Of a stretch of 64,000 bases of DNA, positions 1 to 64,000 are shown in pieces; position 1 is the stretch's first letter; each line of letters begins with the position of its first letter. The DNA comes from Cocleimonas flava (lineage in GTDB: Bacteria; Pseudomonadota; Gammaproteobacteria; Thiotrichales; Thiotrichaceae). Position numbers and translations under genes: made by a program. Below the pieces are notes generated by a model. That model searched no databases, had not been told where the DNA came from, and saw only the letters and a list, made by a program, of their open reading frames with translations. The stretch is taken from positions 868,001-932,000 of the forward strand of contig NZ_SMFQ01000003.1 in NCBI RefSeq assembly GCF_004339015.1. Reading direction: 5' to 3'.

Positions 1-78
1 CACAGTCGCGCTTTCAATAGCTTTGTAAGTAATTGGATTCAGTTTTCTAAATAATGATGTTCTGCTTATATCTGACAT
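1..78 (-). CDS. tssH: TssH (ClpV) T6SS sheath-disassembly ATPase, N-terminal fragment
   Basis: Only the first 26 codons are present; the gene continues past the left edge. The reading frame starts at an ATG on the minus strand at 78 and reads MSDISRTSLFRKLNPITYK, followed by AIESATV. This is the usual start of TssH/ClpV N-domains (a Ser-Arg-x-x-Leu-Phe-x-Lys-Leu-Asn motif). ClpV is the AAA+ unfoldase that dismantles the contracted TssB/TssC sheath. It lies 95 bp downstream of tssG in the same orientation, which is its usual place in H1-type clusters. The call rests on a short match plus context. Confidence 0.85.
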   Translation of the reverse strand, partial: MSDISRTSLFRKLNPITYKAIESATV

Positions 79-173
79 TGGTTTTTCCTTATTAATTCTT
101 ACTTAGTTACTATTAGCGATTAAGTAAACGTCCTCTTACTCTTCGTCGCTCTGCCTCTCCTTCTCCATCTTTT

Positions 174-1172
174 TTAAACTGTCAAAAAATCGTCTGCATC
201 TTTTTGTATGGGCGAGTTATGTAACCATGTAGACCACCCAAGCTGTCCAAAACTTCCTAACTCAGTTTTCGGTATGGCTTCTTTTTTCAAAATAAGATTA
301 ATGTCCCAGATCATTTCCAACCCTACATAATTTTTAAGAATGGCGGACACTTGTTGAATTTTTTCTTTACCTGGTAATAATCCCTCGTATTCGTCTAACT
401 CCATTGGACCAATTAAAACGCGAAACTTATACTGACGTTGCCAACTTCTGCCGCCAAGAACGGCGTCTTCTCCGAGCTTCCCTCCATCCAGACTCATACC
501 TAAATAACATCGACTCTGTTCCGGAATTTCCAGCCATTCACCAATATATTCTTTGATTTTTACAGGCACCTTAAAAAAGGCCTGAAGCACTGAAGATAGA
601 CCTTCTGCATGATGAGTTTGTGTACTCATATGGCCGGCATAATGCATTTTGCTATTGTCTGGCATCAGGTCTCTGTCTTGTACCGCAGGTGTACCAATGC
701 CTAACAAAGAACCCGTGTATAGATGAAATCGATCTTGATCTGGACGATCGTAATGAACTGTTGGCTCTTTATTAGCCCATGCTCGGTAAAACAAGCACAA
801 TAGACGGTGATGAAACATGTCCATAAAATGGATAAAAGACGCATCTCTTGCTGACCTAACTCTTTCATTCGCGTATTCAGTTAAATGCAAAGGTAATGCC
901 CCATTCGGACCAAACATACCGAAGAAGAAGACATTTAAATGTAATAAAGCATCCTTTTCTGTAGTGGCTGAAGATAAAGTCGATGGTGCGAATGCAGACG
1001 TGGGTGTTTGACCCAGACGAATCATGTCATCAGCAGACTTGAGTGTTTCACCGAGACGCGAACGATCTTTGTAATAGCACTCGATTAATCTTAATGCTTC
1101 GTAAAAACCGTATTGATGCGGATTATCAGTAATATCCTGAATCAGGTCTGTAGAATGTGTTTCATTGGTCAT
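174..1172 (-). CDS. tssG: TssG (VasB/ImpH) T6SS baseplate protein
   Basis: This 332-residue protein matches the TssG family, a baseplate wedge component that forms a complex with TssF, TssE and TssK in the cytoplasm below the membrane complex. The N-terminal half carries the typical features: a Gly-Phe-Tyr-Glu-Ala-Leu-Arg-Leu-Ile-Glu helix near residue 22, and a stretch near residues 83-98 (FFFGMFGPNGALPLHLTEY) that is very characteristic of the family. Length is normal. Its ATG overlaps the end of tssF by 4 bp, so the two are translationally coupled. A gap of about 95 bp separates it from tssH. Confidence 0.95.
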   Translation of the reverse strand: MTNETHSTDLIQDITDNPHQYGFYEALRLIECYYKDRSRLGETLKSADDMIRLGQTPTSAFAPSTLSSATTEKDALLHLNVFFFGMFGPNGALPLHLTEYANERVRSARDASFIHFMDMFHHRLLCLFYRAWANKEPTVHYDRPDQDRFHLYTGSLLGIGTPAVQDRDLMPDNSKMHYAGHMSTQTHHAEGLSSVLQAFFKVPVKIKEYIGEWLEIPEQSRCYLGMSLDGGKLGEDAVLGGRSWQRQYKFRVLIGPMELDEYEGLLPGKEKIQQVSAILKNYVGLEMIWDINLILKKEAIPKTELGSFGQLGWSTWLHNSPIQKDADDFLTV

Positions 1173-3037
1173 AGGGTTGCCCTTGTCCCAGTCCTAACTG
1201 ACCACTGTTTTATTGCTCCCCTTTCTACGGTATTCAAATTTGTTTGGGTGAAACTATTCAAGGAAACATATTTTGCAAAGAAGTGTTCTAAAATACTTCC
1301 TAACAAATACACACCCATTCCATCAAAAGCACTTTCTTTACAATTCACTGAAATTTCAACACCGCGACCAAAAGTGATTGGACCTGCCCCAGGAATTCTT
1401 CTAACAGCAGGGTTACTCGTCACAGAAAGCACCCCATTGATTTGTTTCATCGTTTCCGATCTATGCATATCGCCATAGAGGGTGAGCAGTTCTCGTAGTG
1501 CCACCGCACCTTCTTTTTCATCCTTATCCATCAAAGACAAGTAATTAAGGGATAAATGACTGATTAACCTCCAGGCATTTTCACCTTCAACATTGGGAGG
1601 CTTAGGCTTGGTTGGACCAGCTAAACTCCTTATCTGTAATACTGGTGCGCTGTCCTCCATGGTAAATAGAGTTTTACCTCCTCTTGATGTGATATGCAGA
1701 GGTAAATCACGATTGGTGCATAATGCTGATACACCTAATTGCTTTAAATCTTCATCGTATGGAGTTTCTGAGCTATCCACTAAAGATAAGAATATTTCAG
1801 TGCCAACATAATCTTTATCAGAACGATTCGTAGTTGATTGTAATCGTGGCTTACGACTTATTGTGTAGTAAGCCTGCCCTCTTTTGGAGTCATAATTATT
1901 ACTGGCATAAAACGGGCTAAATGTTTGTTTATCCTGCAAGCTTGAATCAAAACCATTCACTCCGGTTATAGAAAAAACCTCATAATCGAGTGGGTTAGTT
2001 CGATCAATAATGACTTGATGCTCACTAGACCGATGGGATAAATGAATGCGATCAGCTCGTTTTGGGAAAAGATTAATTGCCGGCGTACAATTCAACGATA
2101 AATTATCTTTGCCCAAAGCTCCTTTTAATAAGTCATTCTTTTCTTTGAATAAAAATATTATTTCTAAAGACTCCGATTCACATCGCGGTATCACGTTTTT
2201 CAGTCCACTTAATTGAACGAATAGAAAACGTTGTGGAAAGGCGAAGTACTCTTGAAGGTAACGATAACCCTGAAAAGATACATCCGTATAAGGCAATAAG
2301 GCCTGATCCTGATCAAAACCCATCTCACTTAAACTGTTAGCGGGTAATTCCATTTGCCAAGATGGTTTCTTCCCATTTTTTTCGACTGGTTGAATGACGA
2401 TAGATGCACAATGCGCTAATAATAATTCATATATACGATGAGGCGTTTCACCACCACCATCTAAATAGAATTCTAAATTATTCAGAGATAGTGATTTAAA
2501 TTCTATTCCGGGAGATACTTTCAATTGAACTTGTATCCCAGACTTCACAGGAGTTGAAGAACGATTGTAAATTTCCGCTTCGCCTGCACGAAGATACTTT
2601 ACGTCCTCAATACTCAATGGCCAAAGGTTAACATCTTGAGAAGTTCTGTAATCACAGCGGGTTCTCATTCCTTCACTTAAAGAACTACGTAAACGTGTAC
2701 CTCTTGGGATAGAAAATCCATCTTCAGTAACACCACCATCAAGATCAGGCTCAAAACTCATGATAGCCATTGAAGGAGTGGGTGCCAGATAATGTGGATA
2801 CACCATATCCAACAGGTTTTGAGTAAATTTAGGAAACTCTGCATCTAACTTCAGTTGAATCCGCGCCGATAGAAAAGCAAAACCTTCAAGCAATCGCTCC
2901 ACATAAGGGTCAGCACATTCAAATCCACCGAGATCCAAACGCTCAGCAACACCTGGATAACGCTCAGCAAACTCCTTACCCATACCACGGACAAACTGGA
3001 GTTCTTTTTCGTAATATTTGAGCATTTCTGGATGCAT
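1169..3037 (-). CDS. tssF: TssF (VasA/ImpG) T6SS baseplate protein
   Basis: This 622-residue protein is TssF, the large baseplate wedge subunit. The N-terminus (MHPEMLKYYEKELQFVRGM) and the following residues, with Phe-Ala-Glu-Arg-Tyr-Pro near residue 23 and a Glu-Arg-Leu-Leu-Glu-Gly-Phe-Ala-Phe-Leu segment near 47, are hallmarks of the family. Length is typical (about 590-630). It follows tssE after 38 bp and overlaps tssG by 4 bp, giving the standard E-F-G order. No frameshift or missing block is visible. Confidence 0.96.
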   Translation of the reverse strand: MHPEMLKYYEKELQFVRGMGKEFAERYPGVAERLDLGGFECADPYVERLLEGFAFLSARIQLKLDAEFPKFTQNLLDMVYPHYLAPTPSMAIMSFEPDLDGGVTEDGFSIPRGTRLRSSLSEGMRTRCDYRTSQDVNLWPLSIEDVKYLRAGEAEIYNRSSTPVKSGIQVQLKVSPGIEFKSLSLNNLEFYLDGGGETPHRIYELLLAHCASIVIQPVEKNGKKPSWQMELPANSLSEMGFDQDQALLPYTDVSFQGYRYLQEYFAFPQRFLFVQLSGLKNVIPRCESESLEIIFLFKEKNDLLKGALGKDNLSLNCTPAINLFPKRADRIHLSHRSSEHQVIIDRTNPLDYEVFSITGVNGFDSSLQDKQTFSPFYASNNYDSKRGQAYYTISRKPRLQSTTNRSDKDYVGTEIFLSLVDSSETPYDEDLKQLGVSALCTNRDLPLHITSRGGKTLFTMEDSAPVLQIRSLAGPTKPKPPNVEGENAWRLISHLSLNYLSLMDKDEKEGAVALRELLTLYGDMHRSETMKQINGVLSVTSNPAVRRIPGAGPITFGRGVEISVNCKESAFDGMGVYLLGSILEHFFAKYVSLNSFTQTNLNTVERGAIKQWSVRTGTRATL

Positions 3038-3075
3038 CTACTTCCCTCTTAAGTTTGTATATTTATATAGAAAAA

Positions 3076-3708
3076 CTAAAAATCTATAACATCGACATTG
3101 CCACTTTCCAGATCAATCTGAGTCCTTAGATGTAAATGAACAGGAACCGGATCTGTCCAGACATCACCTTTTATTTCAATGATGAGCGAATTATGATTCA
3201 TACTTTCTTCATCTTCGTGCAACTGCAGTTCCAGGGTTTTAGGTAGAATTCGAGGTTCAAAACGAAGTATGGTCTGCTTTATCAACCTTTCTAATTCTAT
3301 TGCGTTAATACTGGAAGCCGTTTTACCGGTGAGATCAGGTAAACCATAATTCAACACCGATGTTTCTATTTCAGGATAACTCTCTTTTAGTAACTCATCC
3401 TCACACATATTATTGCAATTGAATAACCACGTGAGATCGCGCTTAACACAGTCGGTTATTTTGTCTAATGTACCTATTGAACTTTGCAGATAATGAAGTT
3501 GGCCTCGTTGAATTTTTAATTCATCTAACCATTCTTTTTTTTGCTGATTAGTTATATCTTTGTTTTTACTTGATAGTTTTTTCTCAAGCGCATTAACTCT
3601 TTGTCTACTTAGCTCTTCTGTCGAGTTAATATATTCATTATCGGTGACTCTATCTAACAATGAAGGCAGAAACTGTGTTTTATTGGGTTTATAAGTGCTT
3701 TTAGACAT
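3076..3708 (-). CDS. tssE: TssE (gp25-like) T6SS baseplate protein
   Basis: The C-terminal part (roughly residues 95-210) matches the gp25/lysozyme-like fold of TssE. It has the motif around SVLNYGLPDLTG and the ILRFEPRILPKTLEL block that contains the conserved Glu-Pro-Arg. TssE caps the base of the contractile sheath. At 210 residues it is longer than many TssE proteins (about 150-180). The extra length is a charged, probably coiled N-terminal segment (residues 25-90), seen in some H1-type homologues. It sits 12 bp after tagJ and 38 bp before tssF. Confidence 0.92.
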   Translation of the reverse strand: MSKSTYKPNKTQFLPSLLDRVTDNEYINSTEELSRQRVNALEKKLSSKNKDITNQQKKEWLDELKIQRGQLHYLQSSIGTLDKITDCVKRDLTWLFNCNNMCEDELLKESYPEIETSVLNYGLPDLTGKTASSINAIELERLIKQTILRFEPRILPKTLELQLHEDEESMNHNSLIIEIKGDVWTDPVPVHLHLRTQIDLESGNVDVIDF

Positions 3709-3720
3709 AACTATGATAGT

Positions 3721-4521
3721 TTAACTAGCAACCGTATCTTGCTTGAAAAAAATATCTCTAATATCTAGCAATGAATAATCATTCACATCCGTAGCAAATA
3801 GTCTTTGACCAAAACCAATAAAATCACCATCACCTTTTTCAACCCATTCTGTTTGTCGAGAAAGTGCTAATTGATGATTTTTTTCTGCAGAAAAAGGATA
3901 ACGCGTCGGTATTAAAACAAAAGATTCTCCTTCTGTTTCCCATTGAATATGCGCGGGCATCCATACAAAATCTCTTAAATTTTCAGGAGCTTCAATGGCA
4001 AGTCGTTTAATGTTAGTAAAAGGCACCCACCGATATTGCCCATCAACAAACACTTCCAGTAAAGGTCCGAGCCTTGTATCTGCATCTGCAATCCATTCAA
4101 ACGTATCGCCATTGATTGTTCCTGCAGTTGTGGGCGCCAATTCCATGGCTTGTTTACGCAAAACGTCTGAATCTTTATCATTATCCGTAGCAGAAAGCTT
4201 TAATGCTTGTAATAACAGAGCTTGCCACTCATCTGGCTGCCCCATAAACACCGGATCTTTGTTGCCAGAGAAAACATCTTCCCTGTACCTCTCACATTCA
4301 ATAGCTGCACGACACTCATAAACCATACCCAATGCGCCATCATCCATTTTAGAAATAACATCAAGTTGCTTAGCGGCACGATCCCATTGACCTAATACGG
4401 CAAGTAATTGGAATAAAAAAATCCGTAGCTTCGAATCAGCAGGGTTTCCACGAATCTCCTCCTGCAAAAGGTGTAATGCCTCATCAAGGCTACCATCTCG
4501 AATAAATTGCTCGGCATTCAT
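3721..4521 (-). CDS. tagJ: TagJ (ImpE/SciE) T6SS accessory protein
   Basis: This 266-residue protein belongs to the ImpE/SciE (TagJ) family. The N-terminus has TPR-like helices (residues 1-120, including AEQFIRDGSLDEALHLLQEE). The C-terminal domain carries the family block around WIADADTRLGPLLEVFVDG near residue 145 and YRWVPFTNIKRL just after. In Pseudomonas the homologue binds the N-terminus of TssB and assists ClpV recruitment. Its presence places this locus with the H1-like subset of T6SS clusters. It is separated from hcp by 184 bp that include a strong hairpin. Confidence 0.93.
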   Translation of the reverse strand: MNAEQFIRDGSLDEALHLLQEEIRGNPADSKLRIFLFQLLAVLGQWDRAAKQLDVISKMDDGALGMVYECRAAIECERYREDVFSGNKDPVFMGQPDEWQALLLQALKLSATDNDKDSDVLRKQAMELAPTTAGTINGDTFEWIADADTRLGPLLEVFVDGQYRWVPFTNIKRLAIEAPENLRDFVWMPAHIQWETEGESFVLIPTRYPFSAEKNHQLALSRQTEWVEKGDGDFIGFGQRLFATDVNDYSLLDIRDIFFKQDTVAS

Positions 4522-4617
4522 GTGTAAATCTTCTCAGTTTTGAAAATTGGATTTTCATTAATAGATAAGAATAAAAGAAAAATCACAATAGTCTCCATCT
4601 TTATACAAGCTGAAAAT

Positions 4618-4642
4618 AGCTATTGCCTTTTTGGCAATAGCT
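4618..4642 (-). terminator. Hairpin between hcp and tagJ, possible attenuating terminator
   Basis: A perfect 10-bp inverted repeat (AGCTATTGCC and GGCAATAGCT) is separated by a 5-base loop. It lies 64 bp downstream of the hcp stop and about 97 bp upstream of tagJ. On the minus strand the stem is followed by a short T-containing stretch. It could terminate part of the transcripts after hcp, or protect the 3' end of an hcp-rich mRNA. Confidence 0.6.
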
Positions 4643-4705
4643 TCTTTCTATCCAATTAACGTTATAAATTTTACAAACAAACCTTATTAAAAAAGCACTG
4701 TCTGG

Positions 4706-5191
4706 TTATACCGTTGTTTTATTCTCTGCGATATCCCAACCAGCTTTTTTATCAGCATCAGCGCTACCGTCTTCTTTTTGCGGTTTATACGTATAATCAA
4801 CTTTTGAGAAATTCAGAGTTACATTTTCAGTCAACCGATCTTCCCCCCCCGAACCACCAGTAGAGACATTGGTAACCATTATGTCTGTCATTTTGATGGT
4901 TAAATATTCCAAGGGTGTACCTCCCGCTTTACGAACAACCAAAGTGCCCTCTGAAATATGCTTACCATCAAAGACACGTTGCAATAAATTATGAGAAGCC
5001 GAATCTATATAATGGGTGAAACTAACATCCTCCACATTGGCTTTACCTCCACCGCCACCTGCACCCATATGGGTAGTACCAGATTGAGACGCCCCCCAAC
5101 TCCAGGCCAAAACATCAATCTCCTTTTTATGTTCGGCATCCTGCGCTTCACCATCTATACCATCAAGCTTTAGAAACATATCAACAGCCAT
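4706..5191 (-). CDS. hcp: Hcp (TssD) T6SS inner-tube protein
   Basis: Hcp, 161 residues, forms the hexameric rings of the T6SS inner tube and also acts as an effector carrier. The family pattern is clear: MAVDMFLKLDGIDGEAQD at the start, an Ile-Asp-Val-Leu-Ala-Trp-Ser-Trp-Gly strand near residue 25, and a KANVEDVSFTHYIDSAS segment near 50. It resembles Hcp1 of H1-type systems in having a Gly-rich loop (residues 43-49). The gene follows tssC after 49 bp and is followed by a hairpin. A run of seven C (plus strand, 4844-4851) inside the gene is a possible slippage site, but the frame is intact. Confidence 0.96.
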   Translation of the reverse strand: MAVDMFLKLDGIDGEAQDAEHKKEIDVLAWSWGASQSGTTHMGAGGGGGKANVEDVSFTHYIDSASHNLLQRVFDGKHISEGTLVVRKAGGTPLEYLTIKMTDIMVTNVSTGGSGGEDRLTENVTLNFSKVDYTYKPQKEDGSADADKKAGWDIAENKTTV

Positions 5192-5240
5192 AACCTTACT
5201 CCTTTAAATTATATTAATAACACTTACTTTAAAAATCCCA

Positions 5241-6740
5241 TCATGCTCCTTTAGCGGATGGTAATTTCGAAACAAGGCTCAGAGACACGGAGAGCCCCTC
5301 TAATTGGTAATGTGGGCGCAAAAAGAATTTCGACGTATAGTAACCAGGATTACCTTCTACCTCCTCAACAACCACTTCTGCTGATGCCAAAGGCTTTTTT
5401 GCTTTGGTTAGTTCACCTGAGTTCTTTGGATCACCATCTACATACTGGGTAATCCAATCATTTAGCCATATTTGCATATCTTCTCGTTCCTTAAATGAGC
5501 CGACTTTGTCTCTGACAATACACTTCAAATAATGGGCAAAACGACAGGTTGCGAAAAGGTATGGTAGTCTCGCGGCAAGATTCGCATTAGCAGTTGCATC
5601 AGGATCATCATACTCAAAAGGTTTTTGTAACGACTGAGCACCTATAAATGCAGCAAAATCACTATTTTTCTTATGAATGAGTGGCATGAATCCATTTTTA
5701 GCCAGTTCGGCTTCACGTCGGTCACTAATGGCTATTTCGGTCGGGCATTTCATATCTACGCCGCCATCATCAGTAGGAAAAGTATGTGTCGGCAATCCTT
5801 CTACAGCACCACCTGATTCAACACCGCGAATTCGCGAGCACCAGCCGTAATGTTTGAATGACGAATTAATATTGGTAGCCATTGCATAACACGCATTCGC
5901 CCATGCATATTTACTGTGATCCGTACCTTCAATTTCCTCTTCAAACGCAAACTCTTCCACTGGATTGGTATTTGCACCATAGGGTTGTCGCGCAAGAAAA
6001 CGCGGCATTGCCATCGCTAGATATCTTGAATCTTCTGATTCGCGTAACGATCTCCAGCCCGCATACTCCGGTGTACCGAATATCTTAGTTAGATCTCTTG
6101 GGTTACTCAATTCCTGCCAACTTTCCATATTCAATAATTTCGGCGCAGGAGCAGTAATGAATGGTGCATGTGATGCTGCTGAAATCTGAGCTATTTGACC
6201 AAGCAACTCAACATCAGGTGGAGAATGATCGAAGTAGTAATCACCTACCAAAGTTCCGTATGGCTCTCCACCTAGCTGACCGTATTCCTGTTCGTATATC
6301 TGTTTGAATATTGGACTCTGATCCCAAGAAACACCTTTATATTTTTTGAGTGATTTATGCAGATCTTTTTTCGATATGTTCATTACTCGAATTTTAAGCA
6401 TTTCATCGGTTTCAGTATTATTAACTAAATAATCCAGACCTCTCCAACTACTCTCTAAACGCTGATAATCTTCATGATGAAGAATCAAATTAATCTGCTC
6501 AGACATTTTACGATCTAATTCAGCGATCATGGATTCAATAGAACGTATCGAATCATCTGAGATTAAGGCGGTCTGCCCTAAAGCTTGTTCAGCCAAAGTT
6601 TTAACTGCATTTTCTACAGCTTCTTTTGCTCTTTCTGATTTTGGCTTGAACTCTTTATCCAGTAGACTTGAAAAATCACTCGACTCAAGCGTTTCTGCTT
6701 CTCCTTGTGCGCTACTTTGTGTTTCTTTTGATGTGGCCAT
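5241..6740 (-). CDS. tssC: TssC (VipB) T6SS sheath large subunit
   Basis: This 499-residue protein is TssC, which pairs with TssB to build the contractile sheath around the Hcp tube. Diagnostic segments include QINLILHHEDYQRLESSWRG near residue 80, the GEPYGTLVGDYYFDHSP block near 158 and a FMPLIHKKNSDFAAFIGAQS block near 350. The C-terminus (VVVEEVEGNPGYYTSKFFLR, then PHYQLEGL) is the conserved sheath-stabilising end. Full length. The ATG lies 2 bp after the tssB stop, consistent with stoichiometric coupled translation. Confidence 0.97.
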   Translation of the reverse strand: MATSKETQSSAQGEAETLESSDFSSLLDKEFKPKSERAKEAVENAVKTLAEQALGQTALISDDSIRSIESMIAELDRKMSEQINLILHHEDYQRLESSWRGLDYLVNNTETDEMLKIRVMNISKKDLHKSLKKYKGVSWDQSPIFKQIYEQEYGQLGGEPYGTLVGDYYFDHSPPDVELLGQIAQISAASHAPFITAPAPKLLNMESWQELSNPRDLTKIFGTPEYAGWRSLRESEDSRYLAMAMPRFLARQPYGANTNPVEEFAFEEEIEGTDHSKYAWANACYAMATNINSSFKHYGWCSRIRGVESGGAVEGLPTHTFPTDDGGVDMKCPTEIAISDRREAELAKNGFMPLIHKKNSDFAAFIGAQSLQKPFEYDDPDATANANLAARLPYLFATCRFAHYLKCIVRDKVGSFKEREDMQIWLNDWITQYVDGDPKNSGELTKAKKPLASAEVVVEEVEGNPGYYTSKFFLRPHYQLEGLSVSLSLVSKLPSAKGA

Positions 6741-6742
6741 GA

Positions 6743-7270
6743 TTAAGACTCCTCTTCTGTAGATTCTTCAGAAGCCGCTTGTTTAGCCTCAGCACTTAAC
6801 GCTTGAAGTAAAGCAGGATCATTTAATGCTTTTGCGATCAGTTCCTCTGCACCTGATTTACCATCCATATAAGTCAGCAAGTTAGACAACTGTGTTCTTG
6901 CCTGGAGTAATTTGTCGATCGAATCCACTTTCTTGGCAATCGCAGCTGGAGAAAAATCATCCATACTTTCGAAGCTCAAATCCACACTCATATTGCCTTC
7001 GCCTGTTAATGTATTCGGCACCTGAAAAGCAACTCTCGGCTTCATCGCTTTTAATCGATCATCAAAATTATCAACATCTATTTCCAAAAATTTTCTATCT
7101 GCTACCGGCTCTAGAGGTTCAGCTGGTTTACCCGATAAATCAGACATTACGCCCATGACAAAAGGCAACTGTACTTTCTTTTCAGCGCCATATAATTCTA
7201 CGTCGTACTCTATTTGAACGCGGGGAGCTCTATTCCTCGCAATAAATTTTTGACTGCTTTGTTTTGCCAT
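6743..7270 (-). CDS. tssB: TssB (VipA) T6SS sheath small subunit
   Basis: TssB, 175 residues, is the small sheath subunit and first gene of this T6SS transcription unit. Family markers are RAPRVQIEYDVELYGAEKKV near residue 13, PFVMGVMSDLSGKP near 36, and the FLEIDVDNFDDRLKAMKPRV block near 65. A good ribosome binding site (AGGAAG) precedes the ATG. The C-terminus is acidic (EESTEEES). The 359-bp upstream region separates it from a divergent FNR-like regulator and contains a consensus CRP-type site. Confidence 0.96.
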   Translation of the reverse strand: MAKQSSQKFIARNRAPRVQIEYDVELYGAEKKVQLPFVMGVMSDLSGKPAEPLEPVADRKFLEIDVDNFDDRLKAMKPRVAFQVPNTLTGEGNMSVDLSFESMDDFSPAAIAKKVDSIDKLLQARTQLSNLLTYMDGKSGAEELIAKALNDPALLQALSAEAKQAASEESTEEES

Positions 7271-7402
7271 GATCTTCCTCTCTATTACAGACGTTCTATT
7301 GATGGGGGACTTCTAATAGTGATTACAGTGTGGATTTGCTCATGAAATGCATTTAGATATCCATATGTGCGATTAATACTAAGTTAATACGTTTTAGCGT
7401 TC

Positions 7403-7418
7403 TGTGACTTTTTTCACA
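7403..7418. promoter_or_regulatory. CRP-type operator (TGTGA-N6-TCACA)
   Basis: The sequence TGTGACTTTTTTCACA is an exact match to the CRP half-site consensus TGTGA-N6-TCACA. It lies 133 bp upstream of tssB and about 210 bp upstream of the divergent regulator at 7630, so it could serve either. The remaining region between 7271 and 7629 holds one copy of the dispersed C-tract motif (7523-7553) and no other gene. cAMP-CRP control of T6SS is known in Vibrio; its use here is inferred. Confidence 0.65.
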
Positions 7419-7522
7419 AAAACAAAAACAAGCAATTTCTGTGGCTCTAAAATGATTTTGTTATTGGTTATATTGCTTAGTGGTTATATTTTCATCGGCT
7501 AAAAAGGTGTCTAATTAGATAT

Positions 7523-7553
7523 GTCACCCCCCCACTTTGGACGTGTTTTTTTA
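7523..7553 (+). repeat. Dispersed C-tract motif, copy 1
   Basis: A copy of the motif CACCCCCC(T)ACTT-n-GGCACTTTTTT that recurs across the window. This one is diverged in the second half (GGACGTGTTTTTT). It lies in the divergent intergenic region between tssB and the FNR-like gene. Confidence 0.8.
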
Positions 7554-7629
7554 TAAAGCCTTCAAATAAGGTGAAAATTATTGATGCAATGAAAAGACTA
7601 AAAAGATACCTTTTAAAAAATGAGGCGTT

Positions 7630-8370
7630 ATGACAAAAACACACGAATACATAAAATGTGTCGATGTAACTAGGGAAGGAATCGCTGATTGCCAGCATTG
7701 CGCGATTCGCAAGTATGACTTTTTGGCTAACATTGAAGTCGGTAAATATGAGCAATTACTAAAACGAATTGTGCAATTTTGCTACCCTAAGAAATCTGTT
7801 TTGTTTCTCGAAAACTCACCTGCAGATGCCATGTATGTGGTACGTAAAGGCATGATCAAACTAGAAGAAACATTAAGTGATGGTAACCCGCGAATTGTTA
7901 GAATCATTAAACGCGGTGGAGTGGCAGGTTTAGAAACCTTTCTGGATAGTGGTCAACGTTTTGATCAAACCGCAATAACATTGCAAGATACTGAAATCTG
8001 CCGTATCCCCTATGACGTGGTGGAAACACTTCTAAAATCAGAGCCTGATTTCTATAAATCTGTTTTAAAAGAATGGCACCAGCAAATAGAAGCAAGTAAT
8101 CGAGTCATTGTAGAATTCTCAACGGGATCACTCAAACAACGACTTGCTTGTGTATTATTAATGCTAATTGAAGAAGCTAACCATAACCTTAATGTAGAAC
8201 TAGATATGGTTCATATTGATGATATGGCTGCTTTAACAGGTGTAACGAGAGAATCTGTCAGTCGGATACTTTCAGAGTTTAAACGAAAAAAAATACTGAT
8301 CAAAAGTGGACCTGGCAAAATGCGTTTTGATGAGAAATCAATACAGGAATTTGCCAAGCCCATTTCATAA
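7630..8370 (+). CDS. FNR/CRP-family transcriptional regulator
   Basis: This 246-residue protein has a cyclic-nucleotide-binding-like beta-barrel (about residues 45-150), a long dimerisation helix and a C-terminal winged helix (DDMAALTGVTRESVSRILSE near residue 198), as in CRP/FNR regulators. Cysteines at 10, 21 and 24 (C21-x2-C24) plus C124 resemble the Fe-S ligands of FNR (C20, C23, C29, C122 in E. coli), but the equivalent of C29 is absent. Oxygen or nitric oxide sensing is therefore possible but not established. It is divergent from the T6SS genes and could regulate them. The start is supported by a GAGG ribosome binding site. It converges with the crotonase gene only 17 bp downstream. Confidence 0.88.
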   Translation: MTKTHEYIKCVDVTREGIADCQHCAIRKYDFLANIEVGKYEQLLKRIVQFCYPKKSVLFLENSPADAMYVVRKGMIKLEETLSDGNPRIVRIIKRGGVAGLETFLDSGQRFDQTAITLQDTEICRIPYDVVETLLKSEPDFYKSVLKEWHQQIEASNRVIVEFSTGSLKQRLACVLLMLIEEANHNLNVELDMVHIDDMAALTGVTRESVSRILSEFKRKKILIKSGPGKMRFDEKSIQEFAKPIS

Positions 8371-8387
8371 GTGTCGTTGTAAATTAT

Positions 8388-9164
8388 CTATTTATTTTTA
8401 AAATCTGGTTTTCTCTTTTCAATAAACGCATTCATTCCCTCTTTTTGATCGTGCAATGCAAAGGTTGAATAGAATAAATTTCTCTCTGTTTTAACGCCCT
8501 GAGTTAAGGTCGTTTCATAAGCTACATCCACGGCTTCTTTTGCAAGACAAACAACGGGTTGAGAATATGAGGCAATAGTCTCAGCTATTTCTAGCACTTC
8601 TTCCAAAAAGTTTTCGAGTGGCACTATACGAGAAACCAGTCCTGAACGTTCTGCTTCTTCGGCGCCCATCATGCGTCCTGTTAAACACATATCCATTGCT
8701 TTTGATTTACCCACAAGGCGCGTTAAGCGTTGTGTTCCACCTGCTCCCGGAATCGTGCCTATTTTAATTTCAGGTTGTCCGAATTGTGCATTATCAGCGG
8801 CGATAATAAAATCACACATCATCGAAATCTCACAACCACCCCCTAATGCATAACCTGCCACTGCTGCGATGACAGGCTTTCGGCAAGTGGTAATACGTTC
8901 CCAACCATCTGTAATGAATTGTTCTCTATAGATAGCTTCAAAGTCTTTATTTTTAATTTCAGTAAGGTCTGCACCGGCAGAAAACGCTTTATCACTGCCA
9001 GTAATCACAATCGCACCAATTTCAGGATTATTTTCAAAATCATCCAACGCAATGCTTAACTCATCAGCCAACTCCTGACACAAAGCATTGTAATGAGAAG
9101 GACGATCTAGTGTGATTAGACCGACGTTATTCTTTTGTTCACTCTTGATATTATTAAAACTCAT
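8388..9164 (-). CDS. Enoyl-CoA hydratase (crotonase family)
   Basis: This 258-residue crotonase is close in pattern to mitochondrial short-chain enoyl-CoA hydratase. It has the oxyanion-hole segment AFSAGADLTEI near residue 60 and GYALGGGCEISMMCD near 104, and the two catalytic glutamates are present at Glu112 and Glu132 (FGQPEIKIGTIPGAGGTQRL). It hydrates trans-2-enoyl-CoA. Near dmdA, a crotonase could also act like DmdD on methylthioacryloyl-CoA; the sequence alone does not separate the two. It is followed on the same strand by nothing closer than the convergent regulator, and a thioesterase lies 41 bp upstream, so these two probably form an operon. Confidence 0.9.
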   Translation of the reverse strand: MSFNNIKSEQKNNVGLITLDRPSHYNALCQELADELSIALDDFENNPEIGAIVITGSDKAFSAGADLTEIKNKDFEAIYREQFITDGWERITTCRKPVIAAVAGYALGGGCEISMMCDFIIAADNAQFGQPEIKIGTIPGAGGTQRLTRLVGKSKAMDMCLTGRMMGAEEAERSGLVSRIVPLENFLEEVLEIAETIASYSQPVVCLAKEAVDVAYETTLTQGVKTERNLFYSTFALHDQKEGMNAFIEKRKPDFKNK

Positions 9165-9205
9165 TTTGACTCCCTCTAAAATTATTGTATTTTCACTATC
9201 TATAT

Positions 9206-9640
9206 TTATGGATTTATAACCATCATCGAAGCTTGCATTAAGGAAACCAGTTTAGCTTCGTTGTCGACATTTTTGTGCGCATGTACATCGCCACTCGCAA
9301 TCATGATTGTTCGCCCGGGCTTGATGACTTTTCCCTTGGCAATAAAAAAATCGCCAATCGCAGGAGAGGCAAAATTACTCTTAAATTCTATCGTCAACAC
9401 TCTCGCATCTTCTGGCATTAGCGTCATCGCCGCATAACCACACGCGCTATCTACTATGGTTGTGATTACGCCCGCATGAATAAATCCATCTTGCTGACTT
9501 AAACCTTCTTTGAAAGGCAATTTAATCGTGACCTCTCCAGGCTCAATCGTTTCGATGGTTGCACCAATCGTAGACATGATTGTTTGTTTGAGAAAGCTTT
9601 CAGTGACTTTCTGTCTCACTAGATCAAATTCTGCACTCAT
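9206..9640 (-). CDS. PaaI-type hotdog thioesterase
   Basis: A single hotdog-fold domain of the PaaI/YbgC-like acyl-CoA thioesterase type. The central helix segment DGFIHAGVITTIVDSACGYA has the HxG...D pattern (H-A-G and the Asp of TIVDSA). It probably hydrolyses small or aromatic acyl-CoA thioesters. I place the start at 9640 because a clear GGAGAG ribosome binding site precedes that ATG. The open frame extends 12 codons further upstream, to 9676. It lies just upstream of the crotonase on the same strand, suggesting a two-gene unit divergent from metY. Confidence 0.85.
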   Translation of the reverse strand: MSAEFDLVRQKVTESFLKQTIMSTIGATIETIEPGEVTIKLPFKEGLSQQDGFIHAGVITTIVDSACGYAAMTLMPEDARVLTIEFKSNFASPAIGDFFIAKGKVIKPGRTIMIASGDVHAHKNVDNEAKLVSLMQASMMVINP

Positions 9641-9745
9641 CTTCTCTCCTTTTTTCTCATTCCTGAACTGGCTCAAACTTCTCTTTTACATCGATTTATA
9701 ATGTTTAGTCGTTACATTACGATGTCACGATGCCGCATTTAAAAG

Positions 9746-9774
9746 GTCACCCCCCCACTTATAGGCACTTTTTT
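9746..9774 (+). repeat. Dispersed C-tract motif, copy 2
   Basis: A near-consensus copy (GTCACCCCCCCACTTATAGG followed by CACTTTTTT) in the 397-bp divergent region between the thioesterase and metY. Apart from the palindrome at 9880-9895, I see no further element in that region. Confidence 0.85.
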
Positions 9775-9879
9775 CTAATTTTCATAAATATTTAAATAGG
9801 TATAAATAGAAAGCACGATCGTTTAAAACCACTAATTATTGACTGTGTACTTGACTAATAGACATCCTAACCTAGAATT

Positions 9880-9895
9880 ACGTTTACGTAAACGT
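9880..9895. promoter_or_regulatory. 16-bp perfect palindrome, candidate operator upstream of metY operon
   Basis: ACGTTTACGTAAACGT is its own reverse complement. It lies 143 bp upstream of the metY ATG and 240 bp from the divergent thioesterase start. Its form is what dimeric TetR- or MerR-type regulators of acyl-CoA catabolism use. The cognate regulator is not identifiable from this window. Confidence 0.5.
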
Positions 9896-10037
9896 TAACC
9901 ATATAGATAAATCATTCTGGAAATGACGAACTATAATTATCCAAAATATGTGTTTTTAATATAAATAGATGTCGTTTTAATCAGCGGTTAACCATGCTAA
10001 TTTGAACACAATACCTGATCCCTTAGAGTAATTTTTA

Positions 10038-11363
10038 ATGAGTAAATCTTCTTTCTTCGATCCACAAACCATTGCACTTCATACGGGTTATCAACCTGAT
10101 TCAGAACATGGTAGCCGTGCGGTTCCCATATACCAAACAACCAGTTATGCGTTTCAGGATGTATCGCATGGCGCAGCCCTTTTTAATGTAGAACGCGGCG
10201 GCCACATTTATAGTCGTATGACTAATCCAACCGTTGCCGTTTTGGAACAACGTATGGCGGCTCTTGAAGGTGGTGTTGGGTGTGTTTGTACAGCCTCTGG
10301 TATGAGCGCCCTCTTCACCACATTTGCCAGCTTGTGTTCGGCAGGTGATCATATTGTATCCGCGGCGCAAATTTATGGTTCTACTGCCACCTTACTCGGT
10401 CACACTCTCAGACGTTTTGGAATCGAAACAACTTTTGTTGATGTTAATGACCACCAAGGTATTAAGGATGCCATTCAAGAAAACACCAAATTACTCTTTT
10501 GTGAAACAATTGGTAATCCAAGCTTAGACGTAGCTGATATACCAGCACTAGCCAAAATAGGTGAAGAAGCCCATTTACCCCTTGTCGTCGACGCTACCTT
10601 TTCAACTCCTGTATTACAAAACCCTATTTCTCAAGGCGCAAACGTCGTTATACATTCACTAACCAAGTGGATTGGAGGAAGCGGTAACTCAATCGGTGGC
10701 GCTATTGTTGATGGCGGAAATTTTGAATGGGGAGATCCGGATAAAGACAGACAATTCCCAACGGTATGCGAACCCTATACCCCATTCCATGGCATTAATT
10801 TTTACGAAGAGTTTGGTCCTAGTGCCCTATCAATGCGAATTCGTGCTGAATCAATGCGTGACTTCGGATCCACCTTAAGTCCTCAAAATGCTTTCTATTT
10901 ACTTCAAGGGTTAGAAAGCCTGTCGCTACGCATGCCCAAGCATGTTGAAAATGCCGAAAGCCTTGCGCAATGGTTATTGAAGAATGAAGCGGTTGATTGG
11001 GTCAATCACCCAAGTCTGGATAGCCACCCGAATAAAGACTTAGCCAAAGAGCTACTTCCAAATGGTGCTGGTTCAATCCTTAGTTTTGGTGTTAAAGGTG
11101 GTCGACAAGCAGGAGCCGCGTTTATGGATGCACTGCAACTCGCGACCAATTTAGCCAATGTAGGAGATTCGCGTACCTTAGTTCTACATCCTGGATCTAC
11201 CACGCACTCAAGAATGGATGCAGAGGCTATGAAAGCTGCTGGTATCAGCGAAGATCTCATTAGAGTTTCTGTCGGCATTGAATCACTGCGTGATATTAAA
11301 GGTGACTTCTCACGGGGCTTAAAAGCTGCTCAGAAAGTTGCGGCTGTGGCGCAGGGAGAATAA
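10038..11363 (+). CDS. metY: O-acetylhomoserine sulfhydrylase / aminocarboxypropyltransferase (MetY)
   Basis: This 441-residue PLP enzyme of the Cys/Met metabolism family has the MetY-specific start (TIALHTGYQPDSEHGSRAVP, then IYQTTSYAF) and the cofactor lysine Lys210 in VIHSLTKWIGGSGNSIGG. MetY makes homocysteine from O-acetylhomoserine and sulfide, or methionine directly from methanethiol. Beside dmdA the methanethiol reaction is the more interesting reading: it would recapture the thiol released from demethylated DMSP. First gene of a run on the plus strand; the next start is 3 bp after its stop. Length is typical for MetY (about 425-440). Confidence 0.93.
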   Translation: MSKSSFFDPQTIALHTGYQPDSEHGSRAVPIYQTTSYAFQDVSHGAALFNVERGGHIYSRMTNPTVAVLEQRMAALEGGVGCVCTASGMSALFTTFASLCSAGDHIVSAAQIYGSTATLLGHTLRRFGIETTFVDVNDHQGIKDAIQENTKLLFCETIGNPSLDVADIPALAKIGEEAHLPLVVDATFSTPVLQNPISQGANVVIHSLTKWIGGSGNSIGGAIVDGGNFEWGDPDKDRQFPTVCEPYTPFHGINFYEEFGPSALSMRIRAESMRDFGSTLSPQNAFYLLQGLESLSLRMPKHVENAESLAQWLLKNEAVDWVNHPSLDSHPNKDLAKELLPNGAGSILSFGVKGGRQAGAAFMDALQLATNLANVGDSRTLVLHPGSTTHSRMDAEAMKAAGISEDLIRVSVGIESLRDIKGDFSRGLKAAQKVAAVAQGE

Positions 11364-11366
11364 GAG

Positions 11367-12158
11367 ATGAAGCTAACACTTAACAATGAAAATATTTATG
11401 TCGCTACTGGCGGCCAAGAATTCGATAACAGCTTACCTACCGTTGTGTTCCTGCACGGAAGTGGACTAGACCATAGGAGTTGGGCTCTGCAAACTCGTTG
11501 GTTCGCTTTTCACGGCTACAGTGTGATTGCGCCTGATTTTCCGGGGCATAGCCTGTCTAAAGGTAAAGCCTTAGATAGTATCGAAGATATGGCTGATTGG
11601 TTATGGCAGTTACTGGATAAAATGGATGTAAAAGTATGTAGCTTAGTAGGGCATTCTCAAGGTGGCTTAGTGGCACTCGAAGCGGCAGCAACTCATCCAG
11701 ACAGAGTTCGATCAATCAGTTTGATCGGCTGTGCAGCGGCAATCCCAGTCAATGAGCATTTACTGGCAATAGCAGAAAGCGATCAACCAGCGGCAGTCGA
11801 TGCCATGCTAACCTGGGGATTTGGTGAAGCCTATCAATTCGGGCGTTCTCATGTTCCCGGACAGGCTCCAATGGGAATCGGCTGGCAGATCATGTGCAAC
11901 AATCCCTTACATGCTGATTTATCAGCCTGTCAAAAATACAGCAATGGTGAAAATGCGGCACAAAAAATCACTTCACCCGCTCAACTGATTTTAGCTGAGA
12001 ACGATCGGATGACACCGATCAAAATGGGCCGGGGACTAACAGCCCAATTACAGAATGTAAGCTCGCACATTGAGTTAGACAAAGTCGGTCACATGATACC
12101 CATAGAAGCACCCGAGAAATGTTTATCTGAGCTTCAAGCGTTCATTACAAATATTTAG
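11367..12158 (+). CDS. Alpha/beta-fold hydrolase
   Basis: This 263-residue alpha/beta hydrolase has the oxyanion HG motif (VVFLHGSGLDHRSW near residue 27), the nucleophile elbow GHSQGG with Ser97, and the catalytic His242 in VGHMIPIEAPE. An acid partner is probably the Asp in LAENDRM near residue 213. Substrate is unknown; related enzymes act on esters, thioesters or ring-cleavage products. It follows metY by 3 bp, so it is very likely co-transcribed, and precedes the acyl-CoA dehydrogenase/hydratase by 39 bp. Confidence 0.85.
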   Translation: MKLTLNNENIYVATGGQEFDNSLPTVVFLHGSGLDHRSWALQTRWFAFHGYSVIAPDFPGHSLSKGKALDSIEDMADWLWQLLDKMDVKVCSLVGHSQGGLVALEAAATHPDRVRSISLIGCAAAIPVNEHLLAIAESDQPAAVDAMLTWGFGEAYQFGRSHVPGQAPMGIGWQIMCNNPLHADLSACQKYSNGENAAQKITSPAQLILAENDRMTPIKMGRGLTAQLQNVSSHIELDKVGHMIPIEAPEKCLSELQAFITNI

Positions 12159-12197
12159 CCAAATAAAATAGAAAAATAGATAGGAAATAATCAATAC

Positions 12198-14540
12198 ATG
12201 AGTACTTTCAAAAAAGTAGCCGTTATAGGCGCAGGTACAATGGGTGCAGGAATTGCTGGTCAAGTTGCAAACGCAGGCGTTGAAGTATTACTTTTAGACC
12301 TACCGAGCGATGGTGATGATGTGAATGCGGTAGCCAGAAAAGGATTGGATCGTATTAGTGATCCTGAACAACCTGGCCTCATTGATGACACCGTAGCTGA
12401 ACGTATCGAGCTGGGCAATATTCGTGATGATTTACATCGTGTGTCTGAGTGCGACTGGATTGCAGAAGCCGTGGTAGAAAGGCTCAATATCAAACACGAT
12501 TTATACCGCGACCTCACAGAACACATGCAAGACGACGCAATACTGACATCGAATACATCAACGATTCCTATTAAGTTATTAACCGAAGGCATGACGGATG
12601 ATTTAAAACAACGTTTTGCCATTACCCACTTTTTTAACCCAGTACGTTTTATGCGCTTACTGGAGTTAGTGAGTGGCGAAGAAACAAATCCTGAGATCAT
12701 GAAACGGTTTGAGGATTTCTCTGAAGAAAAATTGGGCAAAGGTGTGGTTAATTGCTCAGACACACCAGGTTTTCTCGCTAATCGTGTGGGCTGTTACGCC
12801 ATTCAGTTTGCCCTGCATGAAGCATTCAACCGCGGCATAAAACCACAAATTGCTGATGCCCTATTCGGCCGTCCAATGGGTATTCCAAAAACAGGCGTTT
12901 TCGGACTATACGATTTAATCGGTATCGACTTGATGTCGGATGTTGCTAAAAGCCTGGAAAGTATTCTCCCTGAGAATGATGCTTTTCACGCGGTAGCACA
13001 ACCAATTCCCTTAATGACCCAAATGATCGCTAATAGTCAAACTGGTAACAAAGGTGGAAAAGGCTTCTATTTACAGCCAGAAAAAGGCGGCAAACAGGTT
13101 TTAGATTTTGACACGAATGAATATGTAGATTTTGACAGACCCAATATCGACATCGCCTTACAAGCTGAACAACAAGGTGTTAAATGCCTTATCGATGATG
13201 ACAGCGAATACGGTCAATATGCCTGGTCAGTGTTATCCAGTACTTTGGTTTATGCAGCATCGTTAATTCCGGAAGTTGGCAATGACCCTGCTGCTATCGA
13301 TGATGCAATGAAACTGGGATATAACTGGATATCAGGACCTTTTGAATTAATTGATGAAATTGGTGTGGATTATTTGATACAACGATTACAAGACGAAGGT
13401 CGCGAGGTTCCGCCATTCCTTACTCAGACTGCAGAATCTAGTTTTTATAGAGTAAAAGGCGATAGATACCAACGTCGCTTCTGGCAAGGTGATTCTACTG
13501 ATGCCACTGCGGATACATGGCACACCATTGATCACGGTGAAGGCGTTAATCGCTTCATGGAAACCCGCAATACCTTAACCCCTGTTAATAGCAATGATTC
13601 TGCGAGCTGGTTTGACTATCAAGATGTCGCTTTGGTTGAGTTTCATACCAAAGCGAACGCGCTTGATGGCGATTCTATGTCGATACTCAGCGATGCACTG
13701 GATAACGTTAAAGCTAAAAACTTAAAAGGGTTGATTGTGCACAACGATGCACAACATTTTTCCTGCGGCGTTAATCTCGAAAAAGTCCGTGAATATTTTA
13801 ATGAAGAAGACTACGAAGGTCTGGATGAATTTTTAAACCACTTCCAGCAAACCGTACACAAAATGGCAGTTGCTGATTTTCCAGTCGTTGTAGCGACGCC
13901 AGGTATGTCGATTGGCGGAGGCTTTGAAGTGGTGTTGCACGCGCAACACGTTATCGCTCACTCAAACTCGGTAATGGGTTTAGTCGAAAGCATGGTCGGC
14001 GTCATCCCTAGCGGCGGCGGCTGTAAAGAATTATTGTATCGTTGGATGAATAAACTCAATCTAACCCCCGACAATATTGATGAAGCGGCGTGGAAAACCT
14101 TCATGACGATTGGTTATGGTCGTACAGCTAGCTCTCCTGTGATTGCGAAAGAGCTCGCCATGTTAAGAGACAGCGATACTTTCTTAATGAATCGTGACCG
14201 CTTGCTTTCCTCAGCATTGGACTATATTCATAGTGGAGCAAAGGCTCAGCATTACGAACGACCAGCACTATCGATGCCAGGCAAAGAGGTTTATCAAGCA
14301 ATGGCTGAATGGCTGGATAAAGGTCATGCCAAAGGAATGTTCACCCCTCATGATACGGTTGTAGGTCGAGCAGTGGCCAGTATCGTAACCGGTGGTGAAA
14401 ATGTCGAAGCGGGAACAGTCTGGTCAGAACAAGACCTGTATGATGCCGAAAGACGAGCATTTTTGACCTTAGTCAAAACTGAAGCCACTCAAGCACGCAT
14501 CAATAGCATGCTAGATCTTGGGCAAACACTCAGAAATTAA
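12198..14540 (+). CDS. 3-hydroxyacyl-CoA dehydrogenase / enoyl-CoA hydratase fusion (FadN-like)
   Basis: This 780-residue bifunctional protein has the domain order 3-hydroxyacyl-CoA dehydrogenase then enoyl-CoA hydratase, the reverse of E. coli FadB and like Bacillus FadN. Residues 6-34 form the NAD-binding Rossmann motif (VAVIGAGTMGAGIAGQVANA). Residues 140-150 (AITHFFNPVRFMRLLELV) contain the catalytic His-Asn-Pro region. Further 3HCDH C-terminal repeats span about 190-400. The crotonase-like domain starts near residue 470, with GMSIGGGFEVVLHAQHV near 572. It would process a beta-oxidation intermediate of the neighbouring ligase product. It sits 9 bp before that ligase. Confidence 0.92.
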   Translation: MSTFKKVAVIGAGTMGAGIAGQVANAGVEVLLLDLPSDGDDVNAVARKGLDRISDPEQPGLIDDTVAERIELGNIRDDLHRVSECDWIAEAVVERLNIKHDLYRDLTEHMQDDAILTSNTSTIPIKLLTEGMTDDLKQRFAITHFFNPVRFMRLLELVSGEETNPEIMKRFEDFSEEKLGKGVVNCSDTPGFLANRVGCYAIQFALHEAFNRGIKPQIADALFGRPMGIPKTGVFGLYDLIGIDLMSDVAKSLESILPENDAFHAVAQPIPLMTQMIANSQTGNKGGKGFYLQPEKGGKQVLDFDTNEYVDFDRPNIDIALQAEQQGVKCLIDDDSEYGQYAWSVLSSTLVYAASLIPEVGNDPAAIDDAMKLGYNWISGPFELIDEIGVDYLIQRLQDEGREVPPFLTQTAESSFYRVKGDRYQRRFWQGDSTDATADTWHTIDHGEGVNRFMETRNTLTPVNSNDSASWFDYQDVALVEFHTKANALDGDSMSILSDALDNVKAKNLKGLIVHNDAQHFSCGVNLEKVREYFNEEDYEGLDEFLNHFQQTVHKMAVADFPVVVATPGMSIGGGFEVVLHAQHVIAHSNSVMGLVESMVGVIPSGGGCKELLYRWMNKLNLTPDNIDEAAWKTFMTIGYGRTASSPVIAKELAMLRDSDTFLMNRDRLLSSALDYIHSGAKAQHYERPALSMPGKEVYQAMAEWLDKGHAKGMFTPHDTVVGRAVASIVTGGENVEAGTVWSEQDLYDAERRAFLTLVKTEATQARINSMLDLGQTLRN

Positions 14541-14549
14541 AGGTATCAA

Positions 14550-16235
14550 ATGAAGACTGACTTACAATTACCTTCAATGTACGACTCATTGAAGGAAAAC
14601 ATCGGAAATGAGGCGAATTATGTGCCGCTGACGCCGATGTCTTTCCTATCACGTACAGCCGATGTTTATCCTGATCATCCCAGTTTAATTTATGGCGATC
14701 AACAATATACCTGGTCACAAACTGAATACCGCTGTCAGCAAATGGCTCACGCCCTTAAGAAACTTGGCTTGCAAGCTCATGAGACTGTCTCTGTATTAGC
14801 GTTTAATACACCCGAAACCTTCGAAGCACACTACTATGTAGCGATGGCTGGTGGCGTATTGAATACCATTAATACACGACTTGATGAAGCCACCATTAGC
14901 TACATTCTTGATTTTGCTGAAACCAAAGTGTTGATAGTTGATAGGGAATTACTCGCAGCTGCTGTTCCCGGAATTAGAGCATTAAAAGAACAAGGTAAGT
15001 CGATTTCAATCATTCTAATCGATGACCCATTAGCGTTGACTCAACCAGAGTTACCCAATGATATTGAGATACATCTATATGATGAGCTACTTTCGAACAC
15101 TCAAATCACAAAACAAGATTATCTGAAAACACAAGTTGATAATGAGCTACAACCGCTAGCTATTAACTTCACATCAGGAACATCTGGTCACCCTAAAGGC
15201 GTTGTCTATCATCATCGTGGTTCCTATCTGATGGCTCTCGGCACAATCGCAGGTTGGGCTGTTCCAAAGCACCCTGTTTATTTGTATACCGTGCCCCTAT
15301 TCCATTGTAACGGCTGGGGACACGCATGGACCATGACAGCCATGGCTGGGACCATTATCTGTACTCGTAGCATCGTCCCAAAACAAATCTTTGCGCTAAT
15401 GAAACAACACCGCGTGACGCATTTTGGTGGCGCACCCATTGTTTTAAATATGTTGGCGAATTCTGAAGATTGCCCAGATAAAATTGCTGATGATAGAACG
15501 ATATATTGCATGACTGCTGGCGCACCACCACCTGCTGCGGTATTAGGCAAAATGGAAAACATGGGCTTCGAAGTCATGCACGTTTATGGCTTAACAGAAA
15601 CGTATGGCCATATTTTACAAGGCACACCACAACCCGATTGGGTTGAAGCCGATGCTGCAACCATTGCAGAGTTAAAAGCGCGTCAAGGTGTTCGTTTCCC
15701 CATGTCTGAGTCTGTTCAAGTAGTAAACCCTAAAACAGGAGTTCCGGTTAACAGTGACGGTGAAGAAATGGGGGAAATAATAACCCGCGGAAATACCGTA
15801 ATGACAGGCTACCTAAAAAACCCTGAAGAATCCGAAGAGGCATTTCGTGATGGATGGTTCTGGAGTGGCGATTTGGCTGTTGTAAATCCAGATGGTTATA
15901 TTCAGGTCAAAGATCGTGCCAAAGACATTATCATATCTGGTGGCGAGAATATTTCATCGGTTGAAATTGAAAACGCCCTATATAAGCATGAAGCCGTAGG
16001 AGATGCTGCTGTGGTTGCCATGGCTGATGAAAAATGGGGAGAAACACCCTGTGCTTTCATTGAACTCAAAAAAGGATTTAAGGCCAATGAAGCAGAGATA
16101 ATCGAGCACTGTAAAGAACACATCGCCAGCTTTAAAAAACCGAGCAAAGTAGTCTTTGGAGATATCCCCAAAACCGCTACCGGTAAAATTCAAAAATACG
16201 AGCTGCGCCATAAAGCAAAAAAATTAACCGATTAA
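14550..16235 (+). CDS. Acyl-CoA synthetase (AMP-binding), candidate DmdB-type ligase
   Basis: This 561-residue member of the ANL superfamily activates a carboxylate through an acyl-AMP to its CoA ester. Visible motifs are the P-loop INFTSGTSGHPKGVVYHHRG near residue 207, the YGLTETYGH motif near 348, the hinge region GWFWSGDLAVVNPDGY and the C-terminal catalytic lysine in PKTATGKIQKYELR. It belongs to the medium-chain/methylmercaptopropionate-CoA ligase side of the family. Lying between a FadN-like gene and dmdA, it is a plausible 3-methylmercaptopropionyl-CoA ligase (DmdB role). The role is inferred from position; the enzyme class is secure. It is 37 bp upstream of dmdA. Confidence 0.9.
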   Translation: MKTDLQLPSMYDSLKENIGNEANYVPLTPMSFLSRTADVYPDHPSLIYGDQQYTWSQTEYRCQQMAHALKKLGLQAHETVSVLAFNTPETFEAHYYVAMAGGVLNTINTRLDEATISYILDFAETKVLIVDRELLAAAVPGIRALKEQGKSISIILIDDPLALTQPELPNDIEIHLYDELLSNTQITKQDYLKTQVDNELQPLAINFTSGTSGHPKGVVYHHRGSYLMALGTIAGWAVPKHPVYLYTVPLFHCNGWGHAWTMTAMAGTIICTRSIVPKQIFALMKQHRVTHFGGAPIVLNMLANSEDCPDKIADDRTIYCMTAGAPPPAAVLGKMENMGFEVMHVYGLTETYGHILQGTPQPDWVEADAATIAELKARQGVRFPMSESVQVVNPKTGVPVNSDGEEMGEIITRGNTVMTGYLKNPEESEEAFRDGWFWSGDLAVVNPDGYIQVKDRAKDIIISGGENISSVEIENALYKHEAVGDAAVVAMADEKWGETPCAFIELKKGFKANEAEIIEHCKEHIASFKKPSKVVFGDIPKTATGKIQKYELRHKAKKLTD

Positions 16236-16272
16236 TTTACAGATAAATCGACGCTTTCATCATGAGGTATCT

Positions 16273-17475
16273 ATGACACCCGCTATTTCAATCTCTCGTA
16301 GATTACGTTCCACCCCGTTTACCAGTCGTGTCACTGAAGCGGGGGTAAAATCCTATACCGTATATAACCACATGTTACTGCCTACGTCTTTTCGTTCATT
16401 AGAAGAAGATTACTGGCACCTTTGTAACCATGTACAAGTCTGGGATGTATCCTGCGAACGTCAGGTAGAAATCAAAGGACCAGATGCGTTTCGCCTGATT
16501 CAATTAATGACACCTCGCGACTTAGGTAACGCTAAATTCGGCATGTGTTTCTATGTACCTGTATGCGACGAAGACGGCAAAATTTTGAACGATCCGATCG
16601 CCATAAAGCATGACGATAACCACTGGTGGCTTTCAATTGCCGATAGTGATGTGATCTTATGGGCAAAAGGACTAGCAACCGGTTATGGCTTAGATGTAAA
16701 AATCACCGAACCTGATGTTTGGCCACTGGCAGTCCAGGGTCCTAAAGCCGAAGAATTAGTCGCACGCGTTTTTGGTGATGAGACCAAAGACATCAGGTTC
16801 TTCCGCTACCAGAATATCAACTATCGTGGAAAAGAAATGCTCGTCGCCCGTTCCGGCTGGAGCAAGCGTGGCGGATTTGAAATTTACGTGAATGATGCTG
16901 AACTCGGACAGCAACTCTGGGATGACTTATTCAGTCAGGGCGAAGATTTAAACGTAGGGCCGGGATGTCCTAATCAAATCGAAAGAATGGAAAGTAGCTT
17001 ACTCTCTTATGGCAACGAAGTGGATAGCAGCAATACCCCTCTGGAATGTGGGCTCGATAAATACGTCAATCTGGATGCTGATATAGAAAGTTTGAGTATT
17101 GAAGCGTTAAGAAAACAAAAAAATGAAACTGGCGTTAAACAACAATTAATGGGAGTAATCGTCCACGCCGATCCCAAAACCAGTTTGGGAGGTTCCTTAT
17201 ATGAAGGAGCGAATGAAGACAATGAAGATAATGAAAGCGATAAAAAACTCGTTGGAGAAATACGCTCTCAGGTTTGGTCTCCACGTTATCAAGTCCATTT
17301 AGCATTTGCCATGTGCCAGCTTTCTGGCATTGAAGGAAAAACAGAATTCACGGTAGATACCAACTCAGACAAAGGTAAAGGCACAGCGAAAGCAACATTA
17401 GCAACCTTACCCTTTAACTTTACTGAGCTGGCGCTAGAACTCGAGTTGGAGCTTGAGTCTGAGTTAAACCTTTAA
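16273..17475 (+). CDS. dmdA: Dimethylsulfoniopropionate demethylase DmdA
   Basis: A 400-residue member of the GcvT/aminomethyltransferase family that matches DmdA closely. The N-terminal block (SISRRLRSTPFTSRV), TVYNHMLLPTSF near residue 29, and EDYWHLCNHVQVWDVSCERQ near 45 carry the DmdA pattern, not the GcvT one. DmdA transfers a methyl group from DMSP to tetrahydrofolate, giving 3-methylmercaptopropionate. The C-terminal beta-barrel domain starts near residue 290. Two oddities: an acidic insert at residues 311-325 (EGANEDNEDNESDKK), and a repetitive Glu/Leu tail at residues 385-400 (ALELELELESELNL) beyond the usual family end. Last of a run that starts with metY. Confidence 0.92.
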   Translation: MTPAISISRRLRSTPFTSRVTEAGVKSYTVYNHMLLPTSFRSLEEDYWHLCNHVQVWDVSCERQVEIKGPDAFRLIQLMTPRDLGNAKFGMCFYVPVCDEDGKILNDPIAIKHDDNHWWLSIADSDVILWAKGLATGYGLDVKITEPDVWPLAVQGPKAEELVARVFGDETKDIRFFRYQNINYRGKEMLVARSGWSKRGGFEIYVNDAELGQQLWDDLFSQGEDLNVGPGCPNQIERMESSLLSYGNEVDSSNTPLECGLDKYVNLDADIESLSIEALRKQKNETGVKQQLMGVIVHADPKTSLGGSLYEGANEDNEDNESDKKLVGEIRSQVWSPRYQVHLAFAMCQLSGIEGKTEFTVDTNSDKGKGTAKATLATLPFNFTELALELELELESELNL

Positions 17476-17608
17476 AGTCAGGAAACAAAAGTAATAAAAA
17501 TCTGAAACCTTACAACAAGATAAGGAAGCCCTGACAGCTTCATCATCAACAACAACAGCAATAGTAACAGTAACATTGGAAATATTGGCAACTTTGGGAG
17601 AAAGCGTT

Positions 17609-18043
17609 ATGTCAAAACAACCATCAAAAATCACACTAGACGACTTTAATAGTTTACTGGCTGAAGGATTACCCTGGGCTGCTGAGACAGGAATCATTTT
17701 AGAAAGCGTCTACGATGGTTTCGCAACCATGCGACTGCCTTATCACGACAAATCGACAAGACCCGGTGGTACAATCTCCGGCCCACACATGATGATGCTA
17801 TCCGATGCCTGCATGTATGCCGTGGTGCTAAGCATGATTGGTGAAGTGCAATTAGCAGTGACTACCAATTTCAATATCAACTTTCTCAGAAAGCCGTCGG
17901 AAAGCGACTTAATCGCAGAAGGTGAAATAATCAAACTGGGGAAACGTTTGGCGATTATGGAAGTCAGCATATACAGTAGTTCAGATAACGAAATCGTTGC
18001 ACATTCGACCGGGACTTATTCTATTCCACCAACTACTCGTTAA
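17609..18043 (+). CDS. PaaI-type hotdog thioesterase
   Basis: A single hotdog domain with the PaaI-like pattern GGTISGPHMMMLSDACMYAV (His-x-x-x-x-x-Asp around the central helix) and a second strand set ending TGTYSIPP. It probably cleaves an acyl-CoA made by the upstream ligase/dehydrogenase genes. I place the start at the ATG at 17609, preceded by a GGGAG ribosome binding site 8 bp away; the open frame extends up to a TTG at 17576. The 133 bp between it and dmdA is a low-complexity (AAC/AGC/AGT-rich) stretch, so co-transcription is likely but not certain. Confidence 0.82.
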   Translation: MSKQPSKITLDDFNSLLAEGLPWAAETGIILESVYDGFATMRLPYHDKSTRPGGTISGPHMMMLSDACMYAVVLSMIGEVQLAVTTNFNINFLRKPSESDLIAEGEIIKLGKRLAIMEVSIYSSSDNEIVAHSTGTYSIPPTTR

Positions 18044-18050
18044 ACGAATA

Positions 18051-18095
18051 GCCCCCCTCTACTTTAAAAAAACGCCTGTAAGTAGGGGGGGTGCC
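18051..18095. repeat. Dispersed C-tract motif, copy 3: inverted pair forming a hairpin
   Basis: A partial forward copy (GCCCCCCTCTACTTT) is followed after a run of A by a reverse copy (ACGCCTGTAAGTAGGGGGGG, then TGCC). The two can pair into a stem. It sits between convergent genes (thioesterase and isochorismatase-like), so it may act as a two-way terminator. Confidence 0.75.
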
Positions 18096-18111
18096 AGCAG
18101 AAAGATAGCTT

Positions 18112-18657
18112 TTAACTTTCCAGATATTCCTTGGTTGATACTATCTGCGCAAATGGCACGCTTAACGCCGCCATAAAGGCATTTTGTACATCTTTAGCTT
18201 TGACTAACTCGCCATTGAATTCCAAATCTTTGGTGGCGCACGCATCGTGAATCACCTGACATTTAAAACCAAGATCAAACGCAGCACGCGTCGTGGTATC
18301 GATACACATGTGTGTCATCGCACCACAAATAATCACCTCAGTCACCCCCCTACTTTTAAGCACTTTTTCTAGATCGGTGCCTCTGAATGCACTCGGAAAG
18401 TGTTTTACGAATACAGGCTCATCATCGGTTGGCGTAACGTCAGAATGAATTTCACACCCCTCTGTTTCAGGGATGAAGAAAGTAGCTCCTTCGCGGGCAG
18501 CAAGATGTTGAATATGAAACAGTGGTGCATTCTTATTTCGAAAATTCTCTAGCAATGCTTTACAGTTTTCAGACGCAGCAGACATATTAACAAGCTCCAT
18601 CGTGCCACCCGTAAAATAGTCATTTTGTACATCTACAATAATTAAACCCTGCGTCAT
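18112..18657 (-). CDS. Isochorismatase-family cysteine hydrolase
   Basis: This 181-residue protein has the three catalytic residues of the family: Asp9 in LIIVDVQNDYF, Lys85 in PVFVKHFPSAF, and Cys118 in CGAMTHMCIDTT, with the cis-peptide segment before the Cys. Members hydrolyse amides or vinyl ethers (nicotinamidase, N-carbamoyl compounds, isochorismate); the substrate here is not predictable. A copy of the dispersed C-tract motif lies inside the gene and encodes residues 97-107 (EKVLKSRGVTE), a surface loop whose spacing agrees with the family, so the gene looks intact. It is divergent from the hydratase at 18858. Confidence 0.88.
   Translation of the reverse strand: MTQGLIIVDVQNDYFTGGTMELVNMSAASENCKALLENFRNKNAPLFHIQHLAAREGATFFIPETEGCEIHSDVTPTDDEPVFVKHFPSAFRGTDLEKVLKSRGVTEVIICGAMTHMCIDTTTRAAFDLGFKCQVIHDACATKDLEFNGELVKAKDVQNAFMAALSVPFAQIVSTKEYLES
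18341..18369 (+). repeat. Dispersed C-tract motif, copy 4 (inside a gene)
   Basis: GTCACCCCCCTACTTTTAAG followed by CACTTTTTC is within two or three bases of the consensus. It lies wholly within the isochorismatase-like gene without disturbing the frame. Confidence 0.85.
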
Positions 18658-18715
18658 ACTTACTCCTCATCAATTTTTGTTAAATGTTATTTTCAAAATA
18701 TTTTATTTTTATTAC

Positions 18716-18748
18716 TTAACTAAACATCTTAATTAGATACTTAGTTAA
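18716..18748. promoter_or_regulatory. Inverted repeat TTAACTAA ... TTAGTTAA between divergent genes
   Basis: Two 8-bp arms that are exact reverse complements are separated by 17 bp, in the 200-bp region between the divergent isochorismatase-like and hydratase genes. This could be an operator. In an AT-rich region chance occurrence is possible. Confidence 0.35.
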
Positions 18749-18780
18749 ATTGTCATTCACTCTATTGTAGAAGATTTAAA

Positions 18781-18810
18781 GTCACCCCCCTACTTTAAAG
18801 CACATTTTTG
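18781..18810 (+). repeat. Dispersed C-tract motif, copy 5
   Basis: GTCACCCCCCTACTTTAAAG followed by CACATTTTTG, upstream of the hydratase gene in a divergent intergenic region. Confidence 0.85.
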
Positions 18811-18857
18811 AGTAAATTAATCTATCATCAAAGCATACAAATCACTGTGAATAAAAT

Positions 18858-19622
18858 ATGACCGATTTAAATGTAAATGAAGCCGCCAAAGAACTGTTAA
18901 GCCTGCGCGTAGCTGGAATAAAATCAGCCCGATTAGGCGAGCATCTACGTCCACGCAATATGGAAGAAGCTTTGCAGATTCAATCTTCCATGATGGAACT
19001 ACACAGCGACAAAGTCGGTGGTTGGAAGTGTTTATTACCGCTTTCTGATGATGAGTTTGTAGTTGCACCTATATTTTCAGAAACCATACAGCGCGGAGAT
19101 ACCTGCACTTTATTTAAAGACAATGGCGTTGCACGTATCGAACCGGAAATCACATTTGTACTTGGCAAAGATTTACCAGCCAATGCAGATGGTTACAGTG
19201 AAGATCAAATTAACGAAGCAATTGGCTCATGTCACATGGCATTAGAATTAATGCAGGATCGTTTTGCGGATGATAGTGGCATAGAATTCTACGAGAAACT
19301 CGCCGATGGCTTAGTCAACCAAGGACTGTTCATTGGCCCAGAAATAGAACGAGAAAAAGCGTTCAATACGGTCAAAATCGACATTACCGTCACACAGGAA
19401 AATAACGCGCAAACCTTTGCGGGGGTTCACCCAAATGCGGCGGCGCATAGTCCAGTCTATTGGTTAATTAATTACATGACGCGCCGTGGTATTGATTTCC
19501 ACGCTGGTGAAGCCATCATTACCGGTTCATTTTGCGGCATCGTGGAGGTCGAATTCGATACACCAACGACAGTCACTTACGATGGGCTTGGTGAATATCA
19601 GCTTCGTTTTATCGAGAAATAA
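18858..19622 (+). CDS. 2-keto-4-pentenoate hydratase-like protein (FAH superfamily)
   Basis: This 254-residue protein matches the MhpD/HpaH branch of the fumarylacetoacetase-like fold. It has the metal-binding glutamates in ARIEPEITFVLGKDL near residue 95, followed by a conserved HMALELMQDRFAD block and an N-A-A-A-H-S-P-V-Y-W-L segment near 195. The family hydrates 2-hydroxypenta-2,4-dienoates in aromatic meta-cleavage routes. No ring-cleavage genes are nearby, so the true substrate is uncertain. Start ATG at 18858 gives the usual length. It is convergent with the ABC importer operon, 8 bp apart. Confidence 0.85.
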   Translation: MTDLNVNEAAKELLSLRVAGIKSARLGEHLRPRNMEEALQIQSSMMELHSDKVGGWKCLLPLSDDEFVVAPIFSETIQRGDTCTLFKDNGVARIEPEITFVLGKDLPANADGYSEDQINEAIGSCHMALELMQDRFADDSGIEFYEKLADGLVNQGLFIGPEIEREKAFNTVKIDITVTQENNAQTFAGVHPNAAAHSPVYWLINYMTRRGIDFHAGEAIITGSFCGIVEVEFDTPTTVTYDGLGEYQLRFIEK

Positions 19623-19630
19623 ACGAAAAA

Positions 19631-20392
19631 TTAGTCATTTGATATTGAATACTTGGCAAGGAGTAACGCTTCTAGTTGCACTAAAGCGTCGTAAATCAAT
19701 ACCGCAAACAAGCCAACGATTAAACCACCTTGCAAAACATAAGCCGTATTGTTCGTCAGCAAACCCGCAATAATAACTTCACCTAAGGTTTTTGCGGCAA
19801 CGGTCGAACCGATGGTAGCAGTACCTAAAGCAATGACTACGGATAATCTAACCCCGGTAAGAATAACAGGTAACGCCAGTGGGATTTCGACACGAATCAG
19901 TCTTTGCCAGCGACTTAAACCTAGTCCTCGTGCGGCTTCCATGGTGGCGGGGGGTAAGGTTGAAAACCCTGTAATTGCATTTTCAAAAATCGGCAATAAC
20001 CCATAAAGAAAAAGTGCAACCAGTGTTGGCCCAGTACCAAACCCCAAAGCAGGCACCGCTAATGCTAATACGGCAACAGGTGGAAACGTTTGCCCCATAT
20101 TGGTAATGGTTCGTGACAAGGGCAAAAAAGCAGAACCCGATGGTCGCGTCACAAGAATGGCTAATGATACGGCTACCAGCGTTGCTGCAATAGAAGCCAA
20201 AGCAACAAGCCCTAGATGACTTAAGGAAAGCGATAACAGTGAGGCTCTCTCATAAATGATGGGACCATTCTCTGGCGCAAAAGGCTTGAATGCCCAGCTA
20301 AACCACGTTGGCATTACCACTAAGCTTATTAACAAGACGACAAGTAATACGCGTACTATCGTCGACCATTTTATTACGTTTTTTTTCATCAA
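19631..20392 (-). CDS. yehW: Quaternary-amine-type ABC transporter permease (YehW-like)
   Basis: This 253-residue integral membrane protein has about six transmembrane segments and the binding-protein-dependent permease signature around EAARGLGLSRWQRLIRVEIP (residues 150-170). Size and position match YehW, the second permease of the YehZYXW (OsmF) low-affinity betaine importer family. The ATG overlaps the end of the ATPase gene by 4 bp. Last gene of a four-gene minus-strand operon. The substrate could be glycine betaine, DMSP or a related compound, inferred from dmdA nearby. Confidence 0.88.
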   Translation of the reverse strand: MMKKNVIKWSTIVRVLLVVLLISLVVMPTWFSWAFKPFAPENGPIIYERASLLSLSLSHLGLVALASIAATLVAVSLAILVTRPSGSAFLPLSRTITNMGQTFPPVAVLALAVPALGFGTGPTLVALFLYGLLPIFENAITGFSTLPPATMEAARGLGLSRWQRLIRVEIPLALPVILTGVRLSVVIALGTATIGSTVAAKTLGEVIIAGLLTNNTAYVLQGGLIVGLFAVLIYDALVQLEALLLAKYSISND

Positions 20393-21321
20393 GAAATTGC
20401 AGCGCGTTTACGAATAGCATCCAATGTTACTCGACCCAGTAATGAGCCGTCTTGTACCACTGGCAATGCATCCCGACCTGTCCATAGACAGATTGAAAGC
20501 GCATCTCTCAGACTTGTGTTTGCTTCGACAGATTCACCTTCAGCTGAACCTTCTTCAACAAAATCTGAAACAGGAAACAGGGATAAAAGTCGTAACGATC
20601 GATCCACGCCACCCACCATATTTACCACAAATTCTGTCGCTGGTTTCTGGATGATTTCTGCAGGTGTTCCGTATTGCACCAAGCGTCCTTGATCCATCAC
20701 AGCTACCCGATCACCCAGTTGCATCGCCTCTTCCATATCATGTGTCACCAACATAATGGTGGAGCCCAGCGCTTGCTGAATACGGCGCAGATCTATTTGC
20801 GCCTGGGCGCGAATAATCGGATCAAGTGCACCAAAGGGTTCGTCCATCAATAACAAATCTGGTCGTGAAGCCAGCGCTCTTGCCACTCCGACTCGTTGTA
20901 ACTGACCACCCGATAACTCGGCAGGAAAACGGTCGCGATATTGATCCGGCTCCAGTGCAAACAAACTCAAAAGTTCATCTACACGGTCAGCGATTTTTTC
21001 TGATGACCAACCTAACAGTGTCGGGACTATCGCGATATTACGTGCAACCGTGTAATGCGGAAATAAGCCATGACCTTGAATGGCGTAGCCAATGCGTCGT
21101 CGTAAATCTGTTTTAGAAACTGAATGGGTCGATTTACCGTTAATCCTTACCTCACCCGAAGTTGGTTCAACCAGGCGATTGATCATGCGTAGCAATGTTG
21201 TTTTACCAGAACCCGAAGTACCCACGATTACCGTAATCGTTGCGGTATCGACTGTCATAGATACTTCATCTACAGCAGCCACGCCATCATAGAGTTTGCT
21301 AATCTTGTCTATCTCGATCAT
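20389..21321 (-). CDS. yehX: Quaternary-amine-type ABC transporter ATPase (YehX-like)
   Basis: This 310-residue ATPase has Walker A (VGTSGSGKTTLLRMIN near residue 33), signature LSGGQLQRVGVARALA near 135, Walker B LLLMDEPFGALD near 157 and the switch histidine in MLVTHDMEEAM. A C-terminal part (about 255-310) resembles the CBS-type regulatory segment of OpuA/ProV-like ATPases. Full length for YehX (about 308). It overlaps both neighbouring permease genes by 4 bp, indicating tight translational coupling. Confidence 0.93.
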   Translation of the reverse strand: MIEIDKISKLYDGVAAVDEVSMTVDTATITVIVGTSGSGKTTLLRMINRLVEPTSGEVRINGKSTHSVSKTDLRRRIGYAIQGHGLFPHYTVARNIAIVPTLLGWSSEKIADRVDELLSLFALEPDQYRDRFPAELSGGQLQRVGVARALASRPDLLLMDEPFGALDPIIRAQAQIDLRRIQQALGSTIMLVTHDMEEAMQLGDRVAVMDQGRLVQYGTPAEIIQKPATEFVVNMVGGVDRSLRLLSLFPVSDFVEEGSAEGESVEANTSLRDALSICLWTGRDALPVVQDGSLLGRVTLDAIRKRAAIS

Positions 21322-22520
21322 GAGGGTTTCCTTGGCATCCCTTGTGTGTGTTGTGCAGATTGTGAGGGTTTAGTCACCTCGACCAACACATCCATAACAA
21401 TAGCGGCGGTTAGCGCCAACGCCACGGTGGGTAATGCACCTAACAGTATCAAGTCAGTGGCCGTTTGATTGAGTCCCTGAAAAACAAATGTGCCAAAGCC
21501 GCCGCCGCCAATTAATCCTGCGATAACAGCCAAGCCAATATTTTGTACCAAGGCAATTCGAAGACCTGCGAGAATAACGGGTAAACCAAGCGGTAACTCA
21601 ACACGGAACAAACGTTGCATTAGTGTCATCCCCATTCCTCTGGCGGCATCGCGAACAGATTCTGGCGCACTTTGTAATCCGCTAACCATATTCGCGACAA
21701 CGGGTAACAGTGAATAGAGCAATAAGGCCAAAAAAGCTGGAGCAAAACCTACTCCGGCAATACCAATTGCTTTAGCGGCTGGGACTGTACTTGCAATCCA
21801 ACCTAACAATGGAATCATAATACCGAACATCGCCAATGATGGAATGGTTTGCAGAAAGCTCAGAACCGGAAGTGCAATTCGGCGTAAACCTGCATGGTGG
21901 TAACACAGTATCCCGAGCGGAATACCTATGACCGTAGCCGCCGCTAATGAACCAAAGGCAAGACCAAGATGCCGCAGCGCTGCATTGTAAAAAGCGCCCT
22001 GTCGACTGGCATACTCTTTCATTATCGATAAATCAGACAATGCGCCAGAACCCAACAATATAAAGAGTACAGTGACTATGGTGAGTAACAGCCCTAAGCG
22101 CGTCATAGGTCCGGGAGAAAGCTGGGTTAAAGCATCAGCCATTAACAGGATTAAAACCGCGAGCAGACACCAAAAACCTAATCCGGGAGAAACCCGGGCG
22201 TATTCTCCTGCACCTTGCAGTAATTGCGGCGCACTTTGAGAAAGTAACCAGAACAGCCCCGCAAGACCAAGCACTGCACCCGCTAAACGCACGCGAGGCC
22301 ATGATGCAAACAGACCGAGAATTAAACCCGTGATGATAGATAGCAATCCGGGATATATGACTTCCGGCCCTGCCAACTGCCATGCAGTTAACCCCTTGCC
22401 TGCGACAATACGATTGGCGGCTAGCGTCATAAATGGCGCTAGCAGTGAAGCAAAGCCGAAAATAGCGAGCAATACGCCTGGTGCAGAGAGGCCAAACGTT
22501 CCTGCTCGCGCTGGAATCAC
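21318..22520 (-). CDS. yehY: Quaternary-amine-type ABC transporter permease (YehY-like)
   Basis: This 400-residue permease has an N-terminal set of membrane segments (about 15-155) absent from short permeases, then a standard permease domain with the signature SVRDAARGMGMTLMQRLFRV near residue 287. E. coli YehY (about 385 residues) has the same layout. The start is a GTG at 22520. It begins 8 bp after the binding-protein gene ends and overlaps the ATPase gene by 4 bp. Confidence 0.9.
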   Translation of the reverse strand: MIPARAGTFGLSAPGVLLAIFGFASLLAPFMTLAANRIVAGKGLTAWQLAGPEVIYPGLLSIITGLILGLFASWPRVRLAGAVLGLAGLFWLLSQSAPQLLQGAGEYARVSPGLGFWCLLAVLILLMADALTQLSPGPMTRLGLLLTIVTVLFILLGSGALSDLSIMKEYASRQGAFYNAALRHLGLAFGSLAAATVIGIPLGILCYHHAGLRRIALPVLSFLQTIPSLAMFGIMIPLLGWIASTVPAAKAIGIAGVGFAPAFLALLLYSLLPVVANMVSGLQSAPESVRDAARGMGMTLMQRLFRVELPLGLPVILAGLRIALVQNIGLAVIAGLIGGGGFGTFVFQGLNQTATDLILLGALPTVALALTAAIVMDVLVEVTKPSQSAQHTQGMPRKPS

Positions 22521-22528
22521 AGCTGAGA

Positions 22529-23437
22529 TTAGTCTAGTACGCCTGCTTTAGTCAGGTATTCACGCGCCACAGCTTCCGCAGGTTCGCCACCCACTTGAAT
22601 GCGACCGTTCAATTTTTGCAACGTTGTCATCGTGAGTTCAGCGAAGATTGGGTTAAGTACGGTCGCAATTGATGGATACTTTTTTAACACCGCATCACGA
22701 ACCACAGGTGAAGGTTCGTAGACTGGCTGAACACCTTTATCATCGCTCATCACTACTAAGCCGGCAGCACCCACACCACCATCAGTGCCATAAGCCATTG
22801 CCGCATTTACGCCTGAAGTACCACGCGCAGCTGCTTGAATCGTTGCAGCTGTGTCACCACCTGAAAGCACCACGGTTTGATCAGGTGTCATTTTAAATTT
22901 ATAGGCTTCCTGCATCGCAGGTAATACCGCGGGAGATGAAACAAACTCCGTTGAGGCTGCCAGCTTTACTTCGCCACCGCCTGCTACCCATGCACCAAAT
23001 TCAGACATTGTGCTTAACTTGTTTTTTTCAGCCACTGCTGCTGTTACGGCAATCGCCCAGGTGTTATTAGCAGGTGCAGATTGTAACCAGGTCAGTTTGT
23101 TTTTTTCTGCATCTAATTCAGCGGCACGTGCATAAGCCGCCTTTGCATCTTTCCAGACTGGGCTATCGGCCTCATTGAAAAAATATGCAGCATTACCCGT
23201 GTATTCAGGGTAAATATCAATTTGATCAGCCAGCAACGCTTCGCGCACGACTTGTGTTCCGCCGAGTTGTAATCGACGTTCAACAGGTAAACCAGCATCT
23301 TCTAAAGCCAATGCGATAACATTGCCAAGTAAACCACCTTCTGTATCGATTTTAGATGAGACTACGATGTCAGCTTGTGCAACACTGGTAAAAGCAAGAC
23401 TTATACTGGCTGCAAAAAAAGCAAGTTTGATGTTCAT
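22529..23437 (-). CDS. yehZ: Periplasmic quaternary-amine-binding protein (YehZ/OsmF-like)
   Basis: This 302-residue protein has a Sec signal peptide (MNIKLAFFAASISLAFTSVA, cut near QA-D at residue 22) and an OpuAC-type substrate-binding domain, seen in the segments TEGGLLGNVIALALEDAGLP and ALLADQIDIYPEYTGNAAYF. It would capture a betaine-like solute in the periplasm for the permeases downstream. First gene of the operon. The 351-bp upstream region to the MocR gene holds the likely promoter; I see no C-tract motif or clear operator in it. Confidence 0.9.
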   Translation of the reverse strand: MNIKLAFFAASISLAFTSVAQADIVVSSKIDTEGGLLGNVIALALEDAGLPVERRLQLGGTQVVREALLADQIDIYPEYTGNAAYFFNEADSPVWKDAKAAYARAAELDAEKNKLTWLQSAPANNTWAIAVTAAVAEKNKLSTMSEFGAWVAGGGEVKLAASTEFVSSPAVLPAMQEAYKFKMTPDQTVVLSGGDTAATIQAAARGTSGVNAAMAYGTDGGVGAAGLVVMSDDKGVQPVYEPSPVVRDAVLKKYPSIATVLNPIFAELTMTTLQKLNGRIQVGGEPAEAVAREYLTKAGVLD

Positions 23438-23788
23438 GTTAAGGTACTCTCTGAATAAAATTAAGTTAAAAGTGGAACACGTGATCCGATAGTTAATGCC
23501 TTTTTACTAGAGAAAAATCTCCGTCTGAACATTAGGATGTAGATGCACATATACAGCGTACAACATAATAACAGTGATCACCAAAGTAGCCAAATTCACG
23601 CTTTCATAATCCCAAAAGAAGCTTACTAACTATCTAAAATTATCTATGTTTACAGCAATCTAACGCATCAGACATACAGATCAAGAAAAGCAAAGCGTCA
23701 AATATTAAATTCTATAAATATGTCTTCTAACAGTTAGAGAATAGTTAGTATTTGTGTGGTTATAGCGACGGTTTCTCTGCTTTTATTT
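23438..23788. other. Intergenic region upstream of the ABC importer operon
   Basis: No open frame of interest and no dispersed motif. AT-rich, with the promoter of the minus-strand importer operon presumably near its left end. It also forms the downstream flank of the MocR-type gene. Confidence 0.5.
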
Positions 23789-25231
23789 TTAGGATATTTT
23801 ACTTTTACCCAGTGCCTTGTGTACCCCAGTTGATAACTCAATCAAGGCTTGTTCAATGGTTCGTTTAGAATCATGCATCTCGGAAAGCCCCCATCCTAAA
23901 TTAAGCCTAAAATAATCGTGATAGAGTTTTCTTGTGGTGAATTGAGAACCCAAACGAATCTCAATGTTTGCTTCATCCGCAAATGCTTTCAGTTTTACAT
24001 CCTGCAAATCAGGAACCTGAATCCACAGGGCAAGCCCCCCACTCGGGGCGCTAACGGCTGAACCTTTGGGTAAATGGTGTAACAGTAAATCACGAAAGGC
24101 GCAGGCATTAGCAAAAATGATTTTACGAATATTTTGCAGATGTTTTCGGTATTGACCAGAATTCATAAAGTCCGCCAAACTCGCCTGCAGCAAGCCATTT
24201 TGACAGAACCGTTCGGTCGCATTCATTTCCACGCACGACTCAAGGTATCGGCCTGCCGAACACCACCCGATGCGTAAACCATTGGCTAATGATTTCGAGA
24301 CAGACGAACACCAAAGCACATAGCCATCGGTATCCCAATACTTTATGGGTAACGGAAAGGTATGCTCGTAGCCTAATTCACTGTACACATCATCTTCAAT
24401 GATTGGGATTCGATATTTATTCGCCATCTGCGCCAGACTCTGCTTCTGTTCAATAGACAGGCTGATGCCATGAGGGTTCATATAAGAACTACTAAACAAG
24501 GCGGCTTGAATCTCTTTATTCTTAAATTTCTGTTCAAGCTGCTGCAAATCCACACCATCAGAATGGCTCGGAATTTCAACCACCAAACGCGACATGCTAG
24601 ATAATAATTTGAGTAAACCATTAAAACAGGGAGAACTGATTGCGACGGCATCTCCGGGTTTGGTGGTGGCTAATAACGCCACGCGTATTGCATCCATACA
24701 GCCGCCACTGATGAAAATATCCTCAGGCGTCATGGTAAATCCATTGACCCCAAAATGATCTACCAGTGCCTGACGTAATTCATAAATGCCCTGTGGGTCT
24801 GAATAAGCGTGTAACAACGAATCATTTCGTTGAACACTGCGTTTGATACTTCGCTGTAAAGAAAGTAGCGGAACATTAGAAGGGCATAAATGTGTAATTC
24901 CGAATGGCCCTGATGTCGAATTACTTCTGTGGTATTCGCCTGGCTCCAGATTTTTTGATACTTGCCGAGAACTGCTTTTGAATTGCGGTTGTGTGGGAAT
25001 ATCCCCCTGACTCACCGGTTTTGATACAAAAAATCCTGACTTGGGATGCGCTACAACCCAGCCCCTTTGTTCAAGATTGTGGTAACTATTCAGCGCGGTG
25101 GTCATGCTCACACCCATCTGTTTCGTTAGCTGGCGTAATGATGGCAAACGTTGTCCAGGCGTTAATTTATGACGTTGAATATCTACAATAATCTGCTCTG
25201 CAATGTCTTTATATTTCATGACGTCATTCAA
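23789..25231 (-). CDS. MocR-type GntR regulator with aminotransferase-like domain
   Basis: This 480-residue fusion has an N-terminal GntR winged helix (residues 1-75, with PGQRLPSLRQLTKQMGVSMT) and a class I aminotransferase-like domain (about 105-470). The PLP lysine lies in LWCSSVSKSLANGLRIGW, with an upstream PIIEDDVYSELGYEHTFPLP block. MocR proteins usually sense an amino compound or PLP and control an adjacent divergent gene. Here the divergent neighbour, 114 bp away, is an EamA transporter, the commonest such pairing. Direct repeats in that gap may be the operator. Confidence 0.93.
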   Translation of the reverse strand: MNDVMKYKDIAEQIIVDIQRHKLTPGQRLPSLRQLTKQMGVSMTTALNSYHNLEQRGWVVAHPKSGFFVSKPVSQGDIPTQPQFKSSSRQVSKNLEPGEYHRSNSTSGPFGITHLCPSNVPLLSLQRSIKRSVQRNDSLLHAYSDPQGIYELRQALVDHFGVNGFTMTPEDIFISGGCMDAIRVALLATTKPGDAVAISSPCFNGLLKLLSSMSRLVVEIPSHSDGVDLQQLEQKFKNKEIQAALFSSSYMNPHGISLSIEQKQSLAQMANKYRIPIIEDDVYSELGYEHTFPLPIKYWDTDGYVLWCSSVSKSLANGLRIGWCSAGRYLESCVEMNATERFCQNGLLQASLADFMNSGQYRKHLQNIRKIIFANACAFRDLLLHHLPKGSAVSAPSGGLALWIQVPDLQDVKLKAFADEANIEIRLGSQFTTRKLYHDYFRLNLGWGLSEMHDSKRTIEQALIELSTGVHKALGKSKIS

Positions 25232-25242
25232 TCTCCTGTTAC

Positions 25243-25278
25243 ATCTGTATCTTTTTTATTTAAAAATATTGTATCTGT
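25243..25278. promoter_or_regulatory. Direct repeat ATCTGT spaced 30 bp, candidate MocR operator
   Basis: ATCTGT occurs at 25243-25248 and 25273-25278 in the divergent promoter region between the MocR gene and eamA. The spacing of 30 bp is about three helical turns. MocR regulators commonly bind direct repeats of such size. The motif is short, so this is tentative. Confidence 0.35.
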
Positions 25279-25345
25279 TATTTGTTTTAGATGAAACGAT
25301 AATAGATAAGCAACAGACAAGGTCTTTCGACAGGAAACTAATGCC

Positions 25346-26242
25346 ATGACAAAAAGAGATATATTCATCAGCTTGGCGCTGATGTGCTTATGGGGATTTA
25401 ACTTCTCCGCAATCAAACTCGGCGCCATGCAAACAGACCCTATTTTGCTTACGGCATTACGTTTTACCTTTGCCGTATTCCCTGCAATTTTCTTTGTACG
25501 CAGACCACCCGAAGCGATTCGTTACCTCATCGCTTATGGCATCGTATTTGGACTGGGTGTATGGGGCATGATGGTTTGGTCGATCAACCTTGGCGTATCT
25601 GCTGGCATGGCAGGTTTATTGATGAATATGAGCATCATACCCAGCTTGGCGATTGGCTATTTTTTACTAAAAGAACACTTAACGCCCTACAAAATTCTTG
25701 GTGCGGCACTGGCGATTGCAGGTCTGTTAGCCAGTATTACAATCACAGACGGTTCTGTGCCATTAAAAGCGCTACCACTGACACTTATCGCCGCATTAAG
25801 CTGGAGTTTAATGTCATTCGTGGTCAAACAATCGAAAACAAAACACGTGTTTGCCTTTAGCGTATGGGGAATGTTCTTTGCCCTATTTCCACTTGTTCTT
25901 TTTGTGTTTATATTCAACGGAACACAACCGTTTATAGACCTTCCCTCACAGCTTAATTCTGAAGTCTGGTTTTCAATATTATTTCAAGCCTATCCGACCA
26001 CCTTACTGGGTTACTGGGTGTGGAATAGACTGACGATAAAATACCCTCTTTCCACCATGGCACCCTTCACGCTATTAACGCCAATCTTCGGTTTGATAGG
26101 AAGTATCATCTTTTTCCATGAAGATGTGAGCGTATTGAAACTACTCGCTTTTGCTTTGATATTGAGCGGTCTAGCTATTAGCCAATGGCGACCAAAGAAA
26201 GTGGAAATCACATCCGCGAAATTAAAAAGCGAATGCAAATAA
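25346..26242 (+). CDS. EamA/DMT-family transporter
   Basis: This 298-residue membrane protein has about ten hydrophobic segments in two EamA repeats. The first repeat begins ALMCLWGFNFSAIKLGAM near residue 12, and the second near residue 150 (LIAALSWSLMSFVVKQS). EamA proteins usually export amino acids or small metabolites. The gene is divergent from the MocR-type regulator and is probably its target. Full length, with no downstream partner within 276 bp. Confidence 0.9.
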   Translation: MTKRDIFISLALMCLWGFNFSAIKLGAMQTDPILLTALRFTFAVFPAIFFVRRPPEAIRYLIAYGIVFGLGVWGMMVWSINLGVSAGMAGLLMNMSIIPSLAIGYFLLKEHLTPYKILGAALAIAGLLASITITDGSVPLKALPLTLIAALSWSLMSFVVKQSKTKHVFAFSVWGMFFALFPLVLFVFIFNGTQPFIDLPSQLNSEVWFSILFQAYPTTLLGYWVWNRLTIKYPLSTMAPFTLLTPIFGLIGSIIFFHEDVSVLKLLAFALILSGLAISQWRPKKVEITSAKLKSECK

Positions 26243-26320
26243 GGATAATGCTACCTTACCTAAAAAAGCCGTAATCGGTGGTTTAAAAGTGATTTTTAAC
26301 AACCTTTTAAAATCCTTTAT

Positions 26321-26350
26321 ACACCCCCCGGCTTTGGGGTACTTTTTTTA
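26321..26350 (+). repeat. Dispersed C-tract motif, copy 6 (degenerate)
   Basis: ACACCCCCCGGCTTTGGGGT followed by ACTTTTTTT: both ends match, the middle is altered. It lies between two plus-strand genes. Confidence 0.65.
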
Positions 26351-26518
26351 GTTTATCGTTTATTGATTAATCGCTAAATTACTGTATTTAACGAAATCAT
26401 TTAACAACTGCTTTTTTACAACGGCGTCAGTTAATATAAATTTGAATCAATACGCCTGCATACTTTTGCAGTAAGATGAAAAGCAGATAAGCGACAGAAC
26501 AAGAGAAAGGGTAAAGCT

Positions 26519-26905
26519 ATGAAAGTGTTATTTTTAATCAGTTGCCTCGTATTATGTTTAGGGGCTTATGCAACCAAGCCATGCCCTCCTTCCCCCTGTT
26601 TTGTTGAAGGAAAATTTAATCAAAACGTCTGTTTGGAAAAGTCAGAATGGGTGGCGATTGGTCGCATCAATCAAATAGTTGATGACCAAGTTGGTAACCC
26701 TATCAATAAGAATTTATCCCGTTTTGTTTTAAACATCGAGACATGGAAAAAGAACCCGCATGATTATCCCGACGCCCTCGATTTTAAAGTGGGCTGGTGC
26801 AATAACTCGAAAGAACTGCCAAAGGATAGTAAGGGTTTGTTTATTTTCTATGGCAAAAAAGGTTTCGACGCAAAGCCTGAGTATTATTGGTTTAGTAAAG
26901 TATAA
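26519..26905 (+). CDS. Small secreted protein of unknown function
   Basis: This 128-residue protein has a clear signal peptide (MKVLFLISCLVLCLGAYA) and a mature part with five cysteines, three of them close to the N-terminus (KPCPPSPCFVEG and NVCLEK), and one in GWCNN. Disulfide-stabilised, periplasmic or secreted. I do not recognise the family. A purine-rich ribosome binding site (AAAGGG) precedes the ATG. The next gene starts 109 bp later on the same strand. Confidence 0.7.
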   Translation: MKVLFLISCLVLCLGAYATKPCPPSPCFVEGKFNQNVCLEKSEWVAIGRINQIVDDQVGNPINKNLSRFVLNIETWKKNPHDYPDALDFKVGWCNNSKELPKDSKGLFIFYGKKGFDAKPEYYWFSKV

Positions 26906-27014
26906 AATTATGAGGTCTATATGTACTTTCAAAATTTTATACTCATCACTATCTCCACTTGTCCTTAGTAGTATCAAGAAGACTAATCCCCCATCTTTAT
27001 CACAGGAATCATCC

Positions 27015-28247
27015 ATGAGTACGCACGTCGAGATTGACCAATCACTGACTCTGCCCTGCGGAGCAATCATCCGTAATCGACTAATGAAATCAGCCATGAG
27101 TGAACAACTTGGCGATAAACACCACAATCCCAAACCCGGTCTGGAAACACTCTACCGCACCTGGGCCGAAGGTGGTTTAGGCATTGCAGTCACTGGTAAC
27201 ATCATGATCGACCGTTCTGCGCTTGGAGAGCCCGCCAATGTGGTGCTCGACGAACAGAGTGATCTAGAAGCCTTTCGTCGCTGGAGTTCAGCGGGAAAAA
27301 TGGGTGGTTGCGCGATCTGGGCGCAGCTCAATCATCCCGGCAAACAAATTCCAAACTTTCTGGTTAAAACCCCTGTTGCCCCTTCGGCAATCCCATTGGG
27401 CGGAGGACTAGCAAAAGGGTTCAACGAACCTCGGGCACTGCAAGACGCCGAGGTGCGTGACATTGTGCAACGCTTTGCACAGGCAGCATCACTAGCTAAA
27501 CAAACAGGTTTTGATGGTGTGCAGATTCACGGCGCGCATGGTTATTTAGTTAGTCAATTTTTATCTCCCCGCCACAATCAACGCGATGATTATTGGGGCG
27601 GTGACGCCGATCGCCGTATGAATTTTGTACGTGAGGTCTACACCGCGATGCGTGCCGCCGTGGGCGCTGATTACCCCGTTGGCATCAAGCTCAATTCCGC
27701 AGATTTCATGAAAGATGGTTTTAGTGAAGAAGAATCCTCTGCTGTAGTTAAAGAGTTGGAACAACTAGGTATAGATTTGATAGAAGTATCAGGTGGTACC
27801 TATGAAAGCCCCTCGATGATGGGACACAAACTTACCGAAAGCACGATCAAACGTGAGGCGTATTTTTTAAGCTATGCAGAGAGTTTACGCGAAGTAGTAA
27901 AAACGCCATTAGTGGTAACAGGCGGCTTTCGTAGTAGCGCAGCCATGCGCGATGCTATTTCGAGCGGTACCACAGATATGGTGGGACTAGCGCGGCCTCT
28001 CGCCGTGGTACCGGATATGCCAAACAGAGTACTTGCTGACCCCAACTACCGTATGACACTGCCTGAACCCACCACAGGCAAACCTAAAATAGACCGCATG
28101 GTCATGCTAGGTCTTACATGGTTTGAAACACAAATTCACCGCATCGCCAAAGGCAAATCCCCAGATGAAAATCTCTCAGCATGGAGAACGGTTTTTGATA
28201 CATTACTGGCATCGGGGTGGTCGGCATTTAAGCAGAGAAGAGCTTAG
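27015..28247 (+). CDS. NADH:flavin oxidoreductase, old yellow enzyme family
   Basis: This 410-residue protein matches the OYE-like TIM barrel. It has the FMN-binding start (LPCGAIIRNRLMKSAMSEQL), the segment FDGVQIHGAHGYLVSQFLSP near residue 165 with the catalytic His-x-x-His-like pair, and VTGGFRSSAAMRDAISSG near 297 for phosphate binding. It would reduce an activated double bond using NAD(P)H. I place the start at the ATG at 27015, behind an AGGAA site; the frame stays open to 26760, but that part overlaps the previous gene and has no family similarity. Confidence 0.88.
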   Translation: MSTHVEIDQSLTLPCGAIIRNRLMKSAMSEQLGDKHHNPKPGLETLYRTWAEGGLGIAVTGNIMIDRSALGEPANVVLDEQSDLEAFRRWSSAGKMGGCAIWAQLNHPGKQIPNFLVKTPVAPSAIPLGGGLAKGFNEPRALQDAEVRDIVQRFAQAASLAKQTGFDGVQIHGAHGYLVSQFLSPRHNQRDDYWGGDADRRMNFVREVYTAMRAAVGADYPVGIKLNSADFMKDGFSEEESSAVVKELEQLGIDLIEVSGGTYESPSMMGHKLTESTIKREAYFLSYAESLREVVKTPLVVTGGFRSSAAMRDAISSGTTDMVGLARPLAVVPDMPNRVLADPNYRMTLPEPTTGKPKIDRMVMLGLTWFETQIHRIAKGKSPDENLSAWRTVFDTLLASGWSAFKQRRA

Positions 28248-28522
28248 GCACACTGTTACTAATACAGAGCGCTGTTTTATTTATCTATCTATTTATTTAA
28301 TTATGTAGATAAATTGAAAGTGCCCAATTATTTCTCAAAAGAAAAACAAGAAGAGAGTCAAGAAGAGAGATAAAAATAGAAGAAGAATTCTACCATTTTA
28401 AATTCTTAAGTAAGTCTTGGTTATTGAGCAATCTCAAGCAATAAATTTAACGGCTGTTAGATAATGGCTGAAGGATTTACCGTGAAAAGACCGAGAAAAC
28501 AACCCAATAAAGAATTGATAAA

Positions 28523-29773
28523 ATGGACACAAAAACTCAAGTGACAGATTCTCTTATCAACGAATACCATGTTCAAAGCAGAGCTAATAAAGGCCCTGAA
28601 CCAACCGCATTACAACCCACAAAAGCAGAATCCCCAGAGGGATCTGTTAATGAAAATATCGCTGTAGTCGTTGAAAGGGTTTTAAATAAAGACTCTTCGA
28701 TGCTGAAGAAAGGAACGGTGCAACCCGTTGGTTCAGATAAATTCAGCGCTTGGCAGATGACCTGTGATGAAGGCGGAATCAATTATGAACAATCCTCCCC
28801 TAATCCCTTAAGTTATCTAACAACCGGAATCACATCCAATCTACTCACTCAGTTGCAACGGGGCATAGAGATCCTCAATCTGGATGTTGATAGCCTAAAG
28901 GTTGAGGCAAAAGTTTTCTTTAGGTTTCACGCCCCAATGTCAACACAATGGGCTGGGTTTACGGATAAGGTGGTTGCTAATATTTTAATCGTAAGCAAAG
29001 AACCTGCAAAAAAAATAACTGAACTCAAAGAACTAGCGCTGCGTTCCTGGGCTGCTGGTGATGGCTTGGCGAATAACACGGACATAGAACCGGAGCTTGT
29101 GATCAATGGACAACATTGGGACAACAAACATTCAATGGCTGGAAGTGTCCCTGACGACGTTTCAGTCGATAATGATCTGACACTTACCACCAAAACGTCT
29201 ATGCTAAAACCTGAAACTCTGGAAGTTGAGGAAGCTGTCGGCATAAGCCCAACGTCATTGCTAAAGAAAGATATTAAATTCGCAGTAGTGGCAATCGCAG
29301 AATCGGCTAACGATACACAAAGACCTTATCTACAAAAAATAAAAGTCAGAGCTATTCAGAAAAACTATGCATCTTGGGAGCTCTATGCAGATGACAGCTA
29401 TGGCTATGACGGATTAGATAAAGCACCTACATCCCTGGATTACCTAACCGCCGGAACTGCTTTTTGCCTGACCTCTCAGCTAGATTTAAACTTCAATTTT
29501 TTTCAGATAATAAACAAAAGCTTTTCTAAACATCATATTGAAGACTATCGCGTAGAACAGCAGATTAACTACAGAACAGAGAATTTCATGACGCCAAAAA
29601 TGGCGGGTTATGCCGACAAAGTGATTACAAAAATTGTAATCAAAGGACAAGTCTCCGAAGAAAACGCCAATAAGTTTTTTAATCAATCACTACAGATGTG
29701 TTTTGCAGGCGAAGCCTTTAAAGATGAAACAGAAATCGTATCAACAATTTATCTGAATGGAGAGATTCAATAA
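28523..29773 (+). CDS. Tandem OsmC-like protein (two copies of the fold)
   Basis: This 416-residue protein is not an obvious single-family match, but both halves share the OsmC pattern: a Pro-containing loop, then a long helix (SPNPLSYLTTGITSNLL at 92-108, APTSLDYLTAGTAFCLTSQL at 301-320) and a later helix. OsmC/Ohr peroxidases use two cysteines on these helices. The second half keeps both (Cys315, Cys393); in the first half the aligned positions are Asn106 and Trp176. A single active unit with a degenerate partner is the simplest reading, to be tested by structure prediction. The first 45 residues look disordered. Followed by the array platform at 30066. Confidence 0.6.
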   Translation: MDTKTQVTDSLINEYHVQSRANKGPEPTALQPTKAESPEGSVNENIAVVVERVLNKDSSMLKKGTVQPVGSDKFSAWQMTCDEGGINYEQSSPNPLSYLTTGITSNLLTQLQRGIEILNLDVDSLKVEAKVFFRFHAPMSTQWAGFTDKVVANILIVSKEPAKKITELKELALRSWAAGDGLANNTDIEPELVINGQHWDNKHSMAGSVPDDVSVDNDLTLTTKTSMLKPETLEVEEAVGISPTSLLKKDIKFAVVAIAESANDTQRPYLQKIKVRAIQKNYASWELYADDSYGYDGLDKAPTSLDYLTAGTAFCLTSQLDLNFNFFQIINKSFSKHHIEDYRVEQQINYRTENFMTPKMAGYADKVITKIVIKGQVSEENANKFFNQSLQMCFAGEAFKDETEIVSTIYLNGEIQ

Positions 29774-29819
29774 TACTGAAACACTTCCTGTCTAAGATAA
29801 GCGTAAAAGATACTTATAA

Positions 29820-29848
29820 GTCACCCCCCCACTTATAGAGGCTTTTTT
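29820..29848 (+). repeat. Dispersed C-tract motif, copy 7
   Basis: GTCACCCCCCCACTTATAGA followed by GGCTTTTTT, 246 bp before the attI-like sequence. The bases after it (a GTTTAGGCAAAAAT-like stretch) are shared with copy 15, which has the same position before the second attI-like site. Confidence 0.85.
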
Positions 29849-30065
29849 CAGTTTTTTGTTTAGGCAAAAATAAGAGTATTTTCAGCTACGTTTCAATATA
29901 TTATTTTAACTAAGATACTTATAAATATTGACTAATGTTACTTTAATAAATCAGTTATAGAGAATTCTTGCATACACCCCACTGTTAAAAACAGGTGATG
30001 CCTTAATAATATAAAATGTCCACATTACCTCTCAATAGACTGCTCTGCTTTTAAAACTATTAGCT

Positions 30066-30188
30066 TCTGTATAGTAAGATAATTAATGCCGAACTATTTA
30101 AAACATCCATTTGTAGCGCCGCAAACTCGCATAAATTGAGCTAATCCGTATAGTAAGATATTATTTGCGTCTGTATAATAAGCTGTTA
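30066..30188 (+). other. attI-like sequence, copy A, head of cassette array 1
   Basis: A 123-bp sequence nearly identical to 48748-48870. It contains three direct repeats of a 16-bp unit (the first here GTATAGTAAGATAATT, then GTATAGTAAGATATTA, last GTATAATAAGCTGTTA). The last ends in GTTA, and the two copies lose identity just after it, as expected at an integron crossover (G^TTRRRY). A TATAAT hexamer lies 5 bp before the GTTA. The region 29849-30065 upstream is AT-rich, with no gene seen. No integrase gene is adjacent. Confidence 0.6.
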
Positions 30189-30207
30189 GAGTAAAAAGGA
30201 GAAACAT

Positions 30208-30903
30208 TTGTCTACAACACTAGATGTATTTGGTATTTTAAAAGAAGTTCTTCCGACAATTTTACCATCAGTTGCTATTGCGGGTGCTGCTGCCGTTCTT
30301 GTAAACGTACTTACCTCAAGAATAATAAAACCAGAAAAACAAGCAGACAAAGCGAAGGAAAAGCTTTTTAATTTATTAAATAAACACCTTTCAGATGGTG
30401 GTGAACTAGATCTTGATTTCTTGAACTATTTAAAATCATCTATAGAGCGCGAGTTTAATATTGTAATAACAATTTCTCATGTTTTAGAAGATTTTTTAGT
30501 GCATCGCTTACAATCATCAAAAAACGAAAAGGATGGTTTAGACACGCTTCAAGAATTGAAAGAACTATTAGAATCCGAAAATAAAATTAAACCTTTTGAT
30601 AGTTTGCCGTCAGAGGAAAGAAGACTTTTAAAAGGCCTTAGAGATTCTATAAATAATGATGTATCACCAGAAAGTACATATTATTTTATAGATGAACTAA
30701 GTACTGTAATGTCTGTAAGGCATCAAGAATACTCTAGAGCTCATCAGACAAATAAGTGGTCAGTTCCTTTAGCTATAATAGGTTTAATATTTACAATTAT
30801 TTTTGGTTTAATTAGTCTCTTCAGTGCTCCAAACGAAGAAAAAATAGCGGCTAACCTATCTAAAGAGCTTACAAATCAAAAAGAAAATTCTTTAGTAAAG
30901 TAA
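30208..30903 (+). CDS. Cassette-borne membrane protein of unknown function
   Basis: This 231-residue protein starts at a TTG behind an AAGGAG site. It has an N-terminal hydrophobic segment (IAGAAAVLVNVLTSRII, near residue 25), a long charged helical region (about 40-190) and a second membrane segment near the C-terminus (VPLAIIGLIFTIIFGLISLF). I do not recognise it. First cassette after the attI-like sequence, ended by an attC site at 30933. Confidence 0.7.
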   Translation: MSTTLDVFGILKEVLPTILPSVAIAGAAAVLVNVLTSRIIKPEKQADKAKEKLFNLLNKHLSDGGELDLDFLNYLKSSIEREFNIVITISHVLEDFLVHRLQSSKNEKDGLDTLQELKELLESENKIKPFDSLPSEERRLLKGLRDSINNDVSPESTYYFIDELSTVMSVRHQEYSRAHQTNKWSVPLAIIGLIFTIIFGLISLFSAPNEEKIAANLSKELTNQKENSLVK

Positions 30904-30932
30904 TACTATCGCTATGTCGTCTATGATGAAAA

Positions 30933-31004
30933 CTCTAACAAGGTGCTTCATCGGAAAAACTACTCGCTCGCGCTCGCATTTTTCCGCTGAGCAAGGCGTT
31001 AGGT
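30933..31004 (+). other. attC recombination site 1
   Basis: Left core CTCTAAC, right core GTTAGGT. The inner arms CGGAAAAA and TTTTTCCG pair, with extrahelical bases, as in single-stranded attC hairpins. Confidence 0.85.
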
Positions 31005-31056
31005 GTAACTAGCGTTACGGCTAGAACTCCAGATGATAATTATAATAGCTAATTTT

Positions 31057-31085
31057 GACACCCCCCTACTTTTCGGCACTTTTTA
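31057..31085 (+). repeat. Dispersed C-tract motif, copy 8
   Basis: ACACCCCCCTACTTTTCGGC followed by ACTTTTTA, between attC site 1 and the next cassette gene. Confidence 0.85.
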
Positions 31086-31143
31086 TAAGTAATAAAACAT
31101 GGGAATATTTAAGCTAGAAAAACTTTAGATATAAAGGAAAAGA

Positions 31144-31542
31144 ATGGACACAATATTCGCATTACTAGTAATAGCGCTAGTATATTTATGGCCAATGCTT
31201 TTGTCTGAGTATTCTTTATTTAATTATGGCAATCAAAAGACAATTCAGCTTCGCATTAAGTTCTATTTAATCAGTTATGGTATATGGTTCATATTTCTTT
31301 ACGGAAATTTATATTTAGCACTCTATCTACAGCCAAAAGCATTTCAACATTCTCAAGAATGTAACTTAAATCTTAATGAGTGTAATGAGTTTTTTATTAG
31401 AGTAACTGATTTTATTTATTCATCTGGAAACCTATATTGTCATTTATTAGCATTACCATTTGCTTGGTTTGTGTTACGTTGGCAGTCAAACATACCTAAC
31501 AAGGTGCTCAAAAAGGAACGCCAAAAGCGGGCGTCCTCTTAG
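31144..31542 (+). CDS. Cassette-borne small membrane protein of unknown function
   Basis: This 132-residue protein has three or four hydrophobic segments (residues 3-20, 34-56, and near 95-115) and two cysteines in a loop (ECNLNLNECNEF). Function unknown. The reading frame runs into the following attC site, so its last 15 residues or so (KVLKKERQKRASS) are encoded by attC sequence; this is common for gene cassettes. Confidence 0.65.
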   Translation: MDTIFALLVIALVYLWPMLLSEYSLFNYGNQKTIQLRIKFYLISYGIWFIFLYGNLYLALYLQPKAFQHSQECNLNLNECNEFFIRVTDFIYSSGNLYCHLLALPFAWFVLRWQSNIPNKVLKKERQKRASS

Positions 31543-31555
31543 CAAGGCGTTATGT
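31494..31555 (+). other. attC recombination site 2
   Basis: Left core ACCTAAC, right core GTTATGT. Shorter than its neighbours, with stem GGAACGCC...GGGCGTCC. The upstream gene ends inside it. Confidence 0.8.
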
Positions 31556-31573
31556 GTCTGCGACGCTAAATAG

Positions 31574-31601
31574 AAAAAGTGGCTAAAAGTACGGGGGTGT
31601 C
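31574..31601 (-). repeat. Dispersed C-tract motif, copy 9 (reverse)
   Basis: AAAAAGTGGCTAAAAGTACG followed by GGGGTGTC: reverse orientation, interrupted by one base (ACGGGGG). Its G-rich end lies 6 bp from the ATG at 31608 and could stand in for a ribosome binding site. Confidence 0.75.
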
Positions 31602-31607
31602 AAAAAT

Positions 31608-31997
31608 ATGAAAGCAATATTCATTTCTACTGAAGGTGAATATCTTCAAGCTAAAATTGAAGTAAATGGACAGCCTTACTATGTAATGGATGAGTTTAGT
31701 TCTGAAAATTCAAAAAATGGAGAAATTGTAAACTTAGACATATTCTCAGGGCTAGAAGATGAATCGGAGGAATGGGAAAGCATATTCAACGGTAACCCTG
31801 ACGAACTAAAAAAACTTCAACATCAGTCAGGTTGGAAGTATCGAGCATACGGAAAAATCATTTCAATAAAGCCTGTCATTGTAGACATTGGTTTATTTGA
31901 AACTGAAGCACCTTTTCAAATCCAATCTAATGATATTAAGGTTATTGGTAGTTATATAGCATTTACTATTCAACGTTTAGGCGCTTCAATTGTATAA
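31608..31997 (+). CDS. Cassette-borne protein of unknown function
   Basis: This 129-residue soluble, acidic protein has an internal WESIFNGNPDELKK segment near residue 59 and a beta-rich C-terminus. No family recognised. The only purine-rich stretch upstream is the GGGGGTG of the motif copy at 31574-31601. Ends a few bases before an attC site, so it forms a complete cassette. Confidence 0.65.
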   Translation: MKAIFISTEGEYLQAKIEVNGQPYYVMDEFSSENSKNGEIVNLDIFSGLEDESEEWESIFNGNPDELKKLQHQSGWKYRAYGKIISIKPVIVDIGLFETEAPFQIQSNDIKVIGSYIAFTIQRLGASIV

Positions 31998-31999
31998 TC

Positions 32000-32071
32000 A
32001 CATAACAAGTTACAGCATTGGAAAAACTACTCGCTGACGCTCGTATTTTTCCACTGTGTAAGGCGTTAAGT
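32000..32071 (+). other. attC recombination site 3
   Basis: Left core ACATAAC, right core GTTAAGT, inner arms GGAAAAA/TTTTTCC. The OLD-family cassette follows. Confidence 0.85.
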
Positions 32072-32105
32072 GTCAATGGGAATTCTGGCACATCATGGAG
32101 GATTT

Positions 32106-33866
32106 ATGTCGCATAAAATTTCTAATGTAGTAATAAAAAACTACAAGTCATCTATTACTACTGAATTAAAACTCTCTAGTTTTACGCCTCTCGTTGGATA
32201 CAATAATGCTGGAAAATCTAACTGTCTGTCAGCAATTCAATGGCTTTTAAAAAAGTCGAGTTTAGCTGAAAAAGACTTTTTTGATGCTTCGCAGCCAATT
32301 GAAGTGATTGCGACTATTGAAGGAATAACACAAACACTCCTTGATGTAATGCCCGCAAGACAAAAAAGCTCAATTGAAAATTACATTCAAAATGAAACCT
32401 TGAAAATAAGGAGAGTGCAAGAAACACCAAGCGCGAAAACTGCTGAGATTAAAATCTCGGTTTGGAATGATTCAGATAATGATTGGGCTGTAAACCCAAC
32501 AGGTTTAGATGCTGCAATTAGCGTACTCCTTCCAGAACCAATTAGAATAGGTGCGATGGAAAATGCAGCTGAAGATGCTTCAAAAGCTAAAACCTCAACG
32601 ACAATTGGGAAATTACTCGGTGAGTTTTTAGCTCCTGTGAAAGCGGCTCATGAAACAGAGTTAAACCAACATCTTGATGAAGTTGGTAGAAGAATATCAT
32701 CAGACGGTGATATGAGATTTTCTGAATTATCTACAATTGATCAAAATGTTAATTCAAAAGTTAATGATTTATTCCCTGGTATGAGTGTTAAATTGCATTT
32801 TGATACACCAACAATAGACGAACTTATTAAAGCTGGTACATTAAAAGTTTTTGAAGGGGTTGGGAGCGGAAGAGACTTTTCTTCATATGGGCATGGTGCA
32901 CAGCGTTCAATTCAAATGGCGTTAGTACAATACTTAGCGGAAGTAAAAAGAAGTAATAACAATTCCAATTCAACTACCTTACTTTTAATTGATGAACCTG
33001 AGTTGTATTTACACCCCTTTGCTATTGAGCAGATTAGAGAAGCATTAGTTGATTTGTCATTAATTGGATATCAAGTTTTAATTACAACTCACTCTGCTCA
33101 AATGATAACCCCTGAATTAGCAGAGAAGACACTGCTAATAAGAAAGAGTGATACTTCAGGCACACATTCAAGACTCAGATTAACAGACGCTATCCAATCT
33201 GTTGTTCCAAATTCAACCCATCAAATGGAGCAAATCTTTAACTTAGCACACTCTAATCAAGTGTTGTTTGCAGAAAATGTAATATTAACAGAGGGTAAAA
33301 CTGAGTTAAGACTACTTCCATTTATATTTAAATCTGTCTCTAATTTAACTATGGGCCAAGAAAAGCATGCGCTTATTGCCCAAAGTGGTGTACACGATAC
33401 TAAAAAGTCATTAGAGATATTAGCTGCAATGGATTTACCTTCTAAAGCAATATGTGATTTAGATTATTGCTTTGTTGGAGCTGTAAGAGATAATTTCCTT
33501 CAAGCAACAGACCAAGATTTATTGGATCTGAAATCATTGTTACCAAATCTAGTGCAATCACACGGTGTTACATTAAATGGTAACGGTTTACCTCAGAAAA
33601 ACAGTACCATAAATGCAGCAGGTGCCTTTGAAGTTTTAGCCAGCCAAGCCGCTGCTATACCTTTAATAGAATCTTTACATGAAAAGATGAAAGCTCAGAA
33701 TATTTGGATCTGGAAAAAAGGTGCTATTGAAGCGCATATCGGTATAACTAGCAAAAATGAGATCGCTTGGGCTAAATTCAAGAATGATGTAATAACTGAC
33801 GGGTTATCTCAAACATGTAATGATCACCAAGGCTTATTAGACTTGGTAGATTGGTTACGAAATTGA
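32106..33866 (+). CDS. OLD-family ATP-dependent nuclease, cassette-borne
   Basis: This 586-residue protein has an ABC-type ATPase domain with Walker A (VGYNNAGKSN near residue 30) and Walker B LLLIDEPELYLHP (near 293). It is followed by a TOPRIM-like domain with the Glu of VILTEGKTELRLL and an Asp pair in ICDLDYCF. This is the layout of overcoming-lysogenization-defect (OLD) nucleases and the related GajA subunit of Gabija; such proteins often act in phage defence. I place the start at ATG 32106 behind a GGAGG site; an in-frame ATG at 32070 lies within attC and is less likely. No GajB-like helicase is next to it. Confidence 0.87.
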   Translation: MSHKISNVVIKNYKSSITTELKLSSFTPLVGYNNAGKSNCLSAIQWLLKKSSLAEKDFFDASQPIEVIATIEGITQTLLDVMPARQKSSIENYIQNETLKIRRVQETPSAKTAEIKISVWNDSDNDWAVNPTGLDAAISVLLPEPIRIGAMENAAEDASKAKTSTTIGKLLGEFLAPVKAAHETELNQHLDEVGRRISSDGDMRFSELSTIDQNVNSKVNDLFPGMSVKLHFDTPTIDELIKAGTLKVFEGVGSGRDFSSYGHGAQRSIQMALVQYLAEVKRSNNNSNSTTLLLIDEPELYLHPFAIEQIREALVDLSLIGYQVLITTHSAQMITPELAEKTLLIRKSDTSGTHSRLRLTDAIQSVVPNSTHQMEQIFNLAHSNQVLFAENVILTEGKTELRLLPFIFKSVSNLTMGQEKHALIAQSGVHDTKKSLEILAAMDLPSKAICDLDYCFVGAVRDNFLQATDQDLLDLKSLLPNLVQSHGVTLNGNGLPQKNSTINAAGAFEVLASQAAAIPLIESLHEKMKAQNIWIWKKGAIEAHIGITSKNEIAWAKFKNDVITDGLSQTCNDHQGLLDLVDWLRN

Positions 33867-33867
33867 C

Positions 33868-33968
33868 ACTTAACAAGCTATTAAAAAAGGACAAAAAACA
33901 GTTGATTTTTGCTCCTTCGTCGCTAATTTTAGCCAACTATTTTATTGCCTGTTAACAGGGCGTTAAAC
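33868..33968 (+). other. attC recombination site 4
   Basis: Left core ACTTAAC, right core GTTAAAC (a perfect GTTRRRY). Longer (101 bp), with a different central sequence from sites 1-3. Confidence 0.75.
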
Positions 33969-33983
33969 CTAGGAGAAGAAATA

Positions 33984-34340
33984 GTGAATATGAAGGAGTT
34001 TTCGAGTCTAGTTGGTTTGTCTTCTTACACTCTGAGATACTATGAAAAAATAGGTTTACTTAAAAATGTTCAGAGGAACAGTAGTGGGCATCGAGTTTAC
34101 ACATCGAAAGATCTTAGATGGATTGAGTTTGTAAAGCGCTTAAAGGACACAGCCATGCCACTTGAAGAAATTCAAGAATATGCACGGTTAAGAGAAGCAG
34201 GTTCCAGCTCTGTACTTCAACGTCAAGCTTTACTAGAAAAGCACAAAAGAAATTTAATAGATCATATTACTCAGCAGCAATCTCACCTTGCAGATCTAGA
34301 AGATAAAATTGACTTATATAAAAAGGGAAAAGTCCGTTGA
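33984..34340 (+). CDS. MerR-family transcriptional regulator
   Basis: This protein of about 118 residues has the MerR winged helix (KEFSSLVGLSSYTLRYYEKI, then GLLKNVQRNSSGHRVYTSKDL) and a dimerisation helix (about 75-115). No metal-binding cysteines are visible, so it is of the AdhR/NmlR-like subgroup without metal ligands. Start at GTG 33984 (ribosome binding site AGGAGA) or ATG 33990; the longer frame from 33945 overlaps attC. It probably controls the carboxymuconolactone decarboxylase gene 57 bp downstream, in the same cassette. Confidence 0.87.
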   Translation: MNMKEFSSLVGLSSYTLRYYEKIGLLKNVQRNSSGHRVYTSKDLRWIEFVKRLKDTAMPLEEIQEYARLREAGSSSVLQRQALLEKHKRNLIDHITQQQSHLADLEDKIDLYKKGKVR

Positions 34341-34397
34341 CTTAGAGTTAACTCTAACTTGTATGCTGCGCTTGTACATAAAAACAGGAGCATGCAA

Positions 34398-34775
34398 ATG
34401 GAACAATCACGTTTTGAAACTGGATTAGAGTTACTGAAAAAGATTGATGGTGAGGCTGGTCAAAAGGTTATCGAGAGTCTGAAAGATATTTGTCCGGATT
34501 TAGCTAAGTATACAATCGAGTATCCTTTTGGCGATATTTATGCTCGTGGCGGGTTAGATTTGAAATCACGAGAGATTGCCACGATAGCAGCACTCACTGC
34601 ATTAGGTCATTGTGCCCCTCAACTTAAAGTGCACCTAAATGCTGCTCTAAATATTGGCTACACAGAGGAAGAAATAAAAGAAGTGATACTTCAAATGTCC
34701 GTTTATGCAGGTTTCCCAGCAGCTTTAAATGGCATGTTTTCTTTTCAAGAAGTACTTGCTGAACGAAAGGAATAA
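34398..34775 (+). CDS. Carboxymuconolactone decarboxylase-family protein
   Basis: This protein of about 125 residues has the CMD (AhpD-like) pattern: ALTALGHCAPQLKVHLNAAL and a downstream NIGYTEEEIKEVILQMSVYA segment. Only one Cys is present in the active-site region (GHC), not the CxxC of AhpD, so a peroxidase role like AhpD is not supported. Start at ATG 34398 behind CAGGAG; an in-frame start at 34359 is less likely. The MerR gene 57 bp upstream and the following attC make a two-gene cassette. Confidence 0.85.
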   Translation: MEQSRFETGLELLKKIDGEAGQKVIESLKDICPDLAKYTIEYPFGDIYARGGLDLKSREIATIAALTALGHCAPQLKVHLNAALNIGYTEEEIKEVILQMSVYAGFPAALNGMFSFQEVLAERKE

Positions 34776-34894
34776 CAAAAAATTAAGAGTTACTCGCTAC
34801 GCTTGGCGCCCTCACTTCAAGTCAGTTTAGTGTTTATGGCACAATGCTTTAGGTAAGGTATTAGCGTTTTTCACACCTTAATTTTGCGTTATAC
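34770..34894 (+). other. attC recombination site 5, long (VCR-like) type
   Basis: Left core GAATAAC, right core GTTATAC. The outer arms AACAAAAAATTAAG and CTTAATTTTGCGTT pair. 125 bp, like Vibrio VCR sites, with a VCR-like centre (CAGTTTAGTGTT). Confidence 0.8.
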
Positions 34895-34911
34895 GTAGAA
34901 AATAATAAATT

Positions 34912-35246
34912 ATGATAGAAGCTCAAAAAATCATCTGTAAAAATCAAGGCGTAGATACAGTATTTCCAGAAGCATATGAAACATTAGGTATAGCATTATC
35001 TACACTTGGGGAAAAACTATAAACGGTTTACGCCATCCTTTTGAAAATGGGACTTGCGGTTGGTATATATGGTGCGGTGAAGATCTACCTGAAGACCCTG
35101 AATTCTTTGACTCAATGCATGTAAGTCACATTAGCGAATATCTACCAAGCATTGAAAAGTATTTGGCGTTACCTGTGGGTTATAGATTTTTAGTTACAGA
35201 GACTTATGAAGATATTTGGTACGATGAAACACTTAAAAACGTATAA
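34912..35246 (+). pseudogene. Imm33/DUF2185-like immunity cassette gene with frameshift
   Basis: The frame from ATG 34912 gives 36 residues ending LGEKL-stop at 35022. In the next frame a 73-residue continuation follows, to 35246 (GLRHPFENGTCGWYIWCGED, later YLALPVGYRFLVTETYEDIW). Adding one A to the A5 run at 35012-35016 joins both into a single protein of about 110 residues (LGEKTINGLRHP). The second part has the sequence pattern of Imm33/DUF2185-type immunity proteins. A one-base loss in a homopolymer is the simplest explanation, either real or a sequencing error. Bounded by attC sites 5 and 6. Confidence 0.7.
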
Positions 35247-35312
35247 CAAGTTTCCTCCTAGGAAAAATTACTCGTTCGCGTTCGGATTTTTCTGCTGAGC
35301 AAGCCGTTATAC
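35241..35312 (+). other. attC recombination site 6
   Basis: Left core GTATAAC, right core GTTATAC, inner arms GGAAAAA...ATTTTTC. Confidence 0.8.
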
Positions 35313-35341
35313 AATCAAACCAATAATAGAGAGACTTTTAC

Positions 35342-35674
35342 TTGTTTGAACTAAAAACAATAACCTTATTCCTAATTACTGCTGTTGCAGAAATAGTTGG
35401 TTGCTATCTTCCATACTTATGGCTTAAGCAAGGTAAAAGTGTTTGGTTACTTATTCCAGCCGCTTTGAGCTTGGCTCTTTTCGCATGGTTACTATCACTT
35501 CATCCAACGGCAGCGGGTAGAGTTTATGCCGCTTACGGTGGCGTTTATGTATTTGTCGCCATATTATGGCTCTGGGGTGTAGATGGAATTAAACCCACCT
35601 CTTGGGATATTTTGGGGGGCATAGTTGTGTTAATCGGTATGGCAATAATTATGTTCGCACCAAAAAACCTATAA
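35342..35674 (+). CDS. ynfA: YnfA-family small membrane protein (UPF0060)
   Basis: This 110-residue protein has four hydrophobic segments and the family pattern ([20 protein letters not shown] near residue 15, [20 protein letters not shown] near 54, [17 protein letters not shown] near the end). YnfA proteins are relatives of the small multidrug resistance family, with proposed efflux function. The start is a TTG at 35342. A complete gene cassette: attC 6 precedes it, attC 7 follows. Confidence 0.9.
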
Positions 35675-35730
35675 GCAGTTACTACAGAGGAAAAACAACT
35701 CGCTGTTTTCAGCTGAGTAAGGCGTTAGAA
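35669..35730 (+). other. attC recombination site 7 (degenerate left core)
   Basis: Right core GTTAGAA is good; the left core reads CTATAAG in place of ...AAC. Short, with arms TTACTACAGAGGAAAA and a reduced GCTGTTTTCAGC stem. Confidence 0.65.
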
Positions 35731-35768
35731 GCGGTCAAATAAACATTTAGTTTAGAATGGAGATTTAA

Positions 35769-36395
35769 ATGCTAGAACTATCTCAAATATTTACTTACAT
35801 TGCCGCACTTGCAATAGCCGCCGCAATCCCGGGTCCAGGTATGACAGCTCTTGTTGCTCGCAGTGTAAGCTCTGGAGCATTAACTGGATTTGCTATGTTA
35901 GCTGGACTAATTTTAGGTGACCTAACATATCTCTCTTTCGCAGTATTTGGGCTGGCCGTCTTAGCTAAGAGTTTCAGTGTTTTATTTATTATCGTTAAAT
36001 GGGGTGCTGTTATTTATCTCTTGTATCTTGCTTGGCAGTTTTGGACAGCTGATCACCAATCGTTAAACGAAACAAACATTCCTAAGCGTAAAGATCTTTT
36101 TTCAGCAGGTTTATCTGGTTACACAATTACACTAGGTAACCCTAAAACAATCGCTTTCTATCTTGCTTTGTTGCCTGTGATTATCAATCTAGAAATGATA
36201 ACAATTCAAAGCTGGGCATTTATATTAGTTCCTTTAACAGCTACGGTTTTACTATCTGTTGGAGCCGTTTTTATTCTTGGAGCAATTGCAGTTCGCCATA
36301 TATTATCAAGTAAAAAGGCCCAAAAATTGCTGCATCGTGGCGCCGCTACAACAATGGTTGTTGCGGCTGGAACAATGGTTGCCAGAGAATCATAA
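35769..36395 (+). CDS. LysE/RhtB-family amino acid exporter
   Basis: This 208-residue protein has about six transmembrane segments and the LysE signature (AIPGPGMTALVARSVSSGAL near residue 19, with the typical Pro-Gly-Pro). The segment GLSGYTITLGNPKTIAFYLA near 117 matches the second family motif. It likely exports an amino acid or derivative. Cassette-borne; a GGAG site precedes the ATG. Confidence 0.9.
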   Translation: MLELSQIFTYIAALAIAAAIPGPGMTALVARSVSSGALTGFAMLAGLILGDLTYLSFAVFGLAVLAKSFSVLFIIVKWGAVIYLLYLAWQFWTADHQSLNETNIPKRKDLFSAGLSGYTITLGNPKTIAFYLALLPVIINLEMITIQSWAFILVPLTATVLLSVGAVFILGAIAVRHILSSKKAQKLLHRGAATTMVVAAGTMVARES

Positions 36396-36420
36396 TAATT
36401 TATAAATTAGATATTAAATT

Positions 36421-36525
36421 CTCTAACAAGTTTACCCGTTATTTAGCTTTAGTAACCGTACACGTTGCTTCAACGGAAAACTACTCGCTCGCGATCGCAT
36501 TTTTCCGCTTAGCAAGGCGCTAGGT
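36421..36525 (+). other. attC recombination site 8
   Basis: Left core CTCTAAC. The right core reads GCTAGGT (one change from GTTAGGT). The inner arms CGGAAAA.../TTTTTCCG are present. 105 bp. Confidence 0.75.
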
Positions 36526-36541
36526 GACAAAGGAGAAATAG

Positions 36542-37111
36542 ATGAAATGTTGCAATAAAGAGTACCCTGATCCAAATATTATTAATGGTACTGCTTATTT
36601 TGTATGTTCAGAATGTGGTGAGGTTCGAGAGATACAAGACTATAAAATTTATTCAAAGCAAGACAGAATAGATCAATTTGAAAAGGAATATGGAGTTAAG
36701 CTTCCAAGTGATTATGTCAATTTTGCAAATAACAAAGATTCTTGGGTAGTAAAACTTTCCGCTGCAAATACGGAATCAACAAAGTACTATTTTGGCGAGG
36801 GATACTATCAAATTATCAGGTTTTATAGCCTTGACCCAAATGAAGCCGGTTCTGTTTTTGACAGTGCTTATTTGATAGAAACATGGGATTTACCAAAAGA
36901 GTTAGTACTAATCGATGGTGATGGTCATACTTGGTTGGCGTTGGATTATAGAGACTCAAAAAAAATTCCAAGGGTTATAGTTATTGAATCAGATGAAGGT
37001 AATAGCCTCGTAGTCGCAGATAATTTTAAAGAGTTTATATCAACACTATTACCATACGACAGTGTCTATGATGTTAACGGTGCAATTATCTACAATGGAA
37101 AAAGCACCTAA
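36542..37111 (+). CDS. SUKH (SMI1/KNR4)-like immunity protein with N-terminal zinc-ribbon-like segment
   Basis: This 189-residue protein has cysteines at 3, 4, 22 and 25 (YFVCSECGE) that suggest a small metal-binding ribbon, then a SUKH-like domain: an N-terminal helix followed by GVKLPSDYVNFANNKDSW near residue 51, and near residue 118 the WDLPKELVLIDGDGHTWLAL motif, which is typical of the superfamily. SUKH proteins are mostly immunity proteins against toxins of polymorphic and contact-dependent systems. Ribosome binding site AGGAG. It is an orphan, with no toxin gene beside it. Confidence 0.75.
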   Translation: MKCCNKEYPDPNIINGTAYFVCSECGEVREIQDYKIYSKQDRIDQFEKEYGVKLPSDYVNFANNKDSWVVKLSAANTESTKYYFGEGYYQIIRFYSLDPNEAGSVFDSAYLIETWDLPKELVLIDGDGHTWLALDYRDSKKIPRVIVIESDEGNSLVVADNFKEFISTLLPYDSVYDVNGAIIYNGKST

Positions 37112-37176
37112 CAATTGCTGCATCTGAAAAACAACTCGCTCACACTCGCATTTTTCCGCTGAGCAAAGCGTTATAC
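37106..37176 (+). other. attC recombination site 9
   Basis: Left core ACCTAAC, right core GTTATAC, inner arms CTGAAAAA/TTTTTCCG. Confidence 0.82.
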
Positions 37177-37264
37177 GAACAATGAGAAATGAATAACATA
37201 GAAAAATACATTATTAGTGGATTGATCTAAGTTGTCATTGAAGCACTTAGATGGCCGATAAAGT

Positions 37265-37690
37265 ATGAAATACAATAAAGTAACCTTAGGTTTTATCGCT
37301 GCTGCGATGATGAATATCGGTGGCGTACTGATTTTCTCTCGTGCGTTTACTAATTCGGCGATCAATCAATTCGACCCTGTAGTTATGTCTAACTTTGGCT
37401 TGTTGATGATCGTTGTATGGGGCTTGGCTTATTTGAGTGCCGCTACGATTACATCTGGCGTCAAATGGTTAGCAGGTGCATTTGCTATCGAGAAACTCGT
37501 GTATGTGGTTGTCTGGTTACTTTGGTTTAAGGATAACAGTCTTGGTGTTGTCTATGAGCAAGATCTATTTGCAGGCATGTTTTACAGCATCTATGGGTTA
37601 AATGACTTCGTGTTTATGTTGTTCTTCGTCTGGGTTTTCCTGACCGAAGGCAAGTCTTCAAAATCAGTAGCATCACAAAGCATTCAATAG
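37265..37690 (+). CDS. Cassette-borne four-helix membrane protein of unknown function
   Basis: This 141-residue protein has four hydrophobic segments: residues 8-30, 40-62, 66-90, 105-132. No conserved polar motif points to a family. The ribosome binding site is weak. It lies between attC 9 and a degenerate long attC, so it is the last cassette of array 1. Confidence 0.65.
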   Translation: MKYNKVTLGFIAAAMMNIGGVLIFSRAFTNSAINQFDPVVMSNFGLLMIVVWGLAYLSAATITSGVKWLAGAFAIEKLVYVVVWLLWFKDNSLGVVYEQDLFAGMFYSIYGLNDFVFMLFFVWVFLTEGKSSKSVASQSIQ

Positions 37691-37797
37691 CAGCTTCAAA
37701 AGCTTGGTATTTTCAGTTCAAGGTTGGTTTTCCTGTTTACGGTGCACTGGTTTAGTTTAGGTGGCAGCATTGCTCACACCTTAATGCGGCGTTATGT
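37684..37797 (+). other. attC recombination site 10, long and degenerate
   Basis: Right core GTTATGT with VCR-like interior (CACTGGTTTAGTTTAGGTGG). The left end (CAATAGCAGCTTCAA) pairs only partly with the right arm (CCTTAATGCGGCGTTATG). Confidence 0.6.
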
Positions 37798-37825
37798 AAG
37801 TCTGCTGTTTAACTCATTCTATTAG

Positions 37826-37853
37826 GCACCCCCCTACTTTCAGGCACTTTTTT
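37826..37853 (+). repeat. Dispersed C-tract motif, copy 10
   Basis: GCACCCCCCTACTTTCAGGC followed by ACTTTTTT, nearly ideal. Marks the right end of cassette array 1. Confidence 0.88.
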
Positions 37854-37916
37854 AGTAAAACCACATTAAAGCTTATTGTGCGAAATGACAGTCCAAGAAC
37901 GAATAGACAAGGCATT

Positions 37917-37946
37917 AGCCTTTCGTAATCAAAATCACGAAAGGCT
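37917..37946. terminator. Hairpin at the end of the zinc operon
   Basis: A perfect 10-bp stem (AGCCTTTCGT and ACGAAAGGCT) with a 10-base loop, 25 bp after the receptor's stop codon. Its position fits a transcription terminator for the minus-strand operon, although the T-run is poor. Confidence 0.6.
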
Positions 37947-37970
37947 GTCTAATCCCAAAAAACTAATCAG

Positions 37971-40043
37971 TTAAAATTTCCAGTTTATCCCGGCAGAAAT
38001 CTGACGACCCGGTAAGGGAGCGGTTGTTTTGAGTACAGACAAATGATTTTCAGCGTACTCATCGGTCAGATTCGTTCCTTTAAGCCAGAGCTCGACATCC
38101 TGATTGGCAACCTTCCAATCCTTTTTAATCTGGATGTTCAACGAATTATATCCAGAGGTTTCTTCTTCATTGGGCGCAAGCTTATCAGCGTTGAAAACAT
38201 GTTTAAGACTCAGTGAGGCCGACCAGTCTGCCGGTTCGTAACGAACGCCCACTTCCATGCTCGCCGGAGCAGTACGAGGGAGAGTTTCACCATTCGTTTT
38301 TGATGCATCCAGTACATCTGCCTGCCCCCATAGTGTCAGCGGTTTGTCATTAAAACGTAGTTGTGAATTTTCGTAGCGCAGCGAGCCGCCATAAAAAATA
38401 GCATCGGTCTGCCCCGTCAGCCACACCTGACTTAGATGGAATGGATCAATCAACGCATTGCCATTGTCATCATAGCTCCTGTCCTGATAAATATAATCTT
38501 TGAAGCGATAATAGAAAGTGGAAAATTGAATCAGGTGTTCATTATGTTGGTACCCAATATCAAAATCGAGATTCACACTACGTTCTTTATCCAGATTTGA
38601 ATCGCCGAAAATATAACTGTCTGTTGCATGATGAAAACCGTTCCAGTACAGCTCATCAACACTGGGAAAACGTTCGAGGTAACCGATGCTTGCTTCCCAA
38701 GTAAGCTTTTTTTCTTCGGCTTTGTTATTCAGCCCTAAAGAAAAGCTGAGCGCATGGTCGTCCCGCTTATCATAATAATCAGGATCAAGTCCGCTAGGAT
38801 GCACCCACTGCTCCTGAATATTGTCAGGGTTAGGCGTAAGTTGCCTTGACTGCAAATGAGTACCCAGACTCAATTCAAGAGAGTCATTCAACATTTTTTG
38901 TGCCGTAGTCGATGCTTGAAATATACGGCTTTGGGTATCAGGCATTGGATGACCGTGACTATATGGTAAACCTGTGTTCTCCCAATACTGTGTGACTGAA
39001 TCACCCAGTGTTGCGCCTGTTCGGGTTGCATCGCTAAACGCATCACAGGCACCATGTTCATGACACACTTTCAATTCGCTGTGTGCTAGGCCGATACGTG
39101 TTTCACCCATCCAGTCTCCGACGCCCCAGGCTGCATTCAAGGAGCCTCGTTGTTGTTGCTGACCGAATAGACCATCTTTTCTACTGCCTTCGGTTTCATC
39201 ATGCAGGTAATCGCTATCGAGAAAATCCAGTGTGATTTCATCTAACCACTCAAGATCTGGTTGATAGCGATACTTGATTCCCAAATCTTCACGGCTCATA
39301 TCTATACGGGTTGCTTCGGGCGTATTGTTTGGAATGCCGTAGTCTTTATCTAATTTCGTTGCATTAATTTGCAATTCGCTTTGTGCGTTGGGTTTCCAGC
39401 TTAAGCCAACTTGAGCTTGAGTTGTGTTTACGTCGGAATCAGCGATGATGTCTCCATTGCCTGATTGATAGGAATCCGATTCTTGCTTTAACCCACCCAG
39501 GCGTAACGCCCACTTGTCATTCGCGACTGATACTCGAGCGTCCAAAGCATGACTGTCCGCGTCTATACGATGATCTGTCGATACAGTGCCATGAAATCCC
39601 TTCTCCGGAAATCGTGAATTCAGTGAATCGCTGACTTTTACAACGCCACCGGCTTGCGCAGCATATAACAGCGAGGCGGGACCTTTGAGTAGTTCAATAC
39701 GCTCGGAAGCCCGCGGGGCAACGGCGACCGCGTGGTCTTGACTCATCGCAGAGAGATCATTCAGGTCATTATCGTTGTGCAAAACTTTGACGCGATATCC
39801 GCTCATGCCGCGCACTACTGGCCGACCTACGGCTTCGCCATAACTTGCTGAATCTACATTGGGTAAAGCATCCAGATAAGCCCCAAGGGTGGTATTGCTG
39901 GCGCCTTCTTTTAATATTTCGGTTTTTTCAGGTACTGAGGTTTTCTCCTCCGTTGTGCCAATAACAGTGACTTCTTCAAGCTCTGTTTCTGCGAGTACGA
40001 CACTACTCATTAATAGACCTGAAATCACAGTAAATACTTTCAT
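37971..40043 (-). CDS. znuD: TonB-dependent outer-membrane receptor, ZnuD-like
   Basis: A receptor of about 690 residues. Signal peptide MKVFTVISGLLMSSVVLA; plug domain with LEEVTVIGTTEE and the GRPVVRGMSGYRVKVL block; 22-strand barrel ending in ...GINWKF with terminal Phe. The loop LKVCHEHGACDAFSDATRTG contains two cysteines about His/Glu/Asp, and a second loop has YSHGHPMP. ZnuD zinc receptors carry such Cys/His loops. Start chosen at ATG 40043 (site GAGG); the frame extends 7 codons upstream. Zinc as substrate is inferred from these loops, the His-rich neighbour and the Zur box at 41718. Confidence 0.85.
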   Translation of the reverse strand: MKVFTVISGLLMSSVVLAETELEEVTVIGTTEEKTSVPEKTEILKEGASNTTLGAYLDALPNVDSASYGEAVGRPVVRGMSGYRVKVLHNDNDLNDLSAMSQDHAVAVAPRASERIELLKGPASLLYAAQAGGVVKVSDSLNSRFPEKGFHGTVSTDHRIDADSHALDARVSVANDKWALRLGGLKQESDSYQSGNGDIIADSDVNTTQAQVGLSWKPNAQSELQINATKLDKDYGIPNNTPEATRIDMSREDLGIKYRYQPDLEWLDEITLDFLDSDYLHDETEGSRKDGLFGQQQQRGSLNAAWGVGDWMGETRIGLAHSELKVCHEHGACDAFSDATRTGATLGDSVTQYWENTGLPYSHGHPMPDTQSRIFQASTTAQKMLNDSLELSLGTHLQSRQLTPNPDNIQEQWVHPSGLDPDYYDKRDDHALSFSLGLNNKAEEKKLTWEASIGYLERFPSVDELYWNGFHHATDSYIFGDSNLDKERSVNLDFDIGYQHNEHLIQFSTFYYRFKDYIYQDRSYDDNGNALIDPFHLSQVWLTGQTDAIFYGGSLRYENSQLRFNDKPLTLWGQADVLDASKTNGETLPRTAPASMEVGVRYEPADWSASLSLKHVFNADKLAPNEEETSGYNSLNIQIKKDWKVANQDVELWLKGTNLTDEYAENHLSVLKTTAPLPGRQISAGINWKF

Positions 40044-40099
40044 TTTAAAATCCTCATGCTCCAATTGCAGCTATGTACAATTGGAGCATTTGTTAGTTT

Positions 40100-41113
40100 T
40101 TACTCGTGATCGTGGTCGTGTTCTTCACCTGTGCCGATGATTGCAACAAGATCTGTTGTTTCATTCTCTGGCAACAATGCAGAAACAGGCCATGTCGAAT
40201 GCTGATGGAAATCACCACCATGAGAATCCACAAGGTAGAGTCGCTGGGTATCAGGAATAAACACTAGAACACCATCTTCACTGACGCGCGCTACTGTTGT
40301 GCGAGAGCAGTCACTGATGTTGCTAACTTCATCAAGTTGAACAAATCCTTGCATCTGCTCAAGACCATTTTCCCCTTCTGCAAAGAAATACATGCGACCT
40401 GTCGTATCCAGTGCATAGTGAACGAGATCATGGTGCTCATGTTCTTCTTCGGCTTCTTCAGTTGTTTCCCCAGCTTCTTCAGCGGCGTGCTCTTCTTCCT
40501 CTTCAAATTTCAGATAATGGTCGATATAAGCTCGACAGAGTTGTGTACCTGCTGGCATCACTTCAGTCACTTCGGTTTCCAATTCGTTCTGTTCAGCAAC
40601 AAAGCTATTTAAACGTAACAGCGATTGTTCCTGACTACTGCCGGGCTCTGGGTCTCGGAATTCCTCGGATGAATGCGCCGCGAGCGTATCTCCGTGTAAA
40701 TGGGCAAGTTGCACCATTTGGTCAGCATCAATTGTTGTGCCATGCTGATACGTTGGGCGCATCAATAGATACTTCATATCGAACTGCTCTTCGCCATCAA
40801 CTTCCCTAAAATCTGGCCAATGCAAGAAATAGCCAACGCTTGAAGTATCCGTAATCGCGAGATTTTGAATAGAGCTATCCTGACTACCCGTCGCTAGCTC
40901 ATTCAGATCAGTCCGGGCTTCAGTTTCGCTATCGAAACTATAATAAGCTCCAGTTCCAGCATTCAGTAGACTTAGACTTAATCCATCTGAGAGATCGACA
41001 GAGGTCTCTTCATCAGCTGAGCTACTTCCGCCGCCGCCACAGCCGCTGAGGATTAATATGCTGACGTAAAAGATAGAGGCAACCGTCAATTTGTTGTTAA
41101 TAAGGTGTTTCAT
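40100..41113 (-). CDS. His/acid-rich lipoprotein, probable zinc-binding partner
   Basis: This protein of about 337 residues has a lipoprotein signal (YVSILILSGCGGGGSS, lipobox LSGC). It has an acidic, histidine-bearing linker near residue 210 (EEEEEHAAEEAGETTEEAEE, then EHEHHD) and ends GTGEEHDHDHE. Such stretches bind Zn(II). It sits 56 bp upstream of the ZnuD-like receptor, in the same operon. I do not recognise the rest, which looks beta-rich. Start at ATG 41113, behind GGAAAT; four more codons are open upstream. Confidence 0.75.
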   Translation of the reverse strand: MKHLINNKLTVASIFYVSILILSGCGGGGSSSADEETSVDLSDGLSLSLLNAGTGAYYSFDSETEARTDLNELATGSQDSSIQNLAITDTSSVGYFLHWPDFREVDGEEQFDMKYLLMRPTYQHGTTIDADQMVQLAHLHGDTLAAHSSEEFRDPEPGSSQEQSLLRLNSFVAEQNELETEVTEVMPAGTQLCRAYIDHYLKFEEEEEHAAEEAGETTEEAEEEHEHHDLVHYALDTTGRMYFFAEGENGLEQMQGFVQLDEVSNISDCSRTTVARVSEDGVLVFIPDTQRLYLVDSHGGDFHQHSTWPVSALLPENETTDLVAIIGTGEEHDHDHE

Positions 41114-41268
41114 TTTTATTTCCATAAATAGGTATCAGTTTCCCGCAAGAAAGCCTTATTCATCGCTTTAACCCAAGCGAATTAACAAAGTGTTTCTTTA
41201 CAGAAAAGACAATAATTTTGTTCAGACAAGATCAAGCCTGTCTTACGTAATGTATTAATTTAAGGAGA

Positions 41269-41568
41269 TTAGATGGGTGGAGCGCGTGAGTCGTAAGCAG
41301 AAATTGAAACCTGCACAAGATGACAGGGAAAGATTACAAGGTAATCACCCAAAGGTGGAATGACTTCTATTTGCGTGGATGACGTATCGACAATGACAGA
41401 CTGTTTTTCCAGATTGTCAAACGTCTGACAAAGCTCCTCATGCTCATGAAAACTGTGTATTTCTGCATGCCAAAGCGTAACCGTCTGCGCCAATAGGAAA
41501 AAAGCTAAAACCCAAAAAGACATTAGGTATCGAAATCTAAAATTATTTGATTTGATGTTATTCAGCAT
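41269..41568 (-). CDS. Small His-containing membrane/periplasmic protein
   Basis: A 99-residue protein with one hydrophobic segment (residues 15-30, LMSFWVLAFFLLAQTV), followed by HAEIHSFHEHEELC (His34, 38, 41, 43 and a Cys). This is a likely metal-binding cluster just outside the membrane. First gene of the minus-strand zinc operon, 143 bp upstream of the lipoprotein gene and 150 bp from the Zur box. It resembles the short proteins often seen beside zinc and copper transport genes; no family assigned. Confidence 0.65.
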   Translation of the reverse strand: MLNNIKSNNFRFRYLMSFWVLAFFLLAQTVTLWHAEIHSFHEHEELCQTFDNLEKQSVIVDTSSTQIEVIPPLGDYLVIFPCHLVQVSISAYDSRAPPI

Positions 41569-41717
41569 GACACAAAAAGCTGTTTATCTCGGTTTGGGTA
41601 ACAAAAAAGTCCTGTGACACGCATCACGACAAATATCATTAATCGCATTTGATTGCAGTCGTAAAAAATTAAAAAATCCTGAGTTCCTTTTTAATGGAGA
41701 AGGTCCATTAACTCTCA

Positions 41718-41740
41718 TGATGTTATAATATAACATATCA
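41718..41740. promoter_or_regulatory. Zur box
   Basis: The core ATGTTATAATATAACAT (41720-41736) is an exact match to the palindromic core ATGTTATANTATAACAT of the gammaproteobacterial Zur operator. It lies 150 bp upstream of the first gene of the znuD-like operon. The next gene on the other side starts 434 bp away, so the minus-strand operon is the likely target. Confidence 0.85.
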
Positions 41741-41903
41741 AAAATACAGTTAAATACTTATTAATAAACTGGAGAGTATTTTGGGCAAAAGCTGAACAGC
41801 TATATGAAAGCGAAAGTTTGACCAAACATTAGAAAGCTCAACCTTTCTTAAGTAATTAACACAATTACGTTTTGAATCTAATAATCACTTATAAAGAATC
41901 TTT

Positions 41904-41934
41904 GTCCCCCCCCCTACTTATAGGCGGTTTTTTT
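41904..41934 (+). repeat. Dispersed C-tract motif, copy 11
   Basis: TCCCCCCCCCTACTTATAGG followed by CGGTTTTTTT. The C-tract is the longest of the set (nine C), which suggests tract-length change. The remainder of 41569-42011 holds only this copy and the Zur box. Confidence 0.8.
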
Positions 41935-42011
41935 GAATGTTTAGCTCTGTTGTTTCGAAGCATATTTATTCGGTGGGTTTAGTGTAGTTCGACCTGCTAT
42001 TTTGTTTATTC

Positions 42012-42140
42012 ACATAACAAAATAATCCACTTTTACCACCTTAATTTAGGTTTCTAGTTGGCGTTTGCAGTATCGGTTTAGTTTGCCTTATTATTGAGTA
42101 CAAATTAATTAATCAGCGCTAAGTTATTACTGCGTTAGGC
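42012..42140 (+). other. attC recombination site 11, isolated, long type
   Basis: Left core ACATAAC, right core GTTAGGC (perfect GTTRRRY), 129 bp, with VCR-like interior (TCGGTTTAGTTTGCC). It is not part of array 1 or 2, but precedes the GFA-like gene. Confidence 0.7.
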
Positions 42141-42173
42141 GTATTTCATCCACTGTTCATAGAGGTGATTCTG

Positions 42174-42575
42174 ATGACTGAATATTTCGGCTCTTGTCTG
42201 TGTGGCACCGTTAGCTTTGAGGTAAAAGGTAACTTCGATAGCTTTTACCTTTGCCACTGTCAGCATTGCCAAAAAGATACAGGTTCGGCTCATGCGGCAA
42301 ATCTATTTTCAAAATCAGCTAAATTGGTCTGGCAGTCAGGCGCAGATGCTGTGACTTCCTTTACGCTTCCAGGCACTCGTCATAATAAAAGCTTTTGTAG
42401 GTTGTGTGGCTCAGCATTGCCAAGCACTCAGACCTCAGATTTACTCGTCGTTCCTGCAGGATGCCTGGACACTAAAGTTTCCATGTCGCCAACTGCACAC
42501 ATCTTTTTATCTAGTAAAGCTGTTTGGGATAAGAATTTAGAGGAGGTTCCAAAGTTCGAGAGACTTCCAGATTGA
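42174..42575 (+). CDS. GFA-family protein (glutathione-dependent formaldehyde-activating enzyme-like)
   Basis: This 133-residue protein has the zinc-binding cysteine pattern of GFA/CENP-V proteins: GSCLCGTVSF near residue 7, LCHCQHCQKDTGS near 26 and SFCRLCGSALP near 74. Some members add glutathione to formaldehyde; most have unknown substrates. Start at ATG 42174 (site AGAGG), three codons inside a longer frame. It sits between an attC site and attC-like remnants, so it is probably a stray gene cassette. Confidence 0.9.
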   Translation: MTEYFGSCLCGTVSFEVKGNFDSFYLCHCQHCQKDTGSAHAANLFSKSAKLVWQSGADAVTSFTLPGTRHNKSFCRLCGSALPSTQTSDLLVVPAGCLDTKVSMSPTAHIFLSSKAVWDKNLEEVPKFERLPD

Positions 42576-42907
42576 ACTATAATCAAATAGCAGTGGCTGT
42601 TTCGGACTCACCTTCGATGATCTACTCCACGCCGTAAAACTGTGCGTTATGATTCAAAATCCTATGTATAGAATATCTAATCAGAAAAATTTACTAGAAG
42701 AATTTACAGAAGCAAAGGAGCCAGCGCTCTTGAAAGAACTGTTCCTCTTAAAGAGGATATGTCGTCAAGCATAGATGAATCAGCTTGAGGAATTGTTCAG
42801 CGTGACCGAAGATCACACAGAAAAAATATAACAAAATATTTAGGCTTTATTATAACTAAAAACTGCTCGTTCATACTCACATTTTTCTACCCCGAAAGGC
42901 GTGAAAA
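42576..42907 (+). other. Region with degenerate attC remnants
   Basis: Two weak attC-like stretches follow the GFA gene. One has a right core GTTATGA at 42646. The other, 42850-42907, resembles the common array centre (AAAAACTGCTCG... and ATTTTTCTACCCCGAAAGGC) but has lost the GTTA end. They look like decayed cassette ends. No gene is supported in this stretch. Confidence 0.5.
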
Positions 42908-42914
42908 ACATAAA

Positions 42915-42943
42915 CCCACCCCCCACCTTTGAGGCACTTTTTT
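42915..42943 (+). repeat. Dispersed C-tract motif, copy 12
   Basis: CCCACCCCCCACCTTTGAGG followed by CACTTTTTT, with one base altered (ACC in place of TAC). Between the GFA gene and the convergent oxygenase. Confidence 0.85.
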
Positions 42944-42977
42944 AAAAATGTAAGCTTCTATCAGACAACCTTACAAC

Positions 42978-43004
42978 CCAGATTTGTGATTGGTACAAAT
43001 CTGG
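42978..43004. terminator. Hairpin downstream of the oxygenase gene
   Basis: A perfect 10-bp inverted repeat (CCAGATTTGT and ACAAATCTGG) with a 7-base loop, 39 bp from the stop codon at 43043. It lies between convergent genes and could terminate transcription from either side. Confidence 0.6.
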
Positions 43005-43042
43005 ATTGCGGTTCTATTTAAATAGCCTAACCTGTATGAACC

Positions 43043-43954
43043 TTAAAAAGGTGCATAGTCGTCTTGCGGATCTGTCGGTATTGTCCAACGCTCTTGAGCA
43101 CTGATAGCAACACGTTCACCACCCTGCTGCGGCAGTCGACCATGATCTCCGAATAACCAAAGGACCATATTGGTACGCTCGCCACTGGTTATCGGCTGAG
43201 CTGCGTGTGCAACGTTGCCGCGATGGAGCATTGCGATACCGGGCTTGAATGATAATCTCTTTGTTTGGTGCGTCGTCGGATTGAAAAAATCGAGTTCAGA
43301 TCCGCTAAACGCTTCATCAGGTAGATTCATATTTATATTCATTGTCACTGCAGACGCATCTGTATGTGGTCGAATCGAATTATCTGTATTTGGCTGGTAA
43401 TGAATGGAAAAGCCAAACGTCTGCGTGTCATAGCCCATTACTTCCGGGAACAGTAGGCGTGAAATCGGACGCATATAGGTATCAAGTATCTCGCGGTAAA
43501 ACGCTTGAAAGCTCGGTGCGCCCAGATATCCTTCTGAGCGTTTGTCCAGCATAGCGCCTCGACGATTCAGTACTATTCCATAAGGTGGACGCAACGGTAT
43601 TTGTGCATCCCAGACGCTTTCTAGATAGCCGCGCAAATCAGCGAGTCGTTCCGGATCGAAGAATTGGAATTGAAAAACATCTGGTGCGACCTCCTTCAAT
43701 AAATCTTTCACTGCTAATTCTTTGCTTGGATTTTCCCACGCCTGCATTACGGCTTCACGTAGATTCTTATCAATCAATGAACTGTCGAGGGTGAAAAGAT
43801 TGTCTGTATTGTTATCTTCCCACTCTTTCCATGCATTGCTGAGTACGTCTGTATTGTTATCCCAAAACTGTTGTACGGATGGGGCGCGTTGGAGCATTGC
43901 TTCACGCGAAGGTAAATCTAAGTCGCGGGCATACTGTAATTGATTAAGTGACAT
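43043..43954 (-). CDS. Putative 2-oxoglutarate/Fe(II)-dependent oxygenase
   Basis: This 303-residue protein carries the facial-triad pattern His197-x-Asp199 (IRPHTDASAVTMNINMN) and His250 (RGNVAHAAQP), with Arg260 in SGERTNMVLW placed to bind 2-oxoglutarate. This is the arrangement of the prolyl-hydroxylase-like 2OG-Fe(II) fold. The substrate is unknown. The N-terminal 90 residues are helical and family-specific. It stands alone, with no obvious partner gene. Confidence 0.8.
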   Translation of the reverse strand: MSLNQLQYARDLDLPSREAMLQRAPSVQQFWDNNTDVLSNAWKEWEDNNTDNLFTLDSSLIDKNLREAVMQAWENPSKELAVKDLLKEVAPDVFQFQFFDPERLADLRGYLESVWDAQIPLRPPYGIVLNRRGAMLDKRSEGYLGAPSFQAFYREILDTYMRPISRLLFPEVMGYDTQTFGFSIHYQPNTDNSIRPHTDASAVTMNINMNLPDEAFSGSELDFFNPTTHQTKRLSFKPGIAMLHRGNVAHAAQPITSGERTNMVLWLFGDHGRLPQQGGERVAISAQERWTIPTDPQDDYAPF

Positions 43955-44221
43955 AGTCTGTATTAACTCCTAAATGTATTACTTGGTGATCGCTCTAACC
44001 TTGGCGAAAACCGTAATTTATTACATCTAATTTAGTTAATAAATAGCGCATATAAACAAACACTTTTAAGATTTTGTATATAATCGACAATCAGCTGAAA
44101 AGGAATGTTCGGATTATAAGAAGAAACCACATGCTTGAGGATTCACGCACGACAGATAGTAAAATGCGGTTTAACTGTACAGCGTTCAAATTTGGATAAA
44201 CCTGAATAGCGTTTAGCGTCA

Positions 44222-44270
44222 TTCTCTTAGCTATTCACTTGGCTATTCACTTAGCTATTCACTTAGCTGC
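44222..44270. repeat. Tandem 12-bp repeats (about four copies)
   Basis: A unit of about AGCTATTCACTT recurs in tandem just downstream of, and slightly overlapping, the end of the GGDEF-EAL gene. The remainder of 43955-44262 is AT-rich with no gene seen. Confidence 0.7.
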
Positions 44271-46230
44271 TCAAAAGATACTTTTCTTCAAAATCATTTT
44301 TACTCACCGGCTTGCCTAAATGATAGCCCTGGAACAGATTACATTTTTGTTTTTTCAGGTATTCAAGTTGCTGATTATTTTCAACGCCTTCAACCAGTGC
44401 GTCTATGTCTAGACTGTGAGCAAGTGAAAGGATAGAACCAACAATCTTTTGGTCTTTTTCATTATCAAGAACATGCGTTATGAAGGTTCGATCAATCTTC
44501 AATTCGGAGAAAGGTAAACGGTGCAGATAAGATAACGATGAGTAGCCAGAACCGTAATCATCAATTGAAAAGCGCAGCCCAAGCTTACTCAAAGAGTTCA
44601 TAATGGCGGATGATAATTTGAAATTAGAGATCATATTGTGTTCTGTAATCTCGATCATAATCATGTTGCCGTTAACCCCTTCTTGCATCAGTGTTTTTCT
44701 CACAAATTCAACAAAGGTCGGGTGCATGAAATGAAGCGGGCTTATGTTAATTGATAGACGCTCAAAGCCATCGAGCATTTTTCTATCTTCCCATTCTTTA
44801 AGTGTTTTAAAGGCTGCTTTTAAGACAATCTCACCCAGAGCGATAATCAAACGTGAGTCTTCTGCCTGTTTGATAAAGTTATCGGCAGCCAGTAATCCTT
44901 TTTTAGGATGATTCCAGCGCACTAAGGCTTCGCAAGAAACTAATTGATTATCGCCATTGAAAATGGGCTGAAAGTGCAAAATAAATTGTTCTTTTTGAAT
45001 AGCGACCTTTAGCTCACTGCTTAGGGTGTGCTTTTGATCAACAATCAGCTGCATTTTTCTAGAGAAGAATGAATACTGATCACGCCCATCTAATTTAGAT
45101 TGGTATAAAGCGTTATCTGCGTGTTTAAGGTGTTCTTCTGCTTGCAAGTCGCTATCTGTCATCAAACAGATGCCAACACTGTAGGTTAAGAAGTGTTCAA
45201 CGCCGCCTAAAATACATGCCTGTTTTGATTGATCGAGAATCTTCTCGGCAATCTGGGTCGCGTATTGTCTTGCTTCGTCTTTATCTGATCCTAATCTTGG
45301 TAACAAGATCACAAACTCATCTCCGCCCAGTCTTGCCAGTATTGCGTCTTCTTTTTGAGCAATGGTAGATTGCAGTTTCTCTGCAACAAAAATAAGCGCT
45401 TTGTCTCCCTCGTTATGGCCAAGTGAATCATTAATCGCTTTGAAATAGTCGAGATCAATCAGTAATAATGCACAGATATTTTGCTTAGGGTTCACACCAG
45501 AGGAGGCTTCCTCGAGTTTTTCATAAAAATAGCGTCTGTTAAATACGCCGGTTAAAGCATCGTAATAAACCAGTTTAGCGACAGCTAGTTCTGCCCGCTC
45601 TCTAGAGGTAATCTCGTTTTTCAGTCGTTTGATAACGACTGCCATATTGTCGCAGGTTTCTTTGTCCGATTTTACGAGTCGTGCAAGTTCTGATTCTATG
45701 GATAGAGCCGTAGGCGCGATAATAAATTCATCATAATCATCACCCTTGGCTAAAAATTTTGTTTGCTCGGGCCAGCAATGTACATTGAATACTTTTTCAC
45801 ACCAGCTGGTCAGTTTTCCCGCGAGGAAGTAACTGCCAATACACACATTATCTTCTTTTTGGTTTAGCGCTTCGGTACTGTTATAAACCCTGAAACAGGC
45901 TGTTTTAGTGTCGTAATCTATATTGATTAATTTACTATTGCCCCATTCACCCAAGGTGGTAATTTTAGCGTGTTCAATTACCCCTTCTTCGAAACTTGTA
46001 TATTGGGAAATAATCGCCCAGTCTTCCTCAATACTGTTGCGACCTTCTTTTTGCAATACCAACTGAATACGTTCATCAGACATCATCTGTCGCATGGCTT
46101 TTAGCATGCTTTTATAGGCAGTAGAACTAACCGATTGACCCAATAGATTGTTGCTTGTTGGACCTGGCTTGTTCTGACTTAGTTTTGTATTCGTAGCGGT
46201 TTTTATAGTCGTGTGGGCTTTAGTTTTCAT
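44263..46230 (-). CDS. Diguanylate cyclase/phosphodiesterase (V4R-like, GGDEF, EAL)
   Basis: This 655-residue protein has, in order, an N-terminal domain (about 50-175) that looks like a V4R/4-vinyl-reductase-type ligand-binding fold, with CIGSYFLAGKLTSWC near residue 130; a coiled linker (about 190-215); a GGDEF domain with an intact GGDEF motif at 302-306; and an EAL domain with EAL at 434-436, a DDYGSGYSSLSYL block and LVEGVENN. Both enzymatic signatures are intact, so synthesis and breakdown of cyclic di-GMP are both possible. The V4R call rests on pattern and is the least certain part. Confidence 0.88.
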   Translation of the reverse strand: MKTKAHTTIKTATNTKLSQNKPGPTSNNLLGQSVSSTAYKSMLKAMRQMMSDERIQLVLQKEGRNSIEEDWAIISQYTSFEEGVIEHAKITTLGEWGNSKLINIDYDTKTACFRVYNSTEALNQKEDNVCIGSYFLAGKLTSWCEKVFNVHCWPEQTKFLAKGDDYDEFIIAPTALSIESELARLVKSDKETCDNMAVVIKRLKNEITSRERAELAVAKLVYYDALTGVFNRRYFYEKLEEASSGVNPKQNICALLLIDLDYFKAINDSLGHNEGDKALIFVAEKLQSTIAQKEDAILARLGGDEFVILLPRLGSDKDEARQYATQIAEKILDQSKQACILGGVEHFLTYSVGICLMTDSDLQAEEHLKHADNALYQSKLDGRDQYSFFSRKMQLIVDQKHTLSSELKVAIQKEQFILHFQPIFNGDNQLVSCEALVRWNHPKKGLLAADNFIKQAEDSRLIIALGEIVLKAAFKTLKEWEDRKMLDGFERLSINISPLHFMHPTFVEFVRKTLMQEGVNGNMIMIEITEHNMISNFKLSSAIMNSLSKLGLRFSIDDYGSGYSSLSYLHRLPFSELKIDRTFITHVLDNEKDQKIVGSILSLAHSLDIDALVEGVENNQQLEYLKKQKCNLFQGYHLGKPVSKNDFEEKYLLSS

Positions 46231-46575
46231 CTATTTTATTATCTTTATTTGTGAAATAAATTAGTGAGATCAATTGCACTTAAAATTATTATTTTTATTA
46301 TTCTGATCACAATCTCATCTTGTGAGGATATACCAAGGAAGCTTTATCTAGGATGAAAACAAGCTTAGAACACCCATAAATATTTGTCTTATTTTCCTGA
46401 TTAGTGGTCTTTAATAATTCTAAATACCAAATTCCAATCAGTATTTCAAAATTGCCCTTCCAGATTTACCAAAAGCAAGAATGGTATGCAGGGTCATGCG
46501 CAAGGATGCCGCAGTGCTGGTTGAAACAGGGGAATATATGCTTTTAGATAGATTTATGGGCTTCCGATGTCAGAT

Positions 46576-46695
46576 GTAGCCTAGATAAGCGATAGCGTCA
46601 TCTGGGTTTCGAAAGATAGACTACAACAGATAAGTGAAGAATTAAGTATGTGGCAAAATCATGCGTTAGATGGCGCAAGCTTATCTAAGCTACGA
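46576..46695. repeat. REP-like inverted pair
   Basis: A left arm (GTAGCCTAGATAAGCGATAG, then CGTCATCTGGG) is matched by a right arm in reverse complement (GCGTTAGATGGCGCAAGC, then TTATCTAAGCTACGA). Each arm is itself partly palindromic, like REP/BIME units (compare GATAAGGCG...CGCATC in E. coli). It could form a large hairpin. Confidence 0.55.
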
Positions 46696-46976
46696 ATGCG
46701 GGTTACCGCGTTTTTTTATTCTATTTACATTCGAGTGGTCTTTTTCGTAGCTTAGAGACTTTATTCTTATCCTCGAATTTTAGTTACAGGCTACGAGTTC
46801 ATTTATTTTGCTCAGCCAAAATAAACGAACCAAACAAAAAGCTGCCCTAAAAGCACCCTGCGGGTTCATTGCGTTTCTCAGAAAGAATGGGGATAAAGGG
46901 AACTCGCTTCGCTCAAACAACCTTCATCCTAATCCACTCTTTCCTGCGATACTCATTGCTTTTAAAGGGGAAATTA

Positions 46977-47004
46977 TCACCCCCCACCTTTCAGGCACTT
47001 TTTT
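46977..47004 (+). repeat. Dispersed C-tract motif, copy 13
   Basis: TCACCCCCCACCTTTCAGGC followed by ACTTTTTT. The nearest gene is the IS transposase. Confidence 0.85.
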
Positions 47005-47239
47005 AATTCTAGCGGTGTTTATCAAATCCCATTCAAACAAGCCGAGCCACGCAGAAAATTGATGATTAAGATTTTAGTTGTTTGAGTGACGTCAGGAGCG
47101 AGTTCTAAAATCTCGTCAATTTTTGAGTAGCGAGGGAACCGCTTGAGGCTTGTTTGTCGGGCGGCATTTTTTATTCGACTTCGTCTCACCCTAAAGGGCC
47201 AGCTAAAGCTGTTGTCTCGCAATTTGTATAGGTCAAGTA

Positions 47240-48522
47240 CATAGGTAACACTTTAGTCCAGATACATAGGTTACACTTTTATTGATAAATAACAGCCTGA
47301 TCCTACAGCCTTATCTCTGATATCCAATTTTCCTAGCTGATAAAAGTAAAAATAAATTGCATATATTCCATCATCTACTTCTTCTAAACCAACCTGTTCA
47401 CCTTCAAGTAAATGAGTGACATATAGCCGATTATTTTTCCAATGAATAGTCCCATTTTTCTGGACAGTTCTAACTTCATAATAAGGTGGATACTCTGGCG
47501 CACTTATTGTTTCTGGAAACGGTTGTCTTGAGCTCTGATAACACTCTTTAGGTGTTTTAAAGTCTAGCGATTCATGGGGACGCTCTTCATTAAAAGCTTG
47601 TTTAAATATATCAAATCGTTCTTGCTGCAACTTAAATGAATGCTCTGGTGGATGGGTTGCATAGCGTTTTAATGTTCGATGCATACGCTCATGTTTACCA
47701 TTTTGCTGAGGCTTTCCTGGCTCTATTCGTTCAGGATGTATTCCAAGTTTTATCCACCAAGCTGATAACCTAGAAATACCTCCCACAGCTTTTGATGAAA
47801 ATGGCACGCCATTATCGCTTCGGATACGTTCAGGCAATCCATATTTTCTGAATAAATACTCAAAAGACTTTATCGTAGTGCGCGTTCCAACGGTGTTTTG
47901 AGATTCACACCCCAGTAAGTAACGACTAAAATCATCCATTAGCGTTAGTGGATAGCACCACTGCCCATCGAGTAATTTAAACTGACCTTTAAAATCTACC
48001 GACCATAATTCATTGGGGCTCGTAGAGCGTTTAAGCGGTTTTGTATAACGATCGTACCGTCTTCGACGCCTTTGTGGGTGTACTAAACCTTCTGTATGTA
48101 GAATATTATAAATGCTTGATTTTGATGGCGGTTGTTCATTCGGATAGAGCGTTTTAAGTCTTGCCTGAATTTTTTTAGCACCTGGAGTAATAACTGACTG
48201 CATACGTAACTCTATGATTTTTTTGCGAATTGCCAATGGAATACTAGCGGGATGACTTATTGGTTTACGGCTTTTCTCATAGAGTCCGTTTACTCCTTGT
48301 TCCTGATAGCGTTTTATCCACTTGTACCCTGTTTTTCGGCTAATTGAATATCGCTGACAGAGTTGAGTAATTGATAGTGATTTTTCTCGAAGCCAGTCAC
48401 TAATAAAAAGCACTTTTTGATCCATAGGTAACAACTCTTTCCAAGGCATAGGCACCTCCAGTTTTGATGCCTATAGTTTAAGAAACTGTTACCTATGTAC
48501 TTGGACTAATGTGTTACCTATG
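47240..48522 (-). mobile_element. IS481-type insertion sequence
   Basis: Bounded by 36-bp imperfect inverted repeats: CATAGGTAACACTTTAGTCC... at 47240-47275, and the complementary TGTTACCTATGTACTTGGAC... at 48487-48522, with only four mismatches. One transposase gene lies inside. No clear target-site duplication is visible. The insertion lies in non-coding DNA just before cassette array 2. Confidence 0.85.
47271..48449 (-). CDS. IS481-family transposase
   Basis: A DDE transposase of about 392 residues. N-terminal helix-turn-helix (LSITQLCQRYSISRKTGYKW); DDE-type catalytic core with Asp in ELWSVDFKGQF, Asp in RIRSDNGVPF and Glu in FNEERPHESL. Start at the ATG at 48449 behind GGAGG; GTG 48455 is two codons upstream. 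The gene ends inside the left inverted repeat. Full length, so the element may be active. Confidence 0.92.
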   Translation of the reverse strand: MPWKELLPMDQKVLFISDWLREKSLSITQLCQRYSISRKTGYKWIKRYQEQGVNGLYEKSRKPISHPASIPLAIRKKIIELRMQSVITPGAKKIQARLKTLYPNEQPPSKSSIYNILHTEGLVHPQRRRRRYDRYTKPLKRSTSPNELWSVDFKGQFKLLDGQWCYPLTLMDDFSRYLLGCESQNTVGTRTTIKSFEYLFRKYGLPERIRSDNGVPFSSKAVGGISRLSAWWIKLGIHPERIEPGKPQQNGKHERMHRTLKRYATHPPEHSFKLQQERFDIFKQAFNEERPHESLDFKTPKECYQSSRQPFPETISAPEYPPYYEVRTVQKNGTIHWKNNRLYVTHLLEGEQVGLEEVDDGIYAIYFYFYQLGKLDIRDKAVGSGCYLSIKV

Positions 48523-48618
48523 TTTATAACTCATACAGGCGGCATTTTTTGGGATACGTTTTTGTTGCTGTAGACAAAAAGGTATCTCGCAGCTTTAGCT
48601 GTGAAACATATTAAAATT

Positions 48619-48646
48619 GTCACCCCCTACTTATAGAGGTTTTTTC
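48619..48646 (+). repeat. Dispersed C-tract motif, copy 14
   Basis: GTCACCCCCTACTTATAGAG followed by GTTTTTT. It lies 130 bp before the second attI-like sequence, matching copy 7 before the first; the flank (GATTAGGCAAAAAAT) is also shared. Confidence 0.85.
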
Positions 48647-48747
48647 ATTTTTTTGATTAGGCAAAAAATGAATGTGTTTACAATTATAAATAAGGTTACA
48701 AAATTTTTTGGGAGAGACCGTTGTGCCACTAAAATCAAAACCCTTTT

Positions 48748-48870
48748 TCTGTATAGTAAGATATTAAATGCCCAACTATTCTAATCATCCAGCTACAGCG
48801 CCACAAATACGCATAAATTGAGCTAATCCGTATAGTAAGATATTATTTGCGTCTGTATAATAAGCTGTTA
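48748..48870 (+). other. attI-like sequence, copy B, head of cassette array 2
   Basis: Nearly identical to 30066-30188; the last 60 bp are the same. Three direct repeats (GTATAGTAAGATATTA, GTATAGTAAGATATTA, GTATAATAAGCTGTTA), the third ending in the crossover-like GTTA. TATAAT at 48857-48862 could be a -10 box for the first cassette gene, whose ATG overlaps the GTTA. No integrase gene is present nearby. Confidence 0.6.
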
Positions 48871-49265
48871 TGCATATGAATAAATTGACATTATTTAAAC
48901 AAATAATATTTTGGTTAGAATCTATTGCAACATTGATGATTCTTTGTTTTGGAATATTCCTTACAATTATGTTGTTAGCAGGTGGGAGCAATTTTCTTGA
49001 ATCAATCACGGCTTTGTTTAGCTTTACATGGTATTTAATTAAAGTGGCAATCCAGTCTTTTTCAAAAGTTCCAATTGTAGCAATCAGTTCATTATCAGGT
49101 TATTTATTATATTTAGGTTCTTTATTTTACTTTGCCCAATCTGAGAAAGAGCGGAAAATGTTAAAATTCATAATTCCGTCTTCATTTGTTGCGATTTTAT
49201 TATGTGCAATAGGTATTGCTGGTGCTGTTATGTCTGGCTTGGCTAATCAAGGTGCTGGGCATTGA
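48870..49265 (+). CDS. Cassette-borne membrane protein of unknown function
   Basis: This 131-residue protein has three or four hydrophobic segments (residues 12-38, 46-56, 66-85, 99-120). It starts at the ATG in the crossover GTTATG (48870) or at ATG 48876; no ribosome binding site is visible, so translation may be leaderless from the TATAAT box. First cassette of array 2. No family recognised. Confidence 0.6.
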   Translation: MHMNKLTLFKQIIFWLESIATLMILCFGIFLTIMLLAGGSNFLESITALFSFTWYLIKVAIQSFSKVPIVAISSLSGYLLYLGSLFYFAQSEKERKMLKFIIPSSFVAILLCAIGIAGAVMSGLANQGAGH

Positions 49266-49272
49266 AAATATT

Positions 49273-49353
49273 GCATAACAAGGCAATTAAAATCGCACAA
49301 CAAAAAGACGTTGTGCTGGACTCGCAAGCTCGCCTTTTATTGCGGCGTTAGGT
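49273..49353 (+). other. attC recombination site 12
   Basis: Left core GCATAAC, right core GTTAGGT. Inner pairing GCACAACAAAAAGACG / TTGTGC, different from array 1 types, but like attC 15. Confidence 0.8.
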
Positions 49354-49414
49354 GTGCTAGCCGCACCGCTTAAAACAAATTCTGTAACTACTACCAGACT
49401 GAAGTAATCCGAAG

Positions 49415-49906
49415 TTATAATTTCATTTGCAGTTTTAATGAAATAAATCCAGAAAAAATACCTATGCTTGCTGCACTAACTAGCAATGTGAAAGTATCAA
49501 TAGAAGGTGTTAAGTGTGAGGCAAAAAAAGAAATCAACCCTAAGAAATAACACATTAAATTGTTAAAAATAGGTAAGCTTCTTAGTGATATGACTACCAT
49601 ACCAACTGTAAACACCATAACCGGTAACGCGAAACTTCCTAGTGTTGGGGTAATGGCGTAAATACCTAAGCCAGCCAACATTCCAAATACTATACCTAGA
49701 ATAATACACCCCAGATTAATTAGCGCGGTATTCAAGTTTCCGATTTTTGTGAAAAATGCTACCCAACCTATGAACATTGCCCATACGGGTAAATTTAGCA
49801 ACAAACATGATCCAGCTGCAATAGCCGCTGTTAATGCCGCTATTGCAGTAAAAGCAAGTTGTCCTTTAATTGATGATTTTTGAATTAATGCGTTTTTTTC
49901 AGTCAT
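49415..49906 (-). CDS. DUF1097-type membrane protein
   Basis: This 163-residue protein has about five hydrophobic segments and matches the DUF1097 (YcdZ-like) pattern, with a Gly/Ala-rich first helix (AFTAIAALTAAIAAGSCLLL) and LPVWAMFIGWVAFFTKIGNL near residue 38. Function unknown. It runs opposite to the array direction, 67 bp downstream of the SDR gene on the same strand. Confidence 0.75.
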   Translation of the reverse strand: MTEKNALIQKSSIKGQLAFTAIAALTAAIAAGSCLLLNLPVWAMFIGWVAFFTKIGNLNTALINLGCIILGIVFGMLAGLGIYAITPTLGSFALPVMVFTVGMVVISLRSLPIFNNLMCYFLGLISFFASHLTPSIDTFTLLVSAASIGIFSGFISLKLQMKL

Positions 49907-49973
49907 GGAAAATGTCTCTTTTTATAAATGTCATAGTTTCAGCTTTTATAATCATTAAAATTATAAAAAATGC

Positions 49974-50714
49974 TTAAATCATGCCGCCATTGGCTCGAAT
50001 AGTTTGACCATTTATCCAAGCACCTTTTTGACCTGCTAAAAATGACACTGTATTCGCAATATCATTTGGTGTTGCAAGACGTTCAAGTGGATTCATTTTA
50101 GATAACTGTTCTATCAGTTCATCAGATTTTCCATTAAGAAAAAGATCTGTCGCAGTGGGTCCTGGCGCTACAGCATTTACCGTAATTGATCTGCCGCGCA
50201 TTTCTTTTGATAGAATTGCGGTCATAGTTTCAACAGCCGATTTTGTAGCTGCATATATCGCATAGTTTGGAAGATTTAAGCTAGTTACGGAAGTTGATAA
50301 GTTGATGATTCGTCCACCATTTTCAAATCGTTTTGAAGCTTCACGCATAGTGTTGAAAGTGCCTTTTAAGTTGACCGCTATAGTTCTATCAAATAACTCA
50401 TCGTCAGAGTCACCTAAAGGTGCGAGCATCATAATACCAGCAGAATTTACCAGTACATTAGGAATACCAACGACATTGATCGTTTTATCGAATAGCTTTG
50501 TAACCTCTGTCGGGTTTGAAACATCAGCTTTAATGGCATGGGCTCTACCGCCAGAAGTTTCTATATCGAAGACGACTTGATCTGCGGCCTCTCTATCTCC
50601 AATGTAATTAATTATTACCGCAAATCCATCTTGAGATAGTTGTTTAGCAATAGCAGCCCCGATACCTCTTGATGCTCCAGTGACTATGGCGATTGATTCA
50701 GCTTGTTTAGACAT
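49974..50714 (-). CDS. Short-chain dehydrogenase/reductase (FabG-like SDR)
   Basis: A reductase of about 246 residues with the NAD(P) motif TGASRGIGAAIAKQL near residue 12, the N-S-A-G segment near 88 and the catalytic Tyr-x3-Lys in AIYAATKSAVE near 155. FabG-like; probably NADPH-linked. The substrate is unknown. Start at ATG 50714 behind GGAG; a longer frame from TTG 50726 is less likely. It is divergent from the AraC-type gene, which may control it. Confidence 0.9.
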   Translation of the reverse strand: MSKQAESIAIVTGASRGIGAAIAKQLSQDGFAVIINYIGDREAADQVVFDIETSGGRAHAIKADVSNPTEVTKLFDKTINVVGIPNVLVNSAGIMMLAPLGDSDDELFDRTIAVNLKGTFNTMREASKRFENGGRIINLSTSVTSLNLPNYAIYAATKSAVETMTAILSKEMRGRSITVNAVAPGPTATDLFLNGKSDELIEQLSKMNPLERLATPNDIANTVSFLAGQKGAWINGQTIRANGGMI

Positions 50715-50906
50715 GATGTACTCCAACGTTAAATAGTGTATTAATTTGTATGACCATGTAATTCTATGGTGCTTCTACAAATCATTGAATACACATTACT
50801 GCTAGATTTTTGCCTATTCCTGCAAAAAAATAGTATGTTATTTTATGATAATGAATTTTACCTGTAATATTTAAGTCCAATTCTATTAGGTTTATAGAGG
50901 TATTAG

Positions 50907-51812
50907 ATGAATTCTAAGTTGGAAACAATTGCTATTATTATTAACGAATACTCTAAGGACGAAGGTCTTAATCACACTGCCATTCAGGGCGTTCACTGCT
51001 TTAAAATGTCTCAAGAAAATAATAAATTACCTGTTATTTATAGGCCTTCAATTTATGTCGTTGCTCAGGGAATAAAGAAAGTAATGTTAAGAGATGAAGT
51101 CTTTCAATACTCTAAAGGGAATTTTTTAGCTGTATCGGTTGACTTACCAATCATAGGTGAAGTTATAGAAGCAACTATTGATAATCCTTACCTATGCGTT
51201 CAAATCGATATTGACGCTAAAAAAATTAGTGAACTAGCTATCAAATTGAAGTTATGTAAATCATCAAGTACCGTGGCTCATACAGGTCTATTTGTTGGTG
51301 ATACGAACGATAATTTATTAGATGCAATTGCTAGATTATTAAAGTTATTAGAAAACCCAAAAAATATTCCTCATTTAGCACCTTTGGTTATGGAGGAATT
51401 TTACTACTATCTTTTGACTAGCCCTCATGGTTCTCAAATAATTGATGCATCAATGGTAACTAACAATGTTCAACGGATTTCTAAGGTTATCGACACGATC
51501 AAGTCTGATTTATCAAAGACAATTTTGGTAGATGATTTGGCCGCTATTGCGAATATGAGTCCTTCAAGTTTTCATAACCAATTTAAAAAAGTAACCACGT
51601 TAAGTCCGATCCAATATGTAAAACGCCTCCGTTTAACACAAGCTCGTCAGATTATGTTATCTGACAATATGGATGCTAATACTACCGCTAGAATAGTTGG
51701 TTATGAAAGCGCTTCTCATTTCAGTAGAGACTATTCAAAACTGTTTGGGGCGCCGCCTAAAAGAGATATTGCGAAACTAAAACTAAATGAAGACCAATTA
51801 CATTTTCTTTAA
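50907..51812 (+). CDS. AraC-family regulator (AraC_N/YqhC-type)
   Basis: This 301-residue protein has an N-terminal cupin-like AraC_N domain (about 20-170, with YRPSIYVVAQGIKKVML and FLAVSVDLPIIGEVIEA) and a C-terminal double helix-turn-helix (about 195-290, with LAAIANMSPSSFHNQFKKVT and RLTQARQIML). YqhC-type proteins often activate adjacent aldo-keto or SDR genes in response to aldehydes. It is divergent from the SDR/DUF1097 pair and lies within cassette array 2. Confidence 0.93.
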   Translation: MNSKLETIAIIINEYSKDEGLNHTAIQGVHCFKMSQENNKLPVIYRPSIYVVAQGIKKVMLRDEVFQYSKGNFLAVSVDLPIIGEVIEATIDNPYLCVQIDIDAKKISELAIKLKLCKSSSTVAHTGLFVGDTNDNLLDAIARLLKLLENPKNIPHLAPLVMEEFYYYLLTSPHGSQIIDASMVTNNVQRISKVIDTIKSDLSKTILVDDLAAIANMSPSSFHNQFKKVTTLSPIQYVKRLRLTQARQIMLSDNMDANTTARIVGYESASHFSRDYSKLFGAPPKRDIAKLKLNEDQLHFL

Positions 51813-52145
51813 AAATATACCTGAAACAGAATAGCCAATAGTGGTGCAAACAACGCAAATCACAAGTATTTTGGTGCATTCGCTTTTCTGAATATCTCAA
51901 TACTACACATTTATATGTTTCGCCAGAATCTCACTTTATGCGGCACTCCACGTTTATTGTTAAATTCGTTAAATTTTTAAAACAGCGCCACGTTTAAATT
52001 TTCTCTATTCTGGAAAGAGTTTATTAGTTTCACATTTAAAATACATTCGGTTACAAATGGTGTTGTTTCAAACTGTCGTTAGGTTAATTAATTCTTTGCT
52101 TAGTAACTTCTGTTAATATTTATTTTTAATGAAAATTAACTTATC
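51813..52145. other. Gene-free stretch after the AraC gene
   Basis: No open frame is supported. A lone GTTAGGT (52078) with little paired context may be a decayed attC core. It forms the last part of the DNA between attC 12 and attC 13. Confidence 0.45.
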
Positions 52146-52217
52146 ACCTAACAAGTTACATCAGCGGAAAAAAGACTAGCTACCGCTCGCATTTTTCCAC
52201 TGTACAAGGTGTTATGA
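52146..52217 (+). other. attC recombination site 13
   Basis: Left core ACCTAAC, right core GTTATGA, inner arms GCGGAAAA/TTTTTCC. Confidence 0.82.
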
Positions 52218-52235
52218 CAACATAAAGAGGGAAAC

Positions 52236-52613
52236 ATGGATACAAAAAAACATATGAAGGAAGTTCACGATACATATATGAATTACTATGTACCAGGCTT
52301 CTCAAATAACGATATGGCGATGATAGACAGAATAGTTAAATATCCAATTGCTCATATACAAAACGGTTCTGTATCTATGCATGATAGATATCCAATTGAC
52401 CCGCAACAGCTGAAGGTAAAGAAGGGTTGGGATCACACAAGTGATTGGGAATTCAAGGTTACAGCAGCTAACGAAAAACAAGCACATGCAGTTGCATCAT
52501 CTATTCGTCGAAAAAAAGATGGCTCGATCATCGAATACGTCGATGCATTTTATGCCTTCACAAAAACAAACGAAGGATGGAAAATGTTTGCTATATCAGA
52601 TGTTACATTTTAA
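52236..52613 (+). CDS. NTF2/SnoaL-like fold protein, cassette-borne
   Basis: This 125-residue protein has the look of a small alpha+beta NTF2-like domain: N-terminal helices, then strands including TSDWEFKVTAANEKQAHAVA and a C-terminal YAFTKTNEGWKMFAISDV hairpin. The latter is typical of SnoaL/DUF4440-type proteins. Catalytic function not predictable. GAGGG ribosome binding site. Complete cassette. Confidence 0.6.
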   Translation: MDTKKHMKEVHDTYMNYYVPGFSNNDMAMIDRIVKYPIAHIQNGSVSMHDRYPIDPQQLKVKKGWDHTSDWEFKVTAANEKQAHAVASSIRRKKDGSIIEYVDAFYAFTKTNEGWKMFAISDVTF

Positions 52614-52684
52614 CCATACAAGTTGCTTAATCGGAAAAACTACTCGCTCGCGCTTGTATTTTTCCGCTGAGCAAGGCATTAAAT
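52613..52684 (+). other. attC recombination site 14 (degenerate cores)
   Basis: The inner part (CGGAAAAACTACTCGCTCGC...TTTTTCCG) is intact. The left core reads CCATAC and the right core ATTAAAT, so the conserved C and G of the two crossover cores are lost. Confidence 0.7.
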
Positions 52685-52715
52685 TACCTAATCGAGAATG
52701 GAGTCTGGACGTAAT

Positions 52716-53381
52716 ATGAATGGAAAAATTAGTCAGTGGAAAGACGATAAAGGTTTTGGTTTTATTACATCAGAAGATGGTCAAAAAGTTTTTTTCCATA
52801 TTTCTAGTCTTACTACGAAAGGTAGAAGACCAGAAATTGGAGACACAGTTGTATTTACTTCAAAAACTGATAACCAAAATAGATTAAAGGCATCTAGCGT
52901 TGCAATTAATAGCTTAACGAAAGCAAATAAATATCAAGAGCATAATCAAGTTGAACCTAAAACCAAAAACAGTTTTGATTACATATTAATTTTAACGCTA
53001 ATAACTTCATTGTTATTTACTGCGTATACATATTTCAAATCAAATAGCGTTGAAAGTTCTATCATATTTGGTATTCCAGCTGTTATTGCTCTTATTCTGC
53101 TAGGTCGCGAAAAGAAGCCTAAGAACAGTTCATTTAACTGTACTAAATGTAAAAAAATTGAACGCTACGATACGAGAACGATTAGTGCTTGGAATAGAGG
53201 TTTTACGCATTTGTATTGTAATGCTTGCCACGTACAATGGTTAAGAAATAACCCTAGACAAGAAAAAAATCATTCTTCAAATAAAAGTGGAGGTTGCTTG
53301 GGGGCATTTACTTTGATTGTTGGCACTTCTTTATTTGGTGGCTACTCAGTCTTGAATTGGATCGTGCAAACGCTCATTTAA
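52716..53381 (+). CDS. Cold-shock domain, membrane and zinc-ribbon fusion protein
   Basis: This protein of about 221 residues starts with a cold-shock domain (MNGKISQWKDDKGFGFITSE, RNP1 GFGFI and RNP2 VFFHIS), then two hydrophobic segments (about 85-125) and a CxxC...CxxC zinc-ribbon-like part (NCTKCKK and YCNACHVQW), ending with another hydrophobic segment (GGCLGAFTLIVGTSLFGGYS). The combination of nucleic-acid-binding and membrane parts is unusual. Start at ATG 52716; an ATG six codons upstream is open. Confidence 0.8.
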   Translation: MNGKISQWKDDKGFGFITSEDGQKVFFHISSLTTKGRRPEIGDTVVFTSKTDNQNRLKASSVAINSLTKANKYQEHNQVEPKTKNSFDYILILTLITSLLFTAYTYFKSNSVESSIIFGIPAVIALILLGREKKPKNSSFNCTKCKKIERYDTRTISAWNRGFTHLYCNACHVQWLRNNPRQEKNHSSNKSGGCLGAFTLIVGTSLFGGYSVLNWIVQTLI

Positions 53382-53457
53382 CAAGGCCATTAATAAACGC
53401 ACAACAAAAACACGTTGTGCTGGACTCGCAAGCTCGCCTTTTATCGAGGCGTACAAC
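53376..53457 (+). other. attC recombination site 15
   Basis: Left core ATTTAAC, right core GTACAAC (G-T-A in place of G-T-T). Inner GCACAACAAAAACACG/TTGTGC pairing like attC 12. Confidence 0.7.
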
Positions 53458-53506
53458 AACTTAAATATACGTAAACCCAATTATCGTTAGAGGACATTTC
53501 CTAAGC

Positions 53507-53743
53507 ATGAAGAAACTAAAGAATGAGAAGGAATTAGTAAAAAAAGCAATCGCTGAAGGAATGAAATATGCGGAAAAAAGAGACATTGTTGAATTTAAAC
53601 CCACAGATTCGGCGGCATTAAAAATCGAATTTATCTATCACCTGTTGGTATTTGACAAAGTAATACAACCTCTCCCTCAAGATCAGATATCTCAGGTAAC
53701 AATGAAGCACAGATTAGCCATATGGGCATCAAAGCTAAAGTAG
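53507..53743 (+). CDS. Small cassette-borne protein of unknown function
   Basis: A 78-residue, mostly helical, charged protein (MKKLKNEKELVKKAIAEGMK at the start). No hydrophobic segment and no recognised family. A GAGGAC stretch 13 bp upstream may be its ribosome binding site. Sits between attC 15 and the degenerate attC 16. Confidence 0.55.
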   Translation: MKKLKNEKELVKKAIAEGMKYAEKRDIVEFKPTDSAALKIEFIYHLLVFDKVIQPLPQDQISQVTMKHRLAIWASKLK

Positions 53744-53807
53744 AAAAATTGCTTCATCGTAAACGATACGTTCGCGCTCGCACTTTGTTACTGAGCAGAC
53801 GCTACGT
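53740..53807 (+). other. attC recombination site 16 (degenerate)
   Basis: Resembles the common array centre (GCTTCATCG..., TTCGCGCTCGCACTTTGTTA) but both cores are altered: left TAGAAAA, right GCTACGT. Confidence 0.6.
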
Positions 53808-53827
53808 ATATGACGATAGTTAAATAA

Positions 53828-54154
53828 ATGTCACTAGATTTTCACATAGGAAATAACCGAAAAGAAGCCACTTATCAAAGAGCAGATGCATCTTTTGATT
53901 TGCAGTCTCATATTTTACTTTTCGAGCACTTTGGTTTACCCGAAGGAAAATTTACTCTATTCAAAAGACTAGAAGATTATTACAAGGATACTAAGTTTAG
54001 TGCTGAAGAACTAGAGACTCTGATCGGTGAAACACACCAAATAAAAACGCTAATTTCTAAAAATACAGAATTAACTCAGCAACTAAAGCAGTTGTTAGTT
54101 GTTTTCGAAAAGGCATTTAACGAACAAAAAAGCATCTGGGTGTTTTGTGACTAA
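53828..54154 (+). CDS. Cassette-borne protein of unknown function
   Basis: A 108-residue soluble, mostly helical protein, with a C-terminal coiled-coil-like portion (about 60-100). No ribosome binding site is clear. I see no similarity to a known family. A short remnant (CTAACAG...GGGCGTTTT) after it may be a collapsed attC. Last gene of array 2. Confidence 0.6.
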   Translation: MSLDFHIGNNRKEATYQRADASFDLQSHILLFEHFGLPEGKFTLFKRLEDYYKDTKFSAEELETLIGETHQIKTLISKNTELTQQLKQLLVVFEKAFNEQKSIWVFCD

Positions 54155-54181
54155 CAGATAAAACGGGCGTTTTAAAAGCAT

Positions 54182-54212
54182 AAAAAAGTGCCTGTAAGTA
54201 CGGGGGTGCCTT
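54182..54212 (-). repeat. Dispersed C-tract motif, copy 15 (reverse)
   Basis: AAAAAAGTGCCTGTAAGTAC followed by GGGGGTGCC and a T-run. The C-tract is interrupted (ACGGGGG), as in copy 9. Located between convergent genes at the right end of array 2. Confidence 0.85.
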
Positions 54213-54237
54213 TTTTATTTTTTAATGAGGAATAGAG

Positions 54238-54741
54238 CTATTGCGTGGTTACAGTTACCGTCACAATATCTTGATAGACACCTGCTTGAGGGTTTGGATT
54301 AAAATACGCAACAGCCTGAAAGTTGATTGTTGATAAACTGCTATTACATGGCAAGGTTAATTTATTGGTACGAAGAGGATTGCCACTCATGCCCTCACCT
54401 TTCCACAATAAGCGAAAATGCGTTAAACGTTCATTGCTTACGGTATGGCGTAATCTAAAATTATTTTTTGCAGAAAACGCTATATCACAATCTCCGGGGT
54501 GATTAGATTCTAGACCCAGGGTTCCTAAAGAGAGTCTTGGTCCTGACGTTGAGCTTCCTGTCGGCTGAATTTCATCGGCAGTAAAATATTTTGATGCACC
54601 CGCAGCTGATCCTATGAAATTCAAATATTCATCTACGCTGGTACTAATATTGATTTCGGCCGAATCCTGTGCCGCTTTTAATGAAAAGGCAGAGGATAAT
54701 AATAGTAATGAGACTGATAATATAAGGGATCGTTTTTTCAT
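54238..54741 (-). CDS. Secreted fimbrial/SCPU-like protein
   Basis: This 167-residue protein has a signal peptide (SLILSVSLLLLSSAFSLKA) and a beta-rich mature part ending GVYQDIVTVTVTTQ. Such endings are typical of spore-coat-U (SCPU)/chaperone-usher pilin-like domains. Two cysteines (near residues 95 and 141) could form a disulfide. No chaperone or usher gene is adjacent, so its partner would be elsewhere. Ends 26 bp from motif copy 15. Confidence 0.6.
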   Translation of the reverse strand: MKKRSLILSVSLLLLSSAFSLKAAQDSAEINISTSVDEYLNFIGSAAGASKYFTADEIQPTGSSTSGPRLSLGTLGLESNHPGDCDIAFSAKNNFRLRHTVSNERLTHFRLLWKGEGMSGNPLRTNKLTLPCNSSLSTINFQAVAYFNPNPQAGVYQDIVTVTVTTQ

Positions 54742-55030
54742 TGTTTTTGGTTATCATAAACTTTGGCTAGGGTTTATTTTTATACGTTTAGCTAACCGTT
54801 ATGACTAATTTTACAGGGGTTTTGGTTACTCTATATGAATGTATGCTGTAACACGAATTGGGCTGATTAAAGGTAGTTAGCGTGTGTAAAACTGAAGATA
54901 CGCTTTAAGCAAGCTTTGGGAGAGTAGTAAGAAGAGTAGTAAGATATGCATCTCTGTGTTTATCAGTATCTGTATGGATCTTTTATGATATTGGAACACT
55001 GTGTGAGATTATGAAAAGCTATGTGAAATT

Positions 55031-55285
55031 ATGGAAAGCTTTAAAATATTATTATTAATAGCGGGGAGTATTTCTATACTCTTCGGCTACTTACGTTTTC
55101 TACCTGATGAAGAAGGTAACATCGATTTAAATAATTATAGATTCACTGGTGGATTAGGTCTTGTAATTAGAGGTACTTACAAAGGTACTCATGATTTATT
55201 GTTAGGAAAAATATCTTCAAATGCGATTTCTGCATTGGCTTTATATGTCGGTATCATACTTTTTATTATTGGTTTTAAAATTTAA
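55031..55285 (+). CDS. Small membrane protein of unknown function
   Basis: An 84-residue protein with two hydrophobic segments (residues 5-22 and 63-82). No recognised family. It precedes another small membrane protein gene on the same strand by about 110 bp. The upstream 54742-55030 stretch holds nothing else of note. Confidence 0.55.
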   Translation: MESFKILLLIAGSISILFGYLRFLPDEEGNIDLNNYRFTGGLGLVIRGTYKGTHDLLLGKISSNAISALALYVGIILFIIGFKI

Positions 55286-55393
55286 GAGTGCCATCTTTTA
55301 TTCGCATATAATGACCAAAAAAATCTTGAACAAAGAGAGGTTAAGCTAACTACCTTTGTTGCAAGTCTTTACGTAACTAAGTGAATAATATTT

Positions 55394-55837
55394 ATGCTAG
55401 AACAAAGATGGAAAGCCTGTATTACCGCAATCTTATTAATTTGCCCCTATGCTATTTTGATTATGATTGTTTATGGCGTGGAAACCGGTTTTTCTTCGGA
55501 TGCAGATAACCCTTTTCTTAATTTTATCTTTGTCGTGTTTAAATGGATCGTGGCCATTCTTATCGGTCTAACCATCTATCTATTCATATCCTTATTAGGT
55601 TGGCTTTTTATCGGCATGCCAATAAGTAAAATAATAGAAAAAAGTCAAAAACCCAACATTCTAATGTACTTAGGCGTTTCAATATTTGTGTGCCTAATTG
55701 TTGGGTTATTCGTTGCTATGCCTAATGCTTCGTTCTCTAATGATGTACGTAATACCGCATTTTTCGGTTTACCTATCATTTTGCAATCAGTCGCTTACAA
55801 GTTTTATTTAAATAAAATAATGTCACATGAACAATAA
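55394..55837 (+). CDS. Membrane protein of unknown function
   Basis: A 147-residue protein with four hydrophobic segments (about 11-30, 50-72, 86-108, 118-135). Not recognised. Its last codons overlap the start of the cupin gene by 11 bp, indicating co-transcription. Confidence 0.65.
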   Translation: MLEQRWKACITAILLICPYAILIMIVYGVETGFSSDADNPFLNFIFVVFKWIVAILIGLTIYLFISLLGWLFIGMPISKIIEKSQKPNILMYLGVSIFVCLIVGLFVAMPNASFSNDVRNTAFFGLPIILQSVAYKFYLNKIMSHEQ

Positions 55838-56180
55838 AAACATCCCCTTTCAAAACATTGACTGGAAAAGCCTTCCCCGGACAGAACACGCTGGAACGAC
55901 AGGAGTTGCATATTGGCAGACTATGCAATTTGACGGTTTAAGAGTTAGATATGTAGAGTACTCAGAAAACTATGTTGCTGACCATTGGTGTGAAAAAGGA
56001 CATATCGTTTATTGCTTAAAAGGTGAAGTCATTAACGAATTAAAAGATGGTACTAAATCGGTGCTAACAGAGGGTATGTCTTATATTGTTTCTGATGGAC
56101 TAAGTTCGCATCGGTCAATCACGAAAAAAGGCGTTCATCTTTTAATTATTGATGGTGACTTTCTAAAATTAAAAGAATAA
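55827..56180 (+). CDS. DHCW-type cupin-fold protein
   Basis: This 117-residue small cupin has the family motif ADHWCEKGHIVYCLKGE (Asp-His-Trp-Cys, residues 50-66) and HRSITKKGVHLLIIDGD towards the C-terminus. The family is known by this motif only; function unknown. It overlaps the preceding membrane protein gene by 11 bp. Confidence 0.8.
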   Translation: MNNKNIPFQNIDWKSLPRTEHAGTTGVAYWQTMQFDGLRVRYVEYSENYVADHWCEKGHIVYCLKGEVINELKDGTKSVLTEGMSYIVSDGLSSHRSITKKGVHLLIIDGDFLKLKE

Positions 56181-56221
56181 CAGGTGTTAATATACCCTTT
56201 TAAAATCAGTACACAGCAGTT

Positions 56222-57226
56222 ATGGATGACCTACACCGTTCTTTGTTAAACACCTATACGGCTCAACCGTTAGACCGTTCCGCACATGGGCGCAAAGACC
56301 CCGAGTGGCTGGCGGCTCAATTAGCCGACACCCGATCTGAATACCTGATTTTAAATGGTCATAGCATTGTGACCGTTAACCGCGTTCCGCTGATTCTTTC
56401 TTATGATCAGTTTTATGCTTTAAATTCCGCGATGACTCCTTTGCTACTAGGCATTAAAAAGACGGATGGCACACCTGTGTATTTAGTGAATACCAATGTC
56501 GCCGAAGAGGATTTAAGCACCCTCTTCCACGCTATTATTGATCGCCTTGATAACGTCAAAACGATTACTCCTGAGAGTTTTGAGAGACTCTCTCTTAGAA
56601 CGATTACTAGAGAGATTGATCCTGAACTGGCATCGGTTTACTCCTATGCAACTCTGTTAAACCATTGGCACATTACGACCCGTTTTTGTACGCGTTGTGG
56701 CTCTGCCCTTGAGATTAAAGAAGGTGGAAGCGTGCAGCAATGCACCAATGAGGAATGTTCGCATATCGAATACCCTCGCATTAATCCTGCGGTGATTATG
56801 CGCGTGACCAAGGACGATAAAATATTATTGTCGCGTCAGGAAAACTGGCCGGAAAATATGTATTCTGTTTTAGCAGGGTTCGTCGAGGTGGGCGAAACGC
56901 TGGAACAAGCGGTCGAACGTGAGGTGTTGGAGGAAGTGAATATTCCCGTTGAAAACATCAATTATCATTCTTCACAACCCTGGCCCTTCCCTAACTCCAT
57001 GATGCTGGGTTATACCGCCGAAGCGTGTTCATTCGAATTTGAATTGGAACAGGATGATATTGAACATGCGATGTGGTTAACCGCAGATGAAATGAAACAA
57101 AAAATGATTGAAGGTTCGTTATACCCATCCACCGAATTTTCGATATCTCACAGCCTGATCAATGATTGGTTTCAGGCGCAAACGGGTATAACGATTAAAG
57201 CATTTAGATCAACGATAGCAGTATAA
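56222..57226 (+). CDS. nudC: NAD+ diphosphatase NudC
   Basis: This 334-residue protein has the NudC layout: N-terminal domain (1-150), a Cys4 zinc ribbon (Cys156, Cys159, Cys174, Cys179; FCTRCGSALE...CTNEECSH) and a Nudix domain with the box G-F-V-E-V-G-E-T-L-E-Q-A-V-E-R-E-V-L-E-E (residues 219-238), followed by QPWPFPNSMMLGY, the SQPWPFPxS motif characteristic of NudC. It cleaves NAD(H) to NMN(H) and AMP, and removes NAD caps from RNA in E. coli. Length slightly above average. Confidence 0.93.
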   Translation: MDDLHRSLLNTYTAQPLDRSAHGRKDPEWLAAQLADTRSEYLILNGHSIVTVNRVPLILSYDQFYALNSAMTPLLLGIKKTDGTPVYLVNTNVAEEDLSTLFHAIIDRLDNVKTITPESFERLSLRTITREIDPELASVYSYATLLNHWHITTRFCTRCGSALEIKEGGSVQQCTNEECSHIEYPRINPAVIMRVTKDDKILLSRQENWPENMYSVLAGFVEVGETLEQAVEREVLEEVNIPVENINYHSSQPWPFPNSMMLGYTAEACSFEFELEQDDIEHAMWLTADEMKQKMIEGSLYPSTEFSISHSLINDWFQAQTGITIKAFRSTIAV

Positions 57227-57271
57227 TATCTAACTGCAATCAGTCTGCACTTGTGATAACAAAGTAACGAT

Positions 57272-57298
57272 AAAAAGTGCCTATAAGTGGGGGGGTGG
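57272..57298 (-). repeat. Dispersed C-tract motif, copy 16 (reverse)
   Basis: AAAAAGTGCCTATAAGTGGG followed by GGGGTGG, forming an inverted pair with copy 17, 47 bp away. Both lie between nudC and the GNAT gene. Confidence 0.85.
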
Positions 57299-57345
57299 CT
57301 TATTGTAAATACGGCTTTTTCTTATTTGCTTCTTTGAGTTAAATT

Positions 57346-57373
57346 CACACCCCCCTACTTTGAGGCATTTTTT
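57346..57373 (+). repeat. Dispersed C-tract motif, copy 17
   Basis: TCACACCCCCCTACTTTGAG followed by GCATTTTTT. Forward partner of copy 16. Confidence 0.85.
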
Positions 57374-57395
57374 ACAAAAGAGCTGGACGCGTTAA

Positions 57396-57875
57396 TCAAT
57401 TAGAACTTTTGAATATGGAAATACTACTATCAAAATCCGCATAGCCACACTTGATGACCTTGTCGATATACAAGATTGCGCTCGTCAGGCATACACAAAA
57501 TACATTGAAAGAATCGGTAAAGAACCTGCACCTATGATAGCTGATTTCGCCCGTCAAATTGAGCTTGGGCATGTCAGTGTTGCATATAACGAATCATCTT
57601 TTTCTGGGTACGTAGTGTTTTATAAAAAAGAAAACCACCTGCACCTGGAAAATGTAGCAGTCCTACCTTCTCAATCAGGAAAAGGTATAGGAAAAAGACT
57701 GATCAAACACGTCGAGCTTACCGCTCTTAACCATAATATAAAAGCCGTTGAACTCTACACAAACGAAGCAATGACGGAAAACTTATCGATGTATCCTAAG
57801 CTCGGCTATATAGAGTTCGAACGAAAATTTGAAGATGGCTTTTACAGGGCCTTTTTTCGTAAAGATATCAAATAA
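57396..57875 (+). CDS. GNAT-family N-acetyltransferase with unclear start
   Basis: The frame is open from 57396, and from 57429 it reads IKIRIATLDDLVDIQDCARQ, the typical first strand and helix of a GNAT. The acetyl-CoA loop follows (LPSQSGKGIGKRLIKHVE) with a C-terminal YPKLGYIEFERKF motif. Yet no ATG, GTG or TTG occurs in frame before 57534, which would remove the first strand and helix. Either an ATT/ATC start is used, or the start codon is mutated. The upstream ATG at 57414 is in another frame. Family call firm, start uncertain. Confidence 0.75.
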   Translation, partial: SIRTFEYGNTTIKIRIATLDDLVDIQDCARQAYTKYIERIGKEPAPMIADFARQIELGHVSVAYNESSFSGYVVFYKKENHLHLENVAVLPSQSGKGIGKRLIKHVELTALNHNIKAVELYTNEAMTENLSMYPKLGYIEFERKFEDGFYRAFFRKDIK

Positions 57876-57905
57876 TATTTCACCAGCTGATTGAATCAGA
57901 TAACT

Positions 57906-58274
57906 TTAAACCAGCCCTGCTTTCACCATTCGACCTAAATCACAACCTGCAAGAATATGTAAGTGATAATGCAAGACTTCCTGATGGGCGTTTGCACCGA
58001 TATTAGATAGCACTCTGTAACCGTCTTCTTGTAACTTCATTTGAGTGGCGACTGTTTGCACGGCCTGATAGAAACCTGAAATTTCTTCAGCTGGTGCGGT
58101 TGATGAAAAATCGTCAAACGAGATATATTCACCTTTTGGGATTACCAACACATGCACCGGTGCTTGCGGTGAAATATCATTAAACGCGAGTGCGTAATCG
58201 TCTTCGTATACCTTGTCGCAAGGTATTTCACCACGAAGGATTTTTGCGAATATATTTTCTGTGTCGTAACTCAT
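57906..58274 (-). CDS. HIT-family protein (HinT-like)
   Basis: This protein of about 122 residues has the histidine triad HYHLHILAG (His-x-His-x-His) near the C-terminus and NIFAKILRGEIPCDKVYEDD at the start, as in HinT-type nucleoside phosphoramidases. It hydrolyses AMP-linked amides. Start at ATG 58274 behind GGAG; a TTG frame extends four codons upstream. It is on the same strand as the DUF2889 and liu genes. Confidence 0.92.
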   Translation of the reverse strand: MSYDTENIFAKILRGEIPCDKVYEDDYALAFNDISPQAPVHVLVIPKGEYISFDDFSSTAPAEEISGFYQAVQTVATQMKLQEDGYRVLSNIGANAHQEVLHYHLHILAGCDLGRMVKAGLV

Positions 58275-58356
58275 TTTGATCTCCAATTTACATCTTTAAA
58301 GACGGGGTTTAAATGTTGCTTTCAATACTGTTTTCAATAAAAGCACTTCGTGGATT

Positions 58357-58941
58357 CTAGTCTGTTGGCTCGCTCTGTGTCTCGTCATTTTTTTCATAAA
58401 ATTGTGGCCAACGCTTCATAACCACGTCGCCATCTGCTGCCATTGCCAAACACGTGCCGATAATTGCAGGCTTGCCACGATTAGGTTTCTTCCTGGCTTT
58501 CTCTTCTATCTCTGCGTACATCGTTTGATACGCGGTGGTCGCAATGGGTCGTAACAGGTCCATTAAATGGGTGCAGCTGATGTCTGTTCCGATGCGTTGT
58601 TTTGCTTCTCTTACCCAACCCGAGCCAATTCTTAAACCGACCAACGCTTTCATCGCAGAGGTTGCTTTGGGGCATACATTAAAAGGGGTCGCATCAGAAG
58701 CGGCATAGACGTCTTGAATTTCAAACCTTAAATCTAATGTGACTCGTAAATAGATATCATGAACGGGTTCACCTGCTTTGATTAAACCGCCTCGGTGTTC
58801 TTCATCATAACTGCAATCGAATGTACGAATATCCACAAGCCGAGCTTCGATATCGTATAAGCCATCCGCACGTTTAAAGCCTTCACAATGGATATTTCGA
58901 TCGTGTAATTTTTTACGTTCTACGGGATTAGGTAATGGCAT
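58357..58941 (-). CDS. DUF2889-family protein
   Basis: This 194-residue protein has the DUF2889 pattern: CEGFKRADGLYDIEARLVDI near the N-terminus, and RIGSGWVREAKQRIGTDISC followed by THLMDLLRPIATTAYQT near residue 105. Function unknown; the family often lies near degradation genes for CoA-linked compounds. It follows the HMG-CoA lyase gene by 130 bp. GAGGGAG site before the ATG. Confidence 0.88.
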   Translation of the reverse strand: MPLPNPVERKKLHDRNIHCEGFKRADGLYDIEARLVDIRTFDCSYDEEHRGGLIKAGEPVHDIYLRVTLDLRFEIQDVYAASDATPFNVCPKATSAMKALVGLRIGSGWVREAKQRIGTDISCTHLMDLLRPIATTAYQTMYAEIEEKARKKPNRGKPAIIGTCLAMAADGDVVMKRWPQFYEKNDETQSEPTD

Positions 58942-59071
58942 GTTCTCCCTCGATGCTTATCAGATTATTTGTTTGTTATTAGGTTATGTTTTTTAAAGAT
59001 ATATTCATTAAAGATTTGTTTTTAATACGTTTTTATGATTTATATGTTCTGGCATTCAACGGTTTAAGACC

Positions 59072-59968
59072 TTAAACGTACCGAGCTAAACCAACATTTG
59101 AATTCGGTTTACGCCCTAATTGATCGGAGATAAAGCGCCCTGCTTCGAGTAATTTATCCAGATCAACACCGGTTTCAATCCCCATACCGTTGAGCATATA
59201 GATCACGTCTTCGGTGGCGACATTGCCAGTAGCACCTTTTGCATACGGACAACCACCCAAACCTGATACCGAGCTATCGATGGTCGAGACGCCAAGCTGA
59301 AGCACCGCAAACAGGTTTGCCAAAGCCTGACCATAAGTATCGTGAAAATGTGCTGCCAGTTGTGGCATCGGTATATGCTTAGCGACCGTTTCAATCATCT
59401 GCTTAGCTTTTATCGGTGTGCCTGTGCCAATAGTGTCGCCCAGTGAAATTTCATAACAACCCAGATCACTTAAACGTTTGGATACTTCCGCAACCTTTTC
59501 TGATGCGATTTCACCTTCATAAGGACAACCTAAAGTACAAGAAACATAGCCACGTACTTTGAGGTCATTTTCTAGTGCTTTTTCAATGACTTCGGTATAA
59601 CGGTTAATGCTTTCTTCAATGCTACAGTTGATATTTTTCTGCGTGAAAGATTCAGATGCAGCAGCGAATACGGCAATTTCTTTAACGCCAGATTCAAGTG
59701 CGCTTTCTAAACCTCTGATATTAGGAACAAGTCCCGGATAATTTACATTGGCTTTTTGTTTGATGCCTTTGAAGACGTCAACACTGCCAGCCATTTGCGG
59801 CACCCATTTCGGCGAAACAAAACTCGCAGCTTCAACCACGGGTAAACCGGCATCGGCTAATTTTTCGATGAGGCTGATTTTAACGTCGACAGAAACGGGC
59901 GTTGATTCGTTTTGCAAACCATCACGCGCACCGACTTCGACAATTTTTACTTTGCTAGGTAGTGACAT
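59072..59968 (-). CDS. liuE: Hydroxymethylglutaryl-CoA lyase
   Basis: This 298-residue TIM-barrel enzyme has the HMGL signatures: [15 protein letters not shown] near residue 12 (Asp and Arg of the active site), [11 protein letters not shown] near 195, [16 protein letters not shown] with metal-binding His near 230, and [20 protein letters not shown] near 262 with the catalytic Cys. It splits HMG-CoA into acetyl-CoA and acetoacetate, the last step of leucine degradation. Last of the liu genes on the minus strand, 24 bp after liuD. Confidence 0.96.
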
Positions 59969-59992
59969 TATTTTTACCTTATCGATACCTTG

Positions 59993-62029
59993 TTAATCTG
60001 CGGCCTTATCATCAAGGCTCAATAGCTCATCGCCGTCTTCGACCTGATCACCCACACCGAAGTAGATCTCTTTTACTGTTCCGTCTTTGGGTGCAAGAAT
60101 GCTGTGTTCCATCTTCATCGCTTCAACGACTACCAGAGAATCACCTTCTTTGACTTCATCACCAACTTTTACTTCAACGGCGACAACAGCACCTGGCATT
60201 GGTGCGACTAAACCACCTGCCTGACCTTCATTCTCCATCGCATCCATACGCGGATCATGCACAGTAATAATCCATACACGACCTTCAAATAATATGCTAA
60301 TTTGTTGATTTTTCTTGACAAATACAGCACTCAGTTTACGGCCATCGATTTCAGCGGTTAACAGATTGTCATTTTGCATCGTACCTGAAATCATTACATG
60401 TTGACCGCCCTGATCTTGGTCAGCATTTAATTCGAGCTCGTAACCCTGCCCACGATAATGCGCGATAATTCGAGATGGGTTTCCATTAAACTCTAAATCG
60501 ACTGAATTAAAGTTATCTTGATTAAGTTGCCAGCCATCACCGATCCCCCAAGGAGAAAAAGGATCAGCAGTGGCTGACTGAACAACTTTGGCTTTAGCCT
60601 TGGTTTGCAATAATTCATACAAACAGGTTAGCGCCATTACCTCGCTTGGAGGTGAATTCTTTTTAGCGTCTTTATCGTTAAATAAATCCGCTTCGTTCTT
60701 TTCTATAAAGCCTGTATCCAGATCTGCCTTGGCAAAAGCAGGCGCTGAAAACAGTTTTGAAAGAAACTCTAAATTGGTACTTAAACCGAGTATTTGATAA
60801 TCCAGTAATGCGGATTTCATTTGGCGTAAGGCACTGTCTCGGTCTTTGTCCCAAACGATTAGCTTGGCAATCATCGGATCATAGTAAACGCTGACTTCAT
60901 CACCTTGTTGTACACCCGTGTCTACGCGTATATGTGCGTTAGCATCGGGTGTTTTTAAGTATTCCAATGTGCCTGTCGCAGGTAAGAAATCATTCTCTGG
61001 TGATTCTGCATAGATACGTGCTTCGAACGCATGGCCATTAATTTTCAATTCTGCCTGAGTTAACGGAAGCGGCTCGCCGGATGCGACCAGGAACTGCCAT
61101 TCAACTAAATCCTGACCTGAAATCATTTCGCTGATTGGGTGTTCTACTTGCAGACGGGTATTCATTTCCATGAAGAAGAAACTGCCGTCCGTATCGAGCA
61201 AGAACTCAACCGTCCCTGCACCGACATAGTTTATTGCTTTGGCAGAATCAATTGCAGCTTTACCCATCGCTGCACGTAACTCTTCTGTCATTCCCGGTGC
61301 GGGTGCTTCTTCGATGACTTTTTGATGGCGTCGTTGAATCGAGCAATCACGTTCGAACACATGCACTGCATTACCGTGGGTATCGGCGAATATCTGTAAT
61401 TCCACATGACGTGGTGCAGTTAGATAGCGTTCGATTAATACCTTGTCATCACCAAAAGACGCTTTCGATTCGCGCTTACAGGAAGTCAAAGCCGCTTCAA
61501 ACTCATCACTGCTTGTAACGACACGCATGCCTTTACCACCGCCACCTGCGGTTGCTTTGATGAGCTGTGGAAAACCTACACCATCTGATTCTTTTTTCAG
61601 TGTTTCCAGACTTTGATCATCGCCATGGTAACCGGGTACTAATGGCACACCCGCTTCTGTCATGACTATTTTGGCTTCACTTTTGGAACCCATAGAAATA
61701 ATCGCAGATTCAGGTGGGCCGATAAATACGATTCCCGCATCTTTGCAGGCTTTGGAGAAGCTTGCATTTTCAGACATAAAGCCATAACCGGGATGCACAG
61801 CCTGAGCACCTGATTTTTTTGCAACTTCAAGAATCTTATCTGCCTGTAAATAACTATCAACTGCTGGTGCTGGACCAATTAGATAGGCTTCATCACACGC
61901 TTTAACGTGCATCGCATTAGCATCAGCCTCGGAGTATACGGCGACTGTAGCGATTCCCATTCTTCGTGCAGTACGGGCAATTCGACAAGCGATCTCACCA
62001 CGATTGGCTATTAATATTTTATCAAACAT
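59993..62029 (-). CDS. liuD: Methylcrotonyl-CoA carboxylase, biotin-containing subunit
   Basis: This 678-residue protein has biotin carboxylase (about 1-445; ATP-grasp KATAGGGGKGMRVV near 158, RDCSIQRRHQKVIEEAPAPG near 228), a linker domain, and a C-terminal biotin carrier with VVEAMKMEHSIL near residue 640 (biotinylated Lys). With liuB it carboxylates 3-methylcrotonyl-CoA. It starts 6 bp after liuC ends. Confidence 0.96.
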   Translation of the reverse strand: MFDKILIANRGEIACRIARTARRMGIATVAVYSEADANAMHVKACDEAYLIGPAPAVDSYLQADKILEVAKKSGAQAVHPGYGFMSENASFSKACKDAGIVFIGPPESAIISMGSKSEAKIVMTEAGVPLVPGYHGDDQSLETLKKESDGVGFPQLIKATAGGGGKGMRVVTSSDEFEAALTSCKRESKASFGDDKVLIERYLTAPRHVELQIFADTHGNAVHVFERDCSIQRRHQKVIEEAPAPGMTEELRAAMGKAAIDSAKAINYVGAGTVEFLLDTDGSFFFMEMNTRLQVEHPISEMISGQDLVEWQFLVASGEPLPLTQAELKINGHAFEARIYAESPENDFLPATGTLEYLKTPDANAHIRVDTGVQQGDEVSVYYDPMIAKLIVWDKDRDSALRQMKSALLDYQILGLSTNLEFLSKLFSAPAFAKADLDTGFIEKNEADLFNDKDAKKNSPPSEVMALTCLYELLQTKAKAKVVQSATADPFSPWGIGDGWQLNQDNFNSVDLEFNGNPSRIIAHYRGQGYELELNADQDQGGQHVMISGTMQNDNLLTAEIDGRKLSAVFVKKNQQISILFEGRVWIITVHDPRMDAMENEGQAGGLVAPMPGAVVAVEVKVGDEVKEGDSLVVVEAMKMEHSILAPKDGTVKEIYFGVGDQVEDGDELLSLDDKAAD

Positions 62030-62035
62030 AAGTTT

Positions 62036-62827
62036 CTAGTCTTTTATCCAGTTAGGCGATCTTTTCTCAAGAAATGCGTTTAGTCCTTCCTTACCCTCTT
62101 CCGAAGCTCGTGCCTTGGTAATTCGTTCTGCAGTGTCTTCTATTAGCTCATCGGTTGTTGGTCGTGAAGTAACGGCAAATATTAAGTCTTTTGCTGCAGT
62201 TAAAGCACACCCCCCACCTTTGAGCAGGTTTTTTGTGATGTCTTCGATTGCAGTATCGAGTTCACTCTCTTCTACTACGTCATGTAAAAGATTCACGCGT
62301 AGTGCTTCTTCTGCATTAAAGCGTTCTGCGGTTAAAAAATATCTGCGTGATGGGCGCTCACCCATGGCTCTAACTACATAGGGTGAAATTACCGCAGGCA
62401 TTAAACCCAGACGAACCTCAGATAAACAAAATAGCGCTTTAGTCGAGCCTATCGCGATATCACAACACGCGACTAATCCAACACCGCCACCAAAAGCAGC
62501 ACCTTGTACTCTGGCAATGGTTGGGATATTTAATGTATTCAGTTTTTTCATTAAAGCGGCTAATTCCATCGCATCCGCTTTATTCTCAGCTTCGGTGTAA
62601 TCCGCCATACGGCGCATCCAACGTAAATCTGCCCCTGCTGAGAAACTCTTTCCTTCAGATTGTAAAATCAGTACACGCGCTTCAGAATCATTTTCGACGC
62701 TGTCTAGCGCTTCGATGAGTTCTGCAATCAACACATCATCAAACGCATTGTGAATTTCAGAACGATTGATGCTTAAGGTAACAACACCTCGAGCATCTTT
62801 ATTTAGTGTAAGTGAGCTATTAGACAT
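62036..62827 (-). CDS. liuC: Methylglutaconyl-CoA hydratase
   Basis: A 263-residue crotonase. Position and sequence (QGAAFGGGVGLVACCDIAIG near residue 108, LSEVRLGLMPAVISPYVV near 135) fit the LiuC subgroup, which lacks the first catalytic Glu (Gly at that position) and keeps the second (Glu137). It hydrates 3-methylglutaconyl-CoA to HMG-CoA. A copy of the dispersed C-tract motif lies inside the gene and encodes residues 199-208 (KNLLKGGGCA), without altering length or frame. Between liuB (25 bp) and liuD (6 bp). Confidence 0.94.
   Translation of the reverse strand: MSNSSLTLNKDARGVVTLSINRSEIHNAFDDVLIAELIEALDSVENDSEARVLILQSEGKSFSAGADLRWMRRMADYTEAENKADAMELAALMKKLNTLNIPTIARVQGAAFGGGVGLVACCDIAIGSTKALFCLSEVRLGLMPAVISPYVVRAMGERPSRRYFLTAERFNAEEALRVNLLHDVVEESELDTAIEDITKNLLKGGGCALTAAKDLIFAVTSRPTTDELIEDTAERITKARASEEGKEGLNAFLEKRSPNWIKD
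62205..62235 (+). repeat. Dispersed C-tract motif, copy 18 (inside liuC)
   Basis: GCACACCCCCCACCTTTGAG followed by CAGGTTTTTTG. Within liuC, in frame and with family-like spacing. Confidence 0.8.
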
Positions 62828-62852
62828 TTTTCCATTACATCCTGAAAGGTGA

Positions 62853-64000
62853 TTACATTCGGAAAATACCGAACTCGGTCTTTTCTATAGGCTTGTTTAA
62901 AGAAGCTGATATTGCCAAGCCAAGCACTTTTCGGGTGTCGACCGGATCGATAATACCGTCGTCCCAAAGTCTGGCGCTGGCGTAATATGGATGACCTTGC
63001 GTTTCATACTGCTCACGCACTGGCTTCATAAATGCCTCTTCCTCTTCTTCTGACCATTGTTTCCCTCGTTTTTCTAATGAATCTCTAGTCACTTGTCCCA
63101 GAACACTCGCCGCTTGTTCGCCACCCATGACTGAGATACGTGCATTTGGCCACATCCAGAGGAATCTACCGCCGTAAGCACGACCACACATCGCATAGTT
63201 ACCGGCACCAAAACTACCGCCCACAACCACTGTGAACTTGGGTACTTTGGCACAGGCAACGGCAGTTACCATTTTTGCGCCGTCTTTGGCGATGCCACCC
63301 TCTTCGTATTTTTTACCTACCATGAATCCAGTGATATTTTGAAGGAAAACAAGAGGTATTCCGCGTTTGGAACATAATTCAATAAAGTGAGCACCTTTGA
63401 GTGCAGACTCAGAAAATAGAATGCCGTTATTCGCCACAATACCCACTGGGTAGCCATGAATATGTGCAAAACCACAAATCAATGTTGTTCCATAGAGACG
63501 TTTGAATTCATCAAACTCACTGCCATCCACCAGCCTCGCAATGACTTCACGAATATCGTAAGGCTTGCGCAAATCGTTGGGGACAATTCCATATAGTTCA
63601 TCAATCGGATACAAAGGATCGACTGATTTTTTGATCACAACATCTGGATCTTTCTTCCGATTCAGGGTGCTGACCACTTCGCGAGCCATTCCCAGTGCAT
63701 GGGAATCGTTCATTGCGTAGTGGTCTGTAACACCCGAAGTTCTCGAATGCACATCAGCACCGCCTAAATCTTCCGCGCTTACAACCTCTCCCGTCGCAGC
63801 TTTGACCAGGGGTGGGCCACCTAAAAAGATGGTTCCCTGATTTTTTACAATAATACTTTGATCAGACATCGCTGGTACATAAGCACCACCTGCTGTACAC
63901 GATCCCATTACCACAGCAATTTGTGGAATTCCCTGAGCTGACATATTGCTCTGATTGAAAAAGATGCGACCGAAGTGTTCCCTGTCAGCAAATACATCAT
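62853..64000 (-). CDS. liuB: Methylcrotonyl-CoA carboxylase carboxyltransferase subunit (partial)
   Basis: The frame is open to the right edge, so the gene's start lies outside. The visible part (about 382 residues) has [20 protein letters not shown] and [17 protein letters not shown], then [20 protein letters not shown], all typical of the MCC beta subunit. It ends with KTEFGIFRM. It transfers CO2 from biotin to 3-methylcrotonyl-CoA. An ATG at 63944 is internal, not the start. First in the visible order liuB-C-D-E; liuA and a regulator are expected outside the window. Confidence 0.95.

Follow-up and report, generated by a model that had tools for sequence, protein, structure and literature searches.

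Uptake words for self-DNA have been described from the Pasteurellaceae and the Neisseriaceae (PMC7811141, PMC13020248, PMC12616744). The Haemophilus USS occurs at roughly 1 per kb; its core is indispensable for uptake, and its A/T tracts make the DNA more rigid and bend it slightly (PMC7811141). Dialects are a hallmark of the DUS, and eight of them are known in the Neisseriaceae over a common three-base core (PMC3630211). USS and DUS words sit in many terminators, and some of the words form inverted pairs, which can double as terminators (PMC13020248). Within genes one orientation predominates, and no general orientation bias has been reported (PMC2346458). Uptake receptors are known or predicted among the minor pilins of the FimT/GspH class (PMC12616744, PMC4906244).

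Here we describe a 27 bp word that recurs across the genome of Cocleimonas flava (G000; 4.49 Mb, 10 contigs) and that was first noticed in a 64-kb stretch, C2:868001-932000, referred to below as the window. Like the Pasteurellaceae USS (AAGTGCGGT plus two A/T tracts), the word is abundant genome-wide, has a G/C core followed by A/T tracts, exists in subclade variants, forms inverted pairs, shows an orientation bias within genes and occurs together with competence genes. It differs from the USS in core sequence, which is unrelated (GGGGGGTG, complementary strand), in being about four times sparser, in its near exclusion from genes and in its strand preference; the AAGTGC common to both lies in the variable part of the Cocleimonas word, and the uptake role is putative. 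With the Neisseriaceae DUS (GCCGTCTGAA) it shares species dialects over a common core and inverted pairs. The DUS is a different sequence, however, of 10-12 bp instead of 27 bp, and is found in another class of Proteobacteria. Its receptor is ComP, whereas the Cocleimonas word is accompanied by candidate GspH/FimT-type pilins.

Structure and abundance of the word

Read on the C-rich strand, the word consists of A/T, then CACCCCCC, two nucleotides, CTT, three nucleotides, G, four nucleotides and T6. Counting from the first C of CACCCCCC, which spans offsets 0-7, the A/T positions lie at -5 to -3 and a G is often present at -2. Offsets 8-9 hold TA, CA or AC, CTT occupies 10-12, the single G is at 16 and the T-run is at 21-26. 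The fixed letters are interspersed with combinatorial variable blocks, of which the one at offsets 13-15 reads ATA, TGG, TGA, ACA or others, and the one at 17-20 is mostly G/C (GCAC, GCG, GGC, GCC and others). The T-run ends at a fixed distance because longer T-runs accompany shorter tails. The invariant part of the word is GGGGGGTG on the G-strand. No conservation was found past the 27 bp core and a few 5′ bases, and, against a hairpin within single copies, bases of the 5′ flank and of the tail showed no mutual dependence above z 4.

The preliminary description had proposed a literal consensus with one free base before GGCAC. This consensus has zero matches even at 3 mismatches, because the true spacing is CTT-NNN-G and because GGCAC is one of several tails in the variable part of the word (50 of the 171 parsed tails in the source species); with the inner spacing corrected, hundreds of matches appear genome-wide. 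A suggested likeness to the Haemophilus USS (AAAAAGTGC) falls within the variable tail and is absent from the other dialects. Judged from the sequences, the AAGTGC resemblance is coincidental.

A position weight matrix (PWM) trained on 154 copies, all outside the window, finds 18 copies within it, 14 on the plus strand and four on the minus strand. These score 8.4-48.5, and 30 shuffled versions of the window reach at most -1.4. CACCCCCC alone occurs 14 times in the window against 0.43 expected. The 14:4 strand split reported earlier is thus reproduced by a matrix trained elsewhere, and the 18 locations and 19 units counted earlier correspond to the 18 copies plus a half-copy at 18051-18066. 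The earlier statement that the repeats carry no gene holds for the 16 intergenic copies. It does not hold for the two that lie antisense within real genes, both on the plus strand: 18343-18369 (PWM 32.8) in an isochorismatase-family gene (18112-18657, minus strand; Pfam PF00857) and 62208-62234 (PWM 30.6) in an enoyl-CoA hydratase-family gene (62036-62827, minus strand; Pfam PF00378).

Divergent intergenic regions contain plus-strand copies at 7525-7551 (PWM 30.9), which has an orthologous copy in the sister species G007 despite flanks only 60% alike, at 9748-9774 (46.6), which has an identical G007 ortholog and folds no better than shuffles, and at 18783-18809 (37.1). Tandem intergenic regions hold the plus-strand copies at 26322-26348 (26.9), 29822-29848 (40.4) and 31059-31085 (37.9). 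Convergent intergenic copies are found at 37827-37853 (plus strand), which has the highest score in the window (48.5), and at 54182-54208 (minus strand; 41.6). A minus-strand copy at 31573-31599 (34.1) has a CCCCCG core and lies just upstream of 31608-31997. Further variants, all on the plus strand, are a copy with a CCCCCCCC core at 41907-41933 (34.6), ACCTT forms at 42917-42943 (46.6) and 46978-47004 (39.0), and a weak copy with a TCACCCCC core at 48620-48646, whose score of 8.4 is above the shuffle maximum. The second of the ACCTT forms is flanked by two minus-strand genes and has an orthologous copy in G007. The copies at 57271-57297 (minus strand; 45.9) and 57348-57374 (plus strand; 44.2) are the left and right halves of an inverted pair. 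Another inverted pair lies at convergent gene ends, where the minus-strand copy at 18066-18092 (24.0) has one extra C and a G007 counterpart with 6 C. Its degenerate plus-strand partner arm (GCCCCCCTCTACTTT, 18051-18066) forms a 14-16 bp stem with it (z -2.9).

The genome-wide count proposed in the preliminary description shows that the word is not confined to the window. The exact pattern CACCCCCC-NN-CTT-NNN-G-N1-4-TTTTT has 452 plus-strand and 264 minus-strand matches (716) in G000 and 258 and 383, respectively, in G007; the reversed control has 0. The pattern CACCCCCCN2-20TTTTTT has 847 matches in G000 versus 6 for its reversed control. All of these exact counts are partly double since one copy may fit two gap lengths. 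Base-by-base reading covered about one quarter of G000 (1.02 Mb sampled), and the other species are represented by fragmented assemblies. The sampled sequence holds 258 well-scoring PWM copies, so that about 1,100 would be expected genome-wide by extrapolation. The density is about one per 4 kb (~0.25 per kb). All 39 unmasked stretches of 20 kb contain 2-9 copies each, with a dispersion of 0.70 (variance below the mean), and no region of the sampled chromosome has concentrated copies. The exact strict pattern had no match among viral contigs.

Strand preference and gene context

The C-strand of the word lies on the locally C-rich strand in 144 of 205 copies (144:61, ~70:30). The strand share per stretch does not vary with skew magnitude (Spearman -0.12, p 0.46), which argues against a strict leading-strand word; the strand bias is a regional preference. 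A strict replication-strand word was therefore rejected, the bias being only ~70% and not tightly related to skew. Long one-strand stretches are visible in the copy lists. The dnaA gene of G000 is at C1:969 kb on the minus strand.

The strand preference and the long one-strand stretches would suit a site for a genus-specific cytoplasmic DNA-binding protein (nucleoid-associated, or acting in segregation or at recombination hotspots) that organizes the chromosome or marks it, with a preference for the G-rich strand as leading strand. The even spread of the copies, the phased A/T tracts, which suit a DNA-bending protein, and the purifying selection on fixed positions described below point the same way. 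The lack of relation between strand share and skew size speaks against such a site, as does the absence of any region of concentrated copies among those sampled, and species dialects are unusual for a housekeeping site. Chi and KOPS words are ~8 bp long and lie mostly within genes. They resemble the Cocleimonas word in their G-rich strand preference and similar density; the latter differs in being 27 bp long and intergenic, in its phased T-tracts and in a strand preference of only ~70%. We regard a protein site of this kind as rather unlikely.

With gene positions taken from a home-made gene caller, whose calls are approximate, 185 of the 205 copies (~90%) are intergenic although coding sequence makes up ~80% of the DNA. 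Within genes, 17 copies have the C-strand antisense and three have it sense. Homopolymer runs are perhaps costly within genes, and base skew may favor one strand. Convergent gaps are favored, with 56 of the 185 intergenic copies (30%) versus 91 of 513 gaps (18%). All 12 pairs less than 100 bp apart are inverted.

The excess in convergent gaps, the T-run at one end of the word and the strong folding of the inverted pair tested (z -2.9) would be expected of a transcription terminator or 3′-end RNA element. Single copies, however, fold like shuffles (five copies, seven folds, z -0.4 to +1.3). Orientation is indifferent to transcription in tandem gaps (46 copies along it, 55 against), a further 28 copies lie in divergent gaps, and the window has no Rfam match at gathering score. 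An element of this type is improbable. As an intrinsic terminator the single copy was rejected, since a stable hairpin precedes the T-run only in the inverted pair. A promoter or operator role was rejected as well, the copies lying in both convergent and divergent gaps and in both directions.

Conservation and dialects within the genus

Over a ~173 kb alignment of G000 and G007, all 30 copies have a counterpart and none of the 30 faces a clean gap. Identity between the two is 98.4% at the fixed positions, 86.5% at the variable positions and 88.3% in the flanks, for copies ascertained in one genome via the fixed positions and with many of the 65 aligned sides representing one site viewed from both genomes. 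The T positions, only loosely required at ascertainment, are also nearly invariant, and several copies survive where the flanks are only 60-66% alike. Most copies are common to both species even where the sequence between collinear blocks changes rapidly, apart from a few gains or losses, and the shared copies nearly always keep the same orientation. As far as the aligned sequences can tell, the evolution of the copies fits a selected site and not an active transposon.

The high copy number, intergenic location, strand preference and combinatorial variable blocks might also be expected of miniature mobile element remnants (REP/RAYT, MITE or IS200/IS605-like) inserted preferentially between genes, and REP elements likewise occur as hundreds of short intergenic copies, but we consider this origin highly improbable, given that comparison with G007 shows no clean insertion or deletion at any aligned copy, that the fixed positions evolve more slowly than the flanks, that conservation stops at the 27 bp core and a few 5′ bases, that single copies have no hairpin and that the Y1 transposase count is 0 in G000, G006, G011, G003 and G008, all of which carry the word. 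REP/RAYT and MITE elements were rejected on these grounds: no stem-loop per unit, no Y1 (TnpA-REP) transposase and no insertion polymorphism.

The word takes different forms within the genus over a common plan, in which a C6-7 core is followed by two nucleotides, a T-tract at about +11 to +15 and another at about +21 to +26. The T-tracts are thus spaced by about one helical turn. The dialect of G011 reads AAATGA-CACCCCCC-YA-CTTTTT-GANNG-TTTT and that of G006 AAAGTA-CACCCCCC-CA-CTTTTT-NGCCN-TTTT-CTCC. In G010 we found CCACCCCCCC-TC-TTTTT-CGATGATTTGTA, in G009 ACCCATCCCCCC-CT-TTTTTT-nATAC-TTTTT and in G002 ACCCATCCCCCC-TG-TTTTTT-ATATATTTTT. The word is also carried by G003 and G008. No such word was found in the stretches read of G001, G004 and G005, which belong to the same genus. 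In seven other sampled genera of the family no enrichment was seen, with 0-4 chance-level matches to CACCCCCCN2-20TTTTTT per genome, and 369 genomes of the class each contain the general dialect pattern 0-2 times. Literature searches on the sequence and on repeats of Thiotrichaceae, partial in their coverage, returned no description of the word, and an earlier one is possible.

A candidate uptake word in the Thiotrichaceae

On the basis of these analyses, the word has more in common with uptake sequences of the USS/DUS type than with either terminators or mobile repeats of the REP type. We propose that the repeats may serve natural DNA uptake as a self-recognition word, similar in kind to the USS and DUS, unrelated to them in sequence and specific to the genus, a reading on which our judgment is evenly balanced. 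That the word represents a third, independently evolved self-DNA uptake-word system, found in the Thiotrichaceae and comprising a G6-tract core, helically phased A-tracts and no fewer than five or six species dialects, we hold tentatively, at slightly short of an even chance. Among the four candidate roles listed in the preliminary description, an uptake word is therefore the best supported, on other grounds than those given there, while an organization word is less probable and a miniature repeat and a terminator are disfavored.

Over-representation, spread across the whole chromosome, clade dialects and the presence of competence genes are traits of the USS/DUS type, and all of them are seen here. 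The uptake reading also draws on the retention of copies at orthologous sites in G007 with selection on the fixed positions, on an orientation indifferent to transcription, on the consistent inversion of close pairs and on the predominance of one orientation within genes. ComEC is present in 11 of 12 genomes, DprA in 11 of 12 and GspH/FimT in 12 of 12, and both ComEC and DprA occur in G000 and G007. These genes are not discriminating, since they are widespread and also occur in the word-less G001, G004 and G005. Two GspH/FimT-type pilins, putative readers of the word, are encoded at G000:C1:567669-574321. The main weaknesses of the uptake reading are the strand preference and the near-absence of the word from genes, where the USS is much less rare; the density, lower than in Haemophilus, also counts against it. 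USS and DUS tend to have no general orientation bias, whereas here 144 of 205 copies lie on the C-rich strand; this is a tendency and not a strict criterion.

We infer recognition by the uptake machinery, and an effect on transformation, from the traits of the word. A type IV (minor) pilin would recognize the word in double-stranded form through its G/C core (GGGGGGTG on the G-strand). The A/T tracts, spaced by roughly one helical turn, could bend the DNA and so ease its way through the secretin. Word-bearing DNA would be pulled in and then recombined, and by this uptake and recombination the word would accumulate and persist at a density of about one per 4 kb, being retained mainly where it is harmless to genes.

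If the uptake reading were refuted, the word would still be an undescribed, selected, genus-wide intergenic word in need of a reader protein. If it is true, Cocleimonas would provide a third case of uptake words, in free-living marine sulfur oxidizers and with dialects across one genus. Uptake words would then evolve repeatedly, also outside host-associated bacteria, and the genus would offer a fresh comparison for the questions of why bacteria have uptake words and which pilin recognizes them.

Variable blocks of orthologous copies

The variable blocks of the motif at times change as whole units between orthologous copies in the C. flava genome (G000) and its sister species G007 (e.g., window 46978-47004; stretches L123/L060). 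The difference in one G007 stretch is AC-CTT-TCA versus TA-CTT-ATA. Both arms of one inverted pair also differ in parallel between the species (GCCAC/GTGGC versus GGCAC/GTGCC). Together, these differences suggest conversion from copy to copy, or template switching.

Other features of the C. flava sequence

The motif is sparse at 47-57 kb of the window, with one good and one weak copy before 57.27 kb. An IS481-type transposase gene (rve/LZ_Tnp_IS481 domain match) lies at 47271-48455. The gene at 32070-33866 encodes an OLD-family-like ATPase/TOPRIM protein (AAA_15 and OLD-like TOPRIM domains), with a possible role in phage defence. Elsewhere in G000, stretch L096 (C1:360001-380000) is N-masked over 16 kb in the genome sequence analysed.

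Dialect-like copies outside the family

A genome of another family (G256) has two dialect-like copies, CACCCCCCCACTTTTTTGGCGG and CACCCCCCTACTTTTTGGCACTTTT, separated by 1.8 kb (L240:1490-1530; G256:C7:103840-105642). The adjoining reading frame resembles, by eye, a shortened integron-type integrase. These copies are possibly cassettes from a Cocleimonas-like donor.

Follow-up and report, generated by a model that had tools for sequence, protein, structure and literature searches.

Full-length solo attI sites heading cassette arrays in Cocleimonas flava, probably filled in trans and since stranded by an integrase swap

An integron is commonly presented as one integrase gene (intI) with one attI site and one array of cassettes, and arrays that lack intI as clusters of attC sites only. 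Integrase-less attC arrays can be mobilised in trans (PMC12444791). We analysed a window of 64,000 nucleotides from the 4.49-Mb genome of Cocleimonas flava (G000; C2:868001-932000) and compared it with other genomes, among them Cocleimonas isolate 4-1410 (G011), a sister species of the same genus. The window holds two cassette arrays which, like the integrase-less arrays described before, have no intI near them, and each is headed by a copy of a 123-mer. As in attI1, attIA and other integron attI sites, direct repeats, a GTT crossover at the first cassette and a cassette promoter (here a promoter-like consensus match) are found in the 123-mer, and its homologues in G011 and in a third species (G008) abut intI, as integron attI sites do. 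Our best explanation, to which we give a probability of about 0.72, is that these solo sites are docking sites of an integrase of about 451 amino acids (L1), each with its own array, which was filled in trans and is now probably stranded.

Copy A of the 123-mer is located at 30066..30188 on the forward strand, with an OsmC-like gene (NF041052) as its left neighbour. It contains three 16-nt direct repeats on the same strand, at 30066..30081, 30145..30160 (94%) and 30170..30185 (81%), with spacings of 79 and 25, and three such repeats never occurred together in 300 dinucleotide-preserving shuffles of the sequence. The repeats adjoin the core, the third runs into GTTA, and the GTT core is present at the junction with the first cassette, where crossover is expected between G30185 and T30186. 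The three repeats, the GTTA end and the divergence of copies A and B exactly at that point had been reported in a first-pass annotation of the window, and all of them held up, the junction by alignment of the copies. A promoter-like site, TTGAGC-17-TATTAT (30136..30164, forward strand), lies inside the attI and is a candidate Pc by consensus match only; it is kept with small changes in all copies, its end falls within the conserved core, and it could supply each array with its own promoter. Immediately ahead of copy A is a 20-bp leader (30046..30065, forward strand), which recurs at the sbcD locus of G011 ahead of the solo copy there. The same annotation had found no intI next to copy A and an OsmC-like gene there instead, which was confirmed: tblastn with two Cocleimonas IntIs as queries gave no significant match in the window. 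The window thus holds no complete integron with intI, attI and array together, and copies A, B and C (the last outside the window) do not adjoin an integron integrase gene.

Copy B (48748..48870, forward strand) is 89-90% identical to copy A and has the same repeat spacings (79 and 25); it is identical at 122 of 123 positions to the orthologous solo copy on contig C10 of G011, with syntenic flanks. The third solo copy, C, is found at C2:612432-612554 (85%) and heads another array. G011 carries three copies, two solo and one adjacent to intI, the latter ending 9 bp ahead of the start codon of a 451-aa integron integrase, and the same three-repeat site stands in G008 beside a 66%-identical IntI. 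Since the homologue abuts the long integrase in G011 and the same pairing is seen in G008, the 123-mer was assigned to the long class (attI-L1), and judging from this homology to intI-adjacent attI it is almost certainly a real attI. The earlier reading of copy A as an attI-type platform lacking intI was supported by the same pairings. The six Cocleimonas copies that were aligned start with TTCTGTATAG or TTCCGTATAG and end with GTTA; all stop at the cassette junction, with identity ending at ...AAGCTGTTA and different cassettes beyond. Variable columns among the six amounted to 6 of 60 in the repeats versus 36 of 63 in the middle (Fisher p 2e-8), and to 4 of 44 in repeats 2-3; conserved repeats with a variable middle are as expected of a functional core. 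The promoter-like site, and the unrelated attI beside the intI of C. flava itself, would suit a dispersed promoter or other mobile repeat that stands before cassettes by chance, but this is very improbable given that intI adjoins the site in G011 and G008, that an intI remnant adjoins it in G030, and that every copy ends at a cassette junction. A pattern scan of GTDB contigs found the site in no genus but Cocleimonas, the further matches, in Clostridia and others, being due to chance. Two matches in viral contigs were rejected, one being a simple tandem repeat and the other without integron context, and a match in G046 was set aside as chance, ending CTGAAA and not CTGTTA within coding-like sequence.

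A single integron integrase over the family cut-off (TIGR02249, 442 bits) is encoded in C. flava, at C2:1275703-1276650, 344 kb from the window. The first-pass annotation had proposed comparing copy A with the attI of the genome's own intI and had taken an unrelated site there as evidence against its reading; the attI adjoining this intI indeed has no similarity to the 123-mer, yet the pairing in G011 and G008 still identifies the latter as an attI. A 7.5-kb stretch reaching as far as the gene beside intI is 93% identical in C. flava and G011, and the same platform locus carries different integrases, a short one (325 aa) in C. flava and a long one (451 aa) in G011, which are about 42% identical. 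The platform loci are orthologous but the integrases differ, so C. flava has attI-L1 sites without the L1 integrase, and an integrase swap probably left copies A, B and C stranded. The annotation had also suggested that the platform was copied or works in trans with a distant integrase. The copy was not made from the present platform, and the C. flava integrase is not cognate, but in the ancestor and in G011 use in trans is plausible. The long Cocleimonas integrases carry about 130 additional N-terminal residues without a Pfam match (L034 1924-3279; L039; L041; L043). Another Cocleimonas genome (G005) has two different integron integrases, on C23 and C39, one of them with an internal TAG.

Each solo attI might instead come from a complete integron that lost its intI by deletion in place, with no copying or action in trans involved and the arrays being relics. 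Such a loss is seen in G030, from another genus of the same family, where the last two attI repeats abut the first ~21 codons of an L1-like intI and the rest is gone; a znuA-like gene (named by eye) follows the remnant, and G030 has no integron integrase over the family cut-off. Loss of intI has also been described in Treponema and Xanthomonas. However, no intI remnants were found next to copies A, B and C or the solo sites of G011, at least three former L1 integrons per genome would be required, and the cassettes at the locus of copy B (locus B) are wholly different in the two species, which makes deletion in place a somewhat unlikely account of the solo sites.

Array 1 occupies 30186..37690 (forward strand), starting with its first cassette and reaching roughly to its last cassette ORF; it was delimited by ORFs and attC sites, the right limit being approximate, and its first ORF begins at 30208. 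Five attC sites were recognised on the forward strand, at 30935..31001 (first cassette), 32003..32068, 35244..35310, 36460..36522 and 37107..37174. The bottom strands of the first two fold (z -2.5 and -3.3) better than all but one of 200 shuffles, and the folding of the other three tested was not significant against shuffles. Array 2 (48868..53452, forward strand) has four recognised attC sites, and the sites of both arrays keep a single orientation; with at least two attC sites and no integrase near, both arrays are CALINs. No cassettes were found in common between arrays 1-2 and the other compared loci, the matches being attC sites and short dispersed repeats only, and one RibD-like cassette is common to the intI-adjacent array of C. 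flava and a solo array of G011. Solo arrays and the intI-adjacent array have a common attC family, and the attI-L1 repeats are still intact in C. flava, as would be seen if the short integrase recognised attI-L1 and kept arrays 1 and 2 active today. We regard this as unlikely, as the own attI of the short integrase is unrelated to the 123-mer, the short and long enzymes are about 42% identical, and non-cognate attI/IntI pairs recombine inefficiently as a rule (PMC8946536). Moreover, constraint on copy B beyond that of its flank was not significant, and because the region around this copy changes slowly, an intact copy does not in itself indicate constraint. With the cognate enzyme missing, present use of the attI-L1 sites in C. 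flava is doubtful.

The comparison of locus B between the two species bears most directly on use in trans. Window 43960-48872 matches contig C10 of G011 and the right flank of array 2, from 53455, is syntenic with contig C5; an IS481-type transposase gene left of copy B (47271..48455, reverse strand) was inserted after the split from G011. Within this orthologous frame, the attI differs at 1 of 123 positions and the cassettes are completely different. The same solo attI with other cassettes means that cassettes were gained or exchanged there after the species split, and this difference, taken from one genome per species, is the main evidence that would point to in-trans use, although passive loss and rearrangement could also have produced it. 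Locus A is not comparable because G011 lacks 15.2 kb there (window 28749-43959, the OsmC-like gene being cut after about 226 bp), probably through a deletion in G011. On the explanation that we prefer, stranded docking sites, an L1 integrase made elsewhere on the chromosome would have bound the solo attI at its repeats and carried out ordinary attI x attC recombination, with cassettes entering at G30185^T30186; the promoter within the site would drive expression of the first cassettes. Copies A, B and C would have been filled while the L1 integrase was present in the C. flava lineage; with the short integrase and its own attI now at the platform, the L1 sites would be stranded, or see weak use by the short enzyme at best. 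The part of this explanation in which the L1 integrase filled the solo sites in trans is likely on the sequence comparisons.

The solo copies might have arisen through insertion, by the integrase, of short DNA ending in attI-L1 at G^TT sites, including attI of another class. The 20-bp leader of copy A and of the G011 copy on C53 starts, in G011, after CGCG^TT at the end of a dispersed repeat; a degenerate attI of the second class (attI-S) lies 26 bp ahead of copy C (0 of 1000 shuffles); and in published work, cassettes ending in attI entered attI sites about as efficiently as ordinary cassettes (PMC12901181). Against such insertion, a common left boundary is seen only for the A/C53 pair and the orthologous B pair, not for all solo L1 copies. 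As to a unit flanked by G^TT on both sides, a left junction is plausible for A and C53 only. The attI-S-like trace upstream of copy A, close after which the leader starts, is weak (13 of 1000 shuffles), and at the homologous sbcD locus of C. flava, itself rearranged by an island, no attI or attC was found. We consider insertion of mobile attI units unlikely, and the evidence singles out none of three routes, namely in-place loss of intI as in G030, cassette-like movement of attI, and spread with dispersed repeats.

Two dispersed repeats were recorded in the course of these comparisons. A 26-base motif, CACCCCCCYACTTWTRGGCNCTTTTT, has 13 copies in the window versus none in shuffles (positions 9748, 18343, 29822, 31059, 31574 on the reverse strand, 37827, 41907, 46978, 54183 and 57272 on the reverse strand, and 57348, among others); it stands upstream of most solo attI sites and also within several cassettes. 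A longer repeat ending in GGGTTACCGCGTT was found at window 46545-46712, L032 8658-8793 and L033 8986-9154, and the solo attI unit on C53 of G011 begins exactly where a repeat with this ending stops.

The second class, attI-S, is the attI of the short integrase, and it too has solo copies in C. flava and G011. In C. flava, one (C2:955123-955342, 88%) heads an attC array 23 kb to the right of the window and another lies at C2:802988-803202 (77%); the two have ~370 bp of upstream sequence in common, built of dispersed repeats. In G011, which lacks the short integrase, solo attI-S copies are found on C32 and C35, and further copies occur in G009 and G003. No attC of the searched types was found beside the G011 copies or the copy at C2:802988. 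Both species thus carry solo sites of both classes, with one integrase on each chromosome, and the solo attI-S copies of C. flava match the resident integrase. Three attI-S sites of G003 (L106, L107 and L108), one of them beside intI, are followed by the same first 61-77 bp, where the contigs of this draft genome end; a single cassette may have docked at all three, though this is only suggestive. A cassette gene of array 1 (window 32070-33866) encodes an AAA ATPase with an OLD-like TOPRIM domain and a similar-looking ATPase gene follows the solo attI-S at C2:802988 (L099 9238-11010); the two are possibly anti-phage defence genes.

Should chromosomes carry scattered full-length solo attI sites, each with its own promoter and some matching the resident integrase and others not, many arrays without intI could be working capture sites, and replacement of the integrase would then be a switch that strands or re-opens whole arrays. 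Solo attI sites may have been missed because attI is too variable for a general search. Pairs of Cocleimonas species suit direct testing of in-trans use and of attI/IntI specificity. A wider model is a distributed integron, in which the single integrase of each genome acts in trans on several solo attI sites, attI units are mobile as cassette-like pieces at G^TT, even into attI of the other class, and a swap of the platform integrase changes which arrays can capture cassettes; we put it forward as speculative and rather unlikely.

Several described systems resemble the Cocleimonas sites in part. In attI-type gene cassettes, which carry truncated attI of classes 1 and 2 (PMC12901181), attI likewise occurs away from intI, but these are mostly 14-18-nt attI fragments ending single cassettes in mobile integrons, whereas here a whole attI heads chromosomal arrays. 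Insertion at attG (Loot et al. 2024, as cited in PMC11023631) also places cassettes away from the platform; as presented there, attG sites are not attI, whereas the Cocleimonas arrays are headed by true attI. In the account of Treponema phagedenis (PMC3607928), attC sites persist after loss of intI, as here, and the parts of that account available to us describe no solo attI copies or second integrase class, unlike in Cocleimonas. In the open literature searched, we found no report of solo attI sites in several copies; what appears new against those papers is that intact solo attI sites occur several times, belong to two classes, are mismatched with the resident integrase and head arrays of their own. 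Compared with the usual attI, the copies of C. flava have neither an adjacent intI nor an integrase of the matching class, and there are several per chromosome. In contrast to other integrase-less attC arrays, arrays 1 and 2 keep a full-length attI with a promoter-like site and could accept cassettes there.
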